The translations under genes were made by a program, and so were the position numbers. The notes under the pieces are model-generated. The model had not been told where the DNA came from and ran no database searches. It saw nothing but the letters and a program-made list of their open reading frames with translations. From NCBI GenBank assembly GCA_017530365.1, contig JAFXMK010000018.1, forward strand, positions 147,622 through 211,621: a stretch of 64,000 nt of DNA. Reading direction: 5' to 3'. The DNA comes from Bacteroidales bacterium. Its GTDB lineage: Bacteria; Bacteroidota; Bacteroidia; Bacteroidales; F082. Of this stretch, positions 1-64,000 are shown piece after piece. Positions within the stretch are counted from its first letter, which is position 1. The number at the start of each line of letters is the position of its first letter.

Positions 1-1
1 A

Positions 2-1618
2 TCACGTGAGGCTAAGATGGATTTGTTGTCGAACAATCCCGATGTGCGGGTGATCCAAAACAACCATACCAATATTTATTTGCGTGAATCCATCCCCGAT
101 GATCCTTATTTTGGAAATCAGTGGGCTCCAGCCGTGATACAACTGCCCCAAGCTTGGGAAACGTTTACCACTGGGGGAGTTACGGCTACGGGAGATACGA
201 TTGTGGTAGCCGTCATCGATGGTGGCGGTTCTTTGGGTCACGAGGACCTGAACTATTGGAAAAACACTCACGAGATTCCCAACAATGGGATCGATGATGA
301 TGAAAACGGCTATATCGATGATTATCATGGTTGGAATGCCTACAACCACAATGGGAACGTCCCCAGCCATCGCCACGGCACTCATGTTTCAGGTATTATC
401 GGAGCGGTGGGTAATAATGGCAAAGGCGTATGTGGGGTGAATTGGAATGTGAAGATCATGCCGATTGCCGGTAGCTCTGGTAATGAATCAGTGGTTGTGG
501 AGGCTTATGCCTATGTGTTGGAAATGAGGGCAAGATACAATGAAACCAATGGCATGGATGGGGCATTTGTCGTGGCCACCAATTCTTCTTTTGGTGTGGA
601 TTATGGCGATCCTGACAACTATCCCATTTGGTGCTCAATGTACGATGAAATGGGTGAAGTTGGAATTCTGAGCTGTGGAGCCGGCCCGAATATGAATGTG
701 GATGTCGATGTTGTAGGCGATGTGCCATCTGCCTGTCCTGGTAATTATCTGATTGGTGTGACCAATACCACTTCTGATGATGTGAAATATACGAGTGCTG
801 GCTATGGTGTCACGAATATCGATATTGGTGCACCTGGCACGGGCATTTACTCTACTATTCAGGACAACGGTTACGGTAACTCTACGGGCACCTCAATGGC
901 AACACCACAAGTGTCAGGGACTATAGCCTTGATGTATGCGGCTATTCCTGAGGAGCTCCTGCAAGCCTGTAAAGATGCCCCTGCTGAATTTGCTCTTTTG
1001 GTGAGAGAATCACTTCTGAAAGGCGCCGACCATCTCCCTTCACTGGAGGGCATGGTAGCTGAGGCCAGACGATTAAACGCTTTTGGCGCCATAGAAAGCC
1101 TTTTGAATCATTGGACGACCCCTATGTTGACCGGTGAAGTGACTGTCGTTGGCGATCTTGAAGTCGGGCAGACCTTAGCTGTTAAGACGGATCTTAGTTC
1201 TGTCCCCGAACTCCCTGAGTTGGGAGAACTGGAGTATCAATGGCTTCGCGATACACTTGCTGTTGAGGGCGCTGTATTCCAAACCTATAACTTGACGGAA
1301 GAGGATGTTAATGCGATAATTAGTGTGCGAGTAACAGCCGCTAATTGCACAGGGGAAGTTACATCGCCTCAATATGGACCAGTGCGAGGCATTACCAAAA
1401 TTGATGAAAGAAACCAGACTCTTTTCAAGATTTATCCCAATCCATCAAATGGTGCTGTTACTGTTGAAGGAGCAAAGAAGGTAACCGTCTATAACACGCT
1501 CGGACAAATCGTTGTGACAAGCCAATCTGAAGAAGGAATACATAAGCTTATGCTTCTTTCTGGTGTCTATTTCATCAAGTCAGATGGTGGAATGGTTAGA
1601 AAGGTGGTGGTGGAATAG
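2..1618 (+). CDS. T9SS-sorted subtilisin-family (S8) serine protease, 5' partial
   Basis: Secreted serine endopeptidase. Numbered from the in-frame Met at 17, the catalytic triad is Asp68 (VVAVIDGG), His120 (HRHGTHVSG) and Ser293 (GTSMATP), with the oxyanion Asn at 189 (ATNSSFG). The frame is open to the window edge, and the visible N-terminus already looks like the propeptide/catalytic junction, so the signal peptide and true start lie upstream. After the catalytic domain (to about 365) comes an Ig-like stretch (about 375-455) and a T9SS type A sorting domain (YPNPSNG ... GVYFIKSDGG, about 465-533). That domain is normally removed on outer-membrane export by the type IX system. The gene converges on lpxH 17 bp away with no clear terminator between. 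Family assignment is certain; substrate unknown. Confidence 0.93.
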   Translation, partial: SREAKMDLLSNNPDVRVIQNNHTNIYLRESIPDDPYFGNQWAPAVIQLPQAWETFTTGGVTATGDTIVVAVIDGGGSLGHEDLNYWKNTHEIPNNGIDDDENGYIDDYHGWNAYNHNGNVPSHRHGTHVSGIIGAVGNNGKGVCGVNWNVKIMPIAGSSGNESVVVEAYAYVLEMRARYNETNGMDGAFVVATNSSFGVDYGDPDNYPIWCSMYDEMGEVGILSCGAGPNMNVDVDVVGDVPSACPGNYLIGVTNTTSDDVKYTSAGYGVTNIDIGAPGTGIYSTIQDNGYGNSTGTSMATPQVSGTIALMYAAIPEELLQACKDAPAEFALLVRESLLKGADHLPSLEGMVAEARRLNAFGAIESLLNHWTTPMLTGEVTVVGDLEVGQTLAVKTDLSSVPELPELGELEYQWLRDTLAVEGAVFQTYNLTEEDVNAIISVRVTAANCTGEVTSPQYGPVRGITKIDERNQTLFKIYPNPSNGAVTVEGAKKVTVYNTLGQIVVTSQSEEGIHKLMLLSGVYFIKSDGGMVRKVVVE

Positions 1619-1635
1619 AGACCAAATAGAAGAAT

Positions 1636-2385
1636 TCATTCGAACCTTCTCAATTCCACCGTCTTCCCATCAAACACCGCATACGTAAAGTCGTAAATCC
1701 AGTTTCCCACCACGGTGGTCAAGGTGTGATCACCGCTTTGGTACTGCATGGGCTTGTGCTGGTGGCCAAAGACGAAGAAATCAACGGAAGGATCCAAGGC
1801 TGCTTGCTCTTGGGCGTATTGGTAAAGTCGGGTGTTCGGGATGTCGTCGTAATAGCCACGTTCCACCTCGTTCTTGAGCTTTTTCAGGCGGTGGTTGTGC
1901 GACCAGCGCAACGCCAAGCGAATGCCATAGTCGGGATGGATGTGACGGAAAAGCCACTGGTTGACTTTGTTCGAAAACACCTTCTTCAGGAACTTGTAAC
2001 CTTTGTCACCAGGACCATATCCGTCGCCGTGGACCATGAAGAACTTCTTGCCTTTCAAGGTGAAGACCTCTGGCTCGCGGTGGAGTTGAATGCCTAACTC
2101 GTCATGCAGATAGCCAAAGCACCATAGGTCGTGATTACCGATAAACAGATGCACTGGAATGCCAGCGTCGGTGAACTCAGCCAACTTGCCTTGGATGCGC
2201 ACGAAACCTCTAGGAATCACCGTCTTGTACTCGAACCAGAAGTCGAATAGGTCGCCCATCAGGAACAGCTCCTCGCAATCCGCTTTGATGGAGTCGAGAA
2301 ACCGTAATAGCTTCAACTCGCGCTCATGGCTATCCTCGAGTGTGGGGATGCCCAGATGGAAGTCGGTGACGAAATAGATGGCCAT
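1636..2385 (-). CDS. lpxH: UDP-2,3-diacylglucosamine diphosphatase (LpxH type)
   Basis: Calcineurin-like metallophosphoesterase of 249 aa that would hydrolyse UDP-2,3-diacylglucosamine to lipid X in lipid A synthesis at the inner face of the inner membrane. Metal-binding motifs are all present: D8-x-H10 (TDFHLG), GDLFDFW at 44-50, GNHD at 83-86, HGDG near 119 and GHQH near 207. The start codon overlaps the punA stop in an ATGA tetranucleotide, so it is the third gene of lpxK-punA-lpxH. The lpxK neighbour supports the lipid A role over a generic phosphoesterase; paralogous UDP-sugar hydrolases share the motifs. Confidence 0.85.
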   Translation of the reverse strand: MAIYFVTDFHLGIPTLEDSHERELKLLRFLDSIKADCEELFLMGDLFDFWFEYKTVIPRGFVRIQGKLAEFTDAGIPVHLFIGNHDLWCFGYLHDELGIQLHREPEVFTLKGKKFFMVHGDGYGPGDKGYKFLKKVFSNKVNQWLFRHIHPDYGIRLALRWSHNHRLKKLKNEVERGYYDDIPNTRLYQYAQEQAALDPSVDFFVFGHQHKPMQYQSGDHTLTTVVGNWIYDFTYAVFDGKTVELRRFE

Positions 2386-3221
2386 CAGAACTGGATTTCA
2401 GCGCTGCGACGGATGAGCTCAGTGATGAGGGTGATGAGCTTGGGCTCGACGGCATTCACTGCCTTGATGACCTCCTCGTGGGTAATGGTGACTGGGTGGT
2501 TCATGCCGTAGATATTCCCCATGTCGGAGACGATGCTCAAACCAAACACGGGCAGTTTGCCTTGTCGTGCCACGATGACCTCTGGAGTGGTTGACATGCC
2601 GATGGTGTCGGCGCCGATGGTGCGGAAGTAACGGCACTCAGCAGGTGTCTCGTAGGTGGGACCGGTAGTGGAACAGTACACTCCGTGCTGCACCCAGATG
2701 TTCTTCTCCATGGCAATCTCGTCAGCCAACTTGATCAAGCGCTTGTCGTAAGGCTCGCTCATGTCGGGGAAGCGCTCGCCAAAACGGTCGTCGTGCGGCC
2801 CGATCAACGGGTTGGGCATGGCATGGATCTGGTCGGTGATGATCATGATGTCGCCCACCTGGAAATTCGGATTGAGTCCTCCGGCAGCGTTGCTGAGGAT
2901 GAGGAACTTGATGCCAAGCATCATCATCAAACGGATGGGGAAGACAACGACCTCCATGGGATAACCCTCATAATAGTGGAAACGCCCTTGCATGGCAATG
3001 ACCTTGCGGCCTGCGATGGTGCCGAGCAACAACTGTCCTTGGTGACCTTTGACAGTGGAGACGGGGAAGTTGGGAATCTCTGAATAGGGCAGGGCATACT
3101 CTACGTCAATGCCATTGGCTAATCCGCCTAGTCCGGAACCTAACACGACTCCGATTTCAGGCTTGAACCCGTTGGTTTTCATGTTGATGTAATCAACCGT
3201 GGTGAGCATTTTTTCGTACAT
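2385..3221 (-). CDS. punA: Purine nucleoside phosphorylase
   Basis: Trimeric-type (PNP/MTAP family) phosphorylase of 278 aa, catalysing phosphorolysis of purine nucleosides (inosine, guanosine) to base and ribose 1-phosphate in the cytosol. Recognisable are the phosphate loop GSGLGG (28-33), the GRFHYYEG segment, SNAAGGLNP, and the base-binding TGPTYETPAE and GMSTTPEV motifs. Length matches the family. Its start lies 29 bp inside the 3' end of lpxK and its stop overlaps the lpxH start, so the three genes are one translationally coupled unit. A punA-lpxK neighbourhood is, as far as I recall, common in Bacteroidales. Confidence in function is high. Confidence 0.95.
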   Translation of the reverse strand: MYEKMLTTVDYINMKTNGFKPEIGVVLGSGLGGLANGIDVEYALPYSEIPNFPVSTVKGHQGQLLLGTIAGRKVIAMQGRFHYYEGYPMEVVVFPIRLMMMLGIKFLILSNAAGGLNPNFQVGDIMIITDQIHAMPNPLIGPHDDRFGERFPDMSEPYDKRLIKLADEIAMEKNIWVQHGVYCSTTGPTYETPAECRYFRTIGADTIGMSTTPEVIVARQGKLPVFGLSIVSDMGNIYGMNHPVTITHEEVIKAVNAVEPKLITLITELIRRSAEIQF

Positions 3222-4242
3222 AACTCAATATTTCTTCGTTAAACTTTTCTTCTTCTGAGATCTTGATGCTGATAGGCGCCACAAAGAGCGGAACCGATTC
3301 AAACTGACAAAGATAAGGAGAATTTGTGAGACGAGCGTAATCTTTTTCGGTGGTGACCATGATTTTCTTTGTCCCTTCGAGGCTTTGGAAGCGTCTTAAC
3401 AGCGTTTTGATGTCGTCCTCATCATAGCCATGATGGTCGCGAAATGTCATGGTATCAACCTGTTTGAATTGTGCTTTCATTCTCTCAAACAGCGGCTTTG
3501 GATTGGCAATGCCACAAAACACCAAGGCGCTATCTGCGTCCTCCAGTTCGGTCTCGAATGCGATCGTGTTCACAGCCCTCAAAGGCTCGTATTCCAATGT
3601 GGAGAAGAACACTTTTTGGTGGGGTAGGGGCTTTAGCTTTTCGATGATCTCGGCCTTTTGCGCGTCGTCCAGATCATAGGGCGTTTTGCTGACCACAATC
3701 AGATCCGCTCTTTTTGCCGCTTTTTTTATGTCGCGCAGGGTGCCGGCAGGAACGAGGAAATCATCACAATACAGCCTGTCGTAAGCGGTCAAGAGGATGT
3801 TGAGTCCCGCTTGCGTGCTGCGATGCTGAAAAGCGTCATCCAACAGATAAAGATCCGGGGGGCGGTCAAGGGTCTCCATCAGTTCTATAGCGCGGTTACG
3901 ACTTTCGTCCACGGCCACCATGATGTCATCGTATTTGCCGATGTACTGTATGGGTTCGTCGCCAACGGTAGTGGCCAAGCAACTGCTGTTGGCGAGTTGG
4001 AATCCTTTCGTCTTGCGCCCATAGCCGCGACTGACAACACAAACGTTGTACTGTTCCGAGAGCAAGTCAATTAGGTATTCCACGTGAGGCGTTTTGCCTG
4101 TGCCGCCGAGTGCAAGGTTGCCCACGCAAATTACCGGTACCTCGAACCTTTTCGATTTCAGGATGTGCCAATCGTAAAGTTTATGCCTGATACTCAGGAT
4201 GATATGGTAGAAAAATGCTATGGGTATCAGGATTATTTGCAT
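3193..4242 (-). CDS. lpxK: Tetraacyldisaccharide 4'-kinase
   Basis: LpxK (349 aa) phosphorylates the 4' position of the lipid A disaccharide precursor at the cytosolic face of the inner membrane. An N-terminal hydrophobic helix (about residues 2-18) is followed by the Walker A-type loop GNLALGGTGKTPH, the SRGYGRKTKG motif and LLDDAFQHR. I chose the ATG at 4242 rather than the upstream TTG at 4263. A Bacteroidota -7 box (TAATTTTG, 4251-4258) lies between them, which would make the mRNA nearly leaderless. The gene heads lpxK-punA-lpxH and diverges from the Nif3-like gene. Confidence 0.94.
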   Translation of the reverse strand: MQIILIPIAFFYHIILSIRHKLYDWHILKSKRFEVPVICVGNLALGGTGKTPHVEYLIDLLSEQYNVCVVSRGYGRKTKGFQLANSSCLATTVGDEPIQYIGKYDDIMVAVDESRNRAIELMETLDRPPDLYLLDDAFQHRSTQAGLNILLTAYDRLYCDDFLVPAGTLRDIKKAAKRADLIVVSKTPYDLDDAQKAEIIEKLKPLPHQKVFFSTLEYEPLRAVNTIAFETELEDADSALVFCGIANPKPLFERMKAQFKQVDTMTFRDHHGYDEDDIKTLLRRFQSLEGTKKIMVTTEKDYARLTNSPYLCQFESVPLFVAPISIKISEEEKFNEEILSYVRKNAHHG

Positions 4243-4250
4243 AATGGGGC

Positions 4251-4258
4251 CAAAATTA
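4251..4258 (-). promoter_or_regulatory. Promoter -7 box of lpxK operon
   Basis: TAATTTTG on the minus strand, matching TAnnTTTG. Only 8 nt separate it from the lpxK ATG, so the transcript should carry almost no leader. No convincing -33 TTTG at 19 nt. Confidence 0.6.
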
Positions 4259-4296
4259 GTCAAAATTCCCTAATTTTACCACCAAATTCTTTATTT

Positions 4297-5091
4297 ATGA
4301 CGGTAAATGACATTTTAAACTGTATCACGGAGATAGCTCCTTTGAAGTGGCAGGAGCATTATGACAATGCCGGCATTCAGGTGGGAGATCTCAATGCTGA
4401 AGCCCGTAAAGCATTGATAGCCTTGGATGTGACAGAAGAGCTGGTGGATGAAGCCATAGCAAAAAACTGCGACTTGATCATCAGCCATCATCCATTGATT
4501 TTTCACGGGCTGAAACATTTGACGCCCAATACCTACATCGAGCGTGTGGTGATGAAAGCCATCAAGCATGACATAGCCATCATCTCGATGCATACAAACC
4601 TTGATAACAGTTACTTGGGCGTGAGTCGTGTACTGGCTGAGAAGCTGGGCTTGACCAATCTGCACTTGTTGCAGCCATCGGCAGACGAACCGGAGATCTG
4701 CGGTGCCGGCATGATAGGCGAATTTGCCTCTCCCATGAAGGAACTTGATTTCTTAATGCTTGTTGCCGATTGCATCGGTTCGCCCTGCCTGCGTCATTCG
4801 GAGCTGACAGGCCGCGATGTTCGTAAAGTGGCATTGTGCGGCGGCTCGGGAACGCCTTTTATGCCAGATGCCTTGCGGCAAAAGGCAGATGCCTATCTTA
4901 CCGCCGACATCAAATACCACGACTTTTTTGTCCCTGAAGGCAACATCCTTCTGGTGGATGGAGGACATTTTGAGACGGAACAATTCACGAAAGAATTAAT
5001 TAAGGACTTGATTCTGAAAAAAATTCCTAAATTTGCAGCCGAAATCGCCGAGACCAATACCAACGCGGTTCATTATTTTTGTAGAAGATAA
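4297..5091 (+). CDS. Nif3-like dinuclear metal centre protein
   Basis: Protein of 264 aa in the Nif3/YbgI/YqfO family, of uncertain biochemical role (a metal-dependent hydrolase activity and roles in GTP cyclohydrolase metabolism have been proposed for relatives). Metal-ligand motifs are visible: ISHHPLIF (two His), HTNLD, and the C-terminal GGHFETE (His/Glu). The reading frame extends upstream antisense to lpxK, but the ATG at 4297 starts at the conserved MTVNDILNCI and suits the divergent arrangement. It lacks the PII-like insert of the longer (about 365 aa) forms. Sixteen bases separate it from the zinc-ribbon gene, a pairing common in Bacteroidota. Confidence 0.9.
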   Translation: MTVNDILNCITEIAPLKWQEHYDNAGIQVGDLNAEARKALIALDVTEELVDEAIAKNCDLIISHHPLIFHGLKHLTPNTYIERVVMKAIKHDIAIISMHTNLDNSYLGVSRVLAEKLGLTNLHLLQPSADEPEICGAGMIGEFASPMKELDFLMLVADCIGSPCLRHSELTGRDVRKVALCGGSGTPFMPDALRQKADAYLTADIKYHDFFVPEGNILLVDGGHFETEQFTKELIKDLILKKIPKFAAEIAETNTNAVHYFCRR

Positions 5092-5107
5092 TAAAATATA
5101 TACATCT

Positions 5108-5893
5108 ATGGCAGAAAAGAAATCAGTCAAGAATGTGATCAACGAAGAACAAGTTGAGATCAGCATTGAACAGAAATTAGAGGCTTTATATACCTTGCAG
5201 CAGGTGGACTCGAAGATCGACAAGATCAGAGCTTACCGTGGAGAGCTTCCGCTAGAGGTGCAGGACCTGGAAGACGAAGTAGCCGGTCTTGAGACCCGTA
5301 TTGGCAACTTCCAGGAAGACACAAAGCGCTTCGCTACCGACATCACCAACTACAAAATCAAGATCAAAGAGGCTGAAGCCTTGATCAAAAAATACGAGGA
5401 CCAACAGAACAACGTCCGCAACAACCGCGAATATGATTCCATCAGCAAGGAAATCGAATACCAACAACTCGACATCCAGCTGAGCGAGAAGAAAATACGT
5501 GAAGCTAATGCCAAATCGGAAGAAATCAACGCTAAGATCGCCGAGGCACAACAGCGTCTCGAAGAGCGTAAGAACGACCTCACTGCGAAGAAAGAAGAGC
5601 TTAATACTATTGTTGAGGAAACTCAAAAGGAAGAAGAAGCCTTGCTGAAGCGCTCTTCGGAATGCGAAGGCTTGATTGAAGAACGCTTGCTCGTTGCCTA
5701 CAAACGTATTCGTAAGAACGCCCGTAACGGTTTGGCCGTGGTTGGTATCAATCGTGATGCTTGCGGTGGCTGCTTCAATAAGATTCCGCCTCAACACCAA
5801 CTCGATATTTGCACGCACAAGAAGATCATCGTCTGTGAGTATTGCGGACGTATCTTGGTCGATAAAGCAATTATCGACAATTACAAAGAATAA
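5108..5893 (+). CDS. Coiled-coil C4-type zinc-ribbon protein
   Basis: Protein of 261 aa. Residues about 20-200 form a long charged coiled coil (heptad-rich, e.g. LEDEVAGLETRIG, EERKNDLTAKKEEL). The C-terminus is a C4 zinc ribbon with CGGC and CEYC knuckles about 22 residues apart, ending ILVDKAI. This is the architecture of the family often annotated as a nucleic-acid-binding zinc-ribbon (zf-RING_7/DUF164) protein, whose role is not established. Start chosen at MAEKKS (5108), 16 bp after the Nif3-like gene, probably one transcript, ended by the hairpin at 5896-5921. A function linked to Nif3 is suggested only by linkage. Confidence 0.88.
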   Translation: MAEKKSVKNVINEEQVEISIEQKLEALYTLQQVDSKIDKIRAYRGELPLEVQDLEDEVAGLETRIGNFQEDTKRFATDITNYKIKIKEAEALIKKYEDQQNNVRNNREYDSISKEIEYQQLDIQLSEKKIREANAKSEEINAKIAEAQQRLEERKNDLTAKKEELNTIVEETQKEEEALLKRSSECEGLIEERLLVAYKRIRKNARNGLAVVGINRDACGGCFNKIPPQHQLDICTHKKIIVCEYCGRILVDKAIIDNYKE

Positions 5894-5895
5894 TG

Positions 5896-5924
5896 AAAAA
5901 GCCGCTTACGAGCGGCTTTTTTTA
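5896..5924. terminator. Bidirectional intrinsic terminator
   Basis: Perfect 11-bp stem AAAAAGCCGCT / AGCGGCTTTTT around a TACG loop, with a T run on both strands. It separates the zinc-ribbon gene (+) from the convergent FadL-like gene (-), whose stop lies at its edge. Confidence 0.92.
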
Positions 5925-7433
5925 TTCCATCTTAACCTTCAATGTAATTACAAATTTGTTCCGCCATCGACGTTGCACGATGTCATTGACAACGTTCTGC
6001 CCGTCGTAATATACCTGGTATGGGGTGTAACCTAAAGTGGATTCGGTGAGTTCGTAGGCGAAATCCCAATAGGTGTCTGCTTCAGTGGCATAGCCGATGC
6101 CCAACGCTAGTTTTTTCACACTGCCGTATTTTTCACAAAACCCGTAAGGACTACCGTAATAGGCGCCACCGCCTCTTAAGAAATACTGATGCAAACGCCA
6201 TTCCGCACCGAGACGGATGTTGCAGGTGGGTTTGAGGATGTCGCGGATGTCCTGGTTGACATCGCTGAAGCTGTATTCGTCGCTTGAGAATCTGGAACTG
6301 CCATAATTCAAGTAGTCTAGGTCGGCACTGACCAGTCCATGCGATCCCACGAAAAACGCCATGCTTCCTGTAAAGGTGTGTGGCGTCATGAATTCATACC
6401 CTTGGTATAAGTTGGGAGAGAGGTGCTTGTGGTAGTCTTGAAACCCTTGGCTGTCCTTGAGCGTGGTACTGGTCTCAGTGGCCCAATTCTCTTCGAAGGT
6501 ATAAATAGTTCTGGAATGCCAGGCAGCACCAATACGTAGCCATGATGCGGGGAAATAGATGATGCCGAGCTTGAAGTTGGCGCCCCAGCCAGAATCGTTC
6601 AAGTCTTCCTGATGGGTCCAGTTGAAAAAGTTGGAGTTCGGACTTGCTGGATCTTCTTGATAATAACGGGTATAGATGCGCTTGATATGGGCAAGGCCGA
6701 GACTGGTTCCAATGAATAGCTTGTCGTAGAAGTTGCCAGATAGCGACAGCGTCCATTCTTCGGAACGCCCTTTGGAAGTCGTGGCATCGCTTTGCCAGAT
6801 GTTACCTTGTGGGACGGGGCTGTCGAAGAAGATGCCGCCAGTCGAATCGGTGAAACGATCGATGAGGAAAGTCTCCCAAGCAGGGCCGAGGTCGTAGGCG
6901 TAGTTTTCATAGAGGTATTCGCTGGGGTTGACGTCTGGATTGAAGAGCTCGTCAATGCCGTTGACGGTCTGAAGATAGGCATCCACCATCGAACTGTTTG
7001 GATTCATTCCTCGTGCCCTGGTGCGGTAGTTGAAATCGTTGGTGCGGGTAAGGCTGATACCATACTGCAAATACCGCAAAGGCTTGTAGTTGCTGAATTC
7101 AGTGCTGACCACAAAGCCGAAGTTTGGAATGGATACCCGCATTTTTCCGACGTTCTCGTTGCTGCCGTAATAGGAGGAGTGGGCAAAGATGTGTTGTAGC
7201 CCAGTAGAGAAGGTGAATTCGCTAGTCCGGTAAAGACCAAGTCCGGCAGGGTTGATGCATGTTGCAGTGACATCGCCACCCAAGGCGCCAGTGGCATTGC
7301 CCATGGCCATGCTGCGTGCTGTTCCTTCGTAGTAGGTCTGAGAATTGATAAAAGCATCATCCACTCCTTGAGCCTTGAGTAACAAGGGACTAAAAAGTAG
7401 GATCAATGCTATGAGATGTGTGTAAGACTTCAT
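5922..7433 (-). CDS. Outer-membrane beta-barrel transport protein, FadL/OmpP1-like
   Basis: Protein of 503 aa with a signal peptide (MKSYTHLIALILLFSPLLLKAQG), then the GTARSMAMGNATGALGGD segment and 'INPAGLGLYR'. These are the hallmarks of the OmpP1/FadL/TodX family, in which an N-terminal hatch plugs a 14-strand barrel that takes up hydrophobic compounds. Alternating aromatic strands continue to a C-terminus ending FVITLKVKME. Start chosen at the signal-peptide ATG (7433), not an upstream in-frame Met. The gene follows a Tyr/Ser-rich lipoprotein and proS, an order I recall from other Bacteroidota. Ligand unknown; some relatives are annotated 'hemin receptor' without strong support. Confidence 0.82.
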   Translation of the reverse strand: MKSYTHLIALILLFSPLLLKAQGVDDAFINSQTYYEGTARSMAMGNATGALGGDVTATCINPAGLGLYRTSEFTFSTGLQHIFAHSSYYGSNENVGKMRVSIPNFGFVVSTEFSNYKPLRYLQYGISLTRTNDFNYRTRARGMNPNSSMVDAYLQTVNGIDELFNPDVNPSEYLYENYAYDLGPAWETFLIDRFTDSTGGIFFDSPVPQGNIWQSDATTSKGRSEEWTLSLSGNFYDKLFIGTSLGLAHIKRIYTRYYQEDPASPNSNFFNWTHQEDLNDSGWGANFKLGIIYFPASWLRIGAAWHSRTIYTFEENWATETSTTLKDSQGFQDYHKHLSPNLYQGYEFMTPHTFTGSMAFFVGSHGLVSADLDYLNYGSSRFSSDEYSFSDVNQDIRDILKPTCNIRLGAEWRLHQYFLRGGGAYYGSPYGFCEKYGSVKKLALGIGYATEADTYWDFAYELTESTLGYTPYQVYYDGQNVVNDIVQRRWRNKFVITLKVKME

Positions 7434-7443
7434 ATTCAAAAAG

Positions 7444-7480
7444 AAAGGACTATCTTCATCGTGCAAAGATAGTCCTTTTC
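7444..7480 (-). terminator. Intrinsic terminator of the Tyr/Ser-rich lipoprotein gene
   Basis: 13-bp stem AAAGGACTATCTT / AAGATAGTCCTTT with a 9-nt loop, followed on the minus strand by TTCTTTTTG. The same stem contains the -7 box of the next gene. Confidence 0.8.
7464..7471 (-). promoter_or_regulatory. Promoter -7 box (TATCTTTG) of the FadL-like gene
   Basis: TATCTTTG on the minus strand, 30 nt upstream of the ATG at 7433, embedded in the stem and loop of the upstream gene's terminator. Confidence 0.55.
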
Positions 7481-7489
7481 GGGTTATTT

Positions 7490-7513
7490 AAGATTTAAAG
7501 ATTCAAAGATTCA
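7490..7513 (-). repeat. Octad tandem array (AAGATTCA unit)
   Basis: Three 8-bp units AAGATTTA, AAGATTCA, AAGATTCA ending next to the stop (7515) of the minus-strand lipoprotein gene. On that strand the unit reads TGAATCTT and carries TGA. Confidence 0.7.
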
Positions 7514-7514
7514 A

Positions 7515-8855
7515 TCATCTTCTTCCTCCGCCTCCGCTACGGCCGCTGCTGCTACTGCTGTGGCTGCTTCCGCTGCTGCGGCTACCACCGCTATAGCTGC
7601 TTCCGCTGCTTCTTGATGAAGATCCGCTGTAGCTGCTTCCACTGCTCCTTGAGGAAGAACCGCTGTAGCTGCTGGAGCTGCTTCTTGAAGAGGAGCTGCT
7701 GTGGTTGTAGCTGCCGCTGGAACTGCTTCTTGAGGAGTAGCTGCTGCCGCGATTATAGTTGCTTGACGAGCTGCTTCGAGTGGAAGACTGTGGGCGCACG
7801 TATTCAGAGCTGGAGCGTGACTGACGGCTTTCACTGGGTGAAGTGTAGGTCTTGCGATCTGAAGAGCTGCTGGCTGAGCGGGTGGTAGTTGTGGCGCCTT
7901 GGCGACCCGTGGTGGTTGAACTCGGACGTGAGGCGACGCTTGGACGAGAGCTGGCGCTTGCAGTGGGTCTGCTACCTATGGTTGGCCTGACGCTGCCAGT
8001 TCCTTGCCTTGAACTGCTTGAGCTGCTTCCGCTCACCGTGGGTCTAGAGGTGCTGCCGCTGTAGCTGCCTGTTCTTCCTGAGACGCCAGCGCCTGCGCTG
8101 GAACTTCTTGGACCATTGTTTTCAGGAGCGCGATAGCTCATGGAACCTGGGGTGTTGTTGCGGCGCACGCTGGCCACATAGCTGCCGAAGTCGTTGTGAC
8201 CGCCGCCGTAGCCATTGCCGCCATGGCCGAAGTGGTTGTAATGATGGTGATGATGGGGGTGGTGATGATGATAGTACGGATGATACCAGTAGTAGTCATA
8301 CCATCCCCAGTGCCAGCTGTACCAATAGTAGGGGCGATACCAGTAATAATCGTAATAATACCAGGAATACCATGGATCGTAGAATCTGTAATAAGGATAG
8401 TAATAATGGCTGTAATAAGGATAGAATCCCCAGTTCCACGCATCGCCAACATAGACGTAGGTGTTGCCGCCATTGTTGTTTCCGCCGGTATAATAGTCAT
8501 CGTAGTAGTCCAGAGTTGAGCTGGCGCCAGTTCCGAAACGCTTGATACGGGCTGCGAAATCGGCATCGTAGTAGGTCTCGGTGGTGGTGTAAACCACGCC
8601 GTTGGTGTCGGTCACAGTCTCAGTGGTCTGATAAACAGGATCGACATTGGGCTGGTAGTTCTTGCTGTCGGAATAATAGGCCTGATAGTCGTAGGTCGAA
8701 CTGTTGTTGACACCTGGAGTCACCGTGTTGCTGTTCGCCTTGGCTCTGTTGTAAGGCGAATAGTAGGTGTCATCGTAGGCCATTTTTTTGTTTGACCCGC
8801 AGCCTGCAATCACGAAGGCCGCGAAAAGGACAGGAATGATTCTAATTGCTTTCAT
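7515..8855 (-). CDS. Tyr/His- and Ser-rich low-complexity lipoprotein
   Basis: Protein of 446 aa. The N-terminus is a lipoprotein signal with lipobox at Cys18 (FVIAGCGSN). Residues about 125-205 are extraordinarily rich in Tyr, Trp and His (e.g. [39 protein letters not shown]). The C-terminal half is Ser/Arg/Gly-rich and ends in near-perfect repeats of [12 protein letters not shown] and a GGGGRR tail. No enzymatic domain is visible. Start chosen at the signal peptide (8855). It lies between a FadL-like porin and proS; similar low-complexity proteins next to proS occur in other Bacteroidota, sometimes mis-annotated 'vitellogenin' or 'prolyl-tRNA synthetase' (from memory). Likely surface or periplasmic; function unknown. 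Confidence 0.85.
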
Positions 8856-8882
8856 TTTGTTATGTTTTTTATTTTTATTTCC

Positions 8883-8890
8883 TATTTTTG
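8883..8890 (+). promoter_or_regulatory. Promoter -7 box (TATTTTTG) of proS
   Basis: TATTTTTG followed by CAG, 43 nt upstream of the proS ATG. A TTTG lies about 23 nt upstream, a looser spacing than the usual 19. Confidence 0.55.
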
Positions 8891-8933
8891 CAGTCTCAAT
8901 CAAAAGACAATATCATACAAATATTATACCAAG

Positions 8934-10406
8934 ATGGCTAAAGAATTGACAACCCGCGCTGAAAATTATTCGCAATGGTACAACGACCTTGTAGTGAAGG
9001 CTGATTTGGCGGAGCAGTCCGCAGTTAGAGGATGTATGGTGATCAAACCGTATGGTTATGCGATTTGGGAGTTTATGCACGATGCCTTGGACAAGATGTT
9101 CAAGGAGACCGGACATGTGAATGCCTACTTCCCGCTGTTCATCCCCAAGAGTTTCTTCAGTCGTGAGGCCGATCATGTAGAAGGCTTTGCCAAGGAATGT
9201 GCTGTGGTGACGCACCACCGTCTGATGAACGATCCGAACGGCAACGGCGTGGTGGTCGATCCTTCCGCCAAATTGGAAGAGGAACTGATTGTCCGTCCCA
9301 CCTCCGAAACCATCATCTGGGACACCTATCGCAACTGGGTCAAGAGCTATCGTGACCTCCCGATCCTATGCAACCAATGGGCTAACGTGGTCCGTTGGGA
9401 GATGCGTACCCGTCTCTTCCTCCGCACGGCTGAGTTCCTGTGGCAGGAAGGCCACACGGCTCACGCCACCATGGAAGAGGCTGAGATCGAGGCCAAGAAG
9501 ATGCTGGGTGTCTATACCGAGTTTGCTGAGAAATGGTTGGCCATTCCTGTTTATCAAGGGGTTAAGTCGGCCAACGAACGTTTTGCCGGTGCCTTGAATA
9601 CCTATTGCATCGAGGCTATGATGCAAGACGGCAAGGCTTTGCAGGCTGGCACTTCGCACTTCTTGGGTCAAAACTTCGCCAAGGCATTCGACGTGAAGTT
9701 CCTCAACAAGGAAAACAAACTCGAATACGTGTGGGCTACCTCCTGGGGCGTCTCCACACGTCTGATGGGTGCCTTGATCATGTCGCATTCCGACGACGAC
9801 GGTTTGGTGCTGCCTCCTAAGATCGCCCCGATCCAGGTGGTTATTGTACCTATTTATAAGAATGACGAGGAAAAAGCTTTGACATTTGCCCGTTGCGAAG
9901 AAATGAAGCAGCAGCTGGTCAATGCCGGTCTTCGTGTCAAATTCGACGATCGCGACACACAGAAACCTGGCTTCAAGTTCCACGAATGGGAACTCAAAGG
10001 CGTTCCGGTACGTCTCGTGGTCGGTCCTCGTGATGTGACCAACAACACTGTGGAATTGGCCCGTCGTGATACCATGACCAAGGAATCTGCTTCCTACGAG
10101 GGTATCGTTAATAAGGTGCTCGGCCTGATGGACGAAATTCAGGTGAACCTGTTCCAGAAAGCCTTGAAATATCGTGACGACAACACCTACGATGTCAATA
10201 CATGGGATGAGTTCAAAGCTCAGATTGAGAAAGGTGGTTTCGTGCATGCCTTCTGGGATGGCACCACCGAGACGGAGCTGAAGATCAAGGAAGAGACCAA
10301 GGCCACCCTGCGTTTCATCCCGCTTGATGTCAAAGAAGAAGAAGGCGTGGATGTGTATTCAGGCAAACCCGCCAAAATGAGAGTCTATTTCGCGAAAGCT
10401 TATTGA
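8934..10406 (+). CDS. proS: Prolyl-tRNA synthetase
   Basis: Class II aminoacyl-tRNA synthetase (490 aa) charging tRNA-Pro. It is of the short archaeal/eukaryotic-like ProRS type (no editing insertion), the usual form in Bacteroidota. Motif 2 and 3 regions are visible: [41 protein letters not shown], and [20 protein letters not shown]. The anticodon-binding domain follows ([11 protein letters not shown] ...), with the C-terminal zinc-binding-like extension ending MRVYFAKAY. Start chosen at [16 protein letters not shown], behind a promoter at 8883. It is separated by only 3 bp from the convergent DUF2807-like gene. Confidence 0.97.
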
Positions 10407-10409
10407 TGG

Positions 10410-11291
10410 CTATTCTACCAAGGGCTTGATATTGTCTCCAATCAGTTCCTTTTTTTCAGGACAATGGTGTGTTATCCATCCCCAATCTCCTTCGTCGGGA
10501 ATATAGTCATAGGTCTTTTTGTCATATTTCACATAATAAATCCGACCTATGTTGTAATTACTTGCTTTGAGTAAGGAAAAGGTCTTGGCATAAATGGTGT
10601 TCGTTCCGTAGGAAGTGACATAATGGATGTGTGATTCCAACTCTCGGCTATCGATAATTCCATGGCAATCATAATCGGCAAATGTTGATGCGATGGTCGC
10701 ACTTCCTTTGGTTGTAATACAAGAGGTTCCATGGAGGAATTTGGTTGTTACGCGATAACAGTTTGTCAACACGTTGAAGTCTCCAGATCCTCCATCCAAT
10801 TCGATGAGAAGGTTAGGCGCCAGCGAGTCCCATTCCAACGTGTCTTGTGTGAAATGAGTTGGATAATAGAAGCCTCTAAGCGTGTCTGTGACGATGTTCT
10901 TTGCATTGGAATTGAAGACGAGACTGTATAGTGTGTCATAATAGACTGTCATTTCGATGGAGTAGTCGTAGGTGTGGAGAAAATTGCCCGAGTTGTTGTT
11001 TTGGATGATGAGTTTGTATAGAGTGTCATGGCCGACAATCTCGTTGGTTTTCTGTATCTCTGCGCTGATGTCGTTGATAAGATGCTCACCTGCTTTTATT
11101 TGGATATGGCCAGCAGGATGGTTCGCGTCACAATGCAGTAACCTCACGTTTACGTCATCGTGGAATTCAATGACCTGAAAGGGAACCGTGATGTCCTGCA
11201 CGGCTACCGTTTCGTTCCCAATTGTGAATTTGTTACAGGAACAAATAACGCTTATGCATGCCAGGAGGACGGCGGCGAGTGCCTTTTTCAT
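10410..11291 (-). CDS. Lipoprotein with DUF2807-like (head GIN) domain
   Basis: Protein of 293 aa with a lipoprotein signal (MKKALAAVLLACISVICSC, lipobox Cys19). The following segment (TVAVQDITVPFQVIEFHDDVNVRLL ... LINDISAEIQKT) resembles the start of the DUF2807 'auto-transporter adhesin, head GIN' family. The rest is beta-rich, as expected for the parallel beta solenoid of that family, but divergent. The first 59 bp overlap the end of the PagL-like gene, so the two are co-transcribed and probably coupled. Periplasmic or outer-membrane location is inferred. Family call moderate; role unknown. Confidence 0.65.
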   Translation of the reverse strand: MKKALAAVLLACISVICSCNKFTIGNETVAVQDITVPFQVIEFHDDVNVRLLHCDANHPAGHIQIKAGEHLINDISAEIQKTNEIVGHDTLYKLIIQNNNSGNFLHTYDYSIEMTVYYDTLYSLVFNSNAKNIVTDTLRGFYYPTHFTQDTLEWDSLAPNLLIELDGGSGDFNVLTNCYRVTTKFLHGTSCITTKGSATIASTFADYDCHGIIDSRELESHIHYVTSYGTNTIYAKTFSLLKASNYNIGRIYYVKYDKKTYDYIPDEGDWGWITHHCPEKKELIGDNIKPLVE

Positions 11292-12543
11292 GGTTGATGT
11301 AGTATTTTTGGTTGAATCTATAGCCCAGGCCGAAGCAGAGATAATCGGCTCGACCGAAATGTGTCATTAGTGAAAGATGAGCGTATATGTCGTCATATAC
11401 TTGGTACCTGAAACTGACTTTTTGGAAGATGTTTCCTTTGCTAAGGTCTGTAAACAAATTGTATTTCAGATGCCATCCAAATTCAAAATAGTATGAAAGC
11501 CTATTCATCGTCATGGCATAGCAAAGGCTGAAGTTGAGCTTGGTCATTTGCAGGGCGTTGATGTCGTAAACTCTTTCCTTTCCGGTTTCTGGATCCTCCT
11601 TCTTGACATGGATGCCTTCGTTGTCCACAAAATGGTCGGGGAGGGTCTGGTCGGAAAGGTCCAACACGAATGAAAGGCCAATTCCAGCACGACTGTGTTG
11701 GGTAAACTGTGCCAGGAGGAGGGTTGAAAAATCATGAACACTGTAGTAATGCGTCGTGTCGCCACCTAGAGTTTGCGATACGTTTTTGAATCCAATGCCG
11801 TAGTTAAGATCGACGGAAAACCATTTCTTTTTATCAAATTCAAAAGGCTTGTATTCTGGCCTTTTTGTGGGAGTAAGGTTGATGCGCGGACTCCTCAGGA
11901 AATAGGCCAGCCCAAAAGCTGCGCTAAAGGTATTCAACCCATAATTAGGCAGTTTGGTGGATCCGTTGGAGAAATGGGTGAGTCCTACCGACGCTACTGT
12001 TTTGAGACGTGAGGAAACCTGTTGCCGATACTCAAACGAGAGGTTGACAGCGGCGTTGAGATGTGATCCGATAGAGAAATTTTGATAATTGGTAAAGTTG
12101 TCAAAACATTTGGTCAGGTAGCCAAGCCCAACGCCAAACTTCAATGTGAATTGGCTGCTTTCGTTGCCGATGAGCGGATAATTGATAAATGGATAGATCG
12201 CAAAGACGCTGCCCAAGGCTTTACCGACCTCGTGGTTGCCCTCGAAATTAAGGCCGAAGTTGGCATGATAAAAGGTGGCGCCGATGTATGGATAATTGTA
12301 ATTGGCTTCCCATTCTCTTTTGCCAAAGGTGTTTTGGTAAACAGAAAACTCGAAGGCAGGGTAATGGGCATTGAACCGGGCCATCTCGAAATGATGGTGC
12401 CAGAAAAAACCATAATGGGCACGAGCCTCTACCATGATGTTATTGTTTGAGAGCCAAGCGTAGTCCTGCCCGTTTGCCTTGAGGCAACATAGCAGTAGCA
12501 CTGACAATAAACTGATAATATGTACTCTTATGGTTTTTTTCAT
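11233..12543 (-). CDS. PagL-like lipid A 3-O-deacylase / acyloxyacyl hydrolase family outer-membrane protein
   Basis: Protein of 436 aa with a signal peptide (to about residue 25, KANGQ). Residues about 130-230 carry the PagL-type barrel signature, GVGLGYLTKCFD ... SVGLTHFSNGSTKLPNYGLNTF, which includes the His-x-Ser-Asn motif of the PagL active site. A second barrel-like half (about 240-415) is longer than classical PagL (about 150-170 aa) but usual for Bacteroidota relatives. The last barrel strand seems to be LCFGLGYRF; the 20 residues after it overlap the next gene. It would trim acyl chains from lipid A in the outer membrane; substrate specificity is inferred. Confidence 0.75.
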   Translation of the reverse strand: MKKTIRVHIISLLSVLLLCCLKANGQDYAWLSNNNIMVEARAHYGFFWHHHFEMARFNAHYPAFEFSVYQNTFGKREWEANYNYPYIGATFYHANFGLNFEGNHEVGKALGSVFAIYPFINYPLIGNESSQFTLKFGVGLGYLTKCFDNFTNYQNFSIGSHLNAAVNLSFEYRQQVSSRLKTVASVGLTHFSNGSTKLPNYGLNTFSAAFGLAYFLRSPRINLTPTKRPEYKPFEFDKKKWFSVDLNYGIGFKNVSQTLGGDTTHYYSVHDFSTLLLAQFTQHSRAGIGLSFVLDLSDQTLPDHFVDNEGIHVKKEDPETGKERVYDINALQMTKLNFSLCYAMTMNRLSYYFEFGWHLKYNLFTDLSKGNIFQKVSFRYQVYDDIYAHLSLMTHFGRADYLCFGLGYRFNQKYYINHEKGTRRRPPGMHKRYLFL

Positions 12544-12556
12544 CTAATACAAATTG

Positions 12557-12564
12557 CAAAAATA
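12557..12564 (-). promoter_or_regulatory. Promoter -7 box (TATTTTTG) of the PagL-like gene
   Basis: TATTTTTG on the minus strand, 13 nt before the ATG. It is divergent from, and only 21 bp away from, the mazG -7 box. Confidence 0.6.
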
Positions 12565-12585
12565 GGGATTTTATTTTGAAAACCT

Positions 12586-12593
12586 TATTTTTG
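12586..12593 (+). promoter_or_regulatory. Promoter -7 box (TATTTTTG) of mazG
   Basis: TATTTTTG followed by CATC, 19 nt upstream of the mazG ATG. Confidence 0.62.
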
Positions 12594-12612
12594 CATCGCT
12601 AAACATAACGGT

Positions 12613-13389
12613 ATGGATAAACGTCTAGAAGCATTTAAACGTCTATTGGATATCATGGATGCAGTTAGGGCGGGATGCCCCTGGGATAGCACCCAAACCA
12701 TTGAGAGTCTGCGACATCTAACCATTGAAGAGACTTACGAGTTGAGCGAGGCCATTCTTGTAAACGATTTGAACGAAGTGAAAAAAGAACTGGGAGACCT
12801 GATGTTACATCTGGTATTTTATTCCAAAATTGGTAGCGAGAAAGGAGTTTTCGACATCACTGACGTGCTGAACGGCATTTGCGATAAAATGGTGGTTCGA
12901 CATCCACATATCTTTGGTAACGAGAAAGTGGAAAATGCCGAACAGGTGGAGCAAAACTGGGAGAAGATCAAGTTGGAACGCGAGCACAACCGCAGTGTGC
13001 TTGGAGGTGTGCCTAAAGGACTGCCTTCCCTGCTGAAAGCGTATCGCATGCATCAAAAGACGGCCGGAGTGGGCTTTAAGTGGCCAAGTGCTGAAGCAGC
13101 TTGGAATAAAGTGGAGGAAGAGAAAATGGAGCTCTTTGCCGAGCTTGATAAGCCTGATAATCAAGAAAGGATCGAGTCGGAATATGGAGACCTGCTGTTT
13201 GCTCTTGCCGCGTATGGTTTGTATATAGGTGTGAATCCAGATGATGCCTTGGAGAAAACTGACCAGAAATTCAGGAAAAGGTTTGACTATTTAGAGCAGA
13301 AAGCTCGGGAGCGGGGTAAAGGTGTGCAACACTTGACTATTGATGAGATGTTGGCTATTTGGAATGAAGCGAAAGATGTCTCTAGATAG
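12613..13389 (+). CDS. mazG: Nucleoside triphosphate pyrophosphohydrolase MazG
   Basis: All-alpha NTP pyrophosphohydrolase (258 aa) hydrolysing (d)NTPs to monophosphate and PPi, thought to cleanse nucleotide pools. The N-terminal MazG module has the metal-binding EETYEL and KKELGDLMLHLVFY motifs. The tandem C-terminal module shows EEEKMELFAEL and ESEYGDLLFALAAYG. The GCPWDSTQTIESLRHLTIEE signature at residues 20-39 is diagnostic of the full-length two-domain form. It is monocistronic between two divergent or parallel promoters. Confidence 0.96.
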   Translation: MDKRLEAFKRLLDIMDAVRAGCPWDSTQTIESLRHLTIEETYELSEAILVNDLNEVKKELGDLMLHLVFYSKIGSEKGVFDITDVLNGICDKMVVRHPHIFGNEKVENAEQVEQNWEKIKLEREHNRSVLGGVPKGLPSLLKAYRMHQKTAGVGFKWPSAEAAWNKVEEEKMELFAELDKPDNQERIESEYGDLLFALAAYGLYIGVNPDDALEKTDQKFRKRFDYLEQKARERGKGVQHLTIDEMLAIWNEAKDVSR

Positions 13390-13430
13390 AAAAAAAACGA
13401 AGAAAAAACCATCGATTTCAAATTTATGAT

Positions 13431-13438
13431 TATATTTG
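13431..13438 (+). promoter_or_regulatory. Promoter -7 box (TATATTTG)
   Basis: TATATTTG followed by TAGCCC, 59 nt upstream of the ATG of the duplicated T9SS cargo. The A-rich leader in between has no obvious structure. Confidence 0.6.
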
Positions 13439-13497
13439 TAGCCCAAATAAAGAAATCAACACAAACAATTTACTAATTATTAACCAAATTACACATT

Positions 13498-15975
13498 ATG
13501 AAAAAAGTTTCTTTACTTATTGCGATGATTGCCATCGTTTGTGGCAATGCTTTCGCTCAGATGAGCTACGACTTTAACGACGGCGTAGCCGGCGCGAAGA
13601 TCGCTCAGACCTATGGTATGCCTTGGACGACATGGACAGATAGTCCTGGAAGTGCTGAGGATGGTGTCTTCGGTGAGGCTGGTGGCTCGATGGCCGCTCA
13701 CTTCACTTATGGCAACGACCAGATTCTTTATCTTGGCGATCACTCAACTGGTGTTTACGACCTCGAGTTCGACGCTTATGTTCCGAATGGTAAGAATGGT
13801 TATTTCAATGTCCTGCACCACTTTGACGGCACCAACGCCGACAACTGTATCTGGGCTATGCAGGTTTACATGCATGAGACCAACGATGGTCAGAACTCCA
13901 CCTCAGCTCCTGGCCATGGCACTGTGCACGCCGGTAGCAATGGCACATGCGACCTTCCTTGCGTCTATGACGAATGGATGCATTTCCGCGTCCATGTCGA
14001 TGCCGACAACGATGTTGCCCAGCTTTGGTTCAACGTGGCTGGTGATCCTGAAGTGATGTATGCCGAATGGCAATGGAGCATGGATAGCTTTGGTGAGAAC
14101 CAGACTAACCGTATCCTTGGTGCCATGGACTTCTTCCCTCCTACGAATGCCTCTACCTCTGAGTATTACATTGACAACCTCACCGTCACGCTGCAAAGCA
14201 ACGACGAAATCCTTCGTTTCGAAGACTTCGAAGCCTATACAGTAGGTGAATATCTTGCTCAACAGTCGATCGCTATGGGACAAGATTATTGGACCACTTG
14301 GAACAATCATCCTGGAACAAGCGAAGATGGTATCATCAGGTCTATGGGCGGATCTCAGTGCGTTGAGATTAGCGGCATTGTTGACCAAGTGTTCCTCCTT
14401 GGTGATGAAGAGAACGGTAACTACGACCTTGAGTTCGACATTCTTGTCCCGAACGGCAGTAACGGTTACTTCAACATCCTGCACCGTTTTGCTGGTTCCA
14501 ACAGCAAATGGGCCATGCAGTGCTATCTCCATTTGACCAATGATGGTCAAAACTCAACCGTAGCTCCTGGACAAGGTACAGTTCATGCCGGTAGCAACGG
14601 TACCGCTACCTTGACAAACCTCGTGTTTGACGATTGGATGCATTTCCGTTTGAATGTGGATACCGACACCGATGTTGCTAATTTCTATTACACTGCTCCT
14701 GATGCTGATGAAGAACTTGTTTGCACATGGCAATGGAGCTTGGATAGCTTCGGTGCTAACACAGTGGGTCGTACCATGGCTGCCATGGACTTCTTCGCTC
14801 CTATGGAGGATGGCTCTTCCCAATTCTATCTTGATAACTTCAGCTTCAAGAAGATCGGTGGTGAAAGCGCTCCTCAGCTTGCAATTGATCCAGAAGTTGT
14901 CTATGAAAACCTTGGAGAAGATGAAGTGACTAACGTTGACATCGTTATTGATAATGCTGGTAACTCCATCGGAGACTGGGCTGGCTGGCTTGACTTCGGT
15001 GAAGGTGGTGAAGGTACCCAGACCGCTGAACTGAAATATCACAATGGAGATGTTGCCAATGCTTCTGGTATTGGCTCAAACGATCAGGCCTTCACCCGTG
15101 AAATCGGTGTCCGTCTGCCTGCAGCTGCTTACGCTGGCTCTGCAATGGGTATGAGGATCGTTTCTGCTCAATTCTATGTCAACACCTACAAATCCACCGA
15201 CAACAACTACATCTTCCGTCTTTATGGTCAAGGCCTTCACAACCAACCTGGTGAACTGCTCGCCGAAACGACTGTCACTTCCTCGGCCACTGAACAATGG
15301 ATCACTGCTAATTTCGATCAATATGATGTTTTCATGACAGGTCAAGCCATGTGGGTTACTGTTCAGATGGAGCAAGCTGCTGGTGAATTCCCGCTGACTA
15401 TGGACAATGGCGAATATGGTGAAGAGAGCGACGGTAACTGGCTCAGCACCAGTGGCAACTCTTTCAGCCACTGCTACAGCGCTGGTGACTTTGGCGGTGC
15501 TTGGCTGATCACGGTTAACTGCCGTGGAGAACGCATCCCTGCTACTTGGGCTGGTATTAACAAGACTGAAGGTGCTATCCTTGGTGGTAATTCCGAAACC
15601 ATCACTCTTAGCCTGAATTCCATTGGTCTCGAAGATGGAGAATACAATGCCGTTCTCGTTGTCAACACCAACGATGCTAACTTAGAGCATGTTGAGATTC
15701 CTGTAACCCTCAATGTTGACCTCACCGCTGTTGGCGAGACTGTCAATCAGGTTGCCGCGATCTATCCTAACCCTGCCACATCCATGGTTACCCTGAAGGG
15801 TGAGAACCTGAGCCACGTCGCTATCTACAATGTGGCTGGCCAGTTGGTCCGCGTTGTGAAACTTAACGACGTCATCAACAACATCAACATGGATGTTGAA
15901 GCTGGTGTTTACTTCTTCAGCATCTACGAGAAAAATGGCAACAACAGCGTCCAACGCGTTGTCATTACCAAATAA
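13498..15975 (+). CDS. Large T9SS cargo with duplicated lectin-like domains
   Basis: Protein of 825 aa with signal peptide (to AFAQ, residue 21). Two homologous modules follow (about 22-237 and 242-465), each about 215 aa. Each repeats NDGQNST-APG-GTVHAGSNGT, DEWMHFR or DDWMHFR, and WQWSxDSFG, and each ends in a YYIDNL or FYLDNF strand. This pattern suggests concanavalin A-like jelly rolls. Residues about 480-700 are a unique beta-rich region. About 700-750 resembles the Ig-like domain of Bacteroidota surface proteins (GLEDGEYNAVLVVNTNDAN). The last 70 residues are a T9SS type A sorting domain (YPNPATSMVTLKG ... GVYFFSIYEKNG). Probably an exported glycan- or surface-binding protein; ligand unknown. 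A strong terminator follows. Confidence 0.82.
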   Translation: MKKVSLLIAMIAIVCGNAFAQMSYDFNDGVAGAKIAQTYGMPWTTWTDSPGSAEDGVFGEAGGSMAAHFTYGNDQILYLGDHSTGVYDLEFDAYVPNGKNGYFNVLHHFDGTNADNCIWAMQVYMHETNDGQNSTSAPGHGTVHAGSNGTCDLPCVYDEWMHFRVHVDADNDVAQLWFNVAGDPEVMYAEWQWSMDSFGENQTNRILGAMDFFPPTNASTSEYYIDNLTVTLQSNDEILRFEDFEAYTVGEYLAQQSIAMGQDYWTTWNNHPGTSEDGIIRSMGGSQCVEISGIVDQVFLLGDEENGNYDLEFDILVPNGSNGYFNILHRFAGSNSKWAMQCYLHLTNDGQNSTVAPGQGTVHAGSNGTATLTNLVFDDWMHFRLNVDTDTDVANFYYTAPDADEELVCTWQWSLDSFGANTVGRTMAAMDFFAPMEDGSSQFYLDNFSFKKIGGESAPQLAIDPEVVYENLGEDEVTNVDIVIDNAGNSIGDWAGWLDFGEGGEGTQTAELKYHNGDVANASGIGSNDQAFTREIGVRLPAAAYAGSAMGMRIVSAQFYVNTYKSTDNNYIFRLYGQGLHNQPGELLAETTVTSSATEQWITANFDQYDVFMTGQAMWVTVQMEQAAGEFPLTMDNGEYGEESDGNWLSTSGNSFSHCYSAGDFGGAWLITVNCRGERIPATWAGINKTEGAILGGNSETITLSLNSIGLEDGEYNAVLVVNTNDANLEHVEIPVTLNVDLTAVGETVNQVAAIYPNPATSMVTLKGENLSHVAIYNVAGQLVRVVKLNDVINNINMDVEAGVYFFSIYEKNGNNSVQRVVITK

Positions 15976-15995
15976 TCCTTCTTAAAAAGGATTTG

Positions 15996-16027
15996 AAAAA
16001 AGCCGTCCATTTGGGCGGCTTTTTTTT
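15996..16027 (+). terminator. Intrinsic terminator merged with cdsA promoter
   Basis: Stem AAAAAAGCCGTCC / GGGCGGCTTTTTT (one G-T pair) with an ATTT loop and an eight-T tail. The last T is the first base of the cdsA -7 box. Confidence 0.93.
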
Positions 16028-16034
16028 ATCTTTG
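16027..16034 (+). promoter_or_regulatory. Promoter -7 box (TATCTTTG) of cdsA-psd
   Basis: TATCTTTG only 4 nt from the cdsA ATG (TTTG-CATC-ATG). If it is used, the mRNA is leaderless or starts at most a base or two from the ATG. Confidence 0.6.
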
Positions 16035-16038
16035 CATC

Positions 16039-16827
16039 ATGAAAGAACTATTGGTTAGAACAATTTCAGGTGCAGTGTTGGTGGCGGTTATCATCGCCTG
16101 CATCTTGCTTTCTCCTTGGTCATGTTGGGCACTGGCTCTGCTCATCGTTGCCGTGGGGACCTTCGAAATGTGCCGCTTGATGCATGTTGGGAATCGCTGG
16201 CAATGGGTATTAGGTGAACTGATAGCTGTGGGCTCATTCGTTTTTTTTTCATTGGGCGTGATGAACGTAAGACCCCTTTCGGGTCTGGTGCTATTGCTCC
16301 CTTTGTTACCTTTCCTCTTTGCCTTGTTTGATACCACCACCGATTTCAAGTCGATAGCAGCCTTCAACTTTGGCGCTGTCGCTTTGTTGAGCATTCCCTG
16401 TACTTTGATGTTGTGGATTCGTGAGGTGAATAGTCCGAAGATGCTATTGCTGGTTTTTGTCCTGCTGTGGGTCAATGATACCTTTGCCTACCTTACTGGC
16501 CGTTTGCTCGGCAAACACAAACTCTTTGAGCGCATTTCTCCAGGCAAGACCATTGAAGGTAGTATTGGAGGCCTGTTGTTTACGCTGGCTGGCATTATCA
16601 TATTCAGCCTCTATGTGGATTGGCTTTCCCTCAAAGCAGCTATAGGTTTGGGGCTGATTGCTGTAGTGTTTGGTACGTTGGGTGACTTGTGTGAGTCTAT
16701 GCTCAAGCGTCAAGCTGGAGTGAAGGATTCCGGAAAGCTGATACCAGGTCATGGCGGCATTTTGGATCGATTTGATTCGGTTTTGTTCACCATACCATTT
16801 GTTTTCGTATATTTGTTGCTCGTATGA
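16039..16827 (+). CDS. cdsA: Phosphatidate cytidylyltransferase
   Basis: Integral membrane enzyme (262 aa, about 8 hydrophobic segments) making CDP-diacylglycerol from phosphatidate and CTP. The family signature is intact: WVNDTFAYLTGRLLGKHKLFERISPGKTIEGSIGG in the middle, and LKRQAGVKDSGKLIPGHGG with ILDRFDSVLF at the C-terminus. It overlaps psd by an ATGA. The product feeds phosphatidylserine and then PE synthesis, but the intervening pssA is not in this window. Confidence 0.97.
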   Translation: MKELLVRTISGAVLVAVIIACILLSPWSCWALALLIVAVGTFEMCRLMHVGNRWQWVLGELIAVGSFVFFSLGVMNVRPLSGLVLLLPLLPFLFALFDTTTDFKSIAAFNFGAVALLSIPCTLMLWIREVNSPKMLLLVFVLLWVNDTFAYLTGRLLGKHKLFERISPGKTIEGSIGGLLFTLAGIIIFSLYVDWLSLKAAIGLGLIAVVFGTLGDLCESMLKRQAGVKDSGKLIPGHGGILDRFDSVLFTIPFVFVYLLLV

Positions 16828-17510
16828 GACGAATACATAAACGGATTCACGAAGAAGGCAATAAGGCAATTCTTATCAATGTGCTGATCGTGGCTGCCTT
16901 GGTAGTGGGTATGAACCTGTTGTGGCCTGAACAGAATTGGTGGCATATTTTGGTCTATGTTGCTTTAGCTGCTTTTTTGGCCTTGATCATTCGTTTTTTC
17001 AGAGATCCCGTCAAGCGTCATACTATTCACATGGAGCATGCGGTGCTTTCTCCTGCAGATGGAGAAATAGCCGCCAATGAGATTGTGATGGAAGACGAAT
17101 ACTTTCACGAGAAGCGCCGTCAGATCTCCATCTTTATGTCGATCTACAATGTGCACATCAACTTTTTTCCCTTTGATGGGGAGGTGACTTATTACAAATA
17201 CCATCCCGGGAAGTTTTTGGTGGCTTTCAAGCCAAAGTCATCGACCGACAACGAGCACAATTCCATTGTGCTGAAAGACCGCCATGGACGTGAGGTTCTG
17301 GTCCGTCAGATTGCTGGTTTTGTGGCCCGACGCATCGTATGTGATCTGGAGCCGGGTGATGAAGCCGTTGCCGGAGAGGAGCTGGGGATGATTCGCTTCG
17401 GCTCCCGAGTGGATGTCTTCCTGCCTTTAGACGCTGAAGTAAAGGTGCATATCGGCGATAAAGTCAAGGGCAAGACTTCGGTGTTGGCGAAGCTGAAAGA
17501 GGAAAGTTGA
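16824..17510 (+). CDS. psd: Phosphatidylserine decarboxylase (short form)
   Basis: Protein of 228 aa in the short Psd family that self-cleaves to give a pyruvoyl-dependent decarboxylase, converting phosphatidylserine to phosphatidylethanolamine. Two N-terminal hydrophobic helices (about 16-60) anchor it. The catalytic core shows VLSPADGEI, FMSIYNVHINFFPFDG and the cleavage region MIRFGSRVDVFLP (Gly-Ser bond). It is translationally coupled to cdsA. The stop is followed at once by a heptad array, with no hairpin terminator. Confidence 0.95.
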   Translation: MRRIHKRIHEEGNKAILINVLIVAALVVGMNLLWPEQNWWHILVYVALAAFLALIIRFFRDPVKRHTIHMEHAVLSPADGEIAANEIVMEDEYFHEKRRQISIFMSIYNVHINFFPFDGEVTYYKYHPGKFLVAFKPKSSTDNEHNSIVLKDRHGREVLVRQIAGFVARRIVCDLEPGDEAVAGEELGMIRFGSRVDVFLPLDAEVKVHIGDKVKGKTSVLAKLKEES

Positions 17511-17545
17511 GAGGTTAGAGGTTAAAGGTTATAGGTTAAAGGTTA
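17511..17545 (+). repeat. Heptad tandem array (nAGGTTA unit)
   Basis: Five 7-bp units: GAGGTTA, GAGGTTA, AAGGTTA, TAGGTTA, AAGGTTA, starting one base after the psd TGA. Each unit junction makes TAG, TAA or similar stops on the plus strand, distributed over all frames. Confidence 0.9.
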
Positions 17546-17551
17546 AATAGT

Positions 17552-18832
17552 TCAAAGTAGGGTTGTAATATCTAAAAGATGGCGTACTTCAAAGGTGCGC
17601 TCTCCAGATTCTTCTTGCCCCAAATGATTGAAGAACACCTGATCAATTCCAGCGGCACGGGCGCCGTCGATGTCAACCGCCATCTCGTCACCGATCATCA
17701 GGCTTTCCTCGGCAGTGGCTCTAGCTTTCTTCAAGGCATACAGAAAAATCTCGGGATTGGGCTTCTTCACACCGACTTCCTCTGAAACAGTCAAGGTTTC
17801 GAAATATGGTTCCATGCCCGAGCCGCTCAGTTTGGTATGCTGTACTTCTTGGAAACCATTGGTGATCAGGTGGAGATGATATTTCGGTTTCAGGTATTCC
17901 AAGAGTTCCATCGTGCCTGGTACCAACCGTACGATGCGGGGTGACCAATACACGTAATCCTCGCTTAGATGGTCAGCGAGTTCAACATCATGGATGTCGT
18001 AATGCTCCAAGGGCTTTAGGAAACGAGTTCGGTTGAGATCGTCTTTGGTGATTTTGTTTTCCCTATAGAGCTCCCAAAGCTTTTCGTTCAAAGGATGATA
18101 CACCTCATGGAAGTCATGGGCACTGGGAATGCCGAGGTCTTTGAGATGGTACTTGTCGTAGATACGCTCGAAAGCCACCTCCGCGGCAGCATCGAAATCC
18201 CAAAGTGTCCGGTCGAGGTCGAAGAAGATGTGATGGTATTTTGACACGGGACAAGAGACTTCGGGACACGAGTCGTTGTCAATGGCCCGAGTCCCGATGT
18301 CCCGTGTCCCGTGTCCATTCAACATTTGCCTTTGCCACTCGAATAGTGCAACGGCTGCAGCGTGACTGACATTGAGGGAACGTGTCGGACCGGGGACGGG
18401 TATATAGACCACCATGTCGCATTGCTTGAGCAGTTCCTCACGGATGCCTTGGCTCTCGCTACCGACGATGAAGGCCACGTCTTCAGGGAGCTGGGTGTCG
18501 TAGATGCAGGTGGCATCATCAGTCGTCTCAATGGCAACAATGCTCTTGCCATTTGGAACGATTTTGCGCAAATCGGTCTCTTCAGTAAAATACCAGCGTA
18601 TGTTGTCACGGCTTGAGGCAGCAGCACGTCGCACTTTGCCCAGCCTGTGGTCTGTCTCACAGCCCAAGAAACACATCTCAGTGGCACCGATGTTATCTGC
18701 CAAACGGATCATGGCGCCTAGATTATCGGGTGTCATGAGATGGTCTGCGATGACGATGGGACGGGGAATTCGTTGGTAGATTTCCTCCGTGGGGATACGT
18801 TCAAATAAATCGTTTGATTTGAGATAGCTCAT
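17552..18832 (-). CDS. Fusion of SpoU/TrmH-family RNA methyltransferase with YjjG-type HAD hydrolase
   Basis: Protein of 426 aa joining two normally separate enzymes. Residues 1-170 are a SPOUT methyltransferase with PDNLGAMIRLADNIGA (motif 1), FIVGSESQGI (motif 2) and the knot-forming IPVPGPTRSLNVSHAAAVALFEW (motif 3), so an rRNA/tRNA 2'-O-methyltransferase. Residues 198-426 are a HAD phosphatase of the YjjG noncanonical pyrimidine nucleotidase type (FFDLDRTLWDF, LITNGF, VGVKKPNPEIF, MIGDEMAVDIDGA). The linker (about 173-197) is encoded by a stop-less heptad repeat, like the intergenic array at 23851. The gene is 10 bp after the MbnH-like gene, so probably the third cistron. Each half looks intact. 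Confidence 0.87.
   Translation of the reverse strand: MSYLKSNDLFERIPTEEIYQRIPRPIVIADHLMTPDNLGAMIRLADNIGATEMCFLGCETDHRLGKVRRAAASSRDNIRWYFTEETDLRKIVPNGKSIVAIETTDDATCIYDTQLPEDVAFIVGSESQGIREELLKQCDMVVYIPVPGPTRSLNVSHAAAVALFEWQRQMLNGHGTRDIGTRAIDNDSCPEVSCPVSKYHHIFFDLDRTLWDFDAAAEVAFERIYDKYHLKDLGIPSAHDFHEVYHPLNEKLWELYRENKITKDDLNRTRFLKPLEHYDIHDVELADHLSEDYVYWSPRIVRLVPGTMELLEYLKPKYHLHLITNGFQEVQHTKLSGSGMEPYFETLTVSEEVGVKKPNPEIFLYALKKARATAEESLMIGDEMAVDIDGARAAGIDQVFFNHLGQEESGERTFEVRHLLDITTLL
18243..18316. repeat. Intragenic heptad/inverted repeat encoding the SpoU-YjjG linker
   Basis: GACACGGGAC (18243-18252) is the inverse complement of GTCCCGTGTC (18299-18308). Inside are 7-8-bp units CCCGAGT, CCCGATGT, CCCGTGT, CCCGTGT. 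Units hold no stop triplet in the coding frame. The outer 10-mer recurs in the intergenic array at 23851. Confidence 0.85.
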
Positions 18833-18842
18833 AGTGCCGGTT

Positions 18843-19850
18843 TTATGGATTGCTACGGTCGTTCCTCCCTCGCAAGGATTTGTCGGTTAATGTATTTAAA
18901 AATGCTTTCAATTGTTGTTTTTCTTGTTCTGTGAGTTGTACGCCGCCTTGCATGACATGGTGCATCAGTGGGCTGATCTGTTCGGAGTATTGGACTCCTT
19001 CGGAGTAAAAGTCGATGACCTCGTCGAGGGTGCGGAAGCGTCCGTCGTGCATATAGGGCGAGGTAAGAGCAATATTGCGAAGAGTAGGGGCTTTGAAGTC
19101 GCCGTGGTATTCGGCGTCGAGGCCGTTGTTATAGCGTAGATTCGTTGTAAACAAAGCGTTGGAGCCACCTCCATGGCAGTGGAAACAGTCGGCGCCGTTC
19201 TCTGTGGTAAAGAGCACATAGCCGTTCAGCTCGTCTTGGGTAAGCTGTTCTTCACCACGCAAGTAACGGTCAAACTTGCTGTCGGCAAAGACGAGACTTC
19301 TAACGTATTGAGCGATGGCTTTTTCAACGAGGACGAAGGTAATCCTGTCCGTTCCAAAAGCCTTTTTAAATAATTCCGGATAGGTGTCGGATTGTTGCAA
19401 CAGCTTGACGACTTCAGTGGTATCGGCATCGATCTCGTTGGGGTCGGTGAAGGCGGCATAGACCATGTCTTCAAGGGTTTCCACGTTCCCTTGCCATCCT
19501 AGTCCAGTGGTGTTCCAGGCAAGGTTGATGAGTGGAAGCATGGTGTGCTCAGTGCCCAGATGCTCCAGCGTGGCCTCGGGACCTCCCTCAAAACTAAATT
19601 GCTCATGGTGACATTGAGAACAACTATTATCCTCAAAAAATAACTTCTTTCCCAACACGACTCCTTCCTCCGTCATGGGGTTGTCTGCCGGGATGTTGTT
19701 CTTTGCAGGGAAAAACAATGGGCAGGAGAGCTCGTATGGCGTGGGTTTGAAGGTCTCTTCCTCATGCGGCGTGCATGAGAACAGCGCCAGCAGCAACAAA
19801 ATGGATTGCCACGCTCTACGATGTTTCGCTCGCAATGACGTACCTCTCAT
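18843..19850 (-). CDS. MbnH/MauG-like dihaem cytochrome c peroxidase-family lipoprotein
   Basis: Protein of 335 aa with two c-type haem motifs, CSQCH at 77-81 and CFHCH at 222-226, and the family segment PYMHDGRFRTLDEVIDFY near 275. N-terminal signal with lipobox LFSC (Cys26). It follows an MbnP-like gene with an ATGA overlap. In the characterised MbnH/MbnP pair, the dihaem enzyme oxidises a Trp of its partner to kynurenine, so modification of the neighbour is more likely than peroxide removal. Both ends of the gene (first ~16 and last ~10 codons) lie in a dispersed GGATTGC...CGCAATGACG repeat, which even provides the start codon. Confidence 0.85.
   Translation of the reverse strand: MRGTSLRAKHRRAWQSILLLLALFSCTPHEEETFKPTPYELSCPLFFPAKNNIPADNPMTEEGVVLGKKLFFEDNSCSQCHHEQFSFEGGPEATLEHLGTEHTMLPLINLAWNTTGLGWQGNVETLEDMVYAAFTDPNEIDADTTEVVKLLQQSDTYPELFKKAFGTDRITFVLVEKAIAQYVRSLVFADSKFDRYLRGEEQLTQDELNGYVLFTTENGADCFHCHGGGSNALFTTNLRYNNGLDAEYHGDFKAPTLRNIALTSPYMHDGRFRTLDEVIDFYSEGVQYSEQISPLMHHVMQGGVQLTEQEKQQLKAFLNTLTDKSLRGRNDRSNP
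18848..18875. repeat. Dispersed repeat copy (GGATTGC...CTCGCA) at 3' end of the dihaem gene
   Basis: GGATTGCTACG ... CCCTCGCA, the same type and orientation as the copy at 19803. It encodes the C-terminal residues LRGRNDRSNP. This sequence type is widespread in bacterial genomes. Confidence 0.7.
19803..19840. repeat. Dispersed repeat copy (GGATTGCCACG...CGCAATGACG) at 5' end of the dihaem gene
   Basis: Reads TCATTGCGAGCG ... GTGGCAATCC on the coding strand and supplies codons 5-16 of the dihaem lipoprotein (TSLRAKHRRAWQ), i.e. the basic n-region of its signal peptide. Confidence 0.75.
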
Positions 19851-20719
19851 GAACGGTCCCTGTTTTTAAAGATGGAGATGGTGTTCTTGAAATTCTCCCA
19901 AGTCATGAAATGGGGTTTGGGAGCAGCCTTTTGTAGGATTTCCTTACTGATTTCAGCAATCGATAGCATGTCTTTTGGGTTTTTGGCGGTAAATACATCT
20001 GCTCCGTTTTCTTTGAGGAGTTGTTGGGCTTGTTGGTTCTGCATGATGGCTGAACCGAAGGCGTTGAAGTCGTAAACATGAGGGCTGCGGAACCATTTGT
20101 TGATGTTCATTACGATACCAATTGAATAGTCCCGACCTGCATACACTTCGAGATCGATAGGTAACTCAACGGTGAAGCTGTTGTCATAAAACTCGGTGTG
20201 GCTGGCGTTCTGTCCCCTGCCGAGGTGGATGGCAAGAGGGACAAGGAGGCTGTCGGCGTTCTGGTATTTGCCGTTGAGTTTCATGTAATGATAACCTCCG
20301 CCCAGTTCATCGGGCCAGAACATGTTGCTTTCTGGGGGATTGCTAAAGGCACCCGACCTGTTGTCGACGTCATTCAAGCCGAAGGTGAAGCGAAGATATT
20401 GATAGCAGCGCGTTGGCACTTCGGATATCCGTAAGTTCTGGGTTTCTGGAATGTTGGTGTCGATATACCAGGTCTCCGCCAGCATGACGCGGTTGCCGTC
20501 ATAGTCCTCTAGTTCCAGGTTCGAGATGAACCACTGCACTTCGTTGACGAGGTATGGGTTGCCGGCCTCGTTGGTGTAGCGAAGGACATCCATGACCAAA
20601 GGCGTGCCATCTTCCTCGTGTAAAACAGAGAGGGTGAGGCTGCCGTGCCTTTCGCGGTCGGTGCAGGCTGCCATAAGCAGGGTCAACATCAATAATATGA
20701 CTGGCTTTATTCTTGTCAT
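19847..20719 (-). CDS. MbnP-like (CorA/MopE-type) lipoprotein
   Basis: Protein of 290 aa with a lipoprotein signal (MTRIKPVILLMLTLLMAAC). Family features: LTLSVLHEEDGTPLVMDVLRY, then VNEVQWFISNLELEDYDG near 60, and the conserved MFWPDELGGGYHYMKLNG near 135, as in the MbnP family of copper-binding proteins whose tryptophan becomes kynurenine. The partner MbnH-like dihaem gene follows with a 4-bp overlap. Start set at the ATG at 20719, because the only alternative in-frame start is a TTG 21 nt upstream that spoils the signal peptide. Role in copper handling is inferred from the family; the modified Trp is not assigned. Confidence 0.8.
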   Translation of the reverse strand: MTRIKPVILLMLTLLMAACTDRERHGSLTLSVLHEEDGTPLVMDVLRYTNEAGNPYLVNEVQWFISNLELEDYDGNRVMLAETWYIDTNIPETQNLRISEVPTRCYQYLRFTFGLNDVDNRSGAFSNPPESNMFWPDELGGGYHYMKLNGKYQNADSLLVPLAIHLGRGQNASHTEFYDNSFTVELPIDLEVYAGRDYSIGIVMNINKWFRSPHVYDFNAFGSAIMQNQQAQQLLKENGADVFTAKNPKDMLSIAEISKEILQKAAPKPHFMTWENFKNTISIFKNRDRS

Positions 20720-20765
20720 GTTTTTCAAATCCCGCTGCAATGATACAAAAATCTTTCCAAATTGC

Positions 20766-20773
20766 TATCTTTG
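20766..20773 (+). promoter_or_regulatory. Promoter -7 box (TATCTTTG) of the DUF2027/Smr gene
   Basis: TATCTTTG followed by CATT, 19 nt upstream of the ATG at 20793. Confidence 0.62.
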
Positions 20774-20792
20774 CATTCTAAAACTATCAGAT

Positions 20793-21875
20793 ATGGCAAA
20801 CTATAAAGTTGGCGACCGAGTGAGCTTCCTGAACAACGTGGGTGGCGGCAAGGTCACAAAGATCATCGATTCGCGTATGGTAATGGTAGAAGTGGAAGAC
20901 GGTTTTGAGATCCCCACTTTGATCACGGAGATTGTTCCGGACTTCCGCAACCAGCCTTCAAGGCAACAACAGATTGTGGATACTGTTCAACAAGAGATCA
21001 AAGAGAAGGAATTGGTGCAGCAACAGCAGGAGGAAGATGCCCGTCATGGCGGACTTCGTCGGTTTTCCAAGGAGGCGGAAAAGGAGGGTGCCTATCTTGC
21101 TTTTGTGCCGCACGAACAGCAATGGCTTCTGACGGGTGCCCTGGATGTGGTGTTGGTGAACCATACGCCATACGAGATGCTTTACACTTTTACCATCAAA
21201 GAGGAGAACCAGTTTGTCAATGTGGATTACGGGCAACTCGATAAGTATGAGAAGGTAGTAGTGGAGACCATCTCGCGTGAGGATTTGAAATACTGGTGCA
21301 ATGGCATTATACAGGCCATCTTCACAGCGGAGACCTCCGACACGGTGCTCATGCCTCTGAATGCGCCTTTTGCCTTGCGCTCCAACCGTTTCTTTAAGGA
21401 AGGCAGTTATCTGATGTCTGGACTGTTGGGCGAAAAGGCGGTAATGATCTGTCTTTCGGAACTGGTGGTCTTGAAAAACAGTGATGCTGATCTGATGAAG
21501 ATTGCAAAGGAAGGCCTGGGCTCCAAGGCTCCCAAGCAGGATCTGGTGAAGAAAGAGTCGCCTATCGACAAACACAGGACAGGTCAGGGCGAGGCTACAG
21601 TGGATTTGCATATCGGGGAGCTGGTGGACAACATCGCCGGTTTGTCGAGCCACGACATGTTCAAGATACAGATGGACTATTTCAAGAAGGTGTTGGATAG
21701 CGCCATTGCTGCGGAATACACCAAAGTGACCTTTATCCACGGAGTGGGCAATGGCGTGCTGAAGAATGCCATTATTGAGGAGCTTAAGAATTATGAGAAT
21801 ACGAAGAATCACATGGCTTCCATCGCCAAGTTCGGCGTCGGAGCCATCGATGTGGTTATTAAAATAGAACGATGA
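20793..21875 (+). CDS. DUF2027 and Smr domain protein
   Basis: Protein of 360 aa. N-terminal KOW/SH3-like strand MANYKVGDRVSFLNNVGGGKV, a Gln/Glu-rich helix (about 75-100), a DUF2027 beta domain (about 105-260), then a C-terminal Smr domain with DLHIGEL and HGVGNGVLK (the HGxGxG nuclease/nucleic-acid signature). Often annotated 'MutS2-like' because of the Smr domain, but there is no MutS ATPase. Smr modules bind or cut branched DNA or stalled-ribosome mRNA; which applies here is unknown. The stop overlaps the next lipoprotein start (ATGA). Confidence 0.88.
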   Translation: MANYKVGDRVSFLNNVGGGKVTKIIDSRMVMVEVEDGFEIPTLITEIVPDFRNQPSRQQQIVDTVQQEIKEKELVQQQQEEDARHGGLRRFSKEAEKEGAYLAFVPHEQQWLLTGALDVVLVNHTPYEMLYTFTIKEENQFVNVDYGQLDKYEKVVVETISREDLKYWCNGIIQAIFTAETSDTVLMPLNAPFALRSNRFFKEGSYLMSGLLGEKAVMICLSELVVLKNSDADLMKIAKEGLGSKAPKQDLVKKESPIDKHRTGQGEATVDLHIGELVDNIAGLSSHDMFKIQMDYFKKVLDSAIAAEYTKVTFIHGVGNGVLKNAIIEELKNYENTKNHMASIAKFGVGAIDVVIKIER

Positions 21876-22324
21876 AGAATCCCCGTTTTTTTTCGCATCC
21901 CGTCATGGATGCCCTCGTGGTAGCAGTGATAATGGTTTTGTTGTTGTCATCCTGTCACCGCAACGATGATCCTCTTTTCGGCCGTTGGGTCGTTGAGAAG
22001 GTCAATGTGGAGTTCGACGAGAACAAATCCACGCCAGAGATGGTGCGTCAATACGGCGAGATGGAAAGAGGTAATGTTATTGAAATCGGCAAGGATTCTT
22101 CGATGATTTTCATCTCTGATGGAGATACCTCATGGGGGAAAATTGGGGGAAAAGGAGAAGCGCTTTTTTATGACGGTGTCTTGTTTGGACAGTTTAAGGA
22201 CGGCGTTATTATTACCGAAACCTCCACTCCAATTGGGAAAGTGAGGGTGTCCTATAAAAAAGATCCCCTCTCCTTGAGGAGAGGGGTCAGGGGTGAGGTG
22301 AACCCGCAGGGAATCGAACCCTGA
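21872..22324 (+). CDS. Small lipoprotein with repeat-derived C-terminus running into an antisense tRNA
   Basis: Protein of 150 aa: signal with lipobox LLSSC (Cys28), then a lipocalin-like 'DPLFGRWVVEKVNVEF' start and beta-rich body to about residue 128 (KVRVSYKK). The last 21 residues are encoded by a CCCTCTCC...GGAGAGGGG dispersed repeat and then by the antisense strand of tRNA-Arg, where the stop lies. This tail is almost surely acquired read-through. The gene is coupled to the upstream DUF2027/Smr gene. Function unknown. Confidence 0.7.
   Translation: MKNPRFFSHPVMDALVVAVIMVLLLSSCHRNDDPLFGRWVVEKVNVEFDENKSTPEMVRQYGEMERGNVIEIGKDSSMIFISDGDTSWGKIGGKGEALFYDGVLFGQFKDGVIITETSTPIGKVRVSYKKDPLSLRRGVRGEVNPQGIEP
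22265..22298. repeat. Dispersed hairpin repeat (CCCCTCTCC...GGAGAGGGG)
   Basis: CCCCTCTCC TTGA GGAGAGGGG hairpin followed by TCAGGGGTGAGG, a sequence type that recurs in many bacterial genomes. It lies in frame with the end of the small lipoprotein gene. Confidence 0.7.
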
Positions 22325-22370
22325 TCGAAGGAACCGGAATCCTTTATTCTATCCATTAAACTACGGGTCC
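22299..22370 (-). tRNA. tRNA-Arg (anticodon CCG)
   Basis: Cloverleaf on the minus strand. Acceptor GGACCCG pairs with CGGGTTC (one G-T), T arm CAGGG-TTCGATT-CCCTG, anticodon loop TTCCGGT inside an AAGGA/TCCTT stem, reading CGG codons. CCA is not fully encoded. An AGCGCT...AGCGCT mini-hairpin and a -7 box lie just upstream. Confidence 0.95.
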
Positions 22371-22387
22371 AAGCGCTAAAAGCGCTG

Positions 22388-22395
22388 CAAAGATA
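22388..22395 (-). promoter_or_regulatory. Promoter -7 box (TATCTTTG) of tRNA-Arg
   Basis: TATCTTTG on the minus strand, 17 nt from the tRNA 5' end; the heptad array at 22402 occupies the -33 region. Confidence 0.6.
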
Positions 22396-22401
22396 AGAAA
22401 A

Positions 22402-22436
22402 CTTTCCGTTTTCCGTTCTCAGTTTTCCGTTTTTAG
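22402..22436 (-). repeat. Heptad tandem array (TTTTCCG unit)
   Basis: Five 7-bp units: CTTTCCG, TTTTCCG, TTCTCAG, TTTTCCG, TTTTTAG. The stop codon of the aldo/keto reductase gene (22433-22435) falls in the last unit. Confidence 0.85.
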
Positions 22437-23833
22437 CTTTGCTTCAAACGTTCCACAAACTCGTCGATGCGTCGCATTTCGTCAGCGATGGCGATCTTTT
22501 GTGGACAGTGTGATTCGCACTGGCGGCAGCCGATGCAGTGGCTGGCTTGACGCTCGTAGGGTAGCTTCTGGTCGTAGCCTAACAGGAAAGCGCGGCGGTT
22601 GCGGCGGTATTCCTCTGCCTCAGGATTGCCAGCAGGCATGTTGCCTTCGGTGATGCAGTCGTTGTAATGTGCGAAGATAACCGGAATGTTCAGACCGTAA
22701 GGGCAGGGCATGCAGTAGTTGCAGGCAGTGCAAGGAACGGTCTTGAGCTCCACAAACTCTTCCGCGACCTTCATCAGGAATTCGTTCTCTTCAGGCGTAA
22801 TGGGACGTAACGGGGAGTAGGTGGCGACGTTTTCCATCAGATGTTCCATGTAGGTCATGCCGCTGAGCACCACCAGCACGCCCTCTGGAGTTCCTGCGAA
22901 ACGGAAGGCCCAACGTGCGACGGGAGTCTCGGGTTCGCGCTCCTTCATCTGCTTCACGATGAAGTCGGGCTGCTTAGCGAGTCGTCCCCCAAGCAAAGGC
23001 TCCATGATGACTACTGGGATGTTGCGCTTGTGCAACTCCTCATAGAGGTAGTTGGCGTTGACGTTGTCTGGGTCGATGCGGTTGGCATAGTTCCAGTCGG
23101 CATAGTTCATCTGAATCTGCACGAAGTCCCAGTGGTATTTACCTTCGTCATGCCATTGTAACATGGTGTCGAACAGCTTTACATCGCCGTGGAAAGAGAA
23201 TCCCAGGTTGCGGATACGACCTGCTTGCTTTTGTTCCACAAGCCAGTCGAGGATGCCGTTGTCCATGAACCGGGTGTTGAAGAGTTGCATGCAGTCCATG
23301 TTGTCGTTGCTGCCGCCGATGCTATGCAGCAGCAGGTAATCGACATAGTCGGTACGTAGCTCCTGAAGCGAATGCTCAAACATGGCTTTCGAGGCTTCGG
23401 TGCTCCATGTCGAGGGACTGAAGTTGGAGAGTTTGGTGGCGATGAAATAGCTCTTGCGTGGATGCCGCGAGAGGGCAGTTCCCGTTGATCCTTCGGAGCG
23501 GCCTCGAGTATAGACAGGGGCGGTGTCAAAGTAGTTGACGCCATGTTCAAGGGCATAGTCAACCTCTTGATTGACCATCTCTTGGTCGATCTGTGCTTCG
23601 GGATTCTGGCGTAGGTCAGCGCCACCTTCGATAGGAAGACGCATCATGCCATAGCCAAGCAACGAGACCTTGTCGCCGCTGTTGGGGTTGATTCGGTAGG
23701 TCATCTCGCCTTGTCCGTCGATGACGTCTGTAGGCGCGATGGCAGGTTTTTTATTGGGTTGGCAGGCGGAAAGCACCACCGAGGTCGCTACGGCAGCGCC
23801 GCCCATTTTCTTTATGAAGTCTCTGCGTTTCAT
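22433..23833 (-). CDS. Tat-exported aldo/keto reductase with ferredoxin tail
   Basis: Protein of 466 aa. The N-terminus MKRRDFIKKMGGAAVATSVVLSAC combines a twin-arginine motif (RRDFIKK) with a lipobox Cys24, so it is predicted to be folded in the cytosol and exported. Residues about 50-370 are an aldo/keto reductase barrel (YFDTAPVYTRGRSEG, YFIATKL, YLLLHSIGG, FSFHG). The C-terminus holds CTACNYCMPCP and CIGCRQCESHCP, ligands for two 4Fe-4S clusters. This AKR-ferredoxin class is common in anaerobes; substrate unknown. It lies directly downstream of the polyferredoxin gene, suggesting an electron-transfer partnership. Confidence 0.88.
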   Translation of the reverse strand: MKRRDFIKKMGGAAVATSVVLSACQPNKKPAIAPTDVIDGQGEMTYRINPNSGDKVSLLGYGMMRLPIEGGADLRQNPEAQIDQEMVNQEVDYALEHGVNYFDTAPVYTRGRSEGSTGTALSRHPRKSYFIATKLSNFSPSTWSTEASKAMFEHSLQELRTDYVDYLLLHSIGGSNDNMDCMQLFNTRFMDNGILDWLVEQKQAGRIRNLGFSFHGDVKLFDTMLQWHDEGKYHWDFVQIQMNYADWNYANRIDPDNVNANYLYEELHKRNIPVVIMEPLLGGRLAKQPDFIVKQMKEREPETPVARWAFRFAGTPEGVLVVLSGMTYMEHLMENVATYSPLRPITPEENEFLMKVAEEFVELKTVPCTACNYCMPCPYGLNIPVIFAHYNDCITEGNMPAGNPEAEEYRRNRRAFLLGYDQKLPYERQASHCIGCRQCESHCPQKIAIADEMRRIDEFVERLKQS

Positions 23834-23838
23834 TGTTT

Positions 23839-23846
23839 CAAATTTA
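23839..23846 (-). promoter_or_regulatory. Possible -7 box (TAAATTTG) of the aldo/keto reductase gene
   Basis: TAAATTTG on the minus strand, 5 nt from the ATG. If real, the message would be leaderless; could be chance in AT-rich sequence. Confidence 0.4.
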
Positions 23847-23850
23847 TTTT

Positions 23851-23904
23851 GACACGGGACTCGTGACCGAGGAACGCGCGTCTCGTGGTCTCGTGTCTCG
23901 TGTC
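23851..23904. repeat. Intergenic heptad array (TCTCGTG unit, GACACGGGAC edge)
   Basis: Begins GACACGGGAC, continues with units TCTCGTG, GTCTCGTG, TCTCGTG and ends in TGTC. Same edge sequence as the linker of the SpoU-YjjG fusion at 18243. Confidence 0.8.
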
Positions 23905-23907
23905 ATT

Positions 23908-25299
23908 TTATTCTTTATGGTGCACGATGTTTCCTTCCACGTAAATAGCACTGAACGGCCTTGAAGGACACAGGTTCTCGCAGGCGCCGCAGCCGATGCA
24001 ACGGCTCTCGTTGACGGCGGGCACCATGACGGTTTGGCCGTTGTGATTGTATTCTACCATCTGGATGGCACCAGTGGGGCAGTGGCGGGCGCAGTTGCCG
24101 CAGCTTACGCCGTTGGTGAGCACCACGCAGTTGTCCTTGATCCAAACGGCATGGCCCACATGGATGCCGGTCTTTTCTTCCTTGGTGATTGGCTTGATTG
24201 CGCCAGCAGGGCAGACCTGGCTGCAACGGGTGCACTCAGGACGGCAATAGCCGATCTCATATGACATGGTGGGCTGCATGAAATGCATCAAGTCGGTCGT
24301 GGGACGTAACACGTGATTGGGACATGCCGACACGCAGAGTTGGCATGCGGTACAGTGTTTCTGTATATGTTTGGCAGATATGGATCCTGGAGGCGTGATG
24401 GGGGTCTGCCGTTTCGGAGCTTGCTTTTCAGTGATGACAGCCAGGCCACCGTCCACTTTCATCTCGGCTTGTGCCATGACAGCTGTGCCAGTGGCCAATG
24501 CAGCACCGACAAGGAAGGAACGACGGCCCTGGTCAGGTTCTACGGTGGATGTTTCAGTTTTTGAAACGGTTTTCATTGAGGTATAGTGTAAGGCATCGAA
24601 TTGGCATTTGGTGAGGCAGTCACCGCAGACTACGCAACGCGAGTAGTCCACCTTGCCGGCTTTAGAGTCAATGGCCCTTGCCTTGCAGTTCTTCTCACAA
24701 AGGCCGCAGTGCTTGCATTTGCTTTCGTCGAAACGCACACGGAACAACGAGAATCTGGAGAAAAAGCTGAGGATGGTGCCCACGGGGCAAATGGAGTTGC
24801 AGTAGGCACGTCCGTAAAGGAATGCCAGCACACCAAGGATGAGCATCACCACCCAGGCGATGATTGAGATGGTGACGTTGCGCATGTAGAAGCTGGTGAC
24901 GATACGGCCGTAGTTGCTATAGGGCTCCAGTAGGGTAGTCACTGGCGCGAATCCGATGATCAGACAGACGACAAAGATTGCACATACGGTATAGCGCAGC
25001 CATTTGTGCTCTTTTACATAGCTGAAACGGTTTTTCTTGAATTTGCCGCCAAGCCAACTGTAGATGTCTTGCATGATACCGAGTGGGCAAATGATACTAC
25101 AGTAGATCCTTCCGAAGAGTAGGGTAAGGATGATGAGAACTGCCAATACCACGAAGTTTAGCGCCAATAGCGCAGGAAGGGACTGTATCTTGGCAGCCCA
25201 TCCTACCCATTGGTGGATGCCATAGCCGACACCCACGAAGAGGAGCGTAATCACCAAAATCATGATGATGGCCAGTGTGATTCTGAGTTTTCGTAACAT
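23908..25299 (-). CDS. Membrane polyferredoxin, NapH-like module fused to NapG-like module
   Basis: Protein of 463 aa. Residues 1-185 are a membrane module with about five helices and two CxxxCP motifs (YCSIICPLG 66-74, YCNSICPVG 166-174), as in NapH/MauN. Then come two 4Fe-4S motifs (C195-C205, C222-C232). At 259-279 there is an internal twin-arginine-like signal, RRSFLVGAALATGTAVMAQA, followed by four more Cys clusters (C316-326, C352-363, C391-407, C434-444) resembling NapG. The order suggests a quinol-facing electron-transfer protein with a second module on the outer side. The downstream Tat-exported reductase is a plausible acceptor. Confidence 0.87.
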   Translation of the reverse strand: MLRKLRITLAIIMILVITLLFVGVGYGIHQWVGWAAKIQSLPALLALNFVVLAVLIILTLLFGRIYCSIICPLGIMQDIYSWLGGKFKKNRFSYVKEHKWLRYTVCAIFVVCLIIGFAPVTTLLEPYSNYGRIVTSFYMRNVTISIIAWVVMLILGVLAFLYGRAYCNSICPVGTILSFFSRFSLFRVRFDESKCKHCGLCEKNCKARAIDSKAGKVDYSRCVVCGDCLTKCQFDALHYTSMKTVSKTETSTVEPDQGRRSFLVGAALATGTAVMAQAEMKVDGGLAVITEKQAPKRQTPITPPGSISAKHIQKHCTACQLCVSACPNHVLRPTTDLMHFMQPTMSYEIGYCRPECTRCSQVCPAGAIKPITKEEKTGIHVGHAVWIKDNCVVLTNGVSCGNCARHCPTGAIQMVEYNHNGQTVMVPAVNESRCIGCGACENLCPSRPFSAIYVEGNIVHHKE

Positions 25300-25310
25300 T
25301 TTAATTGAAT

Positions 25311-25338
25311 TAGGAGAGAGGAGTTAGGAGTTAGGAGT
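25311..25338 (-). repeat. Heptad tandem array (TAGGAGT unit)
   Basis: Four 7-bp units TAGGAGA, GAGGAGT, TAGGAGT, TAGGAGT, immediately past the stop (25341) of the minus-strand beta-helix gene. On that strand the phased unit reads TAACTCC and carries TAA. Confidence 0.88.
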
Positions 25339-25340
25339 AA

Positions 25341-26714
25341 TTATTGGATGATGATTTTTTTAGCGATTGTCTGTTCACCTTGTTTCATTATCGCGATGTA
25401 AAAGCCTGGTTTCAGAGCTTTGGCGTTGACTCTTTGGCCTGAGATGGTGTAAAAGGTGACCTCGTCAGGATTGAAAACTTGTGGCTCCAAAGAGGATTCT
25501 TCTATGTCGTCATAGCCGATGAACGGGATAAAGTTGACTTGACCCAAACTTGGATCGTCAAATTGATGGAAGATATGATCCTCCACTTCTCTTTCATTGA
25601 TGGTGCCCCAGTTGTTGCCAACGGCACTGATGTAGCAAGTAGAATTGTTGTATAGGTCGTAAATTGAACCACCATTACCGTTGTCGTGGATGGTGTTGTT
25701 GCCCCAATCCTCTTCGGTCCCCATGTCGATGTCGTGGAGATTGATGGCAGTGATGCCCCAAAGGTTGCCGGTAATCACATTGTTACGCAAGATGGCTTTG
25801 TTGTTGGTGGTAGTACCATAGATGGAGATACCGCTACCACCGTTCATGGGGTTGTCTTCGTGGTTGTTGTCAATGAATTGATTTCCAACAATGACCGATG
25901 AGATAGTGGCGCCTTGCTGGTTGTAGCCATAGCGTCCGTCTCTGATTTCGTTGTCTTTCAAGAGGACTTTGGTGGATCCGACACCCATGAGGTCGGCAAC
26001 AGAGATGCCTCCGGTGTGGTATTGAGCCCAACGGTCAAAGATCTCGTTGTCGACGATGCGGATGGTGTCTGTCCCACCAGGACCCAGATTGATTTGTGGG
26101 CTGTTGATGCCATTCACATTGGCATCGAAGGTGTTGCTCAAAATCTGTGGAGAGCTTTGGCCATTGGCAGGTGAGCTGATGGCAGCGCCTTGGTTATCTT
26201 GAAAATAGCAGTTTTTAATGAGTGGGTCGCAGTTAAAAATGTCGATAACGGCATTGCAGTAATCGCGTGTGAAGTATAGGAACTTCACATCGTCGAAAAT
26301 GATGTCGGATTCGATGACTTTGATGCCTGCACCGTCGGAGAAATACATCTTCTTGAGGTTGCATGCTGTTGCATTCTCAAATCTCATGCTGAAATGTTCG
26401 GTCTCATCCAGACCAAAAAGACCCACCCTGTTTGTGCCACCATTGGTGCAGACCATAGAGCCGTTAATGGTAATGAGGATGGCAGCTGTGTATATACGAG
26501 TGACTTGGTCATCGACAACTAAAACGTCGTTGGCCGAAATGGTAAGATCTTGGTGGATGGTGAACACCGTTCCATCGTTGGTTACAACGCCGTCGGAGGC
26601 AGCAACAAGGTCGGGCAGGGTGTAGGTGGTGCCATTGCCGGGACTGGTCCATTGGGCTTTTGCAACTGAGGTTAATCCGATGATTAACAGGAGGGTGGGT
26701 AGAATCTTCTTCAT
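25341..26714 (-). CDS. T9SS cargo with right-handed beta-helix
   Basis: Protein of 457 aa with signal peptide (to AKAQ, residue 21). Residues about 60-400 are a parallel beta-helix recognisable from spaced N/D-rich turns (LFGLDETEHFSMRFENATACNLKKMYF, NCYFQDNQGAAISS, NEIRDGRYGYNQQGATISS, RNNVITGNLWGITAINLHD). This fold is shared with pectate lyases and many adhesins. The C-terminus is a T9SS type A sorting domain (TFYTISGQRVNAKALKPGFYIAIMKQG). No catalytic residues can be assigned, so it may bind rather than cleave glycans. Start chosen at the signal-peptide ATG. Promoter at 26741. Confidence 0.82.
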   Translation of the reverse strand: MKKILPTLLLIIGLTSVAKAQWTSPGNGTTYTLPDLVAASDGVVTNDGTVFTIHQDLTISANDVLVVDDQVTRIYTAAILITINGSMVCTNGGTNRVGLFGLDETEHFSMRFENATACNLKKMYFSDGAGIKVIESDIIFDDVKFLYFTRDYCNAVIDIFNCDPLIKNCYFQDNQGAAISSPANGQSSPQILSNTFDANVNGINSPQINLGPGGTDTIRIVDNEIFDRWAQYHTGGISVADLMGVGSTKVLLKDNEIRDGRYGYNQQGATISSVIVGNQFIDNNHEDNPMNGGSGISIYGTTTNNKAILRNNVITGNLWGITAINLHDIDMGTEEDWGNNTIHDNGNGGSIYDLYNNSTCYISAVGNNWGTINEREVEDHIFHQFDDPSLGQVNFIPFIGYDDIEESSLEPQVFNPDEVTFYTISGQRVNAKALKPGFYIAIMKQGEQTIAKKIIIQ

Positions 26715-26740
26715 GATGTCTATAATTGATAATGATGGAG

Positions 26741-26748
26741 CAAAGGTA
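26741..26748 (-). promoter_or_regulatory. Promoter -7 box (TACCTTTG), -33 TTG in the ssrA terminator
   Basis: TACCTTTG on the minus strand with TTG 20 nt upstream. The -33 element falls in the stem of the ssrA terminator. The ATG is 26 nt downstream. Confidence 0.65.
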
Positions 26749-26762
26749 GGGAAAAGTAAATA

Positions 26763-26802
26763 AAAAAACAAGCCGCTAGATCATTCCTGCGGCTTGTTTT
26801 TT
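26763..26802 (-). terminator. Intrinsic terminator of ssrA
   Basis: 14-bp stem AAAAAACAAGCCGC / GCGGCTTGTTTTTT with a 12-nt loop, T runs on both strands, 5 nt past the tmRNA 3' end. Confidence 0.93.
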
Positions 26803-26806
26803 CTAG

Positions 26807-27204
26807 TGGAAGTGGAGGGAGTCGAACCCTCGTCCAAACAAGGAACCACCAAGGTTTCTACATGCTTATTCCGCTGTTGGTTTTCGTGCCAGGCAAGGGA
26901 ACGGACGCCCTAAACCTGACCTTATCTCCTAAATTTAACCCACGCGTCGGAGCTCCGAGCGAGCGATCCCGAAATTGATTAGCACCCCGTGCTCAGGCCG
27001 GAATCAGGCATCTCCACCTGCGGGATGTTTCGTCCACCCACCTTGTGGGCGGATTAAGCCAGTGATCTACTGTACTTCGATCAGGCAGCGAAAGCGTAGT
27101 TATTTTCGCCAATTACTTTTTTGCAGTTAAGATTTACGAGCTTCGCTGCGAGGCTCGGCATGCTTCCGTGACAATTCATCTTGCTGTCAAAACCGGTCAC
27201 CCCC
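26807..27204 (-). ncRNA. ssrA: Transfer-messenger RNA
   Basis: Rescues stalled ribosomes by trans-translation. On the minus strand the 5' end GGGGGTG pairs with the 3' CACTTCC (two G-T pairs), discriminator A, with a T arm GAGGG-TTCGACT-CCCTC just before it; 398 nt. The tag reading frame (27081-27110) encodes GENNYAFAA and then TGA. Bacteroidales tags I recall end YALAA; here the third-last residue is Phe. CCA is not encoded. Pseudoknot-forming GC segments fill the rest. No protein gene lies in this stretch. Confidence 0.95.
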
Positions 27205-27210
27205 ATGTCA

Positions 27211-27240
27211 GTTGGAAGTTGATCAGTTGATCAGTTACCA
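27211..27240. repeat. Septad/octad array (GTTGATCA unit) in the ssrA 5' leader
   Basis: Units GTTGGAA, GTTGATCA, GTTGATCA, GTTACCA, between the ssrA promoter and the mature tmRNA 5' end. TGATCA gives TGA on both strands. Confidence 0.75.
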
Positions 27241-27259
27241 ATTATCAAAATTTGCGGTG

Positions 27260-27267
27260 CAAAATTA
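27260..27267 (-). promoter_or_regulatory. Promoter -7 box (TAATTTTG) of ssrA
   Basis: TAATTTTG on the minus strand with CTTG about 20 nt upstream; the mature tmRNA starts about 55 nt downstream, implying a processed leader. Confidence 0.65.
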
Positions 27268-27328
27268 CAGCAAAATCCGTTCCACCGCAAGGTCGCGTGG
27301 TTTTTTTCTAAAAAAGTTCTGTTGAAAC

Positions 27329-27365
27329 AACTCCCAACTGATCAACTGAACAACTCCCAACTATT
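27329..27365 (-). repeat. Septad/octad array (AACTGATC unit) over the response-regulator stop codon
   Basis: Units AACTCCC, AACTGATC, AACTGAAC, AACTCCC, AACTATT. The TAG stop of the minus-strand regulator gene (27361-27363) lies in the last unit. Confidence 0.8.
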
Positions 27366-28521
27366 TCAGCGGGTTTCCGAAGTGGATGACATCGTCCTTG
27401 GTGATGGTAGCACCGCAGAGGATCACCAAGCGCTCCACGATGTTGTGTAACTCGCGGATGTTACCTGTCCATTGGTACTGCTTCATCTCCTCTAGGGCAT
27501 CGTCGGTGAACTTGGGCACAGCTTGTCCCATGTTGGATGCAATGCTTTCCACGAAGCTGTTGACAAGCAACGGGATGTCGTCCTTGCGTTCCCTCAAAGG
27601 TGGGACATGGATGACGATCACGCTCAAGCGGTGGTACAAGTCCTCACGGAAGGTGTTCTCGTCGATCATCTTGCGTAAGTCCTTGTTGGTGGCCGCAAGG
27701 ATGCGTACGTCCACGGGGATCTCCTTCTCGCCGCCGACACGAACGATCTTGTTTTCCTGCAAGGCGCGTAGCACCTTGGCTTGTGCAGCCAGACTCATGT
27801 CGCCAATCTCATCGAGGAATAAGGTGCCGCCATTGGCCAATTCGAAGTCGCCCTTCTTCTGTTTGATGGCTGAAGTGAACGAGCCTTTCTCATGACCGAA
27901 CAACTGGCTTTCAATGAGTTCTGCAGGGATGGCGGCGCAGTTGACTTCGATGAAGGGACCGTAGCGTCGTGCACTCGATTCGTGCAACTGTCTTGCCACC
28001 AGTTCTTTGCCAGTGCCGTTTTCTCCCGTGATGAGCACTCGGGCATTGGTGGGCGCCACCTTCTCAATCATGTCGCGCACCTCCATCATGGGGGCTGACT
28101 CGCCCACCATCTCATTTTGGCGGCCGACCACCTTCTTTAAGGCTTTGTTCTCGGTGCTTAAGTTTTGCTTGTCCAACGCGTTTCGTACAGTGATGAGGAG
28201 ACGATTCAAATCGGGCGGCTTTTGGATAAAGTCGAAGGCTCCTTTCTTGATGGCCTCCACAGCATTGTCGATGGTGCCGTGGCCTGAAATCATGATGACT
28301 GGGGTGTCGTTAATGGCTTTCACATGCTCCAACACCTCCATGCCGTCCATGTCGGGCATCTTGATATCGCAAAGAATGGCGTCAAATTCTTGCTCCTTGA
28401 TCATCTGCAAGGCAGCTGGACCATTGCTGGCATCCTCCACTTGGTATTTCTCGTTTTCCAAGATCTCGCGCAATACGCGGCGGATGGGATCTTGGTCGTC
28501 GATAATGAGTATTCTTGACAT
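27361..28521 (-). CDS. NtrC-family response regulator lacking a DNA-binding domain
   Basis: Protein of 386 aa. Receiver domain (1-118) with acidic pocket DD at 8-9 and phospho-acceptor Asp52 (LCDIKMPDMDG). AAA+ sigma-54-activator domain (135-375) has Walker A GENGTGKE (166-173), Walker B LFLDEIGD and arginine fingers in the RxxEDLYHRL region. The sigma-54-contacting loop reads GSFTSA (213-218) rather than GAFTGA. It ends about 20 residues after the AAA+ lid (NPLK), with no Fis-type helix-turn-helix. Start at MSRILIIDD (28521), 19 nt past a -7 box; the upstream ATG is too close to that box. Target promoters and sensor kinase are not evident. Confidence 0.9.
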   Translation of the reverse strand: MSRILIIDDQDPIRRVLREILENEKYQVEDASNGPAALQMIKEQEFDAILCDIKMPDMDGMEVLEHVKAINDTPVIMISGHGTIDNAVEAIKKGAFDFIQKPPDLNRLLITVRNALDKQNLSTENKALKKVVGRQNEMVGESAPMMEVRDMIEKVAPTNARVLITGENGTGKELVARQLHESSARRYGPFIEVNCAAIPAELIESQLFGHEKGSFTSAIKQKKGDFELANGGTLFLDEIGDMSLAAQAKVLRALQENKIVRVGGEKEIPVDVRILAATNKDLRKMIDENTFREDLYHRLSVIVIHVPPLRERKDDIPLLVNSFVESIASNMGQAVPKFTDDALEEMKQYQWTGNIRELHNIVERLVILCGATITKDDVIHFGNPLK

Positions 28522-28540
28522 ACTTGTATTCCTTTCCATG

Positions 28541-28548
28541 CAAAAATA
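28541..28548 (-). promoter_or_regulatory. Promoter -7 box (TATTTTTG) of the response regulator
   Basis: TATTTTTG on the minus strand, back to back with the plus-strand box at 28551; the ATG lies 19 nt downstream of it. Confidence 0.65.
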
Positions 28549-28550
28549 GT

Positions 28551-28558
28551 TATTTTTG
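28551..28558 (+). promoter_or_regulatory. Promoter -7 box (TATTTTTG) of the VCBS T9SS gene
   Basis: TATTTTTG, 18 nt from the ATG at 28577. With the box at 28541 it forms a perfect inverted repeat with a 2-bp centre. Confidence 0.65.
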
Positions 28559-28576
28559 TGCGTCGAAACACCGATC

Positions 28577-30691
28577 ATGAAACATTTTCTTCTGACAATA
28601 TTGCTTTTATTGTTTGTTGTTCTGTTTGCTAGAGGACAGGAAACTTTCAATTTTCAGCTTTCCGCTTTCAACACCCCATGGTCGGGTGGCCTCAACGCTT
28701 GTCAGTTCGGTCGCATGGATCTTGACCACGACGGGAAAAAGGACCTTTTGGTGTTTGATCGGCACGGCAACCGCTTGTGTTGCTTTTTAAACAAGGGTGA
28801 AGCGGGGTTTATTGATTATCAATATACTATAGAGTACGATAATGCTTTTCCCTCCCTGAACGACTGGGTTGTTTTTGCGGATTATGATGGCGACGGGAAA
28901 GAAGATATCTTCACTTATTCCAATGGTTGGGCAGGCATCAAGGTTTATCGTAATGTGACGGTCGATGGGAATGTCGATTTTCAGCTGATGAAGTATCCGT
29001 ACTTGAGTTCATGGCAGGGTGGAGGCGAGGTGAATATCCTTGCTACAAATGCGGACTATCCAGCAATTGTGGATCTTGACGGTGACGGCGATCTTGACAT
29101 CTTGACCTTCGGCGTGATGGGTACTTTTATCGAGAAGCATCTGAATCTGTCCATGGAACGCTATGGTTGCCTTGATTCACTAGTGTTTGAACGCACGGAT
29201 CCATGTTGGGGCAGGGTGGCTGAGAGTGATGAGGACAACGTCATGTATCTTGATACCTGTTTGTTTGGTTATGGTATTATGGTAAAGGTCGGTGATCCGA
29301 AACACCGTGGTGCTACGATGGCTGTCAGAGATGTGACGGGAGACGGTCTGCTTGACCTGTTGCTTGCAGATGTGGATTATCCAGGGCTGACGCTACTGGT
29401 CAATGGCGGTGATTCTGGAAATGCATTGATAGTCAATCAGATGGATTTCCCGCCACAATACCCTGTCAAGCTGCCTTCCATGCCGGTACCCTATTTCACG
29501 GATATCGATAACGACGGCGATGACGATCTCCTAGTCTCGCCCTTCGATCCTGATCCCATGGCTTGTGATGGCATGGAAAGTATCTGGCTTTATCTGAATC
29601 ATGGAACGGATGACGCTCCTGACTTTCAGCTTTATACCAAATCTTTTTTGCAAGATAATATGCTTGATTTCGGCACGGGGGCATTCCCGGTGGTGGTGGA
29701 TTGGGACGGCGATGGCCTTCTGGACATCGTTGTTGGGTCCATCAAAACTACTGAACTCGTGTGGCTCAAAAACACTGGAACGGCAACGCAACCAGCGTTT
29801 CGGATCACCGAGTTCCCCTTTGGTTTCGGTGAACACACCGGTCTAGTTCCCGCATGTTTTGACCTTGACGGCGACGGTCAACAAGAGTTGCTTATTGGGA
29901 CTGCTGAAGGCAAATTGCTGCTATACGATCATGATGGAACCTTGCTGGATGACGATTATCTTCATTACGACAAAGCCTGGTCGGCGCCATGTTTCTTCGA
30001 TGTGGACCGGGATGGTGCGGTTGATTTGGTGGTTGGGAATGAATCGGGACGGCTTTCGTTTTATAAGGGGAGTGTGGAGTTAGGAGTTAGGAGTGAGGAG
30101 TATTGGGGTGGAGTGGATGTGCGTGACTATAGCACTTCGTATTATGGCTACAGTGTCCCAGCTTTATTCCAATGGGGCGATGAGACCTTGTTGGCTGTGG
30201 GTTCCGAGTCGGGGAAGGTCTTCCTTTATGATGGCATCACCACAGACGAGGATGCTTTGTTCCGTGAAGCTCCAGACCGTTGGACTGAGATTTCCGAAAA
30301 CATGCCTGAAACATTTGGGATGCGTTCCTCATTAGCGTTGGCAGATTTGGACAATGACGACCGTTTGGATATCGTAGTGGGCAATTTCTCAGGAGGATTG
30401 CAGCTGTTCAATACCTCGATTCCCATCAACAACCTTGAAATTGCTGAGCAGCAGGAGAAGGGAACGGTCTTGGTCTTCCCCAATCCAGCGGACATCCAAT
30501 GCTATATCATTTCCAAAACGGAATGCATGAAAAAGGTGGCCCTTTTGGATTTGTTTGGAAGGGTGCTGCGTGAACAGTCGGTTGGGGGAAAGGAATGTCT
30601 GTTAGAGGTCGCTGACTTGCGTCCAGGTGTTTATTTGTTGCGCTTGACGTTGGAGAGCGGCGCTGTGAACCGTATTTTTCTCAAGCGGTAA
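28577..30691 (+). CDS. T9SS cargo with FG-GAP/VCBS repeats
   Basis: Protein of 704 aa with signal peptide (to ARGQ, residue 21). Repeated calcium-loop motifs of the FG-GAP/VCBS type run through it (DLDHDGKKDLLVFD, DYDGDGKEDIFTY, DLDGDGDLDILTF, DIDNDGDDDLLVS, DWDGDGLLDIVVG, DLDGDGQQELLIG, DVDRDGAVDLVVG, DLDNDDRLDIVVG), suggesting a seven- or eight-bladed propeller with DxDxDG Ca sites. The C-terminus is a T9SS sorting domain (VFPNPADIQ ... GVYLLRLTLESG). Codons 500-509 (VELGVRSEEY) derive from a heptad repeat. The last 61 bp overlap the convergent retropepsin gene. Probably a surface-binding protein. Confidence 0.87.
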   Translation: MKHFLLTILLLLFVVLFARGQETFNFQLSAFNTPWSGGLNACQFGRMDLDHDGKKDLLVFDRHGNRLCCFLNKGEAGFIDYQYTIEYDNAFPSLNDWVVFADYDGDGKEDIFTYSNGWAGIKVYRNVTVDGNVDFQLMKYPYLSSWQGGGEVNILATNADYPAIVDLDGDGDLDILTFGVMGTFIEKHLNLSMERYGCLDSLVFERTDPCWGRVAESDEDNVMYLDTCLFGYGIMVKVGDPKHRGATMAVRDVTGDGLLDLLLADVDYPGLTLLVNGGDSGNALIVNQMDFPPQYPVKLPSMPVPYFTDIDNDGDDDLLVSPFDPDPMACDGMESIWLYLNHGTDDAPDFQLYTKSFLQDNMLDFGTGAFPVVVDWDGDGLLDIVVGSIKTTELVWLKNTGTATQPAFRITEFPFGFGEHTGLVPACFDLDGDGQQELLIGTAEGKLLLYDHDGTLLDDDYLHYDKAWSAPCFFDVDRDGAVDLVVGNESGRLSFYKGSVELGVRSEEYWGGVDVRDYSTSYYGYSVPALFQWGDETLLAVGSESGKVFLYDGITTDEDALFREAPDRWTEISENMPETFGMRSSLALADLDNDDRLDIVVGNFSGGLQLFNTSIPINNLEIAEQQEKGTVLVFPNPADIQCYIISKTECMKKVALLDLFGRVLREQSVGGKECLLEVADLRPGVYLLRLTLESGAVNRIFLKR
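30074..30101 (+). repeat. Heptad array inside the VCBS coding sequence
   Basis: Units GTGGAGT, TAGGAGT, TAGGAGT, GAGGAGT. The two TAGs are out of frame. The next unit, whose T would have made an in-frame TAG, reads GAG instead. Confidence 0.88.
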
Positions 30692-31077
30692 TTGATGGTG
30701 GCTTTTAGCTTGACCAGGATGTCGCCTCCGATGATGCCGTCGATGGCGGGAAGTCTTAACTTGCGGTAGTTTTCGTGGATGTTTTCCAAGTCAAGGGCGA
30801 CGGCTTCATAATTGGGGATTTCGATGTCGCCCAATGTCAAAGACTTGATAATGAAGGTGGAGCTTTCCAGATCATTGCCACCCACGCCGGCAGTGATGCC
30901 TTCTTTTTTCTCGAAGTTGGGATTCTCTATGAACTTGGTGATGACGGTGGGGTCGAACACGGAGCGTGAGGCCCCGGTGTCGATCAAGAAGTTGGCTTCC
31001 ATGCCATTGATCTTGCCTTGGATCATGACATGAAAGCCTTCTCCTTCGATGTCCAATAATCGGATGGGGATTTCCAT
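30631..31077 (-). CDS. Retropepsin-like aspartic protease
   Basis: Protein of 148 aa with a single clan AA aspartyl protease domain: catalytic FLIDTGASRSV (Asp33, DTGAS), central beta strands, and the second-half hydrophobic-Gly motif AIDGIIGGDIL. It lacks signal peptide or TM, so cytosolic, acting as a homodimer by family analogy. Its stop lies 61 bp inside the end of the convergent VCBS gene. Its start overlaps the LOG-family stop (ATGA), so both are one operon. Function in bacteria of this class is largely unknown. Confidence 0.85.
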   Translation of the reverse strand: MEIPIRLLDIEGEGFHVMIQGKINGMEANFLIDTGASRSVFDPTVITKFIENPNFEKKEGITAGVGGNDLESSTFIIKSLTLGDIEIPNYEAVALDLENIHENYRKLRLPAIDGIIGGDILVKLKATINYRLRKIRFTAPLSNVKRNK

Positions 31078-31799
31078 CAGAGTTCAAGGTTGGGTTTGAC
31101 GTTGAAGCGGTCGTAGAAGTCTTTGATGACTTGCACGGCTTCTTCGGCGGTGTCAACCACATGGAAGATCTCGAAGTCTTCCTTGTTGATCATTCTTTCT
31201 TTCAGGAGCGTGTTGTTGAACCAATCGATGAGCCCCTGCCAGTAGTCTTTCCCGACGAGAACGACGGGGAAGTCGGAGAGTTTCTCTGTCTGGATGAGGG
31301 TGAGGGCTTCCGACATCTCGTCAAGCGTGCCGAAGCCGCCAGGCATGGCGATATAGCCTTGGGCATAGCGCATGAAGATGTTCTTGCGGACGAAGAAATA
31401 GTTGAAGCGGATGTTCTTGTCGAAGTCTACGTAGTCGTTGCACTTTCCTTCGAAGGGCAGCAGGATCTCGAGTCCAACGCTGGTTCCGCCGGATTCTTGT
31501 GCGCCTTTGTTGCCTGCCTCCATGATGCCAGGTCCACCGCCTGTGATGACACCGAATCCGAGTTTGGTGATGCCTCGGGCGATGTCTTCAGCCATCTTAT
31601 AGTACTTGTCCTCTGGTTTGGTGCGGGCTGAGCCGAAGATAGCTACGCAAGGGCCTATCTTTGACATTTTCTCCATGCCGTCCACGAATTCGGCCATGAT
31701 TTTGAAGACTGACCATGAGTCGTGGGTCTTTACATCGTTCCAGGATTTGGGTTGGAAACTTTTCTGGATGATTTTTACTTCTCTTTCTGTAATCGGCAT
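31077..31799 (-). CDS. LOG-family (TIGR00730) nucleotide phosphoribohydrolase
   Basis: Rossmann-like protein of 240 aa of the LOG family, which releases free base from nucleoside 5'-monophosphates (cytokinin activation in plants; ppGpp/nucleotide turnover in bacteria). Signatures: GGGPGIMEAGNKGA (Arg-free variant) and MPGGFGTLDEMSEALT. N-terminus about 40 aa longer than the minimal family. The first gene of a two-gene unit with the retropepsin-like gene; 29 bp from tRNA-Gly on the other strand. Confidence 0.88.
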   Translation of the reverse strand: MPITEREVKIIQKSFQPKSWNDVKTHDSWSVFKIMAEFVDGMEKMSKIGPCVAIFGSARTKPEDKYYKMAEDIARGITKLGFGVITGGGPGIMEAGNKGAQESGGTSVGLEILLPFEGKCNDYVDFDKNIRFNYFFVRKNIFMRYAQGYIAMPGGFGTLDEMSEALTLIQTEKLSDFPVVLVGKDYWQGLIDWFNNTLLKERMINKEDFEIFHVVDTAEEAVQVIKDFYDRFNVKPNLEL

Positions 31800-31811
31800 A
31801 ATTATTTTTTT

Positions 31812-31819
31812 TAATTTTG
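31812..31819 (+). promoter_or_regulatory. Promoter -7 box (TAATTTTG) of tRNA-Gly
   Basis: TAATTTTG followed by CATC, 9 nt before the tRNA 5' end. Confidence 0.65.
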
Positions 31820-31828
31820 CATCGTGTT

Positions 31829-31901
31829 GCGAATGTAGCTCAGTTGGTAGAGCATCAGCTTCCCAAGCTGAGGGTCGCGGGTTCGAACCCCGTTATTCGC
31901 T
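31829..31901 (+). tRNA. tRNA-Gly (anticodon CCC)
   Basis: Acceptor GCGAATG pairs with TATTCGC, discriminator T as usual for bacterial tRNA-Gly, D arm TAGCTCAGTTGGTAGA, anticodon stem TCAGC/GCTGA with loop TTCCCAA, T loop TTCGAAC. CCA not encoded. Confidence 0.96.
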
Positions 31902-31908
31902 CAAACAA

Positions 31909-31938
31909 GTAGAGACGTACCTTATGGCGCGTCTCTAC
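31909..31938 (+). repeat. Dispersed palindrome GTAGAGACG...CGTCTCTAC
   Basis: Perfect 9-bp inverted repeat with a 12-nt loop, followed by ATTTTAT, right after tRNA-Gly. It can act as terminator. The sequence resembles a palindromic repeat found in several bacterial phyla. Confidence 0.75.
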
Positions 31939-31953
31939 ATTTTATAATGGGGT

Positions 31954-33207
31954 TTAGGCAATAGGAGTGCCGCACTCAGGGCAGAACTTGCCAGTGGTCT
32001 CGGTGCCGCACTTCGGGCACTTCTTCGGACCTTCATCAGCTGGGATTGGCGTTCCGCATTCAGGGCAGAACTTGCCAGTGGTCTCAGTACCGCACTTCGG
32101 GCATTTCTTGGCTGCCTTAGGTGCTGGGAGAGGTTCGCCGCAGTTGGGGCAGAACTTGCCTGTGATAGGAGTGCCGCATTTGGGGCAAGGCACGCCTTGT
32201 GGTTGGTTAGGAACTTGAGTCTGGTATTGCGGGTGCTCTGGTGGCATCATGCTGCCGCCCATCATGTTACCTGCAGTGCCGAAGCCCATGCCGGCCATGC
32301 CGATGCCCATGAAGCCTGCGCCTGCACCTGCTTCGTTGCCGGCGGCGGTTCTCATGGTACCGAGAATGCTACCTCTAGCTTGAGCGGCGTTGGCACCAGC
32401 CTCGAATTCGTTGAGCTTCTGTTGGCTCTGTTCGTCGAGGGAGACGGATTCGATGAGGAAACTGACCAAACGAACGCCACGAGCACGGATGTCGGAGTCA
32501 AAGACGTTCTCGTCCATGAGCTTCTTCATGTCGGCTGTGCGGCTTGGCAACTCGAGTGCCCTGACTTGGTTTTCTTTGGTGCCGAAGGCGTTGATCACGG
32601 CTTGCAGGGCGGCAACCACCTCGCTGCGCATTTGCTCGGTAAGGGCGTCTTTCTTGACTACATTGCCCACACTGGCGTATTGGCGCATGAACAGAGCCAT
32701 ATCGTCAAGACGGAAGGTGTATTTACCATAGCAACGGATGTACAAGGTAAGAGGAGTCTCGCGGCCATTGGCTGGGTTGAAGCTGCCATGGTCCCAATCT
32801 TGGAACATGATCGGCGTAGCGGTGCCGAACTTGTTTCCCATGATCTCCTTGATGTTGAAGAAGAACACGGCCTGCTCCTTGGCGGGAGTGCCACCGTAGG
32901 TAAAACGCTGCCACATTTCCTTGAAGACCGGACCAAATTGGCCTCCAAAGAAAGAGGGTGATGAAGATTGGTCGAAGGTGTAAACGCCTTCTTCTGCGGT
33001 AGCGTCAAGGATGCTACCAGAGTCATAGATAACCGCCACTTGGCCTGGGGCCACGATGATACGGCTGCCTTTAGAGATCTGACCCGTCTTGGTGGTTTGC
33101 TTCACCATCAGGGTGTCCATATCCATGTTGTCACATTTGATAAGGTCTAACCATTGGTCTCTAAGAGTGCCGCCAATGGATCCGGCGATTGCTTTGATAA
33201 GTCCCAT
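31954..33207 (-). CDS. SPFH-domain protein with three C-terminal double-Cys zinc ribbons
   Basis: Protein of 417 aa. Residues about 1-290 form an SPFH/'virion core'-type module (GSRIIVAPGQVAVIYDSGSI, FFFNIKEIMGNKFGT, RCYGKYTFRLDD), as in YdjI-like proteins. A Gly/Met-rich linker (295-330) leads to three zinc ribbons (CPKCGTPITGKFCPNCG, then two identical CPKCGTETTGKFCPECG). No signal peptide. The two last ribbons are identical in protein and nearly so in DNA, so a recent duplication. Next upstream is a Tim44-like gene with its own ribbon. Relatives act in membrane-stress responses; role here unknown. Confidence 0.85.
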   Translation of the reverse strand: MGLIKAIAGSIGGTLRDQWLDLIKCDNMDMDTLMVKQTTKTGQISKGSRIIVAPGQVAVIYDSGSILDATAEEGVYTFDQSSSPSFFGGQFGPVFKEMWQRFTYGGTPAKEQAVFFFNIKEIMGNKFGTATPIMFQDWDHGSFNPANGRETPLTLYIRCYGKYTFRLDDMALFMRQYASVGNVVKKDALTEQMRSEVVAALQAVINAFGTKENQVRALELPSRTADMKKLMDENVFDSDIRARGVRLVSFLIESVSLDEQSQQKLNEFEAGANAAQARGSILGTMRTAAGNEAGAGAGFMGIGMAGMGFGTAGNMMGGSMMPPEHPQYQTQVPNQPQGVPCPKCGTPITGKFCPNCGEPLPAPKAAKKCPKCGTETTGKFCPECGTPIPADEGPKKCPKCGTETTGKFCPECGTPIA

Positions 33208-33249
33208 TTTTGATTATTTTAAAATTTATAATGATATTTTATTCAAACA

Positions 33250-33277
33250 TTCTTACTTCTTACTTCTTACTTCTTAA
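33250..33277 (-). repeat. Heptad tandem array (TTCTTAC unit) over the Tim44-like stop
   Basis: Four units TTCTTAC, TTCTTAC, TTCTTAC, TTCTTAA. On the minus strand the unit is GTAAGAA; one of its TAA triplets is the stop codon (33274-33276). Same unit as the array at 39243. Confidence 0.9.
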
Positions 33278-34179
33278 CTCCTCGCATGTATATCCGTCAA
33301 AACCCAATCGTGTTCACCGTTGGTGACAACGCTTCCGCAGTAGGGGCATTGACCGGAAGAGGTGATCTCGGTCGGAGCGCCGCAGTTGGGGCAATTGGTG
33401 ACGGAGTTGCCCTTACGGGTCGGATCGGTCTTTACGCCGGCCTTGCGGTTGAAGACCATCTCATAACGCATGTACCAATCGCGTCCCGGATCACTCTCCA
33501 ACACCTTCTTGGTGGCATCGTCGATGACATAGTCGCGCATGATGGCGTTGAGCCATACCACAAGAATTTCCTTCTCGCCGTCTTCCCTGAATGAATTCAA
33601 TGAGCAGTGCTTGATGCCGATCTTCTCGATCACGTTAGTCTTGCCCAGACGGATGTATTCATCCAGCTGCTGCTTGTGTTGGTTGAAAAGGTTTTCGCTT
33701 TCGAAGGGACGGATGGGCTTCCAGTCCTTGGTGGTCCAAGCTTCTTGGATCTTCATAAAGACCTCGCGGGCAAACCCGATGAACTTGTCGGAAGAGAAGT
33801 TCGGATCGTTGGCTTGGATTTGTGCAGCTACCGAGGCAGTGTTGTCGAAAACAAAATCATTATTGGCTTGGTTGTTTACCTGCTGGTTGATAAACGTACT
33901 GTCGGAGCCTTGTTTCTTTTTCTTACTTCTGAGGATGAAATAGGCGACAAGGATAATGACTAGTACGACCAATCCAGTGACGGGGTCGTTGATGAACAGG
34001 CCAAGAAGGTAACCTACCAGTGCACCGATGCCGTCTCCATCGCCAAAGTCGCCACCGCCAGAGCTATAGCGGTTCTGATTTCCCACGTCACCAAAAGCGA
34101 AAGTGCAAGCGAGTAGGCTTAAAATCAATAAGATAAACGGTAGATGTTGCTGTATTTTTTTCAAAAAGCTCTTTTTCAT
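33274..34179 (-). CDS. Tim44-like membrane protein with zinc ribbon
   Basis: Protein of 301 aa. An N-terminal signal or anchor (MKKSFLKKIQQHLPFILLILSLLAC), a Gly/Asp/Ser-rich segment, a TM helix (about 70-92, GLVVLVIILVAYFIL) and then a Tim44/MRPL45-like domain (about 120-255, FIGFAREVFMKIQEAWTTKDWKPIRPFESENLF). A C-terminal zinc ribbon (CPNCGAP ... CPYCGS) follows. Start chosen at the signal ATG behind a -7 box (34198). It probably pairs with the SPFH gene 66 bp downstream; both end in Cys4 ribbons. The tail HARS is read from the edge of a heptad array. Confidence 0.83.
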   Translation of the reverse strand: MKKSFLKKIQQHLPFILLILSLLACTFAFGDVGNQNRYSSGGGDFGDGDGIGALVGYLLGLFINDPVTGLVVLVIILVAYFILRSKKKKQGSDSTFINQQVNNQANNDFVFDNTASVAAQIQANDPNFSSDKFIGFAREVFMKIQEAWTTKDWKPIRPFESENLFNQHKQQLDEYIRLGKTNVIEKIGIKHCSLNSFREDGEKEILVVWLNAIMRDYVIDDATKKVLESDPGRDWYMRYEMVFNRKAGVKTDPTRKGNSVTNCPNCGAPTEITSSGQCPYCGSVVTNGEHDWVLTDIHARS

Positions 34180-34197
34180 ATTTGTAAAATTGAAAAG

Positions 34198-34205
34198 CAA
34201 AGATA
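34198..34205 (-). promoter_or_regulatory. Promoter -7 box (TATCTTTG) of the Tim44-like gene
   Basis: TATCTTTG on the minus strand, 18 nt from the ATG at 34179. Confidence 0.62.
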
Positions 34206-34246
34206 ATAAAAAATATTAAAAATGACTAATTATGCGAAAAAAACTC

Positions 34247-34254
34247 TATATTTG
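34247..34254 (+). promoter_or_regulatory. Promoter -7 box (TATATTTG) of tRNA-Val
   Basis: TATATTTG followed by CAGCCG, 11 nt before the tRNA 5' end. Confidence 0.65.
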
Positions 34255-34265
34255 CAGCCGCAATT

Positions 34266-34340
34266 GGGAGCTTAGCTCAGTTGGTTCAGAGCATCGCCCT
34301 TACAAGGCGGGGGTCGTTGGTTCGAGTCCAACAGTTCCCA
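34266..34340 (+). tRNA. tRNA-Val (anticodon TAC)
   Basis: Acceptor GGGAGCT pairs with AGTTCCC (one G-T), discriminator A, D arm TAGCTCAGTTGGTTCAGA, anticodon stem TCGCC/GGCGG with loop CTTACAA, T loop TTCGAGT. 75 nt; CCA not encoded. Confidence 0.96.
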
Positions 34341-34344
34341 CAAA

Positions 34345-34382
34345 AAGAAGGAGCCGTGATATCACGGCTCCTTCTTCGTTTT
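34345..34382. terminator. Bidirectional terminator (perfect 32-bp palindrome)
   Basis: AAGAAGGAGCCGTGAT is directly followed by its inverse complement (34345-34376). It ends both tRNA-Val (+) and, with a T run on the other strand, the lipoprotein gene at 34400 (-). Confidence 0.92.
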
Positions 34383-34399
34383 CACAAGAAATGAGATGC

Positions 34400-35332
34400 T
34401 TATTCTTTATAGACCTCAAGGATGTTGACGATGTCGTCACCGAAAGGTCCTTCCACCCATACACGTCCGATCTTTTCGTCAATTTTCTTGATCTTGTAGC
34501 CAGCCTTATAACTGCTGGTGAAGATGGCATACACTTCATCGCCGACCTTAAGGTTCTGCTTCAAAGGAACGACTTTACAAGCACTTCTCTTGAAGACCTT
34601 GATCTTTCCAGCAAATCCTTTTAACAGCACTTTGTCGTCAGTGCAGCTAACGAGAATTCCGGCTTCATAGCTGCCGTCGCCGGTGACGACGATCTGTGCG
34701 CCAGGTTGCCATTCGCCGTCCTTCAGGACGGTGAAGGTGTTGGGCAGGATCTGCTCGTTGGCGTGTTCGTTGGCAAAGCCTTTGCCGTCGTCTTTGTAAT
34801 CCAGGTCGAGGTAGTCAACCTTTGGGGAGTCAGGTTTTGAGGCATCGGTGACGATAGCACGTTGCATGCCTGATCCGGTTTGCCACCAAGTCAGGAGGAT
34901 GTCGCCTTTTTTGGCTGTCTGGCCTCCTGGAAGCGGGATGATGAGGGCATTCGGCATCTCCACATCGGAGCCAAAGTCCTTTACGATGGATTTGGTCTCG
35001 CCAACGCTAGCAACCGTTGTCCTGTAAAAAATGTAGGTTTCGTTTGCTGGATTGTCCGATTCCTTAAGCTTTGAAGGATAGAAGGTGTGGATGGAGAGGG
35101 CGGATTGTCCTTCCTCAAGACCTTCATTAGTGTTGCCTTCCGGGAAGTCCCATGGGAACACGGGCTCCTTGACTTCCTCAACAACTTCAACAGCCTCTAC
35201 AGCCTCTGGTGTGGATTGCTGAACTTCTGGGGATTCTTCTTTGTCTTTGTTGTCTTTAGGGGTGGAATTGCCACAACCTACCATCGTCATAGCCAATGGC
35301 AGTGCGATGGCAAACAAAAATGTTTTTTTCAT
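34400..35332 (-). CDS. Lipoprotein with two SH3/Tudor-like modules
   Basis: Protein of 310 aa, not recognised as a named family. Signal with lipobox MVGC (Cys20), then an acidic Glu/Val-rich linker (about 25-57). The C-terminal half contains two similar small beta modules: WQPGAQIVVTGDGSYEAGILV (about 210-255) and LKVGDEVYAIFTSSYKAGYKIKKI (about 260-305). Both have the 'G(D/A)xVxAxxxxxYxAGxI' pattern typical of Tudor/Agenet SH3-like barrels. An exported lipoprotein with such folds is unusual; a role as protein- or glycan-binding scaffold is a guess. Confidence 0.7.
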   Translation of the reverse strand: MKKTFLFAIALPLAMTMVGCGNSTPKDNKDKEESPEVQQSTPEAVEAVEVVEEVKEPVFPWDFPEGNTNEGLEEGQSALSIHTFYPSKLKESDNPANETYIFYRTTVASVGETKSIVKDFGSDVEMPNALIIPLPGGQTAKKGDILLTWWQTGSGMQRAIVTDASKPDSPKVDYLDLDYKDDGKGFANEHANEQILPNTFTVLKDGEWQPGAQIVVTGDGSYEAGILVSCTDDKVLLKGFAGKIKVFKRSACKVVPLKQNLKVGDEVYAIFTSSYKAGYKIKKIDEKIGRVWVEGPFGDDIVNILEVYKE

Positions 35333-35359
35333 GATTTGATAGCTTTAAGTATTGATTTG

Positions 35360-37258
35360 TTATTGTTGGCTTATCAGTGTCTTTTTGTTGATGAGCTTGC
35401 CGTTTTCGTTCAGGCCTTGGATGATGTAAACACCATCGTGCAAGGATTCCAGGTCGGTGGTGTTGAGGAGTTGCCCCTTCATATTATAGATCTTCAAGAT
35501 GGTAACGATGGACTGTTTTTCGTTTTCGGGGATGCCGGTGACTTCGACAAAAACATAGTTCTCACCTGTTGGAGTCAGTGCGAAATCAGATTCGCCGTTT
35601 TCATAAACAGCGGTAAGCTGGTACTTGAAATCTCCGATGTCAGTTGCATCGAAGTATGATAATACGTCAGGAGCGACTTCGATGATCACTGTGGCTTGGG
35701 TAATGAGATCCTGACGGTACAAATTGTATCTAATGGGCAATCCTCTAGGAGCGTCCCAACTGAGTTGAGCTCCAAATTGTTGCGTGTTTGTATCAAATAC
35801 ATATTGACATTGGAAATTTGTTGGGGCATAGCATGGGGTTGGTGGGGTGGGAGGAGTGATTTCGCCCATCTCGCCTTTTTCTCCGAAGTTCTGTCCGTAA
35901 AGTCCGCCAGGACCACCTCCGACGACAGCATCGGTTGAGTTTACCCACGCGATAATGTTTTGTCCGTTATGGAAACCAGTAGTGTATTCGCACCCTGTCT
36001 TGCTGTATGTGTTTGAGCATAGCTGGGTGTTCCATATTGTGTTTCCATCCATGTCGAATCCTTGAGCTTCAACGGTTGCTTGGCTTCCTGATGTTTGGCC
36101 GATGCCTTTGAAATAAGAAATTGCGAAGCCGCCGCCATATTCAAAAGCGTCAATGTTATAGCCTCCGCAAGGTACGGTCCCGTTGTCAAGCACGAGGATG
36201 CCGTCGTCCCAAAGCCTTTCACCGTCAGATGTGATACGGTTTATGTAAAGCTTGCACTCGGATTGTGAGTAGTCGTCGGTTTGCTCATAGAAAAGTATGA
36301 TATCATGTGAAACGGGATCAACAGTGGCACCGGCGCCGGTGTATAAGTTGTCGTAGTCAGGGGAGTGGACAGGAACTCCGTTGGTGTCCAAGATGGTAGA
36401 GGCTCCGTTTTGGTTGAAGTGGAACACATACACATTGAAATTATTCAAAGCTGGATGCCAGATGTAAACGTAGCCGCCCCCCATACCGTCGGATATGGCG
36501 TAATGGAGATAGGTCACTTGGAAAGATTGAGATGACATCAGTAATGTCTCAGGACTGAACTGAGTGCCGTCGGGATTGTAACCAGCGACGTATATCTCTT
36601 TGTCAGTGTAAAAACCGTTTCCGCATTTTTCGTAAGTCACGAAGACACGGTTGTCGTGGCTTAAGGTGAGTTGTCCGTACATGCACCTTTGTCCTCCATT
36701 GTCGGAGATGGTAATGACAGGACCTGCAGTGTTGTTGAGATACTGTAAATAGAGATTGCTGTAGTCGAAGCCGAGAGCCCAAATGCCGCCATCGTCGGTG
36801 GCGATGACTTCGGCGCGAGAGAAGCCAAGTCCACCGAAAAGTTGCTCGCCTTGCTCACCCCATGCAAAGGTGCCATCTGGGTTGATTTTCACAGCGTAAG
36901 TGTTGCCGTCATAGTCGGCGAAACAGCTCACCACGCCGCCATCGGTAGTAGTCGCCATGGCAACGCCTTCCGACATGGAAGAGAACTCGTGTCCTGCGAT
37001 GTGGATACCGTCTTCACCCCATTGAGGAACGCCTTCGGAATTAAGGCGCTGCAATGTTGGTGACCATCCGTTGCCACCTACAAAGCTGCACCACTGTAAG
37101 TAAGTGTCGCCAGTAATAGAATTGGTGGCGAGGTAGATTTCACCAGCATCCGCCGAGGTGTTGGCGAGAAAAGTGTTTTGAGCTGGGTTGTTGACCCATT
37201 GTGCTTGCATTGTCGTCAAGGCAAACAAGCCTGCAAAAAGTATTAATAGTTTCTTCAT
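35360..37258 (-). CDS. T9SS cargo, first of two tandem paralogues
   Basis: Protein of 632 aa with signal peptide (to MQAQ, residue 20). Residues about 20-470 are blades of a propeller-like domain (GVPQWGEDGIHI, GVVSCFADYDGNTYAVKIN, GGGYVYIWHPALNNF, NRITSDGERLWDDGILVLDNG). Then comes a fibronectin type III-like module (PTNFQCQY ... LSWDAPRGLPIRYNLYRQD, about 490-580), and a T9SS sorting domain (TILKIYNMKGQLLNTTDLESLHDGVYIIQG). It is clearly homologous over its length to the next gene, 19 bp upstream. The two form an operon from a duplication. Function unknown; exported surface protein. Confidence 0.83.
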   Translation of the reverse strand: MKKLLILFAGLFALTTMQAQWVNNPAQNTFLANTSADAGEIYLATNSITGDTYLQWCSFVGGNGWSPTLQRLNSEGVPQWGEDGIHIAGHEFSSMSEGVAMATTTDGGVVSCFADYDGNTYAVKINPDGTFAWGEQGEQLFGGLGFSRAEVIATDDGGIWALGFDYSNLYLQYLNNTAGPVITISDNGGQRCMYGQLTLSHDNRVFVTYEKCGNGFYTDKEIYVAGYNPDGTQFSPETLLMSSQSFQVTYLHYAISDGMGGGYVYIWHPALNNFNVYVFHFNQNGASTILDTNGVPVHSPDYDNLYTGAGATVDPVSHDIILFYEQTDDYSQSECKLYINRITSDGERLWDDGILVLDNGTVPCGGYNIDAFEYGGGFAISYFKGIGQTSGSQATVEAQGFDMDGNTIWNTQLCSNTYSKTGCEYTTGFHNGQNIIAWVNSTDAVVGGGPGGLYGQNFGEKGEMGEITPPTPPTPCYAPTNFQCQYVFDTNTQQFGAQLSWDAPRGLPIRYNLYRQDLITQATVIIEVAPDVLSYFDATDIGDFKYQLTAVYENGESDFALTPTGENYVFVEVTGIPENEKQSIVTILKIYNMKGQLLNTTDLESLHDGVYIIQGLNENGKLINKKTLISQQ

Positions 37259-37277
37259 GTTGATATGTTTTTTGAAA

Positions 37278-39128
37278 TTAATTTACAATCAATCTGCGAG
37301 TGATTGGTTTTCCGTCAGCAGTCACTCCCTGGATGATGTAAACACCACTTTTCAAAACCTTGCTATCGTTTGTTTTGAGGCGTTGACCACTCATGGTGTA
37401 AATCCCAGTGATGGTAACATTTTCTTCGGAAGTGTTTTCAGAAGCAGAGGTCACGGTGATGAAGAGATAGTCGTCGCCAGTCTGGGTGAGTGCATATTCC
37501 GACTCGCAGTCCTCATAAACGGCGGTAAGCTTGTACATATAGTCGCCAGGTTCCAGCTCATCAAAATAGGAGTTGAATTCTGGATCAATTTCAATGACTT
37601 CTTTACGGTCAGTACGGTAGAGGTTGTAGTGGAGCGGGGTTGTTTCGGGAGCATCCCATGAAACCGTGACACCGAACATCGTCTCGGTATAGATGTACTC
37701 ACCATTGAAATTGGTTGGCGGGTTGCATGGTGCTGGTGGAGTGGGAGGTGTGATTTCTCCCATAGTGCCGTCCCAGCCGATGTTTTGGCCATATAGGCCG
37801 CCGTCTTGGGCGTTTACCCACGCCACGATATTCTGTCCATTGTGGAAACCAGAGGTGTTCTCGTCGCCGGTCTTCGGATAGGTGCTTCTGCACATCTGGG
37901 TGTTCCAAACCACATTGCCATCCATGTCGAAGCCCGTTGCCTCAATGGTTTCCTGATAGGCGCCTGAAACAGCCTTATGGTATATCACGGAGAAGCCTTC
38001 ACCATATTCGAAAGCATCAATACGGAGACCACCGCATTGTGTGGTGCCGTTGTCAAGCACGAGAATGCCGTCATCCCAAGGCTTTTCACCAGTAGCGGTG
38101 ATGCGGTTGATCCAAATCTTGTATTGCGATTGCGAATAGGAGTCAGTCTGTCGGTACACCAAGAGCAAGTCGTGGCTTATCGGGTCAACCGTGGGATAGG
38201 CGGTGATAAAAAAACTGTTTTGGTCAGGTTGGTGGACTGTAACTCCGTTAGGCTCAAAGATAGTCGCTGCGCCGTTCTCATTGAAATGCGTGACGTAAAC
38301 GTTGTAAACGCCGCCAATGCCGTTGTGATATTGAAAAACGTATGCGCCTCCCATACCGTCGGAGATTGCATAGTGAATATAGCTCATGCCAACGGTTTGT
38401 TGTCCAAGCAACAGTGTCTCAGGATAGATTCGTTCGCCATCTTTGTTGTATCCTGCGACGTAGATTTCCTTGTTGTAATTAGTGTAACCTTGAAGGGTCT
38501 GCTTGGCGTACACCACAAAGACGCCGTTGTCAGCTGGAACCAATTTGCCGTTGGTGCATTTTTTAGTGAGATCAGCGATGGTGGTCATGGACCTTAGTGT
38601 CCCATCAGCGTCAACATATTGTAGGTAAGATATGTCCATGTCGGTGCCGAGTGCCCAGAATCCGCCGTCGTCACCGGCAAGTAGCTCAGAACGGCCGCCT
38701 CCCTCGCCGTTGAAGAGGAGCATGCCATCAGTGCCCCATGGCGTGCTGCCGTCAGCGTTGATTTTCACCACCCAGTGCTTTGCTTCGGCAGAGCGGAACA
38801 TGCTCACCACCGAGCCGTCGGAGAGGGCTGCGAGAGCATAGCCAGGCGACCAAGTGGCGAGGTTAGGCGTGGTGATGTGAACGCCATCATTGCTCCATTG
38901 CGGAACACCGGCGGCGTCAAGGTATTGCAACTTGGGCGACCATCCGTTGTCCGACATGCTGGTCCATTGTACGAAGGTGCCGCCATCAGGGGATGTTGCG
39001 ACTCGTATTTCCGCAGCACTGTTTTCGCAATTGGCGATGAAAGTGTTGGCGCTGGGATTGTTGACCCATTGGGCTTGCAGGAAGGTAATAGTAAACAAAG
39101 CTGTTGCGAGTAGTACAAGTTTTCTCAT
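37278..39128 (-). CDS. T9SS cargo, second of two tandem paralogues
   Basis: Protein of 616 aa with signal peptide (to LQAQ, residue 20), same architecture as its neighbour: N-terminal propeller-like repeats (GVPQWSNDGVHI, GSVVSMFRSAEAKHWVVKINADG, NRITATGEKPWDDGILVLDNG), an Fn3-like module (PTNFNGEYIY ... VSWDAPETTPLHYNLYRTD) and a T9SS sorting domain (TITGIYTMSGQRLKTNDSKVLKSGVYIIQG). Catalytic residues not evident. A -7 box at 39158 makes this the leading gene of the pair. Confidence 0.83.
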   Translation of the reverse strand: MRKLVLLATALFTITFLQAQWVNNPSANTFIANCENSAAEIRVATSPDGGTFVQWTSMSDNGWSPKLQYLDAAGVPQWSNDGVHITTPNLATWSPGYALAALSDGSVVSMFRSAEAKHWVVKINADGSTPWGTDGMLLFNGEGGGRSELLAGDDGGFWALGTDMDISYLQYVDADGTLRSMTTIADLTKKCTNGKLVPADNGVFVVYAKQTLQGYTNYNKEIYVAGYNKDGERIYPETLLLGQQTVGMSYIHYAISDGMGGAYVFQYHNGIGGVYNVYVTHFNENGAATIFEPNGVTVHQPDQNSFFITAYPTVDPISHDLLLVYRQTDSYSQSQYKIWINRITATGEKPWDDGILVLDNGTTQCGGLRIDAFEYGEGFSVIYHKAVSGAYQETIEATGFDMDGNVVWNTQMCRSTYPKTGDENTSGFHNGQNIVAWVNAQDGGLYGQNIGWDGTMGEITPPTPPAPCNPPTNFNGEYIYTETMFGVTVSWDAPETTPLHYNLYRTDRKEVIEIDPEFNSYFDELEPGDYMYKLTAVYEDCESEYALTQTGDDYLFITVTSASENTSEENVTITGIYTMSGQRLKTNDSKVLKSGVYIIQGVTADGKPITRRLIVN

Positions 39129-39157
39129 ATAGATCAGTTTTTAGATATACCTTACCG

Positions 39158-39165
39158 CAAAAGTA
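39158..39165 (-). promoter_or_regulatory. Promoter -7 box (TACTTTTG) of the T9SS paralogue pair
   Basis: TACTTTTG on the minus strand followed by CGG, 29 nt upstream of the ATG at 39128. Confidence 0.62.
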
Positions 39166-39196
39166 AAAAAAATGTTTCTTTTATAAAAAGGAATCA

Positions 39197-39244
39197 TAAA
39201 AAAAGCCTGCCCCTTCAGGATCATACTCCTTCCAGGACAGGCTT
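39197..39244 (-). terminator. Intrinsic terminator of the MFS gene
   Basis: AAGCCTG (39203-39209) / CAGGCTT (39238-39244) outer stem with an inner AGGA/TCCT stem, and a seven-T run on the minus strand. It lies just past the heptad array. Confidence 0.8.
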
Positions 39245-39270
39245 CTTACTTCTCTCTTCTTACTTCTTAC
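39243..39270 (-). repeat. Heptad tandem array (TTCTTAC unit) over the MFS stop
   Basis: Units TTCTTAC, TTCTCTC, TTCTTAC, TTCTTAC. The MFS stop codon (39267-39269) is the TAA of the last unit read on the minus strand. Confidence 0.88.
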
Positions 39271-40880
39271 TTAATGTTCGGCTCTTCCAGTCCGAGGTGT
39301 TTCTTCTTGTCAACAGCCTTCAGGATGATACCGATGATGAGAGCGGCAACACCGAGGCAGGCCAACATGACCAGAGGCCAAGTGTAGTTGAGCGCTACCG
39401 GGTCATCGACGCCAGGATTGGTGTTCTCCAAGACCTTGCCAATGAGCAAGGGGAACAGCCACAAACCGATGTTCTGGATCCAGAAGATCAAAGCGTAGGC
39501 TGAACCGATGATCTTTTCATCAACGAGCTTCGGGACGCTGGGCCACAAAGCGGCGGGTACCAACGAGAAGGAGGCACCCAACACCAAGATGGTCACGTAT
39601 GCCACGACGACACCACCGACGGCGCTACCCTTGAACATGGGCAGGATGAAAGCGAAGGTGAGGTGGCAGATGATGAGCAGCAGAGAGCCGATCATCAACA
39701 TGGAAGCGGCTTTGCCTTTATGGTCAACATAGCTGCCGAGGATAGGAGTGATAGCCACAGCCAGCAGCGGGAACACAGCGAAGATGGTCTCGGCAGTGCC
39801 ACGCATGTAACCCATGTAGCAGTAAACCACTAAGGCAATAACGGCCAACAGCATCAAACCGACCTTCATGCCTTTCTTCTTCGAGAAGTTGCTGGCGAAG
39901 GAGCAGACAGCCACCACAAGCATGATGATGTATTGGATGATGGTGACAGTGTCGCCAGCCCAGAAGGAACCAGCCTCAGGTGGGGTCAGGGTCAAATTGC
40001 ACTGCAGCATGTTGACGGCGTACTTCTGGAATGGGAAGATAGCTGAATAGTACAGCACGCAGAGCAGGGCGACGAGCCAGAAGCCAAGGCTTGACAGGAT
40101 CTTGCCGATGTCGGATACCTTGAAAGGATCGTCTTTCTCTTCTGCTTCGCCAGTTTGCTTGTCAAGTTTCTTGTCCATGAAGAAATAGACGATGAACATG
40201 ATCAAAGCGATGCAAAGCAGCACCACGCCGAAAGCAACGGAACGGCTCACGTTGACGTGTCCGCCGAGCTTGGCAAAGTAGGGTGAGAAGATCATGCAGG
40301 TGGCCACACCCAGACGGGCGAGTGCCATCTCGGAACCCATGGCCAATGCGGTCTCACGTCCTTTGAACCATTTCACGATACCACGGCTCACGGTGATACC
40401 AGCCATTTCGGTACCGCAGCCGAAGATCATGAAGCCGACAGCAGCCATCTTGGCGGAAGCGGGCATGCCTCTATAGAAAGGGGAGACGCCCAGCTCCTCG
40501 AAGCCAGGTATGTAGTTGAGGTTGTTGTTGAACCAGGTTTCCAGTCCGCTGCCGTAGAACGACTCGCTGACAGCATAGTACTTGATCAAGCCGCCAACCA
40601 GCATTACGACACCGGATAGTACGGCGGTGAAACGCACACCCATCTTGTCGAGGATGATGCCAGCGAAGATGAGGAAGAACACGAAGACGTTCAGGAAAGT
40701 CTCAGAACCCTGCATGGTTCCAAAGGCGAGACTGTCCCAACCGCGCTCGGTTTGCATCAAATCCTTAATGGGTGAGAGAATGTCCATAAAGATGTATGAA
40801 CAAAACATGGCCAAAGCCAATAACAACAAGGCAATCCACCTATAGGTGGCGTTGTCTCTCATGGTGAGTTTTTCTGTCAT
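39267..40880 (-). CDS. Major facilitator superfamily transporter
   Basis: Integral membrane protein of 537 aa with about 12 TM helices in two halves. Motifs include GIILDKMGVRFTAVLSG (MFS motif A-like loop between TM2 and TM3) and the mirrored PILGSYVDHKGKAASMLMIG in the second half, so a true MFS carrier. A long central loop (about 205-225, charged, KLDKQTGEAEEKDD) and a long N-half periplasmic loop (about 110-140) are typical of the Bacteroidota nitrate/oxalate-type branch. Substrate cannot be told. The gene lies alone between octad and heptad arrays; its stop is within the latter. Confidence 0.85.
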   Translation of the reverse strand: MTEKLTMRDNATYRWIALLLLALAMFCSYIFMDILSPIKDLMQTERGWDSLAFGTMQGSETFLNVFVFFLIFAGIILDKMGVRFTAVLSGVVMLVGGLIKYYAVSESFYGSGLETWFNNNLNYIPGFEELGVSPFYRGMPASAKMAAVGFMIFGCGTEMAGITVSRGIVKWFKGRETALAMGSEMALARLGVATCMIFSPYFAKLGGHVNVSRSVAFGVVLLCIALIMFIVYFFMDKKLDKQTGEAEEKDDPFKVSDIGKILSSLGFWLVALLCVLYYSAIFPFQKYAVNMLQCNLTLTPPEAGSFWAGDTVTIIQYIIMLVVAVCSFASNFSKKKGMKVGLMLLAVIALVVYCYMGYMRGTAETIFAVFPLLAVAITPILGSYVDHKGKAASMLMIGSLLLIICHLTFAFILPMFKGSAVGGVVVAYVTILVLGASFSLVPAALWPSVPKLVDEKIIGSAYALIFWIQNIGLWLFPLLIGKVLENTNPGVDDPVALNYTWPLVMLACLGVAALIIGIILKAVDKKKHLGLEEPNIK

Positions 40881-40889
40881 ATTTGATTA

Positions 40890-40927
40890 GTTATTAGTTG
40901 TTCAGTTAATCAGTTGTTCAGTTTATT
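40890..40927 (-). repeat. Septad/octad array (GTTGTTCA unit) over the M16 stop
   Basis: Units GTTATTA, GTTGTTCA, GTTAATCA, GTTGTTCA, GTTTATT. The M16 protease stop (40923-40925) lies in the last unit. On the minus strand, units carry TGA or TAA. Confidence 0.82.
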
Positions 40928-43730
40928 CGGGGAGTTGAACGATTTCCTTACGGTATCCTTTCAACACTTCCTTGGCGAAGTCGGCGATCGTTTGAGGCGT
41001 AATGCTCTTGACGATGTCGTCAAACTCGGCAATGATGTTGATATTGTCGTCTTCGTAAGTGTTGATAGCACTGATCCAGAAGCCGTTTTCCTCAAGTTGC
41101 TCAGCGCGTTTCTTATTGAGGTTTTCAATGACTTTGGTCAAATCTTCTTGTGCTGGGCCGTTTTGGGCAACATCGTTGAGCCCATCATATACCTTGCCCA
41201 TCAGTTTCTCGTACATTTCTTTGTTGGTGTCGAAAGCGACGAGGAACAGGAATGCATCCTTGGGTTTGTCAACGACTTGGCCCATGACACCAACGCCATA
41301 AGTACCACCTTCATCCTCGCGGATAGTACGGGTGTAGTAGATGTCCATGACATCGCTCAAGGCTTTCATGTACAGCTGGTTGCGGTAGTTGTATTCCATT
41401 TTGCCGTTCATGATCATATAAATGCTAGCCTTGGGATTCTGCATCTGTTTGTTGAAATGGCAAGTCTTGTTGGTCTCAGGAATGGCAAGGTTGATGTCTT
41501 TCCAGCTTTCCTTGCGGTTGTTTGGTTTCAAAGATGCGAGGTATTGTTCAACCAAGGGTTTGAAGGTGCTTTCATCGATGTTACCCACAAAGTAGAAGGT
41601 GAAGTTGTTAGGATCGGCGAAGCGGTCTTGGTAAAGCTCCATAGCCTTGGCATAGTTGATCTTGTCGATGTCTTCAGCTTTGATTCTCTTGCGGAGCGGA
41701 TGGTTGTTATAGAGGATCTTGGTGAGGGAGTCGGAGAAAGTGATCATGGGGTCGAGCTCTTGGTTCTCCAGGGCGGCTTTGCTGCGCTGAGCGTAGGATT
41801 GGAAGGCCTCCTCGTCAGCACGTGGAGCGGTGAAGTACAGATAAATGAGCTGCATCATGGTCTCGAGGTCTTTGGGCGAGCAGTTGCCGCTCATGCCTTC
41901 TGAATAGGTGTCTATTCTGGGGGTAACGCGGACTTTCTTTCCTGACAGCACTTTGGGCAGGTCGGTGGCGCTGAAGTTGCCAACACCGCCAAGAGTGGAG
42001 AGTTGGGAGAGTTCTTGCAAAGTGACAAAGTCTTCCTGCTTGAGAACGGAGATGCCGCCCTTACTGGAGGCGCTGAAACGAATATCGTCCTCTTTGAAGT
42101 TGGTCTTCTTGTAGATGACTTTCATGCCGTTGCTGAGCGTCATTTCGATGGCGTCAAACTTGGACATGACTTCTTCTTTCTTGATTTTGCCGGGAGCAGG
42201 AAGGTTCTCCACGATGGGACCGTCAAACACCTCTTCTTTGTATGGCTCTACTTGAGCTGCATTGGCAGTCTTGTAGATGTTGAGGATCTCTTCTTTGGTG
42301 GGTAAAGTCTCGCCATCCTTCTTGGGTGCTGTCACCGTGATGACAAGGTTGTTTTCAGGGATGAGCTGCTTGGCAACCATGTTGATGACTTCAATCGGGA
42401 TGCTCGGGATGATCTGCTGATAGAGCATGTATTCTGTCTCGATTCCCATCATGGGTTCGTTGCTGATGAAATGCTCAAGGCATTGGTTAACGTATCTTGA
42501 GTTCTCGGTGTTGTTTCTTTCGTTGTATTGGCTTTCAACTCGTTTCAAGAAATCAGCTTTGGCTCTTTCATATTCTGAGGCAGTGAAGCCATATTGTTGC
42601 ATGCGTTTGTTTTCGGTTACAAGGGCGGTAAGGGCTTCGTCGATGCCGCTGGCGTCCTTAGCCATGGCCATGCTGCACCATGCTTCTTTGGTGGGAGCGA
42701 TGTAATAATTTGAGTAATAGCTATAACCGTAAACAAAAGGAGGATTGGCCTTTTGGGTGAGTTCCTGCATGCGGTTGATTTCCATCTGGGTGATGATGGA
42801 AAGCATATATTGGTTAGCCCAATAGTTCAAATCGTTTTTCAACGAATCGGGAGTGGCATCGGTTTTATAATAAAGGTTCACGCGGTAGCTGGTTTCTTCA
42901 GGGTCGGAGCCGATGGCTACGATGGGTTCCTCGTTGTCGTCGATCATGAAGCGCGTTCTGGGAGCTGGATTGACTGGTGCTTTAATGTCGGCACACATTT
43001 CCTTGATACGAGCTTCAATGGCGTCAACGTCGATGTCTCCTACGATGATCAAACCTTGAAGATCAGGGCGATACCATTTATGGTAGTAGTCGCGGAGTGT
43101 TTGGTATTTGAAGTTGGCGACCACTTCAGGAAGACCACCGGGGAGGCGGTTGGCATAGGGGCTGTTGGGATACATCACAGGAAGGATTTCCTTCATGATA
43201 CGCTCGCTGGCGTCCTCACGAGTGCGGAGCTCTTCGAGGATGACACCACGCTCGTTGTCGATTTCTTTTTCTTCGAGAGCGATGAAGCTCGACCAGTCGT
43301 GAAGGATGAGCAGGCAGGTGTCAACAAGACCCGGAATGTTGGTCGGGACATTGGTGACCATGTAAACGGTTTGGTCGATGCCAGTGCCGGCGTTGAGGTT
43401 CTCGCCAAACTTGATGCCGCGGCTCTGCAAATATTCACGAAGCATCATGCCAGGAAGATTGGTGGTTCCGTTAAAGGCCATGTGCTCCAAGAAGTGGGCG
43501 AGGCCACGTTGGGACTCTTCCTCGAGGATGGAACCTACTTTCTGCGCAATGTAAAAATCTGCACGTTGAGCTGGTTTTTCATTGTGGCGAATGTAATATG
43601 TCAAGCCGTTGTCAAGCTTGCCATATCTTACGTTGGGATCCATTGGCGTGGGCATGGCTTGCTGAGCCATACTGGCAAGGCCAAAGACCATTGCCAATAC
43701 GATTGCTAAAGTGATCTTAAAGCTTTTCAT
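40923..43730 (-). CDS. M16 family zinc metallopeptidase (pitrilysin type)
   Basis: Protein of 935 aa with signal peptide (to SMAQQ). Inverted zinc motif HFLEH at 79-83, in RGLAHFLEHMAFNGT, with the third ligand Glu near 155-160 (NERGVILEELR). Two halves, each with an active and inactive M16 domain pair (second pair from about 510, FDAIEMTLSNGMKVIYKKT), giving the usual clam-shell length. Exported, probably periplasmic, degrading small peptides inside a closed chamber. Start at the signal-peptide ATG. Monocistronic. Often annotated 'zinc protease PqqL-like'. Confidence 0.94.
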   Translation of the reverse strand: MKSFKITLAIVLAMVFGLASMAQQAMPTPMDPNVRYGKLDNGLTYYIRHNEKPAQRADFYIAQKVGSILEEESQRGLAHFLEHMAFNGTTNLPGMMLREYLQSRGIKFGENLNAGTGIDQTVYMVTNVPTNIPGLVDTCLLILHDWSSFIALEEKEIDNERGVILEELRTREDASERIMKEILPVMYPNSPYANRLPGGLPEVVANFKYQTLRDYYHKWYRPDLQGLIIVGDIDVDAIEARIKEMCADIKAPVNPAPRTRFMIDDNEEPIVAIGSDPEETSYRVNLYYKTDATPDSLKNDLNYWANQYMLSIITQMEINRMQELTQKANPPFVYGYSYYSNYYIAPTKEAWCSMAMAKDASGIDEALTALVTENKRMQQYGFTASEYERAKADFLKRVESQYNERNNTENSRYVNQCLEHFISNEPMMGIETEYMLYQQIIPSIPIEVINMVAKQLIPENNLVITVTAPKKDGETLPTKEEILNIYKTANAAQVEPYKEEVFDGPIVENLPAPGKIKKEEVMSKFDAIEMTLSNGMKVIYKKTNFKEDDIRFSASSKGGISVLKQEDFVTLQELSQLSTLGGVGNFSATDLPKVLSGKKVRVTPRIDTYSEGMSGNCSPKDLETMMQLIYLYFTAPRADEEAFQSYAQRSKAALENQELDPMITFSDSLTKILYNNHPLRKRIKAEDIDKINYAKAMELYQDRFADPNNFTFYFVGNIDESTFKPLVEQYLASLKPNNRKESWKDINLAIPETNKTCHFNKQMQNPKASIYMIMNGKMEYNYRNQLYMKALSDVMDIYYTRTIREDEGGTYGVGVMGQVVDKPKDAFLFLVAFDTNKEMYEKLMGKVYDGLNDVAQNGPAQEDLTKVIENLNKKRAEQLEENGFWISAINTYEDDNINIIAEFDDIVKSITPQTIADFAKEVLKGYRKEIVQLPE

Positions 43731-43768
43731 TTTGTTTTAATATTTAGATTCTTAATTCTGTCTTCTTC

Positions 43769-44401
43769 TTAAAAAAGGTGAACTACATATTTTTCTTCGA
43801 AATATTCTTCTTTAAAATACTTTGTGACCAGTGTTTTCTTGTAATGCCAGTATTTTGAGATGGCTTGGAACTCTTCTTTGAGATCGCCACCTTTCAAATA
43901 GATAATGCCGCCTGCTTCGACATCGCCTCTGATTTTGAGTTTGTTGCCAGCCAGGTTGGCGATTTCGGGCAAGGTCATCACGGCACGACCGGTGATGATG
44001 TCGAACTTATCCTTCACCTCTTCGGCGCGTTTGTGCTCGGCTACCACGTTCTTCAGGCCAATGGCGTCTTTCACCGCATTCACTACTGTGATCTTCTTGC
44101 CAGTGCCGTCAATGAGGTAAAAATCCGTGTCGGGAAACATGATCGCCAGTGGAATACCAGGGAAGCCACCACCTGTGCCAAGGTCCATCACCTTCATTCC
44201 GGGAAGCATGTCGAAGTATTTGGCAATTGCCAAGGAATGCAACACGTGATGCTCATAGAAGTGATCCATGTCCTTTCGTGAGATGACATTGATCTTGCTG
44301 TTCCAGTCTAAATATAAGGATTTCAACTGGTTAAACTGTTCCTTCTGTGTCTCCGTGAGATCTTTAAAATAGTTAAAGACAAGTGTTGCGTCCATGGTCA
44401 T
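43769..44401 (-). CDS. rsmG: 16S rRNA (guanine527-N7)-methyltransferase
   Basis: Class I SAM methyltransferase of 210 aa (also GidB) that methylates G527 in the 530 loop of 16S rRNA; loss can give low-level streptomycin resistance. Motifs: YLDWNSKINVISRKDMDHFYEHHVLHSL (family N-terminal signature), SAM loop DLGTGGGFPGIPLA, and LIDGTGKKITVV. Either of two Mets two codons apart may start it; the first is listed. A -7 box lies at 44414. Confidence 0.96.
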   Translation of the reverse strand: MTMDATLVFNYFKDLTETQKEQFNQLKSLYLDWNSKINVISRKDMDHFYEHHVLHSLAIAKYFDMLPGMKVMDLGTGGGFPGIPLAIMFPDTDFYLIDGTGKKITVVNAVKDAIGLKNVVAEHKRAEEVKDKFDIITGRAVMTLPEIANLAGNKLKIRGDVEAGGIIYLKGGDLKEEFQAISKYWHYKKTLVTKYFKEEYFEEKYVVHLF

Positions 44402-44413
44402 TACTAAAACTTA

Positions 44414-44421
44414 CAAAAATA
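44414..44421 (-). promoter_or_regulatory. Promoter -7 box (TATTTTTG) of rsmG
   Basis: TATTTTTG on the minus strand, 12 nt before the first rsmG ATG. Confidence 0.6.
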
Positions 44422-44491
44422 GGAATTTATTGGATACGACTGGCGGATTATGAAAAGTTTTGTATTTTTACATCCTTAATTCATTGTTGTC

Positions 44492-45475
44492 ATGATGAAG
44501 CGTCTCGTCCTGTTATTGTTGCTAGCGCCGCTTGCTTTGATGGCGCAGAAGATTACCGTTGAGGAGTATATTGAAACCTATAAGGACATCGCCATGAGGG
44601 AGATGAAGGAGTATAAGATTCCGGCTTCCATTACCTTGGCGCAAGGTATCATTGAGTCGGGAGCTGGCAACAGCGCTTTGGCGAGAGAAGCAAAAAACCA
44701 TTTTGGCATCAAATGCCATAAAGGTTGGGAAGGTAAGACCTATACCATGGACGACGATGCAAAAGACGAGTGTTTCAGAAAATACAAGAAGGTGGAAGAT
44801 TCGTTCAGGGACCATTCCATATTCCTTACCTCTCGTAGCCGATATGCGGATTTGTTCAAGTTGGACATCATGGATTATGAGGGATGGGCCAAGGGGCTTA
44901 AAGCCGCCGGCTATGCCACCAGTCCCACTTACGCCAAGGCCTTGATCGACCGTATTAAATTGAACAAGCTGTATCTCTATGATCAGATTGCCATGGGCAA
45001 GATCTCGGAGAAGGAAGCGAAGAAAGCCAATAAGGTCGATGAAACGACGGCCGAAGATGAGCTCGCCACCCTGGAGCTTGCTTATTCACCAGTGGATCGC
45101 TCCGTGTTCGAGTTGGTTGACATGACGGAGGACAAGCGCTTTATCTATGAGAACAACCATGTGAGGTTCGTCTTCGCCAAGGAAGGGGAGACCCCTGTTG
45201 GAATGGCCGCGGAATTCGGCATCAAGCTGAAGAAGTTCTGCGAATATAATCTGATAAAGCATCCCGATGATGTGACATTCCATAGTGGTGATATCATCTA
45301 TCTGGAATCCTTAGCCAAGAGAAACCGTAAGGCGAAATCGTACGTCGTCGCTGAAGGCGAGTCGGTCCGCGATGTGGCCTTGCGTTTTGCCGTGAAGCCC
45401 GAAAGGATCGTCAAGTACAACAAGCTTCAAGATGACAAGCATCTGAAGAAAGGGCAGAAGATCAAGTTGAGATAA
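44492..45475 (+). CDS. Glucosaminidase (GH73) with LysM domain
   Basis: Exported peptidoglycan hydrolase of 327 aa. Signal peptide (to ALMAQ), GH73 glucosaminidase domain (about 20-165) with the catalytic Glu in SITLAQGIIESGAGNSALA and the family HFGIKCHKGWEGKTY, then SFRDHSIFL and GYATSPTYAKALI. A Lys/Glu-rich linker and a C-terminal LysM-like module (about 283-327, YVVAEGESVRDVALRFAVKPERIVKYNKL) follow. It cleaves the beta-1,4 bond after GlcNAc in glycan strands by family analogy. The stop codon lies in the first unit of a heptad array. Confidence 0.92.
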   Translation: MMKRLVLLLLLAPLALMAQKITVEEYIETYKDIAMREMKEYKIPASITLAQGIIESGAGNSALAREAKNHFGIKCHKGWEGKTYTMDDDAKDECFRKYKKVEDSFRDHSIFLTSRSRYADLFKLDIMDYEGWAKGLKAAGYATSPTYAKALIDRIKLNKLYLYDQIAMGKISEKEAKKANKVDETTAEDELATLELAYSPVDRSVFELVDMTEDKRFIYENNHVRFVFAKEGETPVGMAAEFGIKLKKFCEYNLIKHPDDVTFHSGDIIYLESLAKRNRKAKSYVVAEGESVRDVALRFAVKPERIVKYNKLQDDKHLKKGQKIKLR

Positions 45476-45543
45476 GAGATAAAAGATAAAAGATAAAAGT
45501 TAACCTTTAACCTCTAACCTTTAACCTCTAACCTCTCAACTCT
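45471..45543. repeat. Back-to-back heptad arrays (GATAAAA and AACCTCT units) between GH73 and uvrA
   Basis: 45471-45498: GATAAGA then three GATAAAA. 45502-45543: AACCTTT, AACCTCT, AACCTTT, AACCTCT, AACCTCT, CAACTCT. The GH73 TAA (45473) is in the first array. The uvrA TAG (45528-45530, minus) is in the second, whose minus-strand unit is AGAGGTT. Confidence 0.93.
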
Positions 45544-48368
45544 TCCCTAAGATAAAGTCCCGTATAGCTTTCTTGACATTGTGCCACTTCTTCCGGAGTG
45601 CCTTGGCAAAGGATGCGGCCGCCGCGGTCACCGCCTTCCGGACCCATATCGATGATGTAATCTGCCATCTTGATCACATCCATGTTGTGCTCGATGATGA
45701 GCACGGTGTTGCCTTTGTCCACCAATTTGTTCAACACGTTCATCAAGACCTTGATGTCCTCGAAATGCAAGCCGGTAGTAGGTTCGTCGAGCACATACAA
45801 CGTCTTGCCAGTGTCATGTTTTGCCAGTTCTGTAGCCAGCTTCACGCGTTGCGCTTCTCCTCCAGAAATGGTGGTGGAGGCTTGACCTAAAGTGAGGTAT
45901 CCGAGGCCAACGTCTTTCAAAGTCCTGATTTTTTGTATGATGGACGGGATGTTCTCGAAGAAATCGACGGCTTCGTTGATGGTCATGTTGAGCACGTCGT
46001 TGATGGACTTGCCCTTGTAACGCACTTCAAGCGTTTCGCGGTTGTAGCGTTTACCTTGGCATTCCTCGCATTCCACCACTACGTCGGGAAGGAAGTTCAT
46101 CTCGATGAGCTTCACGCCAGCGCCTTTGCAGGCCTCGCAGCGTCCACCTTTCACATTGAACGAGAAACGTCCGGCCTTATAGTTGCGGATCTTTGATTCG
46201 GGAAGCTCTCCGAAAAGCTTGCGGATGTCATCAAAGACTTTAGTGTAAGTGGCTGGGTTGGAGCGAGGTGTGCGTCCGATGGGTGCCTGGTCGATTTCGA
46301 TGATCTTGTCAATATGCTCCAATCCTTCGATGCTGGTGTAGGGAAGGGGCTCTTTCACCGAACGGTAGAACTTCTTGCTTAGGATGGGGGTGAGGGTCTC
46401 GTTGATGAGCGAGGACTTGCCGGATCCTGACACACCTGTGATGCAGGTCATCACACCTAAGGGCAGTTTGAGGGTGATGTTTTTCAAGTTGTGACCAGAG
46501 GCTCCATTGATGGTAAGGTATTGGCCTTCGAGGGGTTTTCTCCTCGTATTTGGGACTTCGATTTGCCTTGTCCCATTGAGGTAGTCGCAAGTGATGGAAT
46601 GGCCTTGCATGGCTTCCTCAGGTGTGCCGGCAAACACCACTTCACCGCCGTGTCGTCCGGCTCCCGGACCGATGTCCACAAGATAATCGGCACTGAGCAT
46701 GGTGTCCTTGTCGTGTTCCACCACGATGACGGAGTTGCCGATATCGCGCAGTTCTTTAAGCGATTCGATCAACCTGTGGTTGTCGCGTTGATGGAGCCCG
46801 ATGCTTGGCTCGTCGAGGATGTAAAGCACGCCGGTCAGTTGTGAGCCGATTTGGGTTGCGAGACGGATGCGCTGTGCTTCACCACCAGAAAGGGAGGCCG
46901 CCGGACGGTTGAGGCTGAGGTAGTCGATGCCGATGTCCAAGAGGAAATGTACCCTTTTGTTGATCTCACGAAGGATCTCTTTGCCGATTTCGTTTTGGCG
47001 GTCCGTCAACTTCTGAGGCAGTGCCTCAATCCATCGGCAGAGGCTGAGCGTGTCCATCTCGGCCACTTCAGCAATGTTTTTCCCGTCGATGAGGAAATAT
47101 TGTGCCTCTTTTTTCAACCGTGTGCTATGGCATACTGGGCAAGGGACGTGGTTCATGAAAGAGTTGGCCCAACGGGCGATGCTTGCTGGTGCGTCCTCGT
47201 TGTTTTGTGACTCTATGAAATTGATGATGCCCTCGAAATTGATCTTATAGATGCTGTTGATGCCGATATACTCTCGTTTTACCTCAAAAGTCTCATTGGT
47301 GCCATAAAGGATGACGTCAAGGGCTTCATCGGATATCTCCTTCATCGGTGTGTCGAGGGTAAATCCATATTTCAAGCCGATGGCCTCCAGCTGTTTGAAG
47401 ATCCAGCTTCCGGCCTTGTATTCTCCTGCCGGTGCCAGACCGCCTTTCTTGATGCTGAGTTCTGGGTTGGGGATGAGCTTCTCCTTGTCAACCACGGTAA
47501 TCTCTCCCATGCCGCTGCATTTAGGGCAGGCGCCGTAGGGTGAGTTGAAGGAGAAGGTGTTGGGCTCGGGGTCTTCGTAGGAAAGGCCGGTGGTGGGACA
47601 CATCAGCAACCGGCTGAAATACCGCACTTGCTGATCGTAGTTGTCCATGACCATCAATAATCCTTTGCCATATCTGAATGCGGTCTGTACCGATTTGCCG
47701 ATGCGGCTTTTGCAGTCTTCTCGAACTTCTATGCGGTCGATGACGATCTCAATGTCATGCGTCTTGTAGCGGTCAAGCATCATCCCGAATTCGATCTCGC
47801 GCAACTCCCCGTCGATGCGCACTCTGGTGAATCCCGCCTGACGGATGTGCTCGAACAGCTCGCGGTAATGGCCTTTCCTTCCTCTGACAGATGGGGCGAG
47901 GATGATGATCTTCCTGCCTTCGTATTCTTTGAGGATGAGGTCGGTGATCTGCTCTTCCGAGTAACGGACCATCTTCTCGCCAGTATTGTAGGAGTATGCC
48001 TCACCGATACGGGCGTAAAGCAGACGCAGGAAATCATAGATCTCAGTGATGGTGCCTACCGTGGAGCGTGGGTTTTTGTTGACTGACTTCTGCTCAATGG
48101 AGATCACAGGGCTCAGTCCGGTGATCTTATCCACGTCGGGACGCTCCATGTTGCCGATAAACTGGCGGGCGTAAGCCGAAAAGCTTTCCATGTAGCGGCG
48201 CTGTCCTTCGGCATAGATGGTGTCGAAAGCCAATGATGACTTGCCGCTTCCGCTGATGCCCGTAATCACCACAAGGGCATTCCTGGGGATGCTCAAGTCG
48301 ATGTTTTTCAGGTTGTTTTCCCTGGCGCCAAGAATCTCTAACGTCTTATCTTCTGAAAACTCGTTCAT
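45528..48368 (-). CDS. uvrA: Excinuclease ABC subunit A
   Basis: DNA-damage recognition ATPase (946 aa) of nucleotide excision repair, loading UvrB. Two ABC ATPase modules: Walker A GISGSGKSSLAF near 35 and GVSGSGKSSLINE near 648, ABC signatures LSGGEAQRIRLA and ISGGEAQRVKLA, and two zinc-finger pairs (CPVC region, CEACKGAG ... CEECQGKRYN). Length is standard. Start MNEFSEDKTLEILGARENNLKNI. Its last codons (LREELRG) and TAG are read from a heptad array, so the extreme C-terminus is repeat-derived. Confidence 0.98.
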   Translation of the reverse strand: MNEFSEDKTLEILGARENNLKNIDLSIPRNALVVITGISGSGKSSLAFDTIYAEGQRRYMESFSAYARQFIGNMERPDVDKITGLSPVISIEQKSVNKNPRSTVGTITEIYDFLRLLYARIGEAYSYNTGEKMVRYSEEQITDLILKEYEGRKIIILAPSVRGRKGHYRELFEHIRQAGFTRVRIDGELREIEFGMMLDRYKTHDIEIVIDRIEVREDCKSRIGKSVQTAFRYGKGLLMVMDNYDQQVRYFSRLLMCPTTGLSYEDPEPNTFSFNSPYGACPKCSGMGEITVVDKEKLIPNPELSIKKGGLAPAGEYKAGSWIFKQLEAIGLKYGFTLDTPMKEISDEALDVILYGTNETFEVKREYIGINSIYKINFEGIINFIESQNNEDAPASIARWANSFMNHVPCPVCHSTRLKKEAQYFLIDGKNIAEVAEMDTLSLCRWIEALPQKLTDRQNEIGKEILREINKRVHFLLDIGIDYLSLNRPAASLSGGEAQRIRLATQIGSQLTGVLYILDEPSIGLHQRDNHRLIESLKELRDIGNSVIVVEHDKDTMLSADYLVDIGPGAGRHGGEVVFAGTPEEAMQGHSITCDYLNGTRQIEVPNTRRKPLEGQYLTINGASGHNLKNITLKLPLGVMTCITGVSGSGKSSLINETLTPILSKKFYRSVKEPLPYTSIEGLEHIDKIIEIDQAPIGRTPRSNPATYTKVFDDIRKLFGELPESKIRNYKAGRFSFNVKGGRCEACKGAGVKLIEMNFLPDVVVECEECQGKRYNRETLEVRYKGKSINDVLNMTINEAVDFFENIPSIIQKIRTLKDVGLGYLTLGQASTTISGGEAQRVKLATELAKHDTGKTLYVLDEPTTGLHFEDIKVLMNVLNKLVDKGNTVLIIEHNMDVIKMADYIIDMGPEGGDRGGRILCQGTPEEVAQCQESYTGLYLREELRG

Positions 48369-48370
48369 TC

Positions 48371-48398
48371 CTCCTCACTCCTCACTCCTAACTCCTCA
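48371..48398 (-). repeat. Heptad tandem array (CTCCTCA unit)
   Basis: Units CTCCTCA, CTCCTCA, CTCCTAA, CTCCTCA, between uvrA start and the MltD-like stop (48400). Minus-strand units TGAGGAG and TTAGGAG contain TGA or TAG. Confidence 0.88.
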
Positions 48399-48399
48399 C

Positions 48400-49344
48400 T
48401 TACTTTGGTAGTTTAATGACATAGCTGTTTCCTTCGGAAATCGTCAATTTGTCGCTTCTCAACCATGGATTGTAATATTTAAGCATTTTGAGATTGGTGC
48501 CTTGGTCGATGGCGAACTGGGCGAGGTTTTCTATGGTCTCGGTGACGGTAATGGTCTTATACTCCAACGGCTGGTACCAGCCTTCATCACTGATATGGAA
48601 TCCGTATTTCTCGGGGTTTTCCATGATAAGTTTGAAAGCGAGGATGCGGTAGATGTAGCGCTCCGTCTCATTGGGAAGCAGCATGTCGTAATAGGAAGTT
48701 ACCTGCTGTTCTTCAATGGTTTTTGAGATTCTTCCTCCTCCACAGTTATAAGCTGCTGCCGCTAGGGTCCAGCTTTTGAACCTGCGGTATAAGTCCTTAA
48801 GGAAGTCGCAAGCAGCTTGTGTCTCTTTTTCCTGGTGGTAGCGCATATCCACCTCTTTGTAAATCTCGAGGTTATACTGCTTGCCGGTGCCTTCGAGGAA
48901 TTGCCAGAAGCCGACAGCTTTTGATGGAGAGACGGCATTGGTCAGGTCGCTCTCGATCATTGCCAGGTATTTGAAATCAGAAGGAAGGTTGTTCTTCTTC
49001 ATGATAGGCTCAATGACAGGAAGCCATCTTGAGGTCCGTTTCATTAGAAGCAGGGTGCTGGCATGTCGATAGGTGTTTACCAACAGTTCGCGTTCAAGGC
49101 TTTCGCGCACATAGAAACGGTCGAGCGGTACAGGTTCTCCACAGAAATCCATGGTCCTGGGAAGCTCGACGTCGTGGATGTATTGGCTCATCTGTTCGAA
49201 ATGCAACACATCGGGGTTGAGGTTCTCGAAGTAAGAGCTGTCCTGCTCTTCAGTGTTTTGAGCAATGCTAAAAGAGATGGCGGCAGTCACACCTATTAAT
49301 ATAATGGCGAAACCGCAGGCAATAAGCAAGTTCCTTTTTCTCAT
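48400..49344 (-). CDS. MltD-like lytic transglycosylase
   Basis: Protein of 314 aa. An N-terminal anchor or signal (MRKRNLLIACGFAIILIGVTAAISF), then an SLT (lysozyme-like) domain (about 95-230) with the catalytic Glu in YLAMIESDLTNAVSPSKAVGFWQF and the AAAAYNCGGGRI motif, as in membrane-bound lytic transglycosylase D. The C-terminal LysM-like segment (about 265-314, TVTETIENLAQFAIDQGTNLKMLKYYNPWL) would bind peptidoglycan. It cleaves glycan strands, giving 1,6-anhydro-muropeptides. Start chosen at the signal ATG (49344), not the upstream in-frame Met in the repeat. Confidence 0.9.
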   Translation of the reverse strand: MRKRNLLIACGFAIILIGVTAAISFSIAQNTEEQDSSYFENLNPDVLHFEQMSQYIHDVELPRTMDFCGEPVPLDRFYVRESLERELLVNTYRHASTLLLMKRTSRWLPVIEPIMKKNNLPSDFKYLAMIESDLTNAVSPSKAVGFWQFLEGTGKQYNLEIYKEVDMRYHQEKETQAACDFLKDLYRRFKSWTLAAAAYNCGGGRISKTIEEQQVTSYYDMLLPNETERYIYRILAFKLIMENPEKYGFHISDEGWYQPLEYKTITVTETIENLAQFAIDQGTNLKMLKYYNPWLRSDKLTISEGNSYVIKLPK

Positions 49345-49353
49345 AATATGGTA

Positions 49354-49396
49354 CTTTTCAACTTTCAACTTTCAACTTTCAGTTTTCAACTTATCA
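49354..49396 (-). repeat. Heptad tandem array (ACTTTCA unit)
   Basis: Units CTTTTCA, ACTTTCA x3, GTTTTCA, then a partial ACTTATCA that contains the rfbC stop (49394-49396). Minus-strand unit TGAAAGT carries TGA. Confidence 0.88.
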
Positions 49397-49942
49397 AAAT
49401 GGTGTGATGAAGTCCTTGAATAATGGTGACACCTTGTCTTTTTCAGACAAGATGGGGTTGTCAATATTCCATTGGATATTCAGGTCGGGGTCGTTCCAGC
49501 GGATGCTGCCTTCGGAAGCTTTGTTGTAAACGTTGGTGCACTTATAGGAAAATACCGAATGGTCTTCGAGACAGACAAAGCCGTGTGCGAATCCTTCGGG
49601 GATCCAGTACATGAACTTGTTGTTCTCGGTAAGTATCACCGATTCCCACTGACCGTAGGTGGGAGAACCTTTTCGGAGGTCAACGGCGACATCCAAGACC
49701 GCGCCTTTTACCACGCGTACCAGTTTGCCTTGCGCGTAGGGAGGTTTCTGGAAATGCAAGCCACGCAACACACCTTTCATCGACTGAGACTCGTTGTCTT
49801 GCACAAAGTTCATGTCGAGGCCATGTTCCATGAAACGCTGCTTGTTATAGCTCTCAAAGAAATAGCCGCGCTCATCCAGAAACACATCCGGCTTAATTAT
49901 TAACAAGTCTTTTATTCTAGTCTCTATAATCTCCATTGTCAT
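49394..49942 (-). CDS. rfbC: dTDP-4-dehydrorhamnose 3,5-epimerase
   Basis: Cupin-fold epimerase (182 aa) of dTDP-L-rhamnose synthesis, converting dTDP-4-keto-6-deoxyglucose to the L-lyxo isomer for O-antigen or capsule. Signatures: FVQDNESQSMKGVLRGLHFQKPPYAQGKLVRVVKG and FMYWIPEGFAHGFVCLEDHSVFSYKCTN, with catalytic His in LHFQ. Full length. The other rhamnose genes (rfbA, B, D) are not adjacent, so the pathway is split. Start could be either of two Mets two codons apart. Confidence 0.95.
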   Translation of the reverse strand: MTMEIIETRIKDLLIIKPDVFLDERGYFFESYNKQRFMEHGLDMNFVQDNESQSMKGVLRGLHFQKPPYAQGKLVRVVKGAVLDVAVDLRKGSPTYGQWESVILTENNKFMYWIPEGFAHGFVCLEDHSVFSYKCTNVYNKASEGSIRWNDPDLNIQWNIDNPILSEKDKVSPLFKDFITPF

Positions 49943-49943
49943 A

Positions 49944-50017
49944 GTTGTTCAGTTGATCAGTTGGTCAGTTGATCAGTTAACTTCCAACTGACCAACTGAT
50001 CAACTACTAACTTATTA
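49944..50017 (-). repeat. Octad array forming a 19-bp perfect inverted repeat
   Basis: GTTGATCAGTTGGTCAGTT (49952-49970) and its inverse complement (49986-50004) flank a 15-nt spacer; both arms are 8-bp units (GTTGATCA / AACTGATC). The lpdA stop (50015-50017) is just at the end. It could fold as a hairpin between lpdA and rfbC. Confidence 0.85.
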
Positions 50018-51406
50018 AAGATGTATGCACTCTCCAAATGCCGCTGCGGCCGCTTCCATAATGCCTTCCGACATGGTGGGGTGGGGGAACACGGCATGGA
50101 TGATGTCCTCGCCTTTGGCGCCAAGTTCACGGCAGAGCACGGCGGAGGCGACCATTTCGGTGACGTTGTCACCAACCATGTGGCAGCCCAACCAGTCGCC
50201 AGTCTTGGCATCAAACACCACTTTGATGAACCCGTCCTTGCTGCCAGCAGCAGTAGCTTTGCCTGATGCGGTGAAGGGGAACTTCCCGATCTTGACTTCA
50301 TAGCCGGCGGCGATGGCTTTGGCTTCGCTCAGTCCCACTGAAGCGATTTCAGGAGTAGTATAGGTGCAACCTGGGATGTTGGCATAGTTCAATGGTTTGG
50401 GGTCGAGGCCGCAGATCTTCTCCACGCAGATAGTAGCTTCGTGGTCGGCTTTGTGGGCTAAAGCTGGACCATGGACAATATCGCCGATGGCATACACGCC
50501 CGGCACGTTGGTGCGATAGAAGTCGTCCACTACGACCTTGCCGCGTTCGGTGGCAATGTTCAAGGTCTCGAGTCCGAGGTCATCGATGTTGGTCTGAACA
50601 CCGACGGCGGAGAGCACGATGTCGGCCTCCACGGTCTTCTCACCTCTCTTGGTGTTAATGGTGCATACGCACTTTTCGCCTGTGGTATCAACATGGGTCA
50701 CCGAAGCTTCGGTCATCACGGTCATCTTGAGTTTCTTGAAGGAACGCTCAACTTGCTTGGAGACTTCCTCGTCCTCGTTAGGCACCACGTTGGGCAGGAA
50801 CTCCACGAGGGTGACCTGCACGCCCATGCTGGTGAAGAAGAAGGCAAATTCCGAGCCAATGGCGCCGGAGCCAACGACCACCATGCTTTCAGGGAGTTTG
50901 TCCAAAACCAATGCTTGACGGTAGCCGATAATCTTCTTGCCATCGATGGGCAGGGCGGGAAGTTCGCGCACGCGTGAGCCCGTGGCCAGGATGATATGGT
51001 CGGCCTCATGCAGGGTGACATTGCCTTCTGCATCGGTCACCGAAACTTGCTTGTCGGCAGTGAGACGGCCGTATCCGTTGATCACTTCCACGTTGTTTTT
51101 CTTAAGCAGGAACTGCACGCCTTTACTCATGGTCTCGGCCACGCCACGGCTGCGGGCGACGACGGCCTCCATGTCGGGTTTGGCTTCGCCTTCCACCTTG
51201 ATGCCGTAGTTCTCGGCGTGTTTGATATAGTTATAAACCTGCGCACTCTTCAGCAGTGCCTTGGTGGGGATGCAGCCCCAGTTGAGGCAGATGCCGCCTA
51301 ATTCGGCTTTCTCGACCACGGCGGTTTTCTTTCCCAATTGTGATGCTCTGATGGCAGCCACATAGCCTCCGGGGCCGCTGCCGATAATGATGACGTCGTA
51401 TTTCAT
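50015..51406 (-). CDS. lpdA: Dihydrolipoyl dehydrogenase
   Basis: FAD-dependent pyridine-nucleotide disulphide oxidoreductase (463 aa), E3 of 2-oxoacid dehydrogenase or glycine cleavage systems. FAD-binding GSGPGGY (9-15), redox-active CLNWGC (Cys40, Cys45), NAD-binding GSGAIGSEF, and the C-terminal His-Glu dyad in HAVFPHPTMSEGIMEA. No E1/E2 or gcv gene neighbours it, so it may serve several complexes. -7 box at 51436. Confidence 0.96.
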   Translation of the reverse strand: MKYDVIIIGSGPGGYVAAIRASQLGKKTAVVEKAELGGICLNWGCIPTKALLKSAQVYNYIKHAENYGIKVEGEAKPDMEAVVARSRGVAETMSKGVQFLLKKNNVEVINGYGRLTADKQVSVTDAEGNVTLHEADHIILATGSRVRELPALPIDGKKIIGYRQALVLDKLPESMVVVGSGAIGSEFAFFFTSMGVQVTLVEFLPNVVPNEDEEVSKQVERSFKKLKMTVMTEASVTHVDTTGEKCVCTINTKRGEKTVEADIVLSAVGVQTNIDDLGLETLNIATERGKVVVDDFYRTNVPGVYAIGDIVHGPALAHKADHEATICVEKICGLDPKPLNYANIPGCTYTTPEIASVGLSEAKAIAAGYEVKIGKFPFTASGKATAAGSKDGFIKVVFDAKTGDWLGCHMVGDNVTEMVASAVLCRELGAKGEDIIHAVFPHPTMSEGIMEAAAAAFGECIHL

Positions 51407-51435
51407 ACCTGTAGTTATAAACTCGTTTTAAATTG

Positions 51436-51443
51436 CAAAGATA
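51436..51443 (-). promoter_or_regulatory. Promoter -7 box (TATCTTTG) of lpdA
   Basis: TATCTTTG on the minus strand, 29 nt upstream of the lpdA ATG. Confidence 0.6.
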
Positions 51444-51604
51444 ATAATTTATGAGAGCAAGGCTTTTAAAATGATGATAATTTTGTTTTGGCTATATGGG
51501 TGTCAATTATGCAAAAAACGAATTAATTTAATCCAAATTACGACTTATTTTAAAAAAAATCTCTATCTTTACAAGTCGATTTAACATTAAAAGAATATAG
51601 GCTT

Positions 51605-53299
51605 ATGAAAACAACGTTACTTTTACTAACATTTACGCTGGCTTTTTCCAGCGCTGCAATGGCCCAGGACGTCTATACCTCGGGCAACTACACAAACGAA
51701 GCTGGCTACAGGGTAGCTGCTGTTTACAAGAATGGAGAGCTGCTCTATTCCACCAGTCCCAATGCCACGCTCGATCACGTATCCAGCTCTGTGCTCTACT
51801 TGGATGGCAATGTCTATTGGGTTGACAATTGCTATACATCGGACAATGATTTTAATTATGGCGATGTTTTCAGAAATGGAGAACGATGGCTGAGCAATCC
51901 GGTCGGAAGCAGAAGCCGTATTAATGTTCTTTTTACCGATGGACAGGACGTGTATGCCGCAGGTTGCATGGACGTCAATGGCACTAATTCGCCGGTGGTA
52001 TGGAAAAACGACGACCCTAACATCTATGCCCTGTTAGACTATGCCGATGGCATCGTTAGCGATGCTGAAATGGTGGAAGGCTATATCGTGGCCTGTGGAA
52101 ACAGACTCGTTGATGGTGATTATAGAGGTGTTGTTTGGAGAGATGGTCCGAGTATGGAGGTGATCGACTTTGGTGACGACAATCCACAAAGCTTGGCTTT
52201 CTACAATGGGGATGTTTACACTCTTGCTTATCATAATACCCTTCAGCCGACGGTGTACTGCAATGACCAACCATTGTATTCGTTGACTTCGGGCAATTAT
52301 GGCTTCTCAATCAGTGTTGATGGTGGTGATGTATATGCTGTGATTACGGACAATATATACCACGGCGAAAGTGAAGTGTTCAAGAACGGTGAAGTTCTTT
52401 ATGCTCCTCCGATGCCGCTTCTTTTCATCGAGGCCAACAGCGAAGGCGTTTATTGTGTGGGTGGAGACGTGATTTTGAAAGACGATGACATCCTATATGT
52501 GCAACCCCAAGATGAAACCCAGTTCTGGGCTGTATCAGTTGACCTTACCTGCCAAAACACCACCCCCCGTCAGTTGCCTTACTTCGACGGCTTCGAAAAC
52601 GGCCAGACCGATTGGACGTGCATGGGCCAATGGGATGTTGACCAACATAACGACGGAGAGGCTTCCTATTGGCATAGGGGAGGAGAGAACCTGGGAGTCA
52701 GTCCAGCCACGGGCAACCATTGCGCCTGGCACAGGTATAATAGCACTTATGAGCAAGAAGGAAGGCTTTCCCTTCCCCTTATTGACATCTCCTCGGGCGG
52801 TCAGGTCACGCTGAGTTTCAAGACATACGAGCGGTATCCTGAAGAATACGGCCGTGAAAGCGTTTGGGTTTCAAGGTATAATATCAATTTCGAGCCTCAA
52901 GAAGTGTGGACGCAGACTTCGCCTTCAGCAGAATGGAAGACGGTCAACATCGACCTTTCCGACTATCAAGGATACGTTGTCGATATCTATTTCGAATACA
53001 AAGGCGAAAATGCCCACAGCTGGTATATCGACGATGTGAGCATCACGCAAACCGTAGGCGTAAATGAGAGCGAGGATGGTGGCTTGGCGGTTTATCCCAA
53101 CCCCGCTGCCGACCGTATCCGTATCGACGGCCTTGAGGCTAACAGCGAGGTGCGGATCTTCAACATGCTGGGCGAGTTGGTCAAGACGGCCAGGTTAAGT
53201 GCCGACAACGAGATCAGCATCGCGGAGTTGCCTTCGGGGTTTTATCTTGTGCGTTGCGGTGAATATGCGCGAACCGGGAAACTGACGGTGACGAGATGA
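51605..53299 (+). CDS. T9SS cargo with propeller-like repeats and a MAM/choice-of-anchor J-like domain
   Basis: Protein of 564 aa with signal peptide (to AMAQ, residue 21). Residues about 22-310 hold six or seven degenerate repeats of 40-50 aa with the pattern 'GDVYxxG ... VWKNGE-LY' (VYTSGNYTNEAGYR, VYWVDNCYTS, VYAAGCMDVN, VYTLAYHNTL, VYAVITDNIY, VYCVGGDV), suggesting a beta-propeller. Residues about 325-475 resemble a choice-of-anchor J/MAM jelly roll (PYFDGFENGQTDWTCMG ... SWYIDDVSITQ). The last 75 are a T9SS type A sorting domain (VYPNPAADRIRIDG ... GFYLVRCGEYA). Surface adhesin or glycan binder inferred. Confidence 0.84.
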   Translation: MKTTLLLLTFTLAFSSAAMAQDVYTSGNYTNEAGYRVAAVYKNGELLYSTSPNATLDHVSSSVLYLDGNVYWVDNCYTSDNDFNYGDVFRNGERWLSNPVGSRSRINVLFTDGQDVYAAGCMDVNGTNSPVVWKNDDPNIYALLDYADGIVSDAEMVEGYIVACGNRLVDGDYRGVVWRDGPSMEVIDFGDDNPQSLAFYNGDVYTLAYHNTLQPTVYCNDQPLYSLTSGNYGFSISVDGGDVYAVITDNIYHGESEVFKNGEVLYAPPMPLLFIEANSEGVYCVGGDVILKDDDILYVQPQDETQFWAVSVDLTCQNTTPRQLPYFDGFENGQTDWTCMGQWDVDQHNDGEASYWHRGGENLGVSPATGNHCAWHRYNSTYEQEGRLSLPLIDISSGGQVTLSFKTYERYPEEYGRESVWVSRYNINFEPQEVWTQTSPSAEWKTVNIDLSDYQGYVVDIYFEYKGENAHSWYIDDVSITQTVGVNESEDGGLAVYPNPAADRIRIDGLEANSEVRIFNMLGELVKTARLSADNEISIAELPSGFYLVRCGEYARTGKLTVTR

Positions 53300-53360
53300 A
53301 ACAAGAACAACAAAGTCGGTACGCTCAATGATGAGGGCAATCTGGACAGTGGGTTTTTAG

Positions 53361-53393
53361 GCGAAATCTACCCCAAAAAAGGTAGATTTCGCC
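53361..53393. terminator. Hairpin between convergent genes (candidate terminator)
   Basis: GCGAAATCTACC / GGTAGATTTCGC perfect 12-bp stem with a CCAAAAAA-type loop, but no good T run on either strand. It lies between the T9SS gene and the small membrane protein. Confidence 0.55.
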
Positions 53394-53403
53394 CGAAATC
53401 GTA

Positions 53404-53574
53404 TTATGATGGTTGGTCGGCCGAAGATGACTTTTCGATACTTTCTTCTTGGGTGGGCTTTTGGGCATTGTTTTTCCTCTCGCTAATGCGCCTGACCACC
53501 AGCGCAATGAGGGCCCATAACACGAAAAAGGCAATGACTGCCAAAACCCAGACGAAAAGCAAGCTCTTGATCAT
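53404..53574 (-). CDS. Small membrane protein (56 aa)
   Basis: Single TM segment near the N-terminus (MIKSLLFVWVLAVIAFFVLWALIALVVRR) and a short charged, Ser/Glu-rich tail. Not recognised. Support as a real gene comes from a good -7 box (TATTTTTG, 53594-53601) 19 nt upstream of the chosen ATG, and from the usual Bacteroidota start context. The frame extends N-terminally, but that part lies upstream of the promoter. Confidence 0.6.
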   Translation of the reverse strand: MIKSLLFVWVLAVIAFFVLWALIALVVRRISERKNNAQKPTQEESIEKSSSADQPS

Positions 53575-53593
53575 AAGATATATAATTAAGGTG

Positions 53594-53601
53594 CAAAAAT
53601 A
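53594..53601 (-). promoter_or_regulatory. Promoter -7 box (TATTTTTG) of the small membrane protein
   Basis: TATTTTTG on the minus strand followed by CACC, 19 nt before the ATG at 53574. Confidence 0.6.
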
Positions 53602-53628
53602 GTAAAAAACCATCTTTTTTGAACAATC

Positions 53629-53661
53629 TTCTTGGATTCTTCAGAAAATTCCTTATATTTG
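53629..53661 (+). promoter_or_regulatory. Promoter of the 110-aa gene (CTTG-19-TATATTTG)
   Basis: -7 box TATATTTG at 53654-53661 with a CTTG 19 nt upstream, the consensus Bacteroidota spacing. ATG 27 nt downstream. Confidence 0.68.
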
Positions 53662-53688
53662 TACCACTCAAAACAAAATAATACTGCT

Positions 53689-54021
53689 ATGAACACCATC
53701 GACAACAATCCAGTTCACGTTTTATATGATAACAACAAACTCCGCGATGTGATTCTCATGGTGATGGAAGGCCGTGAAAACACCCTCGGCATCACTTTTG
53801 TCAACCTTTGCTATCAGATCCTCCAGTTGGCAGAACAGGAAAAGATGGTCAAGGACTCAGGTGAGGTGATTCACACCAGCAGTGAGATTGCCCCTGAAGA
53901 CCAGGTCCGCGTGAGCCGTGTGCTTTGGGAACTGATCTGGGATCATAAGATTTACCTTCTTTTTGGCAGGAGCCCGCTTCTTGGTTTGAGCAACGGCGAG
54001 GATCGCTTTGTGAAGTATTAA
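53689..54021 (+). CDS. Conserved-looking small cytosolic protein (110 aa)
   Basis: Helix-rich soluble protein with no signal or TM. It looks like a small all-alpha regulator or adaptor (NKLRDVILMVMEGRENTLGITFVNLCYQILQLAEQEKM ... EDQVRVSRVLWELIWDHKIYLLFG), ending in FVKY. Not recognised. It has its own promoter (53629-53661). Start at MNTIDNN, not the upstream in-frame Met, which precedes the promoter. A heptad array follows. Confidence 0.7.
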   Translation: MNTIDNNPVHVLYDNNKLRDVILMVMEGRENTLGITFVNLCYQILQLAEQEKMVKDSGEVIHTSSEIAPEDQVRVSRVLWELIWDHKIYLLFGRSPLLGLSNGEDRFVKY

Positions 54022-54030
54022 GGGTTATAA

Positions 54031-54058
54031 GACAGAAGACAGAAGGCAGAAGGAAGAA
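54031..54058 (+). repeat. Heptad tandem array (GACAGAA unit)
   Basis: Units GACAGAA, GACAGAA, GGCAGAA, GGAAGAA, 10 nt past the stop of the 110-aa gene. Unlike most arrays, the unit holds no stop triplet. Confidence 0.85.
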
Positions 54059-54232
54059 GTTTTTTCCAAAAAAAACGGTTGTTTTGCGTCATTTTTGGAT
54101 GGCGACATTATTGTTTTTCGTTTTTTTAGCGGTTCATTACGATTGTTTTTTGTAAGTTTTCGTTATTTATTTTGTTGATATACTGATAATTAAATAAAAA
54201 TCAACTTTTTTTGAAAAAAAATCTCGAAAACG

Positions 54233-54263
54233 CTTGCCAGTAAAGGAAATTGTTGTACTTTTG
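54233..54263 (+). promoter_or_regulatory. Main promoter of the ribosomal superoperon
   Basis: CTTG (54233-54236), exactly 19 nt, then TACTTTTG (54256-54263) followed by CGCC: the best -33/-7 match in the window. An AT-rich tract precedes it, as expected for a strong promoter. No other convincing promoter is seen within the operon. Confidence 0.82.
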
Positions 54264-54269
54264 CGCCGC

Positions 54270-54533
54270 TGAATTAGTGAAAGGTTTATCCTTTTAATAG
54301 AAATGGTCGGGGACCTGAAAACTAAACCGTTATAGGTCTCTGCACGATGCGGACAAAGTGTCAATAAATGCGGTTGCATCGTGGGTTTATAGACTTCTGG
54401 CCTGTATTATGGCCGAAACTCTCCCTGACTACATCTTGAAAAGCATGAATCTTGAGCTGTTTTCAGCTTGAGCAAAGAAATAATGTCCAAAAAATAGGAT
54501 TGAAAAACTAACAGTTAAATTAAACCTAACAAA
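54270..54533 (+). promoter_or_regulatory. Structured 5' leader of the ribosomal superoperon
   Basis: About 260 nt of untranslated leader with three hairpins. The largest has an 8-bp stem CACGATGC/GCATCGTG (54343-54350, 54376-54383) extended by GTCT/AGAC (54336-54339, 54391-54394). The others are GGCC...GGCC (54399-54414) and AGCTG-TTTT-CAGCT (54455-54468). No open frame of note. Such a leader could bind S12, S7 or another operon product for feedback control; this is inference. Confidence 0.55.
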
Positions 54534-54923
54534 ATGCCGACTATTCAACAATTAGTGCGCAAAGGGCGCCAGAAATTGATCGACAAGAGCAAGTCTCCAG
54601 CATTGGATTCATGCCCACAGCGTCGTGGCGTATGTGTTCGTGTTTACACGACGACCCCTAAGAAACCTAACTCAGCCATGAGAAAGGTCGCCAGGGTCCG
54701 TTTGACCAACCAAAAGGAAGTCAATGCATACATCCCGGGCGAAGGCCACAATCTTCAGGAGCACAGCATTGTCATGATTAGAGGAGGCCGTGTTAAGGAT
54801 CTTCCGGGTGTCCGTTATCACATCATCCGTGGTGCTTTGGATACCTCCGGTGTTGACGGACGTCGTCAGCGCAGATCCAAGTACGGCGCTAAGAGACCTA
54901 AGAAAACCGCCGCAAAGAAGTAA
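54534..54923 (+). CDS. rpsL: 30S ribosomal protein S12
   Basis: Decoding-centre protein (129 aa). Invariant stretches [44 protein letters not shown] and [19 protein letters not shown] are intact. Lys at the PKKPNS position (streptomycin site) is wild type. First gene of the cluster. Confidence 0.99.
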
Positions 54924-54956
54924 GAGGCAAGTAAACAATTAAGACTTTTTTGAGAA

Positions 54957-55424
54957 ATGAGAAAAGCGAAACCAAAAAAGAGAATCATCCTTCCGGATCC
55001 CAAGTACAATGACGTGCTGGTCACGAAGTTCGTGAACAACATCATGCTCAAAGGAAAGAAGAATCTGGCTTATGAGATTTTCTACGAAGCCATGGACATC
55101 ATTGAGGAGAAACTCAATGAGAATCCTGTCGAGGTGTGGAAGAAGGCTTTGGCCAACGTCACTCCTCAGGTCGAGGTCCGCAGCCGCCGTATCGGTGGTG
55201 CCACCTTCCAGATTCCTTCAGAAATCCGTCCTGCCCGTAAGCAGTCCATCGGTATGAAGAACCTGATCAACTATGCTCGTAAACGTCACGAGAAGTCGAT
55301 GGCCCTGAAACTCGCTTCTGAAATCATGCAAGCCTACAAGGAAGAAGGTTCTGCTTTCAAGAAGAAGGAAGAAATCCACCGTATGGCTGACGCCAACAAG
55401 GCTTTCTCGCACTTCAGATTCTAA
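54957..55424 (+). CDS. rpsG: 30S ribosomal protein S7
   Basis: Primary 16S-binding protein that nucleates the 30S head (155 aa). [27 protein letters not shown] and the [21 protein letters not shown] signature are typical. 33 bp after rpsL. Confidence 0.99.
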
Positions 55425-55445
55425 TTAATAAAGGAATAAGAAGCA

Positions 55446-57569
55446 ATGGCAAACGTCCCTGAAAATATGATCAACCTCAGCCTCACGCGTAATATCGGCA
55501 TCATGGCTCACATCGATGCTGGTAAAACGACGACGACGGAGCGTATCCTCTATTATACGGGGCGCAGCCATAAGATTGGTGAGGTTCATGACGGAGCTGC
55601 CACCATGGACTGGATGGTCCAGGAGCAGGAACGTGGAATCACCATCACTTCAGCTGCCACCACGGTGTTCTGGCACCTTAACAATGAGGCATACAAGATC
55701 AACATCATTGACACTCCCGGCCACGTTGATTTCACAGTAGAGGTGGAGCGCTCGCTCCGAGTCCTCGATGGCGCCATCGCCATCTTCTGTGCCGTCGGCG
55801 GAGTGGAGCCTCAGTCGGAAACCGTGTGGCATCAGGCTAACAAGTACAAAGTGCCTCGCATCTGCTTTGTGAACAAGATGGACCGTGCCGGCGCCGATTT
55901 CTTCAAGGTTATCGAAGAGATTCGCGAGCGTCTGCACGCCAATCCCATCCCGCTTCAGCTTCCCATCGGCGTCGAAGACAGCTTCGTCGGCGTGGTTGAC
56001 CTGCTGAAGAACAAGGCTTTTGTGTGGGACGAGGAAGACAACGGCTCTCATTTTGAAGAGGTTGCCATCCCTGATGACATGAAGGAAGAGGTTGCAAAAT
56101 ACCGCACCATGATCATCGAGGGTGCCGCTGAGGACAATGAAGCCCTGTTCGAGAAATATATGGAAGATCCTGACAGCATCACGGAAGAAGAGTTGATCGC
56201 CCAGCTCCGCAAGGAGACCCTGGAACTCAACATCTGCCCCGTGTTCTGCGGCGCTTCCTTCAAGAACAAGGGCGTCCAGATGCTTCTCGACGGTATCGTC
56301 AACTACCTTCCCAGCCCGTTGGATGTCGATCACGTGACCGGCATCAACCCCAAGACCGAGCAAGAGGAAATCCGCAAGGCTGACCCGAATGGGCCGTTCT
56401 GCGCACTGGCATTCAAGATTGCCACCGATCCTTTTGTCGGTCGTCTTTGTTTCTTCCGCGTCTATTCAGGCACACTGAAAGCCGGCGAAACGGTTTTGAA
56501 CACTGGTACTGGCAAACGCGAACGCATTGCCAAGATTCTCCAGATGCACGCCAACAAACAGAACCCGCTGGAGGAGATCTCCGCTGGTGACATTGGCGCT
56601 GCCGTGGGCTTCAAGACCATCAGAACCGGCGATACTTTGACCGTCGAAAACAAGCCGCTGGTGCTTGAAAACATCAAGTTCCCTGATCCAGTGGTCAATG
56701 TCGCGATCGAGCCTAAGACAACTGCAGATATCGAAAAGATGGAAACCTCACTCGCCAAGTTGGTGGAAGAGGATCCCACTTTGTTCGTACACCTCGATGA
56801 AAACTCAGGACAGACCATCCTGTCCGGTATGGGTGAATTGCACCTTGATATTATTATCGACCGTCTCAGAAGAGAATTTGGCGTTGAAGTCAACCAGGGT
56901 CGTCCACAGGTCGCATATAAGGAAACCTTTACACACACGATTCAGCACCGTGAAGTCTATAAAAAACAGACCGGTGGAAAAGGTAAATTTGCCGATATCG
57001 AGTTTACAATGGGTCCTGCTGACGAGGGTGTCGTCGGTTTGCAGTTTGTCGATGAAGTCAAGAATGGTGCCATCCCACGCGAGTTCATTCCCGCCATCGA
57101 GAAAGGCTTTAAGGGAGCCGTCTCCAATGGTGTCCTGGCAGGTTTCCCTGTCGAAAGCGTCAAAGTCATCCTTACCGACGGTTCGTTCCACCCGGTGGAT
57201 AGCGACGCCCTCTCGTTCGAGTCGTGCGCCCACATCGGTTTCAAGGAGGCTGGCCTCAAAGCTGGTCCTGTCTTGACGGAACCTATCATGCGAGTCGAGA
57301 TTCACTGCCCTGACGAATATATTGGTGATGTCACGGGCGATCTGAACAAGAAAAGATCCATACTGCGCGAAGTCAATGCCAACATCGGCTTCCAGGTCAT
57401 CAAGGCGGACGTGCCGCTGGCTGAGATGTTCGGATACATCACAACCTTGCGTTCGATCACATCGGGCCACGCCACGTTCAATATGGAAATCAGCCATTAC
57501 GCCCCGGTGCCCGAAGCTCTTGCCGACATTGTCATTAAAAAAGCAAAGGGATTATATTTCATCAATTAA
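55446..57569 (+). CDS. fusA: Translation elongation factor G
   Basis: GTPase (707 aa) driving translocation. G1 [20 protein letters not shown]3 [10 protein letters not shown]4 NKMDRAGAD and domain IV/V motifs ([27 protein letters not shown]) are present. It is followed directly by rpsJ; tuf, which lies here in many bacteria, is absent, as usual in Bacteroidales. Confidence 0.99.
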
Positions 57570-57599
57570 GAAAGACAAATCTTATAAATAATAATTATT

Positions 57600-57905
57600 G
57601 TGAGCCAGAGAATTAGAATTAAATTGAAGTCACACGATCATAACTTGGTTGACAAGTCAGCCCAGAAGATCGTGAACACTATTAAGTTGACTGGAGCTGT
57701 TGTCAGCGGTCCTATTCCGTTGCCGACCAACAAGAAAATCTACACTGTGCTGCGTTCAACTTTCGTTCACAAGAAATCGAGAGAACAGTTCGAGCTCTCC
57801 ACCTACAAGCGTTTGCTCGACATCTACAACTCGACTTCACAGACGATCGACGCACTGATGAAGCTGGAGCTCCCCAGTGGTGTGGAAGTAGAAATCAAAT
57901 TGTAA
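57600..57905 (+). CDS. rpsJ: 30S ribosomal protein S10
   Basis: Protein of 101 aa (also the NusE antitermination factor). Reads [20 protein letters not shown] after a GTG start (57600-57602), the only non-ATG start chosen in the ribosomal cluster. The [30 protein letters not shown] signature is intact. Confidence 0.99.
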
Positions 57906-57943
57906 AAAACCTATCTAGTACAAAAAATTAAAGCTAAGTAGCA

Positions 57944-58573
57944 ATGTCAGGATTACTAGGAAAAAAGATTGGGATGACAAGCATCTACGACGAGAGCGGT
58001 AAGATGATTCCGGTTACGGTCATCGAGGCTGGTCCGTGTGTGGTCACCCAAGTCAGAACAGTTGAGAAAGACGGTTACAGCGCCATCCAGTTAGGTTTCG
58101 ACGAGAAGAAGGTGAAGAACACCTCGAAGGCCGAGCAAGGTCACTTTGCCAAGGCCAACACGACTCCTAAGAAACTGGTGCGCGAGTTTACACGTTTCGA
58201 AGAAGGCCACAGAAAACAATTAGGCGAAACGTTAACCGTTGACGTCTTCATGGAAGGCGAATTTGTCGATGTCAGTGGCATCAGCAAAGGTAAAGGCTTC
58301 CAAGGCGTTGTGAAACGTCATCACTTCAATGGCGTTGGTCAAGCAACTCACGGTCAGCACAACCGTTTGAGAAAACCGGGTTCCATCGGTGCCTGCGCTT
58401 ATCCTTCGAGAGTTTTCAAAGGATTGCGCATGGGCGGTCAGATGGGTAACCATAGAGTTAAAGTTACGAACTTGCAGATCGTGAAGATTGATGCAAGTAA
58501 GAATTTGTTGGTGGTGAAGGGCGCTGTTCCGGGCCACAAGAATGGATATTTAATGATTGAGAGATGGAGTTAA
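57944..58573 (+). CDS. rplC: 50S ribosomal protein L3
   Basis: Protein of 209 aa, near the peptidyl-transferase centre. [29 protein letters not shown] and the [33 protein letters not shown] core with the methylated-Gln region are present. The stop overlaps the rplD start by 10 bp. Confidence 0.99.
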
Positions 58574-59190
58574 CAGTTTATAACATCAAAGGCGAAGACA
58601 CCGGCCGTAAGGTCCAGCTGAATGACAACATTTATGCTGTCGAACCTAACGAGCATGTCATGTATCTGGCAGTGAAACAATACCTCGCTGACCAGCGTCA
58701 AGGAACTCACAAGTCCAAGGAACGCAGCGAACTCTCCGGCAGCACCCGCAAACTCTTCCGTCAGAAGGGTACCGGCGGTGCCCGTCGTGGCGACATCAAC
58801 TCTCCTTTGCTGAGAGGCGGTGCCCGCGTGTTCGGCCCCAAACCCCGCGACTATAGTTTCAAACTGAATAAGAAGGTCAAGGCGCTAGCCCGTAGATCAG
58901 CCCTCACCTGCAAGGTCAACGACAATGAGATCATCGTCGTCGAAGACTTCACGTTCGATACCATCAAGACCAAGCAGATGGTCAACATCCTGGACAACTT
59001 CAAGGTCAATGGAATGAGAAACATGTTCGTGTTTACCGAACCTAACCGCAACGTGGTGCTTTCTGCTCGCAACATTCAGCGCACTGACGTGGTCCTGGCT
59101 CGTAACCTGAACACATACGATATTCTGAATGCCAAGAGGATCTTCATCACCGAAAGTGCTCTGAAGCCAATCGACGAGATTCTTGGATAA
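58564..59190 (+). CDS. rplD: 50S ribosomal protein L4
   Basis: Protein of 208 aa lining the exit tunnel. The tunnel loop [44 protein letters not shown] is conserved. Starts within rplC (10-bp overlap), so translationally coupled. Confidence 0.99.
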
Positions 59191-59216
59191 TGTTTAACTT
59201 TTAAAAAGGAAAAGAG

Positions 59217-59507
59217 ATGATTATCATTAAGAAACCCGTCATTACAGAGAAGATGACCGCAATAAGCGAAAAGCTTAATCGCTATGCATTCATCGTTGAC
59301 AAGCGCGCCAACAAAATTCAAATCAAGAAGGCCGTTGAGGACATCTACGGTGTGAAGGTTGTCGCCGTCAACACGATGAATTACGAAGGAAAGTCGAAGT
59401 CACGTTACACCAAGAGTGGCGTCATTACCGGTAAGGTCAGTGACACCAAGAAGGCTGTTGTGACCTTGGCTGAAGGTGAAACAATTGACTTTTTTAGCAG
59501 TATCTGA
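59217..59507 (+). CDS. rplW: 50S ribosomal protein L23
   Basis: Protein of 96 aa at the tunnel exit, docking site for trigger factor and SRP. Shows [44 protein letters not shown]; matches the family in length. Confidence 0.98.
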
Positions 59508-59509
59508 AA

Positions 59510-60334
59510 ATGGCTTTAAAGAAATATAAACCTACGACACCAGGTCAGCGTTTCAAGGTATTGAGCGCATTTGACGAGATCACGACCGACAAACCTGAAA
59601 AGTCATTGCTTGCTCCTATGAAGAGCACAGGTGGTCGTAACTCCAGTGGTAAAATGACTGTTCGCTACAGAGGTGGTGGACACAAACAGAAATACAGAAT
59701 CATCGACTTCAAGCGCGACAAGGACGGCGTTCCAGGAATCGTCAAGACTATCGAATACGATCCGAACCGCACCGCACGTATCGCCTTGGTGTTCTACAAG
59801 GACGGTGAGAAGCGTTATATCATCGCTCCTGCTGGCTTGAAAGTCGGTCAGGAAATCATCAGCGGCAAGGGCGTCCAGCCGAACGTCGGCAACACCTTGT
59901 TCCTGAGCGAGGTTCCATTCGGTACTATTATTCATAACATCGAGTTGCGTCCTGGTCAGGGTGCCAAGATGGCAAGAAGCGCCGGCAGCTATGCACAGCT
60001 GATGTCGCGTGAAGGCAAATATGCCATCCTCCGCATGCCCTCTGGTGAAACTCGTATGATTCTCCAAGCTTGCAAAGCTACGATCGGTTCTGTCTCCAAC
60101 GGAGACCACAACCTCGAGAAGTCAGGCAAGGCTGGCCGCAGCCGCTGGTTGGGCCGCCGTCCTCACAACCGTGGTGTTGTCATGAACCCTGTCGATCACC
60201 CGATGGGTGGTGGCGAAGGCCGTGCCTCCGGTGGTCACCCACGTTCACGCAAGGGCTTGCCGGCAAAGGGTTACAAGACCCGCTCGCCAAAGGCAGCTTC
60301 AAGCAAGTACATCATCGAAAGAAGAAAGAAGTAA
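59510..60334 (+). CDS. rplB: 50S ribosomal protein L2
   Basis: Protein of 274 aa essential for peptidyl transfer. Conserved [22 protein letters not shown] region and the [27 protein letters not shown]-terminus. Two bases after rplW. Confidence 0.99.
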
Positions 60335-60358
60335 TCATCAGGAAAATCGCATAAAACT

Positions 60359-60637
60359 ATGAGTAGATCATTAAAAAAAGGCCCGTACATCCACTACAAA
60401 CTCTATCAGAGAGTGATGGAAAACGTTGAAAGCGGCAAGAAGACCGTGATCAAGACTTGGTCAAGAGCATCCATGATTTCTCCTGATTTCGTCGGACAGA
60501 CCATCGCCGTCCACAATGGTAACAAGTTCATCCCGGTCTATGTGACTGAGAACATGGTTGGCCACAAACTCGGCGAGTTCGCCCCGACCCGTATCTTCAG
60601 AGGTCATGCTGGTAATAAAGATAAAGGTAACAAGTAA
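60359..60637 (+). CDS. rpsS: 30S ribosomal protein S19
   Basis: Protein of 92 aa in the 30S head. [18 protein letters not shown] and [46 protein letters not shown] are typical. Confidence 0.99.
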
Positions 60638-60652
60638 TATTAGGAGGTAACA

Positions 60653-61060
60653 ATGGGAGCTAGAAAACACAACAGAGCTGAAGCTATTAAGGAAGCTCGT
60701 AAATCAGTAGCCATCGCCCATCTGAACAACGTGCCGACGTCTCCTTACAAGATGCGTCTCGTGGCCGACATGATCAGAGGTATGAAGGTGGAGCTTGCAC
60801 TGCATGCCTTGCAATATTCAACCAAGGAAGCTTCGAACAAAGTCTATAAACTGCTTCGTTCGGCAATCGCTAACTGGGAAGCCAAGAATGAAGGAAAACG
60901 CGTTGAGGACAGCAACCTTTACGTCAAAGAGATCTGGGTCGATGAAGGCCGTACGCTGAAGCGCATCCAGGCTGCCCCTCACGGACGTGCATTCCACATC
61001 CGCAAGCGTTCGAATCACGTTACTATTATTGTGGACAGCAGAATAGCTAAGGAAGAATAA
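60653..61060 (+). CDS. rplV: 50S ribosomal protein L22
   Basis: Protein of 135 aa; tunnel-lining beta hairpin region [34 protein letters not shown] is intact. Start GTAACAATG after an AGGAGG-like sequence (TAGGAGGTAAC), a rare clear Shine-Dalgarno in this cluster. Confidence 0.99.
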
Positions 61061-61082
61061 ATTGAATAATTAGATAAGTAAA

Positions 61083-61808
61083 ATGGGACAAAAAACTAAT
61101 CCTATAGGTCTTAGATTGGGAATCATCAAAGGATGGGATTCCAATTGGTATGGCGGAAAAGACTTTTCAGCCAAGCTCGTTGAGGACGACAAGATCCGCA
61201 AGTATCTGAACGCCCGTCTCGGCAAGGCTGGCATCTCAAAGATCGCCATCGAACGTTCCTTGAAGTATGTCACTGTCACCATCTTCACTGCCCGTCCGGG
61301 TATGATCATTGGTAAAGGTGGCGAGGAAGTTGACAAGCTGAAGAAAGAGCTCGTCAAACTTACCGGCAAGGAAGTGCAAATCAACATCAACGAGATCAAG
61401 AGACCTGAACTCGATGCTTTCATCGTGGCAAGCTCAATCGCCAAACAAATCGAAGGCCGTGTGTCATACCGCCGCGCCATCAAGACCGCTTCTGCAGGCA
61501 CCATGAGAATTGGCGCCGAGGGCATCAAGATCTTGATCTCCGGTCGTGTTGGCGGCGCTGAAATCGCACGCTCTGAATCCTACAAGGAAGGCCGTATCCC
61601 GCTGCATACCCTGCGCGCTGACATCGACTACTCCTTGGTTGAGGCTCACACCTCTTACGGCCGCCTCGGCATCAAGGTGTGGATCTGCAAAGGTGAAATC
61701 TATGGTAAGCCAGAACTGGTTCCGACAAGTGTCAACAGCCAGGCCAAGCGCCCCGCTGCTGCCAAACCCGCCGGTGCTCCACGTCGTGGCAATGGAAAAC
61801 GTAAATAA
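61083..61808 (+). CDS. rpsC: 30S ribosomal protein S3
   Basis: Protein of 241 aa at the mRNA entry channel. [23 protein letters not shown], the KH domain with [20 protein letters not shown], and [13 protein letters not shown] are present, with a Lys/Pro/Ala-rich tail. Confidence 0.99.
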
Positions 61809-61838
61809 TTTTTTGTGAACTTTAAAAGTTAAGTAACG

Positions 61839-62258
61839 ATGTTACAACCGAAAAGACAAAAATTCAGAAGACCCCAAAAAGGTAAGATGAAAGGCAACGC
61901 TTTCCGTGGCCACGAGTTAGCTTTTGGATCTTTTGGAATCAAGACACTGGAAGAGGCTCTGATCACGGCTCGCCAAATCGAAGCCGCCCGTCAAGCCGTC
62001 ACACGTTATATGAAACGTGAAGGACAGATCTGGATCCGCATCTATCCCGACAAACCCATCACCAAGAAGCCTTTGGACGTCCGTATGGGTAAAGGTAAGG
62101 GTGATCCGGAGTACTTTGTAGCTCGCGTTACCCCCGGTCACATGCTGTTTGAAGCTGACGGTGTGCCGTTGGCAATCGCCAAGGAAGCTCTCCGCCTTGC
62201 AGCTCAGAAACTGCCGGTAACGACGAAGTTTGTGGTAAGAAGAGATTACGTCGAATAA
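61839..62258 (+). CDS. rplP: 50S ribosomal protein L16
   Basis: Protein of 139 aa near the A-site. [24 protein letters not shown] and the [27 protein letters not shown] core are intact. Confidence 0.99.
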
Positions 62259-62275
62259 TTAAGTTGGAATAAGAA

Positions 62276-62476
62276 ATGAAAAAAGAATCATTAAGAGATT
62301 TGAGCGTCGCCGATCTGAACGAACGTTTGGAACAGAGCCGCGAACAGCTGGTGAAGATGAACCTCAACCACGCTGCCTCCCCACTGGAGAACCCGAATTT
62401 GATTCGCGCCACGCGCAAGAACATTGCCCGGATTCTGACTGAATTGAGAAGACGCGAACTCGAAGGTAGTAAATAA
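62276..62476 (+). CDS. rpmC: 50S ribosomal protein L29
   Basis: Protein of 66 aa, two-helix hairpin near the tunnel exit. [28 protein letters not shown] and the C-terminal [20 protein letters not shown] are family typical. Confidence 0.97.
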
Positions 62477-62495
62477 CTTTAAACGACGAATACAA

Positions 62496-62756
62496 ATGGA
62501 AGAAACTAGAAATTTGAGAAAAGAGAGAATCGGCGTGGTTGTCAGCAATAAGATGGACAAATCCATCGTCGTGGAGATCGAACGTCGTGAAAAGCACCCG
62601 ATCTACGGTAAGTTTATCAAGAAAACGAACCGTTTTATGGCTCATGATGAGAAGAATGAGTGCAACATCGGTGACACCGTGCGCATCATGGAAACCCGTC
62701 CTATGAGCAAAAGAAAATGTTGGAGATTAGTAGAAATTATCGAAAGGGCTAAGTAA
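62496..62756 (+). CDS. rpsQ: 30S ribosomal protein S17
   Basis: Protein of 86 aa, OB-fold primary 16S binder. [45 protein letters not shown] and [27 protein letters not shown] are conserved. The stop is separated from rplN by one base. Confidence 0.98.
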
Positions 62757-62757
62757 T

Positions 62758-63126
62758 ATGATACAACAGGAAACCAGACTCGCAGTAGCTGACAATAGCG
62801 GTGCAAAAGAAGTCCTCTGCATCAGAGTGTTAGGCGGAACCAAGAAGCGTTACGCCCACACAGGCGACATTATCGTCGTCACCGTGAAAAGCGCCATCCC
62901 AAGCGGTAACATCAAGAAAGGTACCGTTTCAAAGGCAGTCGTAGTCCGTACTAAGAAGGAAACCCGTCGCGCCGACGGTTCCTACATCCGCTTCGATGAC
63001 AATGCCTGCGTTCTTCTGAACAACGCCGGTGAACTCGTCGGAACCCGTATCTTTGGTCCCGTTGCCAGAGAGTTGCGTGAAAAGCAGTTTATGAAAATAG
63101 TTTCACTTGCTCCAGAAGTGTTGTAA
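62758..63126 (+). CDS. rplN: 50S ribosomal protein L14
   Basis: Protein of 122 aa at the intersubunit bridge. [27 protein letters not shown] and [27 protein letters not shown] are diagnostic. Confidence 0.99.
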
Positions 63127-63138
63127 TTTAAAATTGAA

Positions 63139-63462
63139 ATGACTATGAAATTACATGTTAAGAAAGGCGACACTGTCCTGGTACTTTCAGGCAATGACAA
63201 AGGCAAGCAAGGCAAAGTGATGAGCGTTGACAGAAAGTCTCAAAGAGCCATCGTTGAAGGCGTGAGAATCATCTCCAAGCACACTCGTCCCAACGCTGAA
63301 CACCCCCAAGGCGGCATCATCAAGCAGGAAGCCCCCATCCACATCTCCAACCTCATGGTAGTCGATAACAGCGGCAAGCCCACGAGAGTCGGACGTAAAT
63401 TAGATGAAAAATCAGGTAAATTAGTCCGTTATTCAAAGAAAACCGGAGAAATAATCAAGTAA
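63139..63462 (+). CDS. rplX: 50S ribosomal protein L24
   Basis: Protein of 107 aa, assembly initiator with KOW motif: [22 protein letters not shown]. Start [11 protein letters not shown]; a second Met two codons on is possible. Confidence 0.98.
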
Positions 63463-63463
63463 G

Positions 63464-64000
63464 ATGAACTATCAACCCAGACTTAGAACTCAATACAAGA
63501 GTGAAATCGTGCCTGCATTGATGGAAGAATTCCAGTATAAGAGCGTGATGCAGGTTCCACGGCTTTTGAAAATTTCACTCAATCAGGGTATCGGTGCTGC
63601 CTTGGCAGACAAGAAACTGATTGATTATGGTGTAGAGGAAATGAGTGCTATCACCGGTCAGAAAGCCGTTCCGACTATCTCAAGACACGACGTCAGTAAC
63701 TTCAAACTGCGTCGCGGCAACCCGATTGGCGTTCACGTTACACTGCGCGGTGACAAGATGTACGAATTCCTCGAACGTCTGGTCTGCGTCGCACTCCCAC
63801 GTGTCCGCGACTTCCGTGGTATCAACGACAAAGGCTTCGATGGCCGTGGCAACTACAGTTTCGGTATCACCGAACAGATTATCTTCCCGGAAATCGACAT
63901 TGAAAAGGTCAACCATATCAATGGTATGAACATCACCTTCGTCACTTCAGCCAATACTGATCAAGAGGCTTTGGCTTTGTTGAAACAATTTGGTCTTCCT
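63464..64000 (+). CDS. rplE: 50S ribosomal protein L5, 3' partial
   Basis: Starts [23 protein letters not shown] one base after the rplX stop; 179 aa are visible and the frame is still open at the window edge, just short of the usual 180-190. The central [25 protein letters not shown] and [30 protein letters not shown] motifs confirm L5, which binds 5S rRNA. Confidence 0.97.

Follow-up and report, generated by a model that had tools for sequence, protein, structure and literature searches.

Seven-base tandem arrays at gene seams and inside protein genes in a lineage of Bacteroidales

The stretch of 64,000 nucleotides analysed here (hereafter, the window), from a Bacteroidales bacterium, raises the question of why so many short tandem arrays, mostly with a period of 7, should lie at the ends of its genes, and why their units should so often carry stop codons. 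A sequence-only reading of the window had listed 17 such places, and proposed that the arrays act as frame-independent translation blocks, or were selected as such. The answer we favour, which we regard as probable though well short of settled, is that they are interspersed repeats with a 7-bp step, exchanged at permissive sites, and that their link with stop codons reflects survivorship. For the stop codons, the best explanation is a side effect of the places where arrays are tolerated, rather than a means of halting translation.

Period, number and placement of the arrays

Tandem Repeats Finder detected a 7- or 8-bp tandem repeat within about 45 bases of each of the 17 places (Table 1), and the prevalence of these two periods was confirmed in a 464-kb sample of this genome, with 51 arrays of period 7 and 9 of period 8 versus 2 of period 6 and 3 of period 9. 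Tandem heptamers are thus in excess of chance, as three dinucleotide-shuffled versions of the same sample yielded 0 arrays at the same threshold. That no array has period 6 or 9 was not strictly true: a hand count of the window rows (score of at least 30, at least 3 copies) gives 15 of period 7, 3 of period 8 (two of which overlap), one of period 9 and one of period 6, the last two being a weak row at 7545 inside a GCT-rich coding stretch and a weak TTTTTA row at 8866. A CTTTCAG array at 28644, in coding sequence, had been overlooked.

Table 1. Tandem arrays of the window, with their setting and their counterparts in other genomes (G034, a close relative)
Array	Position	Strand	Setting	Other genomes
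8-bp array, sense TTGAATCTTTGAATC...	7486..7514	-	adjoins stop of minus-strand gene ending 7515	G034 copy identical
7-bp array AGAGGTT/AAAGGTT	17510..17547	+	separates convergent PS decarboxylase (end 17510) and SpoU-HAD ORF (end 17552)	no array in 27 of 30 compared genomes
GTCCCGT/GACACGG heptamer hairpin	18243..18316	-	in-frame, SpoU-HAD domain seam	AGAAGTC-type array instead in G034
7-bp array TTTCCGT (sense ACGGAAA, stop-free)	22403..22433	-	end of minus-strand gene 22433-23833	
GTCTCGT/GACACGG heptamer hairpin	23851..23904	-	separates two minus-strand genes	hairpin kept in G034; elsewhere CTTCTGA/CTTCTTA-type arrays or 1-4 nt gap
7-bp array TTAGGAG	25310..25338	-	separates minus-strand genes; sense pyrimidine-rich, contrary to trend	
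8-bp array AGTTGATC	27211..27236	-	immediately upstream of 5' end of tmRNA gene (26806-27204, minus strand); 124 nt beyond nearest gene's stop	other unit in G034
Inverted partner array CAACTGAT	27329..27355	-	close to stop of minus-strand gene ending 27361	other unit in G034
7-bp array GGAGTTA/GGAGTGA	30069..30101	+	in-frame, aa 505-516 of FG-GAP-repeat ORF 28556-30691 (711 aa)	kept in G034
7-bp array TTCTTAC (sense GTAAGAA)	33250..33276	-	includes stop of gene ending 33274	contracted in G034
7-bp array CTTCTTA (sense TAAGAAG)	39242..39272	-	includes stop of MFS gene 39267-40880	two more units in G034
Mixed 7/8-bp array	40886..40923	-	end of minus-strand gene 40923-43730; sub-threshold in our own scan	
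Abutting arrays AGATAAA + TAACCTC	45469..45543		separate glucosaminidase (+) and uvrA (-) ends	
7-bp array, sense TGAGGAG	48371..48400	-	separates SLT gene and uvrA	AGAAGNN type in G034; the two genes overlap by 4 nt in G004, G036 and G038
7-bp array TTTCAAC (sense GTTGAAA)	49356..49397	-		TTTCCGT in G023; one unit shorter in G034
8-bp array AGTTGATC + inverted partner (hairpin)	49943..50005	-		11 genomes: other units 7, same unit 1, no array 3
7-bp array AAGACAG (stop-free)	54029..54059	+	3' of plus-strand gene ending 54021	

Arrays were assigned to gaps or genes with a home-made gene caller, in pooled sets that leave out seven loci judged to belong to genomes already represented by genus stretches, and with one array at a locus end dropped. 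The claimed placement at gene 3' ends was borne out in part: 41 of 73 co-directional arrays include the upstream stop codon or directly adjoin it. However, the array at 30074 does not lie at a gene end but in-frame within an ORF, and that at 18243, correctly described as intragenic, lies between the SpoU and HAD domains of another. Moreover, convergent gaps, with a 3' end on either side, are poorer in arrays (0.91 per kb) than co-directional ones (1.40 per kb), with divergent gaps at 0.33 per kb, so that arrays are not drawn to 3' ends in themselves.

Arrays inside genes amount to 43 of the 136 classified. Twelve of these 43 come from 22 fused-seam loci that were centred on the SpoU|HAD seam, and were therefore ascertained by the seam itself. 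Within the genes of the 464-kb sample there are 22 arrays of period 7 and 2 each of periods 3, 6 and 9, and across four pooled locus groups the wholly intragenic arrays number 39 of period 7 versus 6, 3 and 4 of periods 3, 6 and 9, respectively. Only 5 of these 39 finish within 60 nt of the stop codon, and 1 begins within 60 nt of the start. The period is therefore the same where stops are barred, which indicates that it was not chosen for the sake of stops.

The 7-bp arrays are a lineage feature, since 20 other families of Bacteroidales, sampled over 392 kb, gave 3 arrays of period 7 or 8. Among relatives their density is uneven, with 4 period-7 arrays in 233 kb (21 unfused-seam loci) versus 15 in 244 kb (the 22 fused-seam loci, which are enriched by the seam itself).

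In-frame inserts and changing content at fixed sites

Conserved protein genes carry arrays in frame, and their hosts, as identified with NCBIfam, comprise MurE, IleS, SdhA, SdhB, NqrA, NqrB and NqrF. In the isoleucyl-tRNA synthetases (IleRS) of 30 genomes we found 22 arrays, all of period 7, in 12 ORFs, confined to two regions at residues ~214-265 and ~602-657. Alignments of IleRS, SdhA and UvrA show that the same sites hold, depending on the species, different units, hairpins, other palindromes or nothing; the UvrA of G034, for instance, has an in-frame hairpin. When compared with the solved IleRS (8c8w) and SdhA (9lay), two inserts coincide with gaps of 9 and 7 residues, and the insertion sites are probably surface loops.

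Another case is the ORF where a SpoU methylase domain (aa 26-164) precedes a HAD domain (aa 201-395); the array at 18243 lies between the two, and the seam is read through. This seam is a single open frame in 26 of 51 genomes, and 20 of those 26 have a recognised insert. On a quick and weakly supported tree of the 51 genomes (7 of 48 inner branches starred), in which L077 and L086 were both counted in spite of identical compared proteins, the seam has undergone at least 22 changes of insert type and 12 of presence. Even G034, with 73-97% nucleotide identity to our genome over long aligned blocks (mostly 88-97%), has an insert wholly unlike its counterpart.

Turnover between genes is similar. 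When 12 seams of the window were compared with other genomes, leaving out stretches below 30 or above 800 nt, the 106 resulting cells showed the same unit in 12, a different unit in 28 and no array in 66, where the different units include a few A/T-rich repeats such as AATTTTT and CTTTTTTG. At the seam 28|29 our own array was not called by the scan and a match was thus impossible; without it, the 97 cells split into 12, 22 and 63.

In this rumen and gut lineage, 7-bp arrays therefore occur between genes as well as inside isoleucyl-tRNA synthetase, succinate dehydrogenase, MurE and Nqr subunits (and UvrA in some relatives), at fixed sites and with interchangeable content. They are a natural archive of the places, in proteins and at gene seams, that can accommodate an insertion, and of the way in which neighbouring genes come to share one frame. 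Mycobacterial MIRUs lie at overlapping stop and start sites (ATGA-type operon seams), a placement shared with the arrays described here, although their units, of tens of bases, are far longer than 7 bp. The tandem repeats of Borgs are also rapidly evolving and, within one lineage, present in both gaps and ORFs, but those in ORFs are described as having unit lengths divisible by three (PMC9879509). Exchanged in-frame 7-bp arrays are not described in the titles or abstract openings of the open-access literature among the matches listed.

Recurring units, hairpins and the origin of the arrays

The 60 arrays of our own genome have 32 distinct consensus units, not one constant unit per genome. Nevertheless, pairs of arrays with an identical unit number 52, versus 5.8±2.4 when the letters of each unit are permuted. 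This sharing of units across loci had also escaped the sequence-only reading. Likewise, 84 pairs have a 15-mer in common versus 61.5±6.7 expected, a value reached by 1 of 1000 shuffles (14, 29, 25 and 72 for 18-, 20-, 22- and 25-mers, respectively), an excess to which slippage may contribute in part, by generating stretches of one repeated unit. Two-variant mixtures, either GGAGTTA/GGAGTGA or AGATAAA/AGATAAG, are repeated at several loci, and a 151-base query containing the array at 17510..17547 has 36 matches within this genome.

These data bear on the most economical alternative, local replication slippage alone, whereby each array would grow from its own seed through a 7-bp bias of the polymerase and without copying between loci. 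Array lengths do differ from those of G034 by whole units, and for heptanucleotide long simple sequence repeats, the top class of long repeats in most genomes, polymerase slippage related to the polymerase footprint has been proposed (Mrazek 2007, as reported in PMC4679880). As summarised in the same source, however, units of such repeats in coding regions are likeliest to be divisible by three, whereas coding arrays here are mostly of period 7. The recurrence of units, the identical two-variant mixtures at several loci and the complete replacement of the SpoU|HAD insert between close relatives all speak against slippage on its own, which we regard as possible but rather doubtful. We infer instead that arrays have been copied between loci in addition to slipping locally.

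Our preferred scenario would start with a generator stepping in 7, less often 8, bp, which would make and remake short interspersed repeats, either single or as a hairpin of an array and its inverted copy, able to gain and lose whole units. Different types would replace one another at fixed sites between species, and could persist wherever the protein is unharmed: in short intergenic gaps, gene ends, domain seams and, presumably, surface loops. Whether an enzyme steps in sevens is a question that can now be addressed. A bolder version would have a dedicated copying activity writing arrays into seams and loops as interchangeable cassettes; with one reading per strand in any frame, the lineage would time and again obtain clean gene ends from one strand and hydrophilic linkers, loops or fusions from the other. 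Such a frame-independent linker-making system is a speculative and unlikely extension. A reverse transcriptase as the writer was considered and set aside, since the loci of the two RVT_1 genes found were free of arrays with a period of at least 5 at score 10.

A transposase-moved element of the MITE or REP type, whose arms would be heptameric by chance, is improbable. Hairpin forms do exist: an inverted partner lies no more than 150 bp away from 19 of 120 arrays, versus 0 of 120 with shuffled flanks. In the window, 27211 and 27329 are two inverted arms (replaced in G034 by AGAAGNN and AGAGGTN units), the array at 49944 is also a pair rather than a single array, and the same applies, by eye, to 18243 and 23851. 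Furthermore, other palindromes occupy identical protein sites, and the in-frame inserts resemble the palindromic elements of Rickettsia, which are likewise short, grouped in several families and located inside protein genes; these elements are, however, described as ~150 bp long with a conserved peptide (PMC10969869), whereas ours are arrays or hairpins of ~20-125 bp in which the units are diverse and fixed ends were not seen. The other 101 arrays are unpaired over a distance of 150 bp, and no constant family sequence beyond the unit was seen. No clear target-site duplication and no fixed termini were seen at the UvrA and SpoU|HAD boundaries, which, over the few events compared, look like replacements and not clean insertions. 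An origin of the REP/RAYT type was considered and rejected, given that the two Y1_Tnp genes found in this genome (L159 and L160) are flanked, by eye, by other palindromes of their own, and that arrays with a period of at least 5 were absent from their 3.3-kb loci at score 10.

Stop codons as a probable consequence of where arrays survive

Since 7 does not divide by 3, an array runs through every frame in turn, and the sequence-only reading was right that its unit is thereby placed in all three. It follows that each strand has a single reading, consisting either of stops everywhere or of one repeated heptapeptide. This holds for any step that is not a multiple of three, and orientation alone then decides between ending and extending a protein.

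The bias of stop triplets to the sense strand is real for arrays at the end of an ORF. In period-7 arrays within which an ORF ends, 30 of 35 units have a stop in the sense direction versus 6 of 35 in the antisense, and all three frames are stopped in 20 of 41 arrays holding the upstream stop, versus 3 of 41 on the opposite strand. Over all 130 arrays of period 7 or 8, the units with stops on both strands (34, versus 18.2±3.2 after letter permutation) also exceed expectation, an excess that weighs against our reading although we would ascribe it to survivorship. In the window, the number of units with a sense stop, put at about 13, was lower by hand count with our own gene calls: 11 of 15 gene-end arrays (all but 22402, 23851, 27329 and 54031), and 2 of the 17 are intragenic.

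The sense-strand bias, the stops in all three frames and the both-strand excess speak for selection of the arrays as blocks that end translation in any frame. Nevertheless, the bias vanishes once the ORF has already finished, as period-7 arrays starting after the stop have sense stops in 11 of 21 units and antisense stops in 9 of 21 (ordinary 7-mers directly after stops contain one in a fraction of 0.395), and no sense-stop enrichment independent of ORF ending was found among them. Together with the retention of period 7 inside genes, the open SpoU|HAD fusions, the relative poverty of convergent gaps and the stop-free arrays at gene ends (54029 and the ACGGAAA types), this makes selection as a translation block highly improbable. 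Under survivorship, which we infer to suffice for the bias, the stop-bearing strand in sense would survive where it is able to end an ORF, and so would come to supply the stop of the gene.

Direct heptamer repeats with such a property are known, since the TAACTGA repeats of Beggiatoaceae, cyanobacteria and five Bacteroidetes were noted to have stops in all three frames of their forward orientation (MacGregor 2015, PMC4679880); they consist of one fixed unit, whereas the arrays reported here vary in unit among species at given sites, occur in frame in essential enzymes and are partly hairpins. As for an intergenic position immediately 5' of starts, which goes with such repeats, our arrays give a mixed picture: the downstream start is no more than 14 nt away from the end of 40 of 73 co-directional arrays, but 43 of the 136 classified are intragenic. 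That our arrays are regulatory sites, either motifs 5' of starts bound by an RNA-binding protein (as proposed for TAACTGA) or unstructured purine-rich leaders, is scarcely credible: this proximity to starts speaks for it, as do the clustering of variants at particular positions of the unit (sum of squares 551 versus 415±19, confounded by duplication of variant units) and the predominance of purines in the sense strand of arrays that hold the upstream stop (0.73), but there is no purine bias beyond the stop (0.51), arrays also occur in convergent gaps and within essential enzymes, and a binding code would not be kept if units differ at one seam.

According to the survivorship reading, the stop-free strand would in turn persist as an in-frame linker or loop, and could fuse genes. 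The heptapeptides encoded in sense by 29 stop-free units out of 38 have a mean hydropathy of -0.94, matched by permuted units (-0.97±0.07), so that hydropathy follows from composition; the stop-free antisense readings (n=19, an unpaired comparison) average +0.53.

Period and abundance of the arrays

The window (C9:147622-211621) is part of a draft assembly that totals 2.67 Mb and is split into 50 contigs. Records matching one of the window's proteins are MAGs of uncultured Bacteroidales, for the most part from rumen and gut; examples are RUG14627, RGIG7248 and "bacterium F082" (NCBI Candidatus Alcium sp. F082). The 17 places where the sequence-only reading had claimed short arrays all hold a period-7 or period-8 repeat, either there or nearby. 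When the window and 400 kb more of the genome (464 kb) were scanned for periodicity with one fixed cut-off, 51 arrays of period 7, nine of period 8, three of period 9, and two each of periods 6 and 3 were detected, which upholds the claimed prevalence of 7 over 6 and 9; dinucleotide shuffles of the same sequence (gaps and genes shuffled separately) gave none.

The counts were similar in 11 genomes of the same genus (337 kb; 44 of period 7, 11 of period 8), orthologous arrays of related species not being independent. In further sets, period-7 arrays numbered 15 in 22 loci where the SpoU-HAD seam, the junction of the SpoU methylase and HAD hydrolase genes, is fused (244 kb, a sample centred on this seam), four in 21 loci where it is unfused (233 kb), 12 in ten loci from other Bacteroidales (100 kb), three in Flavobacteriales-like loci (222 kb) and two, plus one of period 8, in 20 other families of the order (392 kb). 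As the counts differ between these sets, high abundance is a trait of some lineages.

We file the arrays with the known interspersed and heptameric repeats. Passages of MacGregor (2015; PMC4679880) describe TAACTGA heptamers and note their stops in all three frames, citing previous studies that ranked heptamers first in abundance among the long repeats of most genomes, with coding repeats tending towards lengths divisible by three. Unlike our arrays, Borg repeats in ORFs have, according to passages of PMC9879509, a unit length divisible by three.

Features of the source genome and their counterparts elsewhere
Feature	Position	Strand	Observation
ORF	7515-8903	minus	Codon-phased repeats within the C-terminal part
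Codon-phased repeats	7536-7746		Periods 9, 15, 18, 36, 45; unlike the 7-bp arrays
SpoU-HAD ORF	17552-18832		74-bp hairpin of GTCCCGT heptamers between SpoU methylase and HAD hydrolase
Array	18243		Other unit in close relative G034 (classed by hand)
tmRNA gene	26806-27204		Upstream region between two inverted 8-bp arrays; flanked by other arrays in G034 and in G020, another genome compared
Inverted 8-bp arrays	27211-27236, 27329-27355		One site, other unit in G034 (classed by hand)
7-bp-periodic coding stretch	28644-28672		CTTTCAA-like units; joined G034 stretch 23617-23648 of equal length, CTATCAA units, as if homogenised in place
Array	33250		Nearly lost in G034 (classed by hand)
Seam	40886-40923		No own array called by the scan
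Array	48371		Other unit in G034 (classed by hand)
Y1_Tnp genes	L159:1200-2200, L160:1200-2200		Both flanked by palindromes (CATCCTCATCCCCGCAGGGGATGATAGCTC..., GCCCTGAAAGGGC / GGGCGTTGCCC)

Stop codons and the reading of the strand

With gene calls from a home-made program whose training used this very sequence, 41 of the 73 co-directional arrays contain or abut the upstream stop codon. These carry on average 3.07 stops in sense and 0.98 in antisense, compared with 2.44 and 1.91 for the 32 lying beyond the stop. Among period-7 units, stops occur in 30/35 in sense and 6/35 in antisense at the upstream stop, and in 11/21 and 9/21 beyond it, the baseline being 0.395 of ordinary 7-mers just after stops (circularised). 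The sense-strand bias that had been proposed for the units thus holds at the upstream stop and fails beyond it, being confined to arrays where an ORF ends. Array density follows the order co-directional (1.40 per kb), convergent (0.91) and divergent gaps (0.33).

Survivorship by strand reading is the most likely explanation of this coupling. Because 7 is not a multiple of 3, an array of at least three units presents each unit in every frame, and a strand gives stops whatever the frame or else a single repeating heptapeptide. Selection would keep a strand with stops in the sense direction only at sites that allow an ORF to end, and would retain a stop-free strand at sites that accept a loop or linker. 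This would account for the gene-end coupling, for the open fusions and for the lack of bias past the stops. Against this reading, units carrying a stop on each strand are commoner than in a permutation null (34 over all 130 arrays vs 18.2±3.2), above all in gap arrays (22/51 vs 9.8±2.4), an excess that we tentatively take as reflecting arrays hemmed by ORFs on either side. The sequence-only reading had seen in period 7 a device scattering stops as a frame-independent translation block; however, this period leads inside genes too, both in the source genome (22, vs two each of periods 3, 6, 9 and 12) and among wholly intragenic arrays of four pooled locus groups (39, five of them ending within 60 nt of a stop, vs 6, 3, 4 and 5), and was therefore not chosen to that end. 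As must be, not one of the 43 intragenic arrays carries a stop in every sense frame.

Differing arrays at matching sites between species

Twelve of the 13 array-bearing window seams had comparable genomes. Allowing at most one difference in "same" units, their 106 seam-by-genome cells comprise 12 with the same unit, 28 with another and 66 without array, or 12, 22 and 63 of 97 when seam 40886-40923, where "same" is impossible, is left out. Co-directional seams that lack an array vary in length, some being overlaps of 4 nt and others gaps in the hundreds of bases (≤16 nt in 12/34). G034, 73-97% identical to the source genome in nucleotides over long aligned blocks, keeps the unit in most arrays, several differing in length by whole units, and also has arrays missing from the source genome (classed by hand).

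At the SpoU-HAD seam, compared in 51 genomes (our own and 50 loci, L059-L108), both genes share one open frame in 26; in three the frames agree with a stop within the joined stretch, and in 22 they differ. A short ATGA-type overlap is frequent. By motif rules, an insert is present in 29/51 and absent in 22/51, and it is recognised in 20 of the 26 open-frame genomes, two of these with a palindrome of another kind. Five heptamer types, one type with 9-bp steps and this other palindrome were distinguished, and a quickly built tree of weak support implies at least 22 changes of type and at least 12 of presence. In the longer inserts of L087, L098 and L107 the arms consist of CAAAACNNN steps, 9 bp each, and the hairpin centre is GC-rich; these inserts represent another period class at a seam that elsewhere holds heptamers.

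The source genome has 21 intragenic arrays in 20 ORFs. Among ten of these ORFs submitted to NCBIfam, seven scored above cut-offs (MurE, IleS, SdhB, SdhA, NqrF, NqrB, NqrA), two below them resembled prenyl diphosphate synthases and biotin carboxylases, and one had no match; two more, both in the window, are the SpoU-HAD ORF and an FG-GAP ORF. With protein positions counted from the longest possible start codon, IleRS has 22 arrays, each with period 7, spread over two regions of 12/30 ORFs; SdhA has period-7 arrays in 7/30, at one common site except for one N-terminal array, and UvrA in 3/30, two at one site and one C-terminal. Our own inserts correspond to gaps of nine residues in the solved IleRS 8c8w and seven in the solved SdhA 9lay. 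Other species show at matching sites different units, hairpins, other palindromes (CCCTTCGACAGGCTCAGGGACC and GTAGAGACG..CGTCTCTAC, for example) or short sequence without repeat. Among the entries listed by searches of an open-access library, none describes exchanged 7-bp arrays inside conserved enzymes; the nearest case of in-frame inserts, as outlined in parts of PMC10969869, are the Rickettsia palindromic elements.

Other palindromic repeats, CCCTTCGACAGGCTCAGGGACC-like or CGGCTGCCACA..TGTGACAGC-like, stand in-frame at the SdhA site of loci L195, L197, L199, L201, L208, L213, L214 and L220 and the IleRS site of L173, L175, L179, L181, L183, L186 and L190, both being sites occupied by heptamer arrays in other species. 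At the UvrA site, L033 and L034 hold inverted pairs of heptamers that are very short (AGTGAGGACTCCTCA in L033, no net length gain) and might represent a hairpin array at an early stage or its remnant.

Unit vocabulary and origin

The 60 own period-7/8 arrays use 32 distinct consensus units and form 52 unit-sharing pairs (5.8±2.4 with letters permuted within units). On the purine-rich strand, frequent units are AGAAGNN, AGGAGTN, AGAGGTN and AGATAAR, with ACGGAAA, GGAATNN, AGTTNNC and one 8-mer, AGTTGNTC, as further examples. Variants within arrays concentrate in certain columns (sum of squares 551 vs 415±19, a value inflated by duplicated variant units). An inverted partner lies within 150 bp of 19/120 arrays (0/120 with shuffled flanks), so hairpin and single forms both exist.

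Whole-unit length changes point to slippage, and the common vocabulary together with whole replacements points to copying between loci in addition. Own array pairs sharing a 15-mer number 84 (61.5±6.7 expected; reached by 1/1000 shuffles), a result partly confounded by equal-unit runs, and at 25-mers the observed value is reached by 72/1000. As candidate array writers, Y1 transposase and reverse transcriptase are not supported: the two genes of each that were found in the genome have no adjoining arrays. The palindromes beside the Y1_Tnp genes look like those genes' own REP/REPIN elements.
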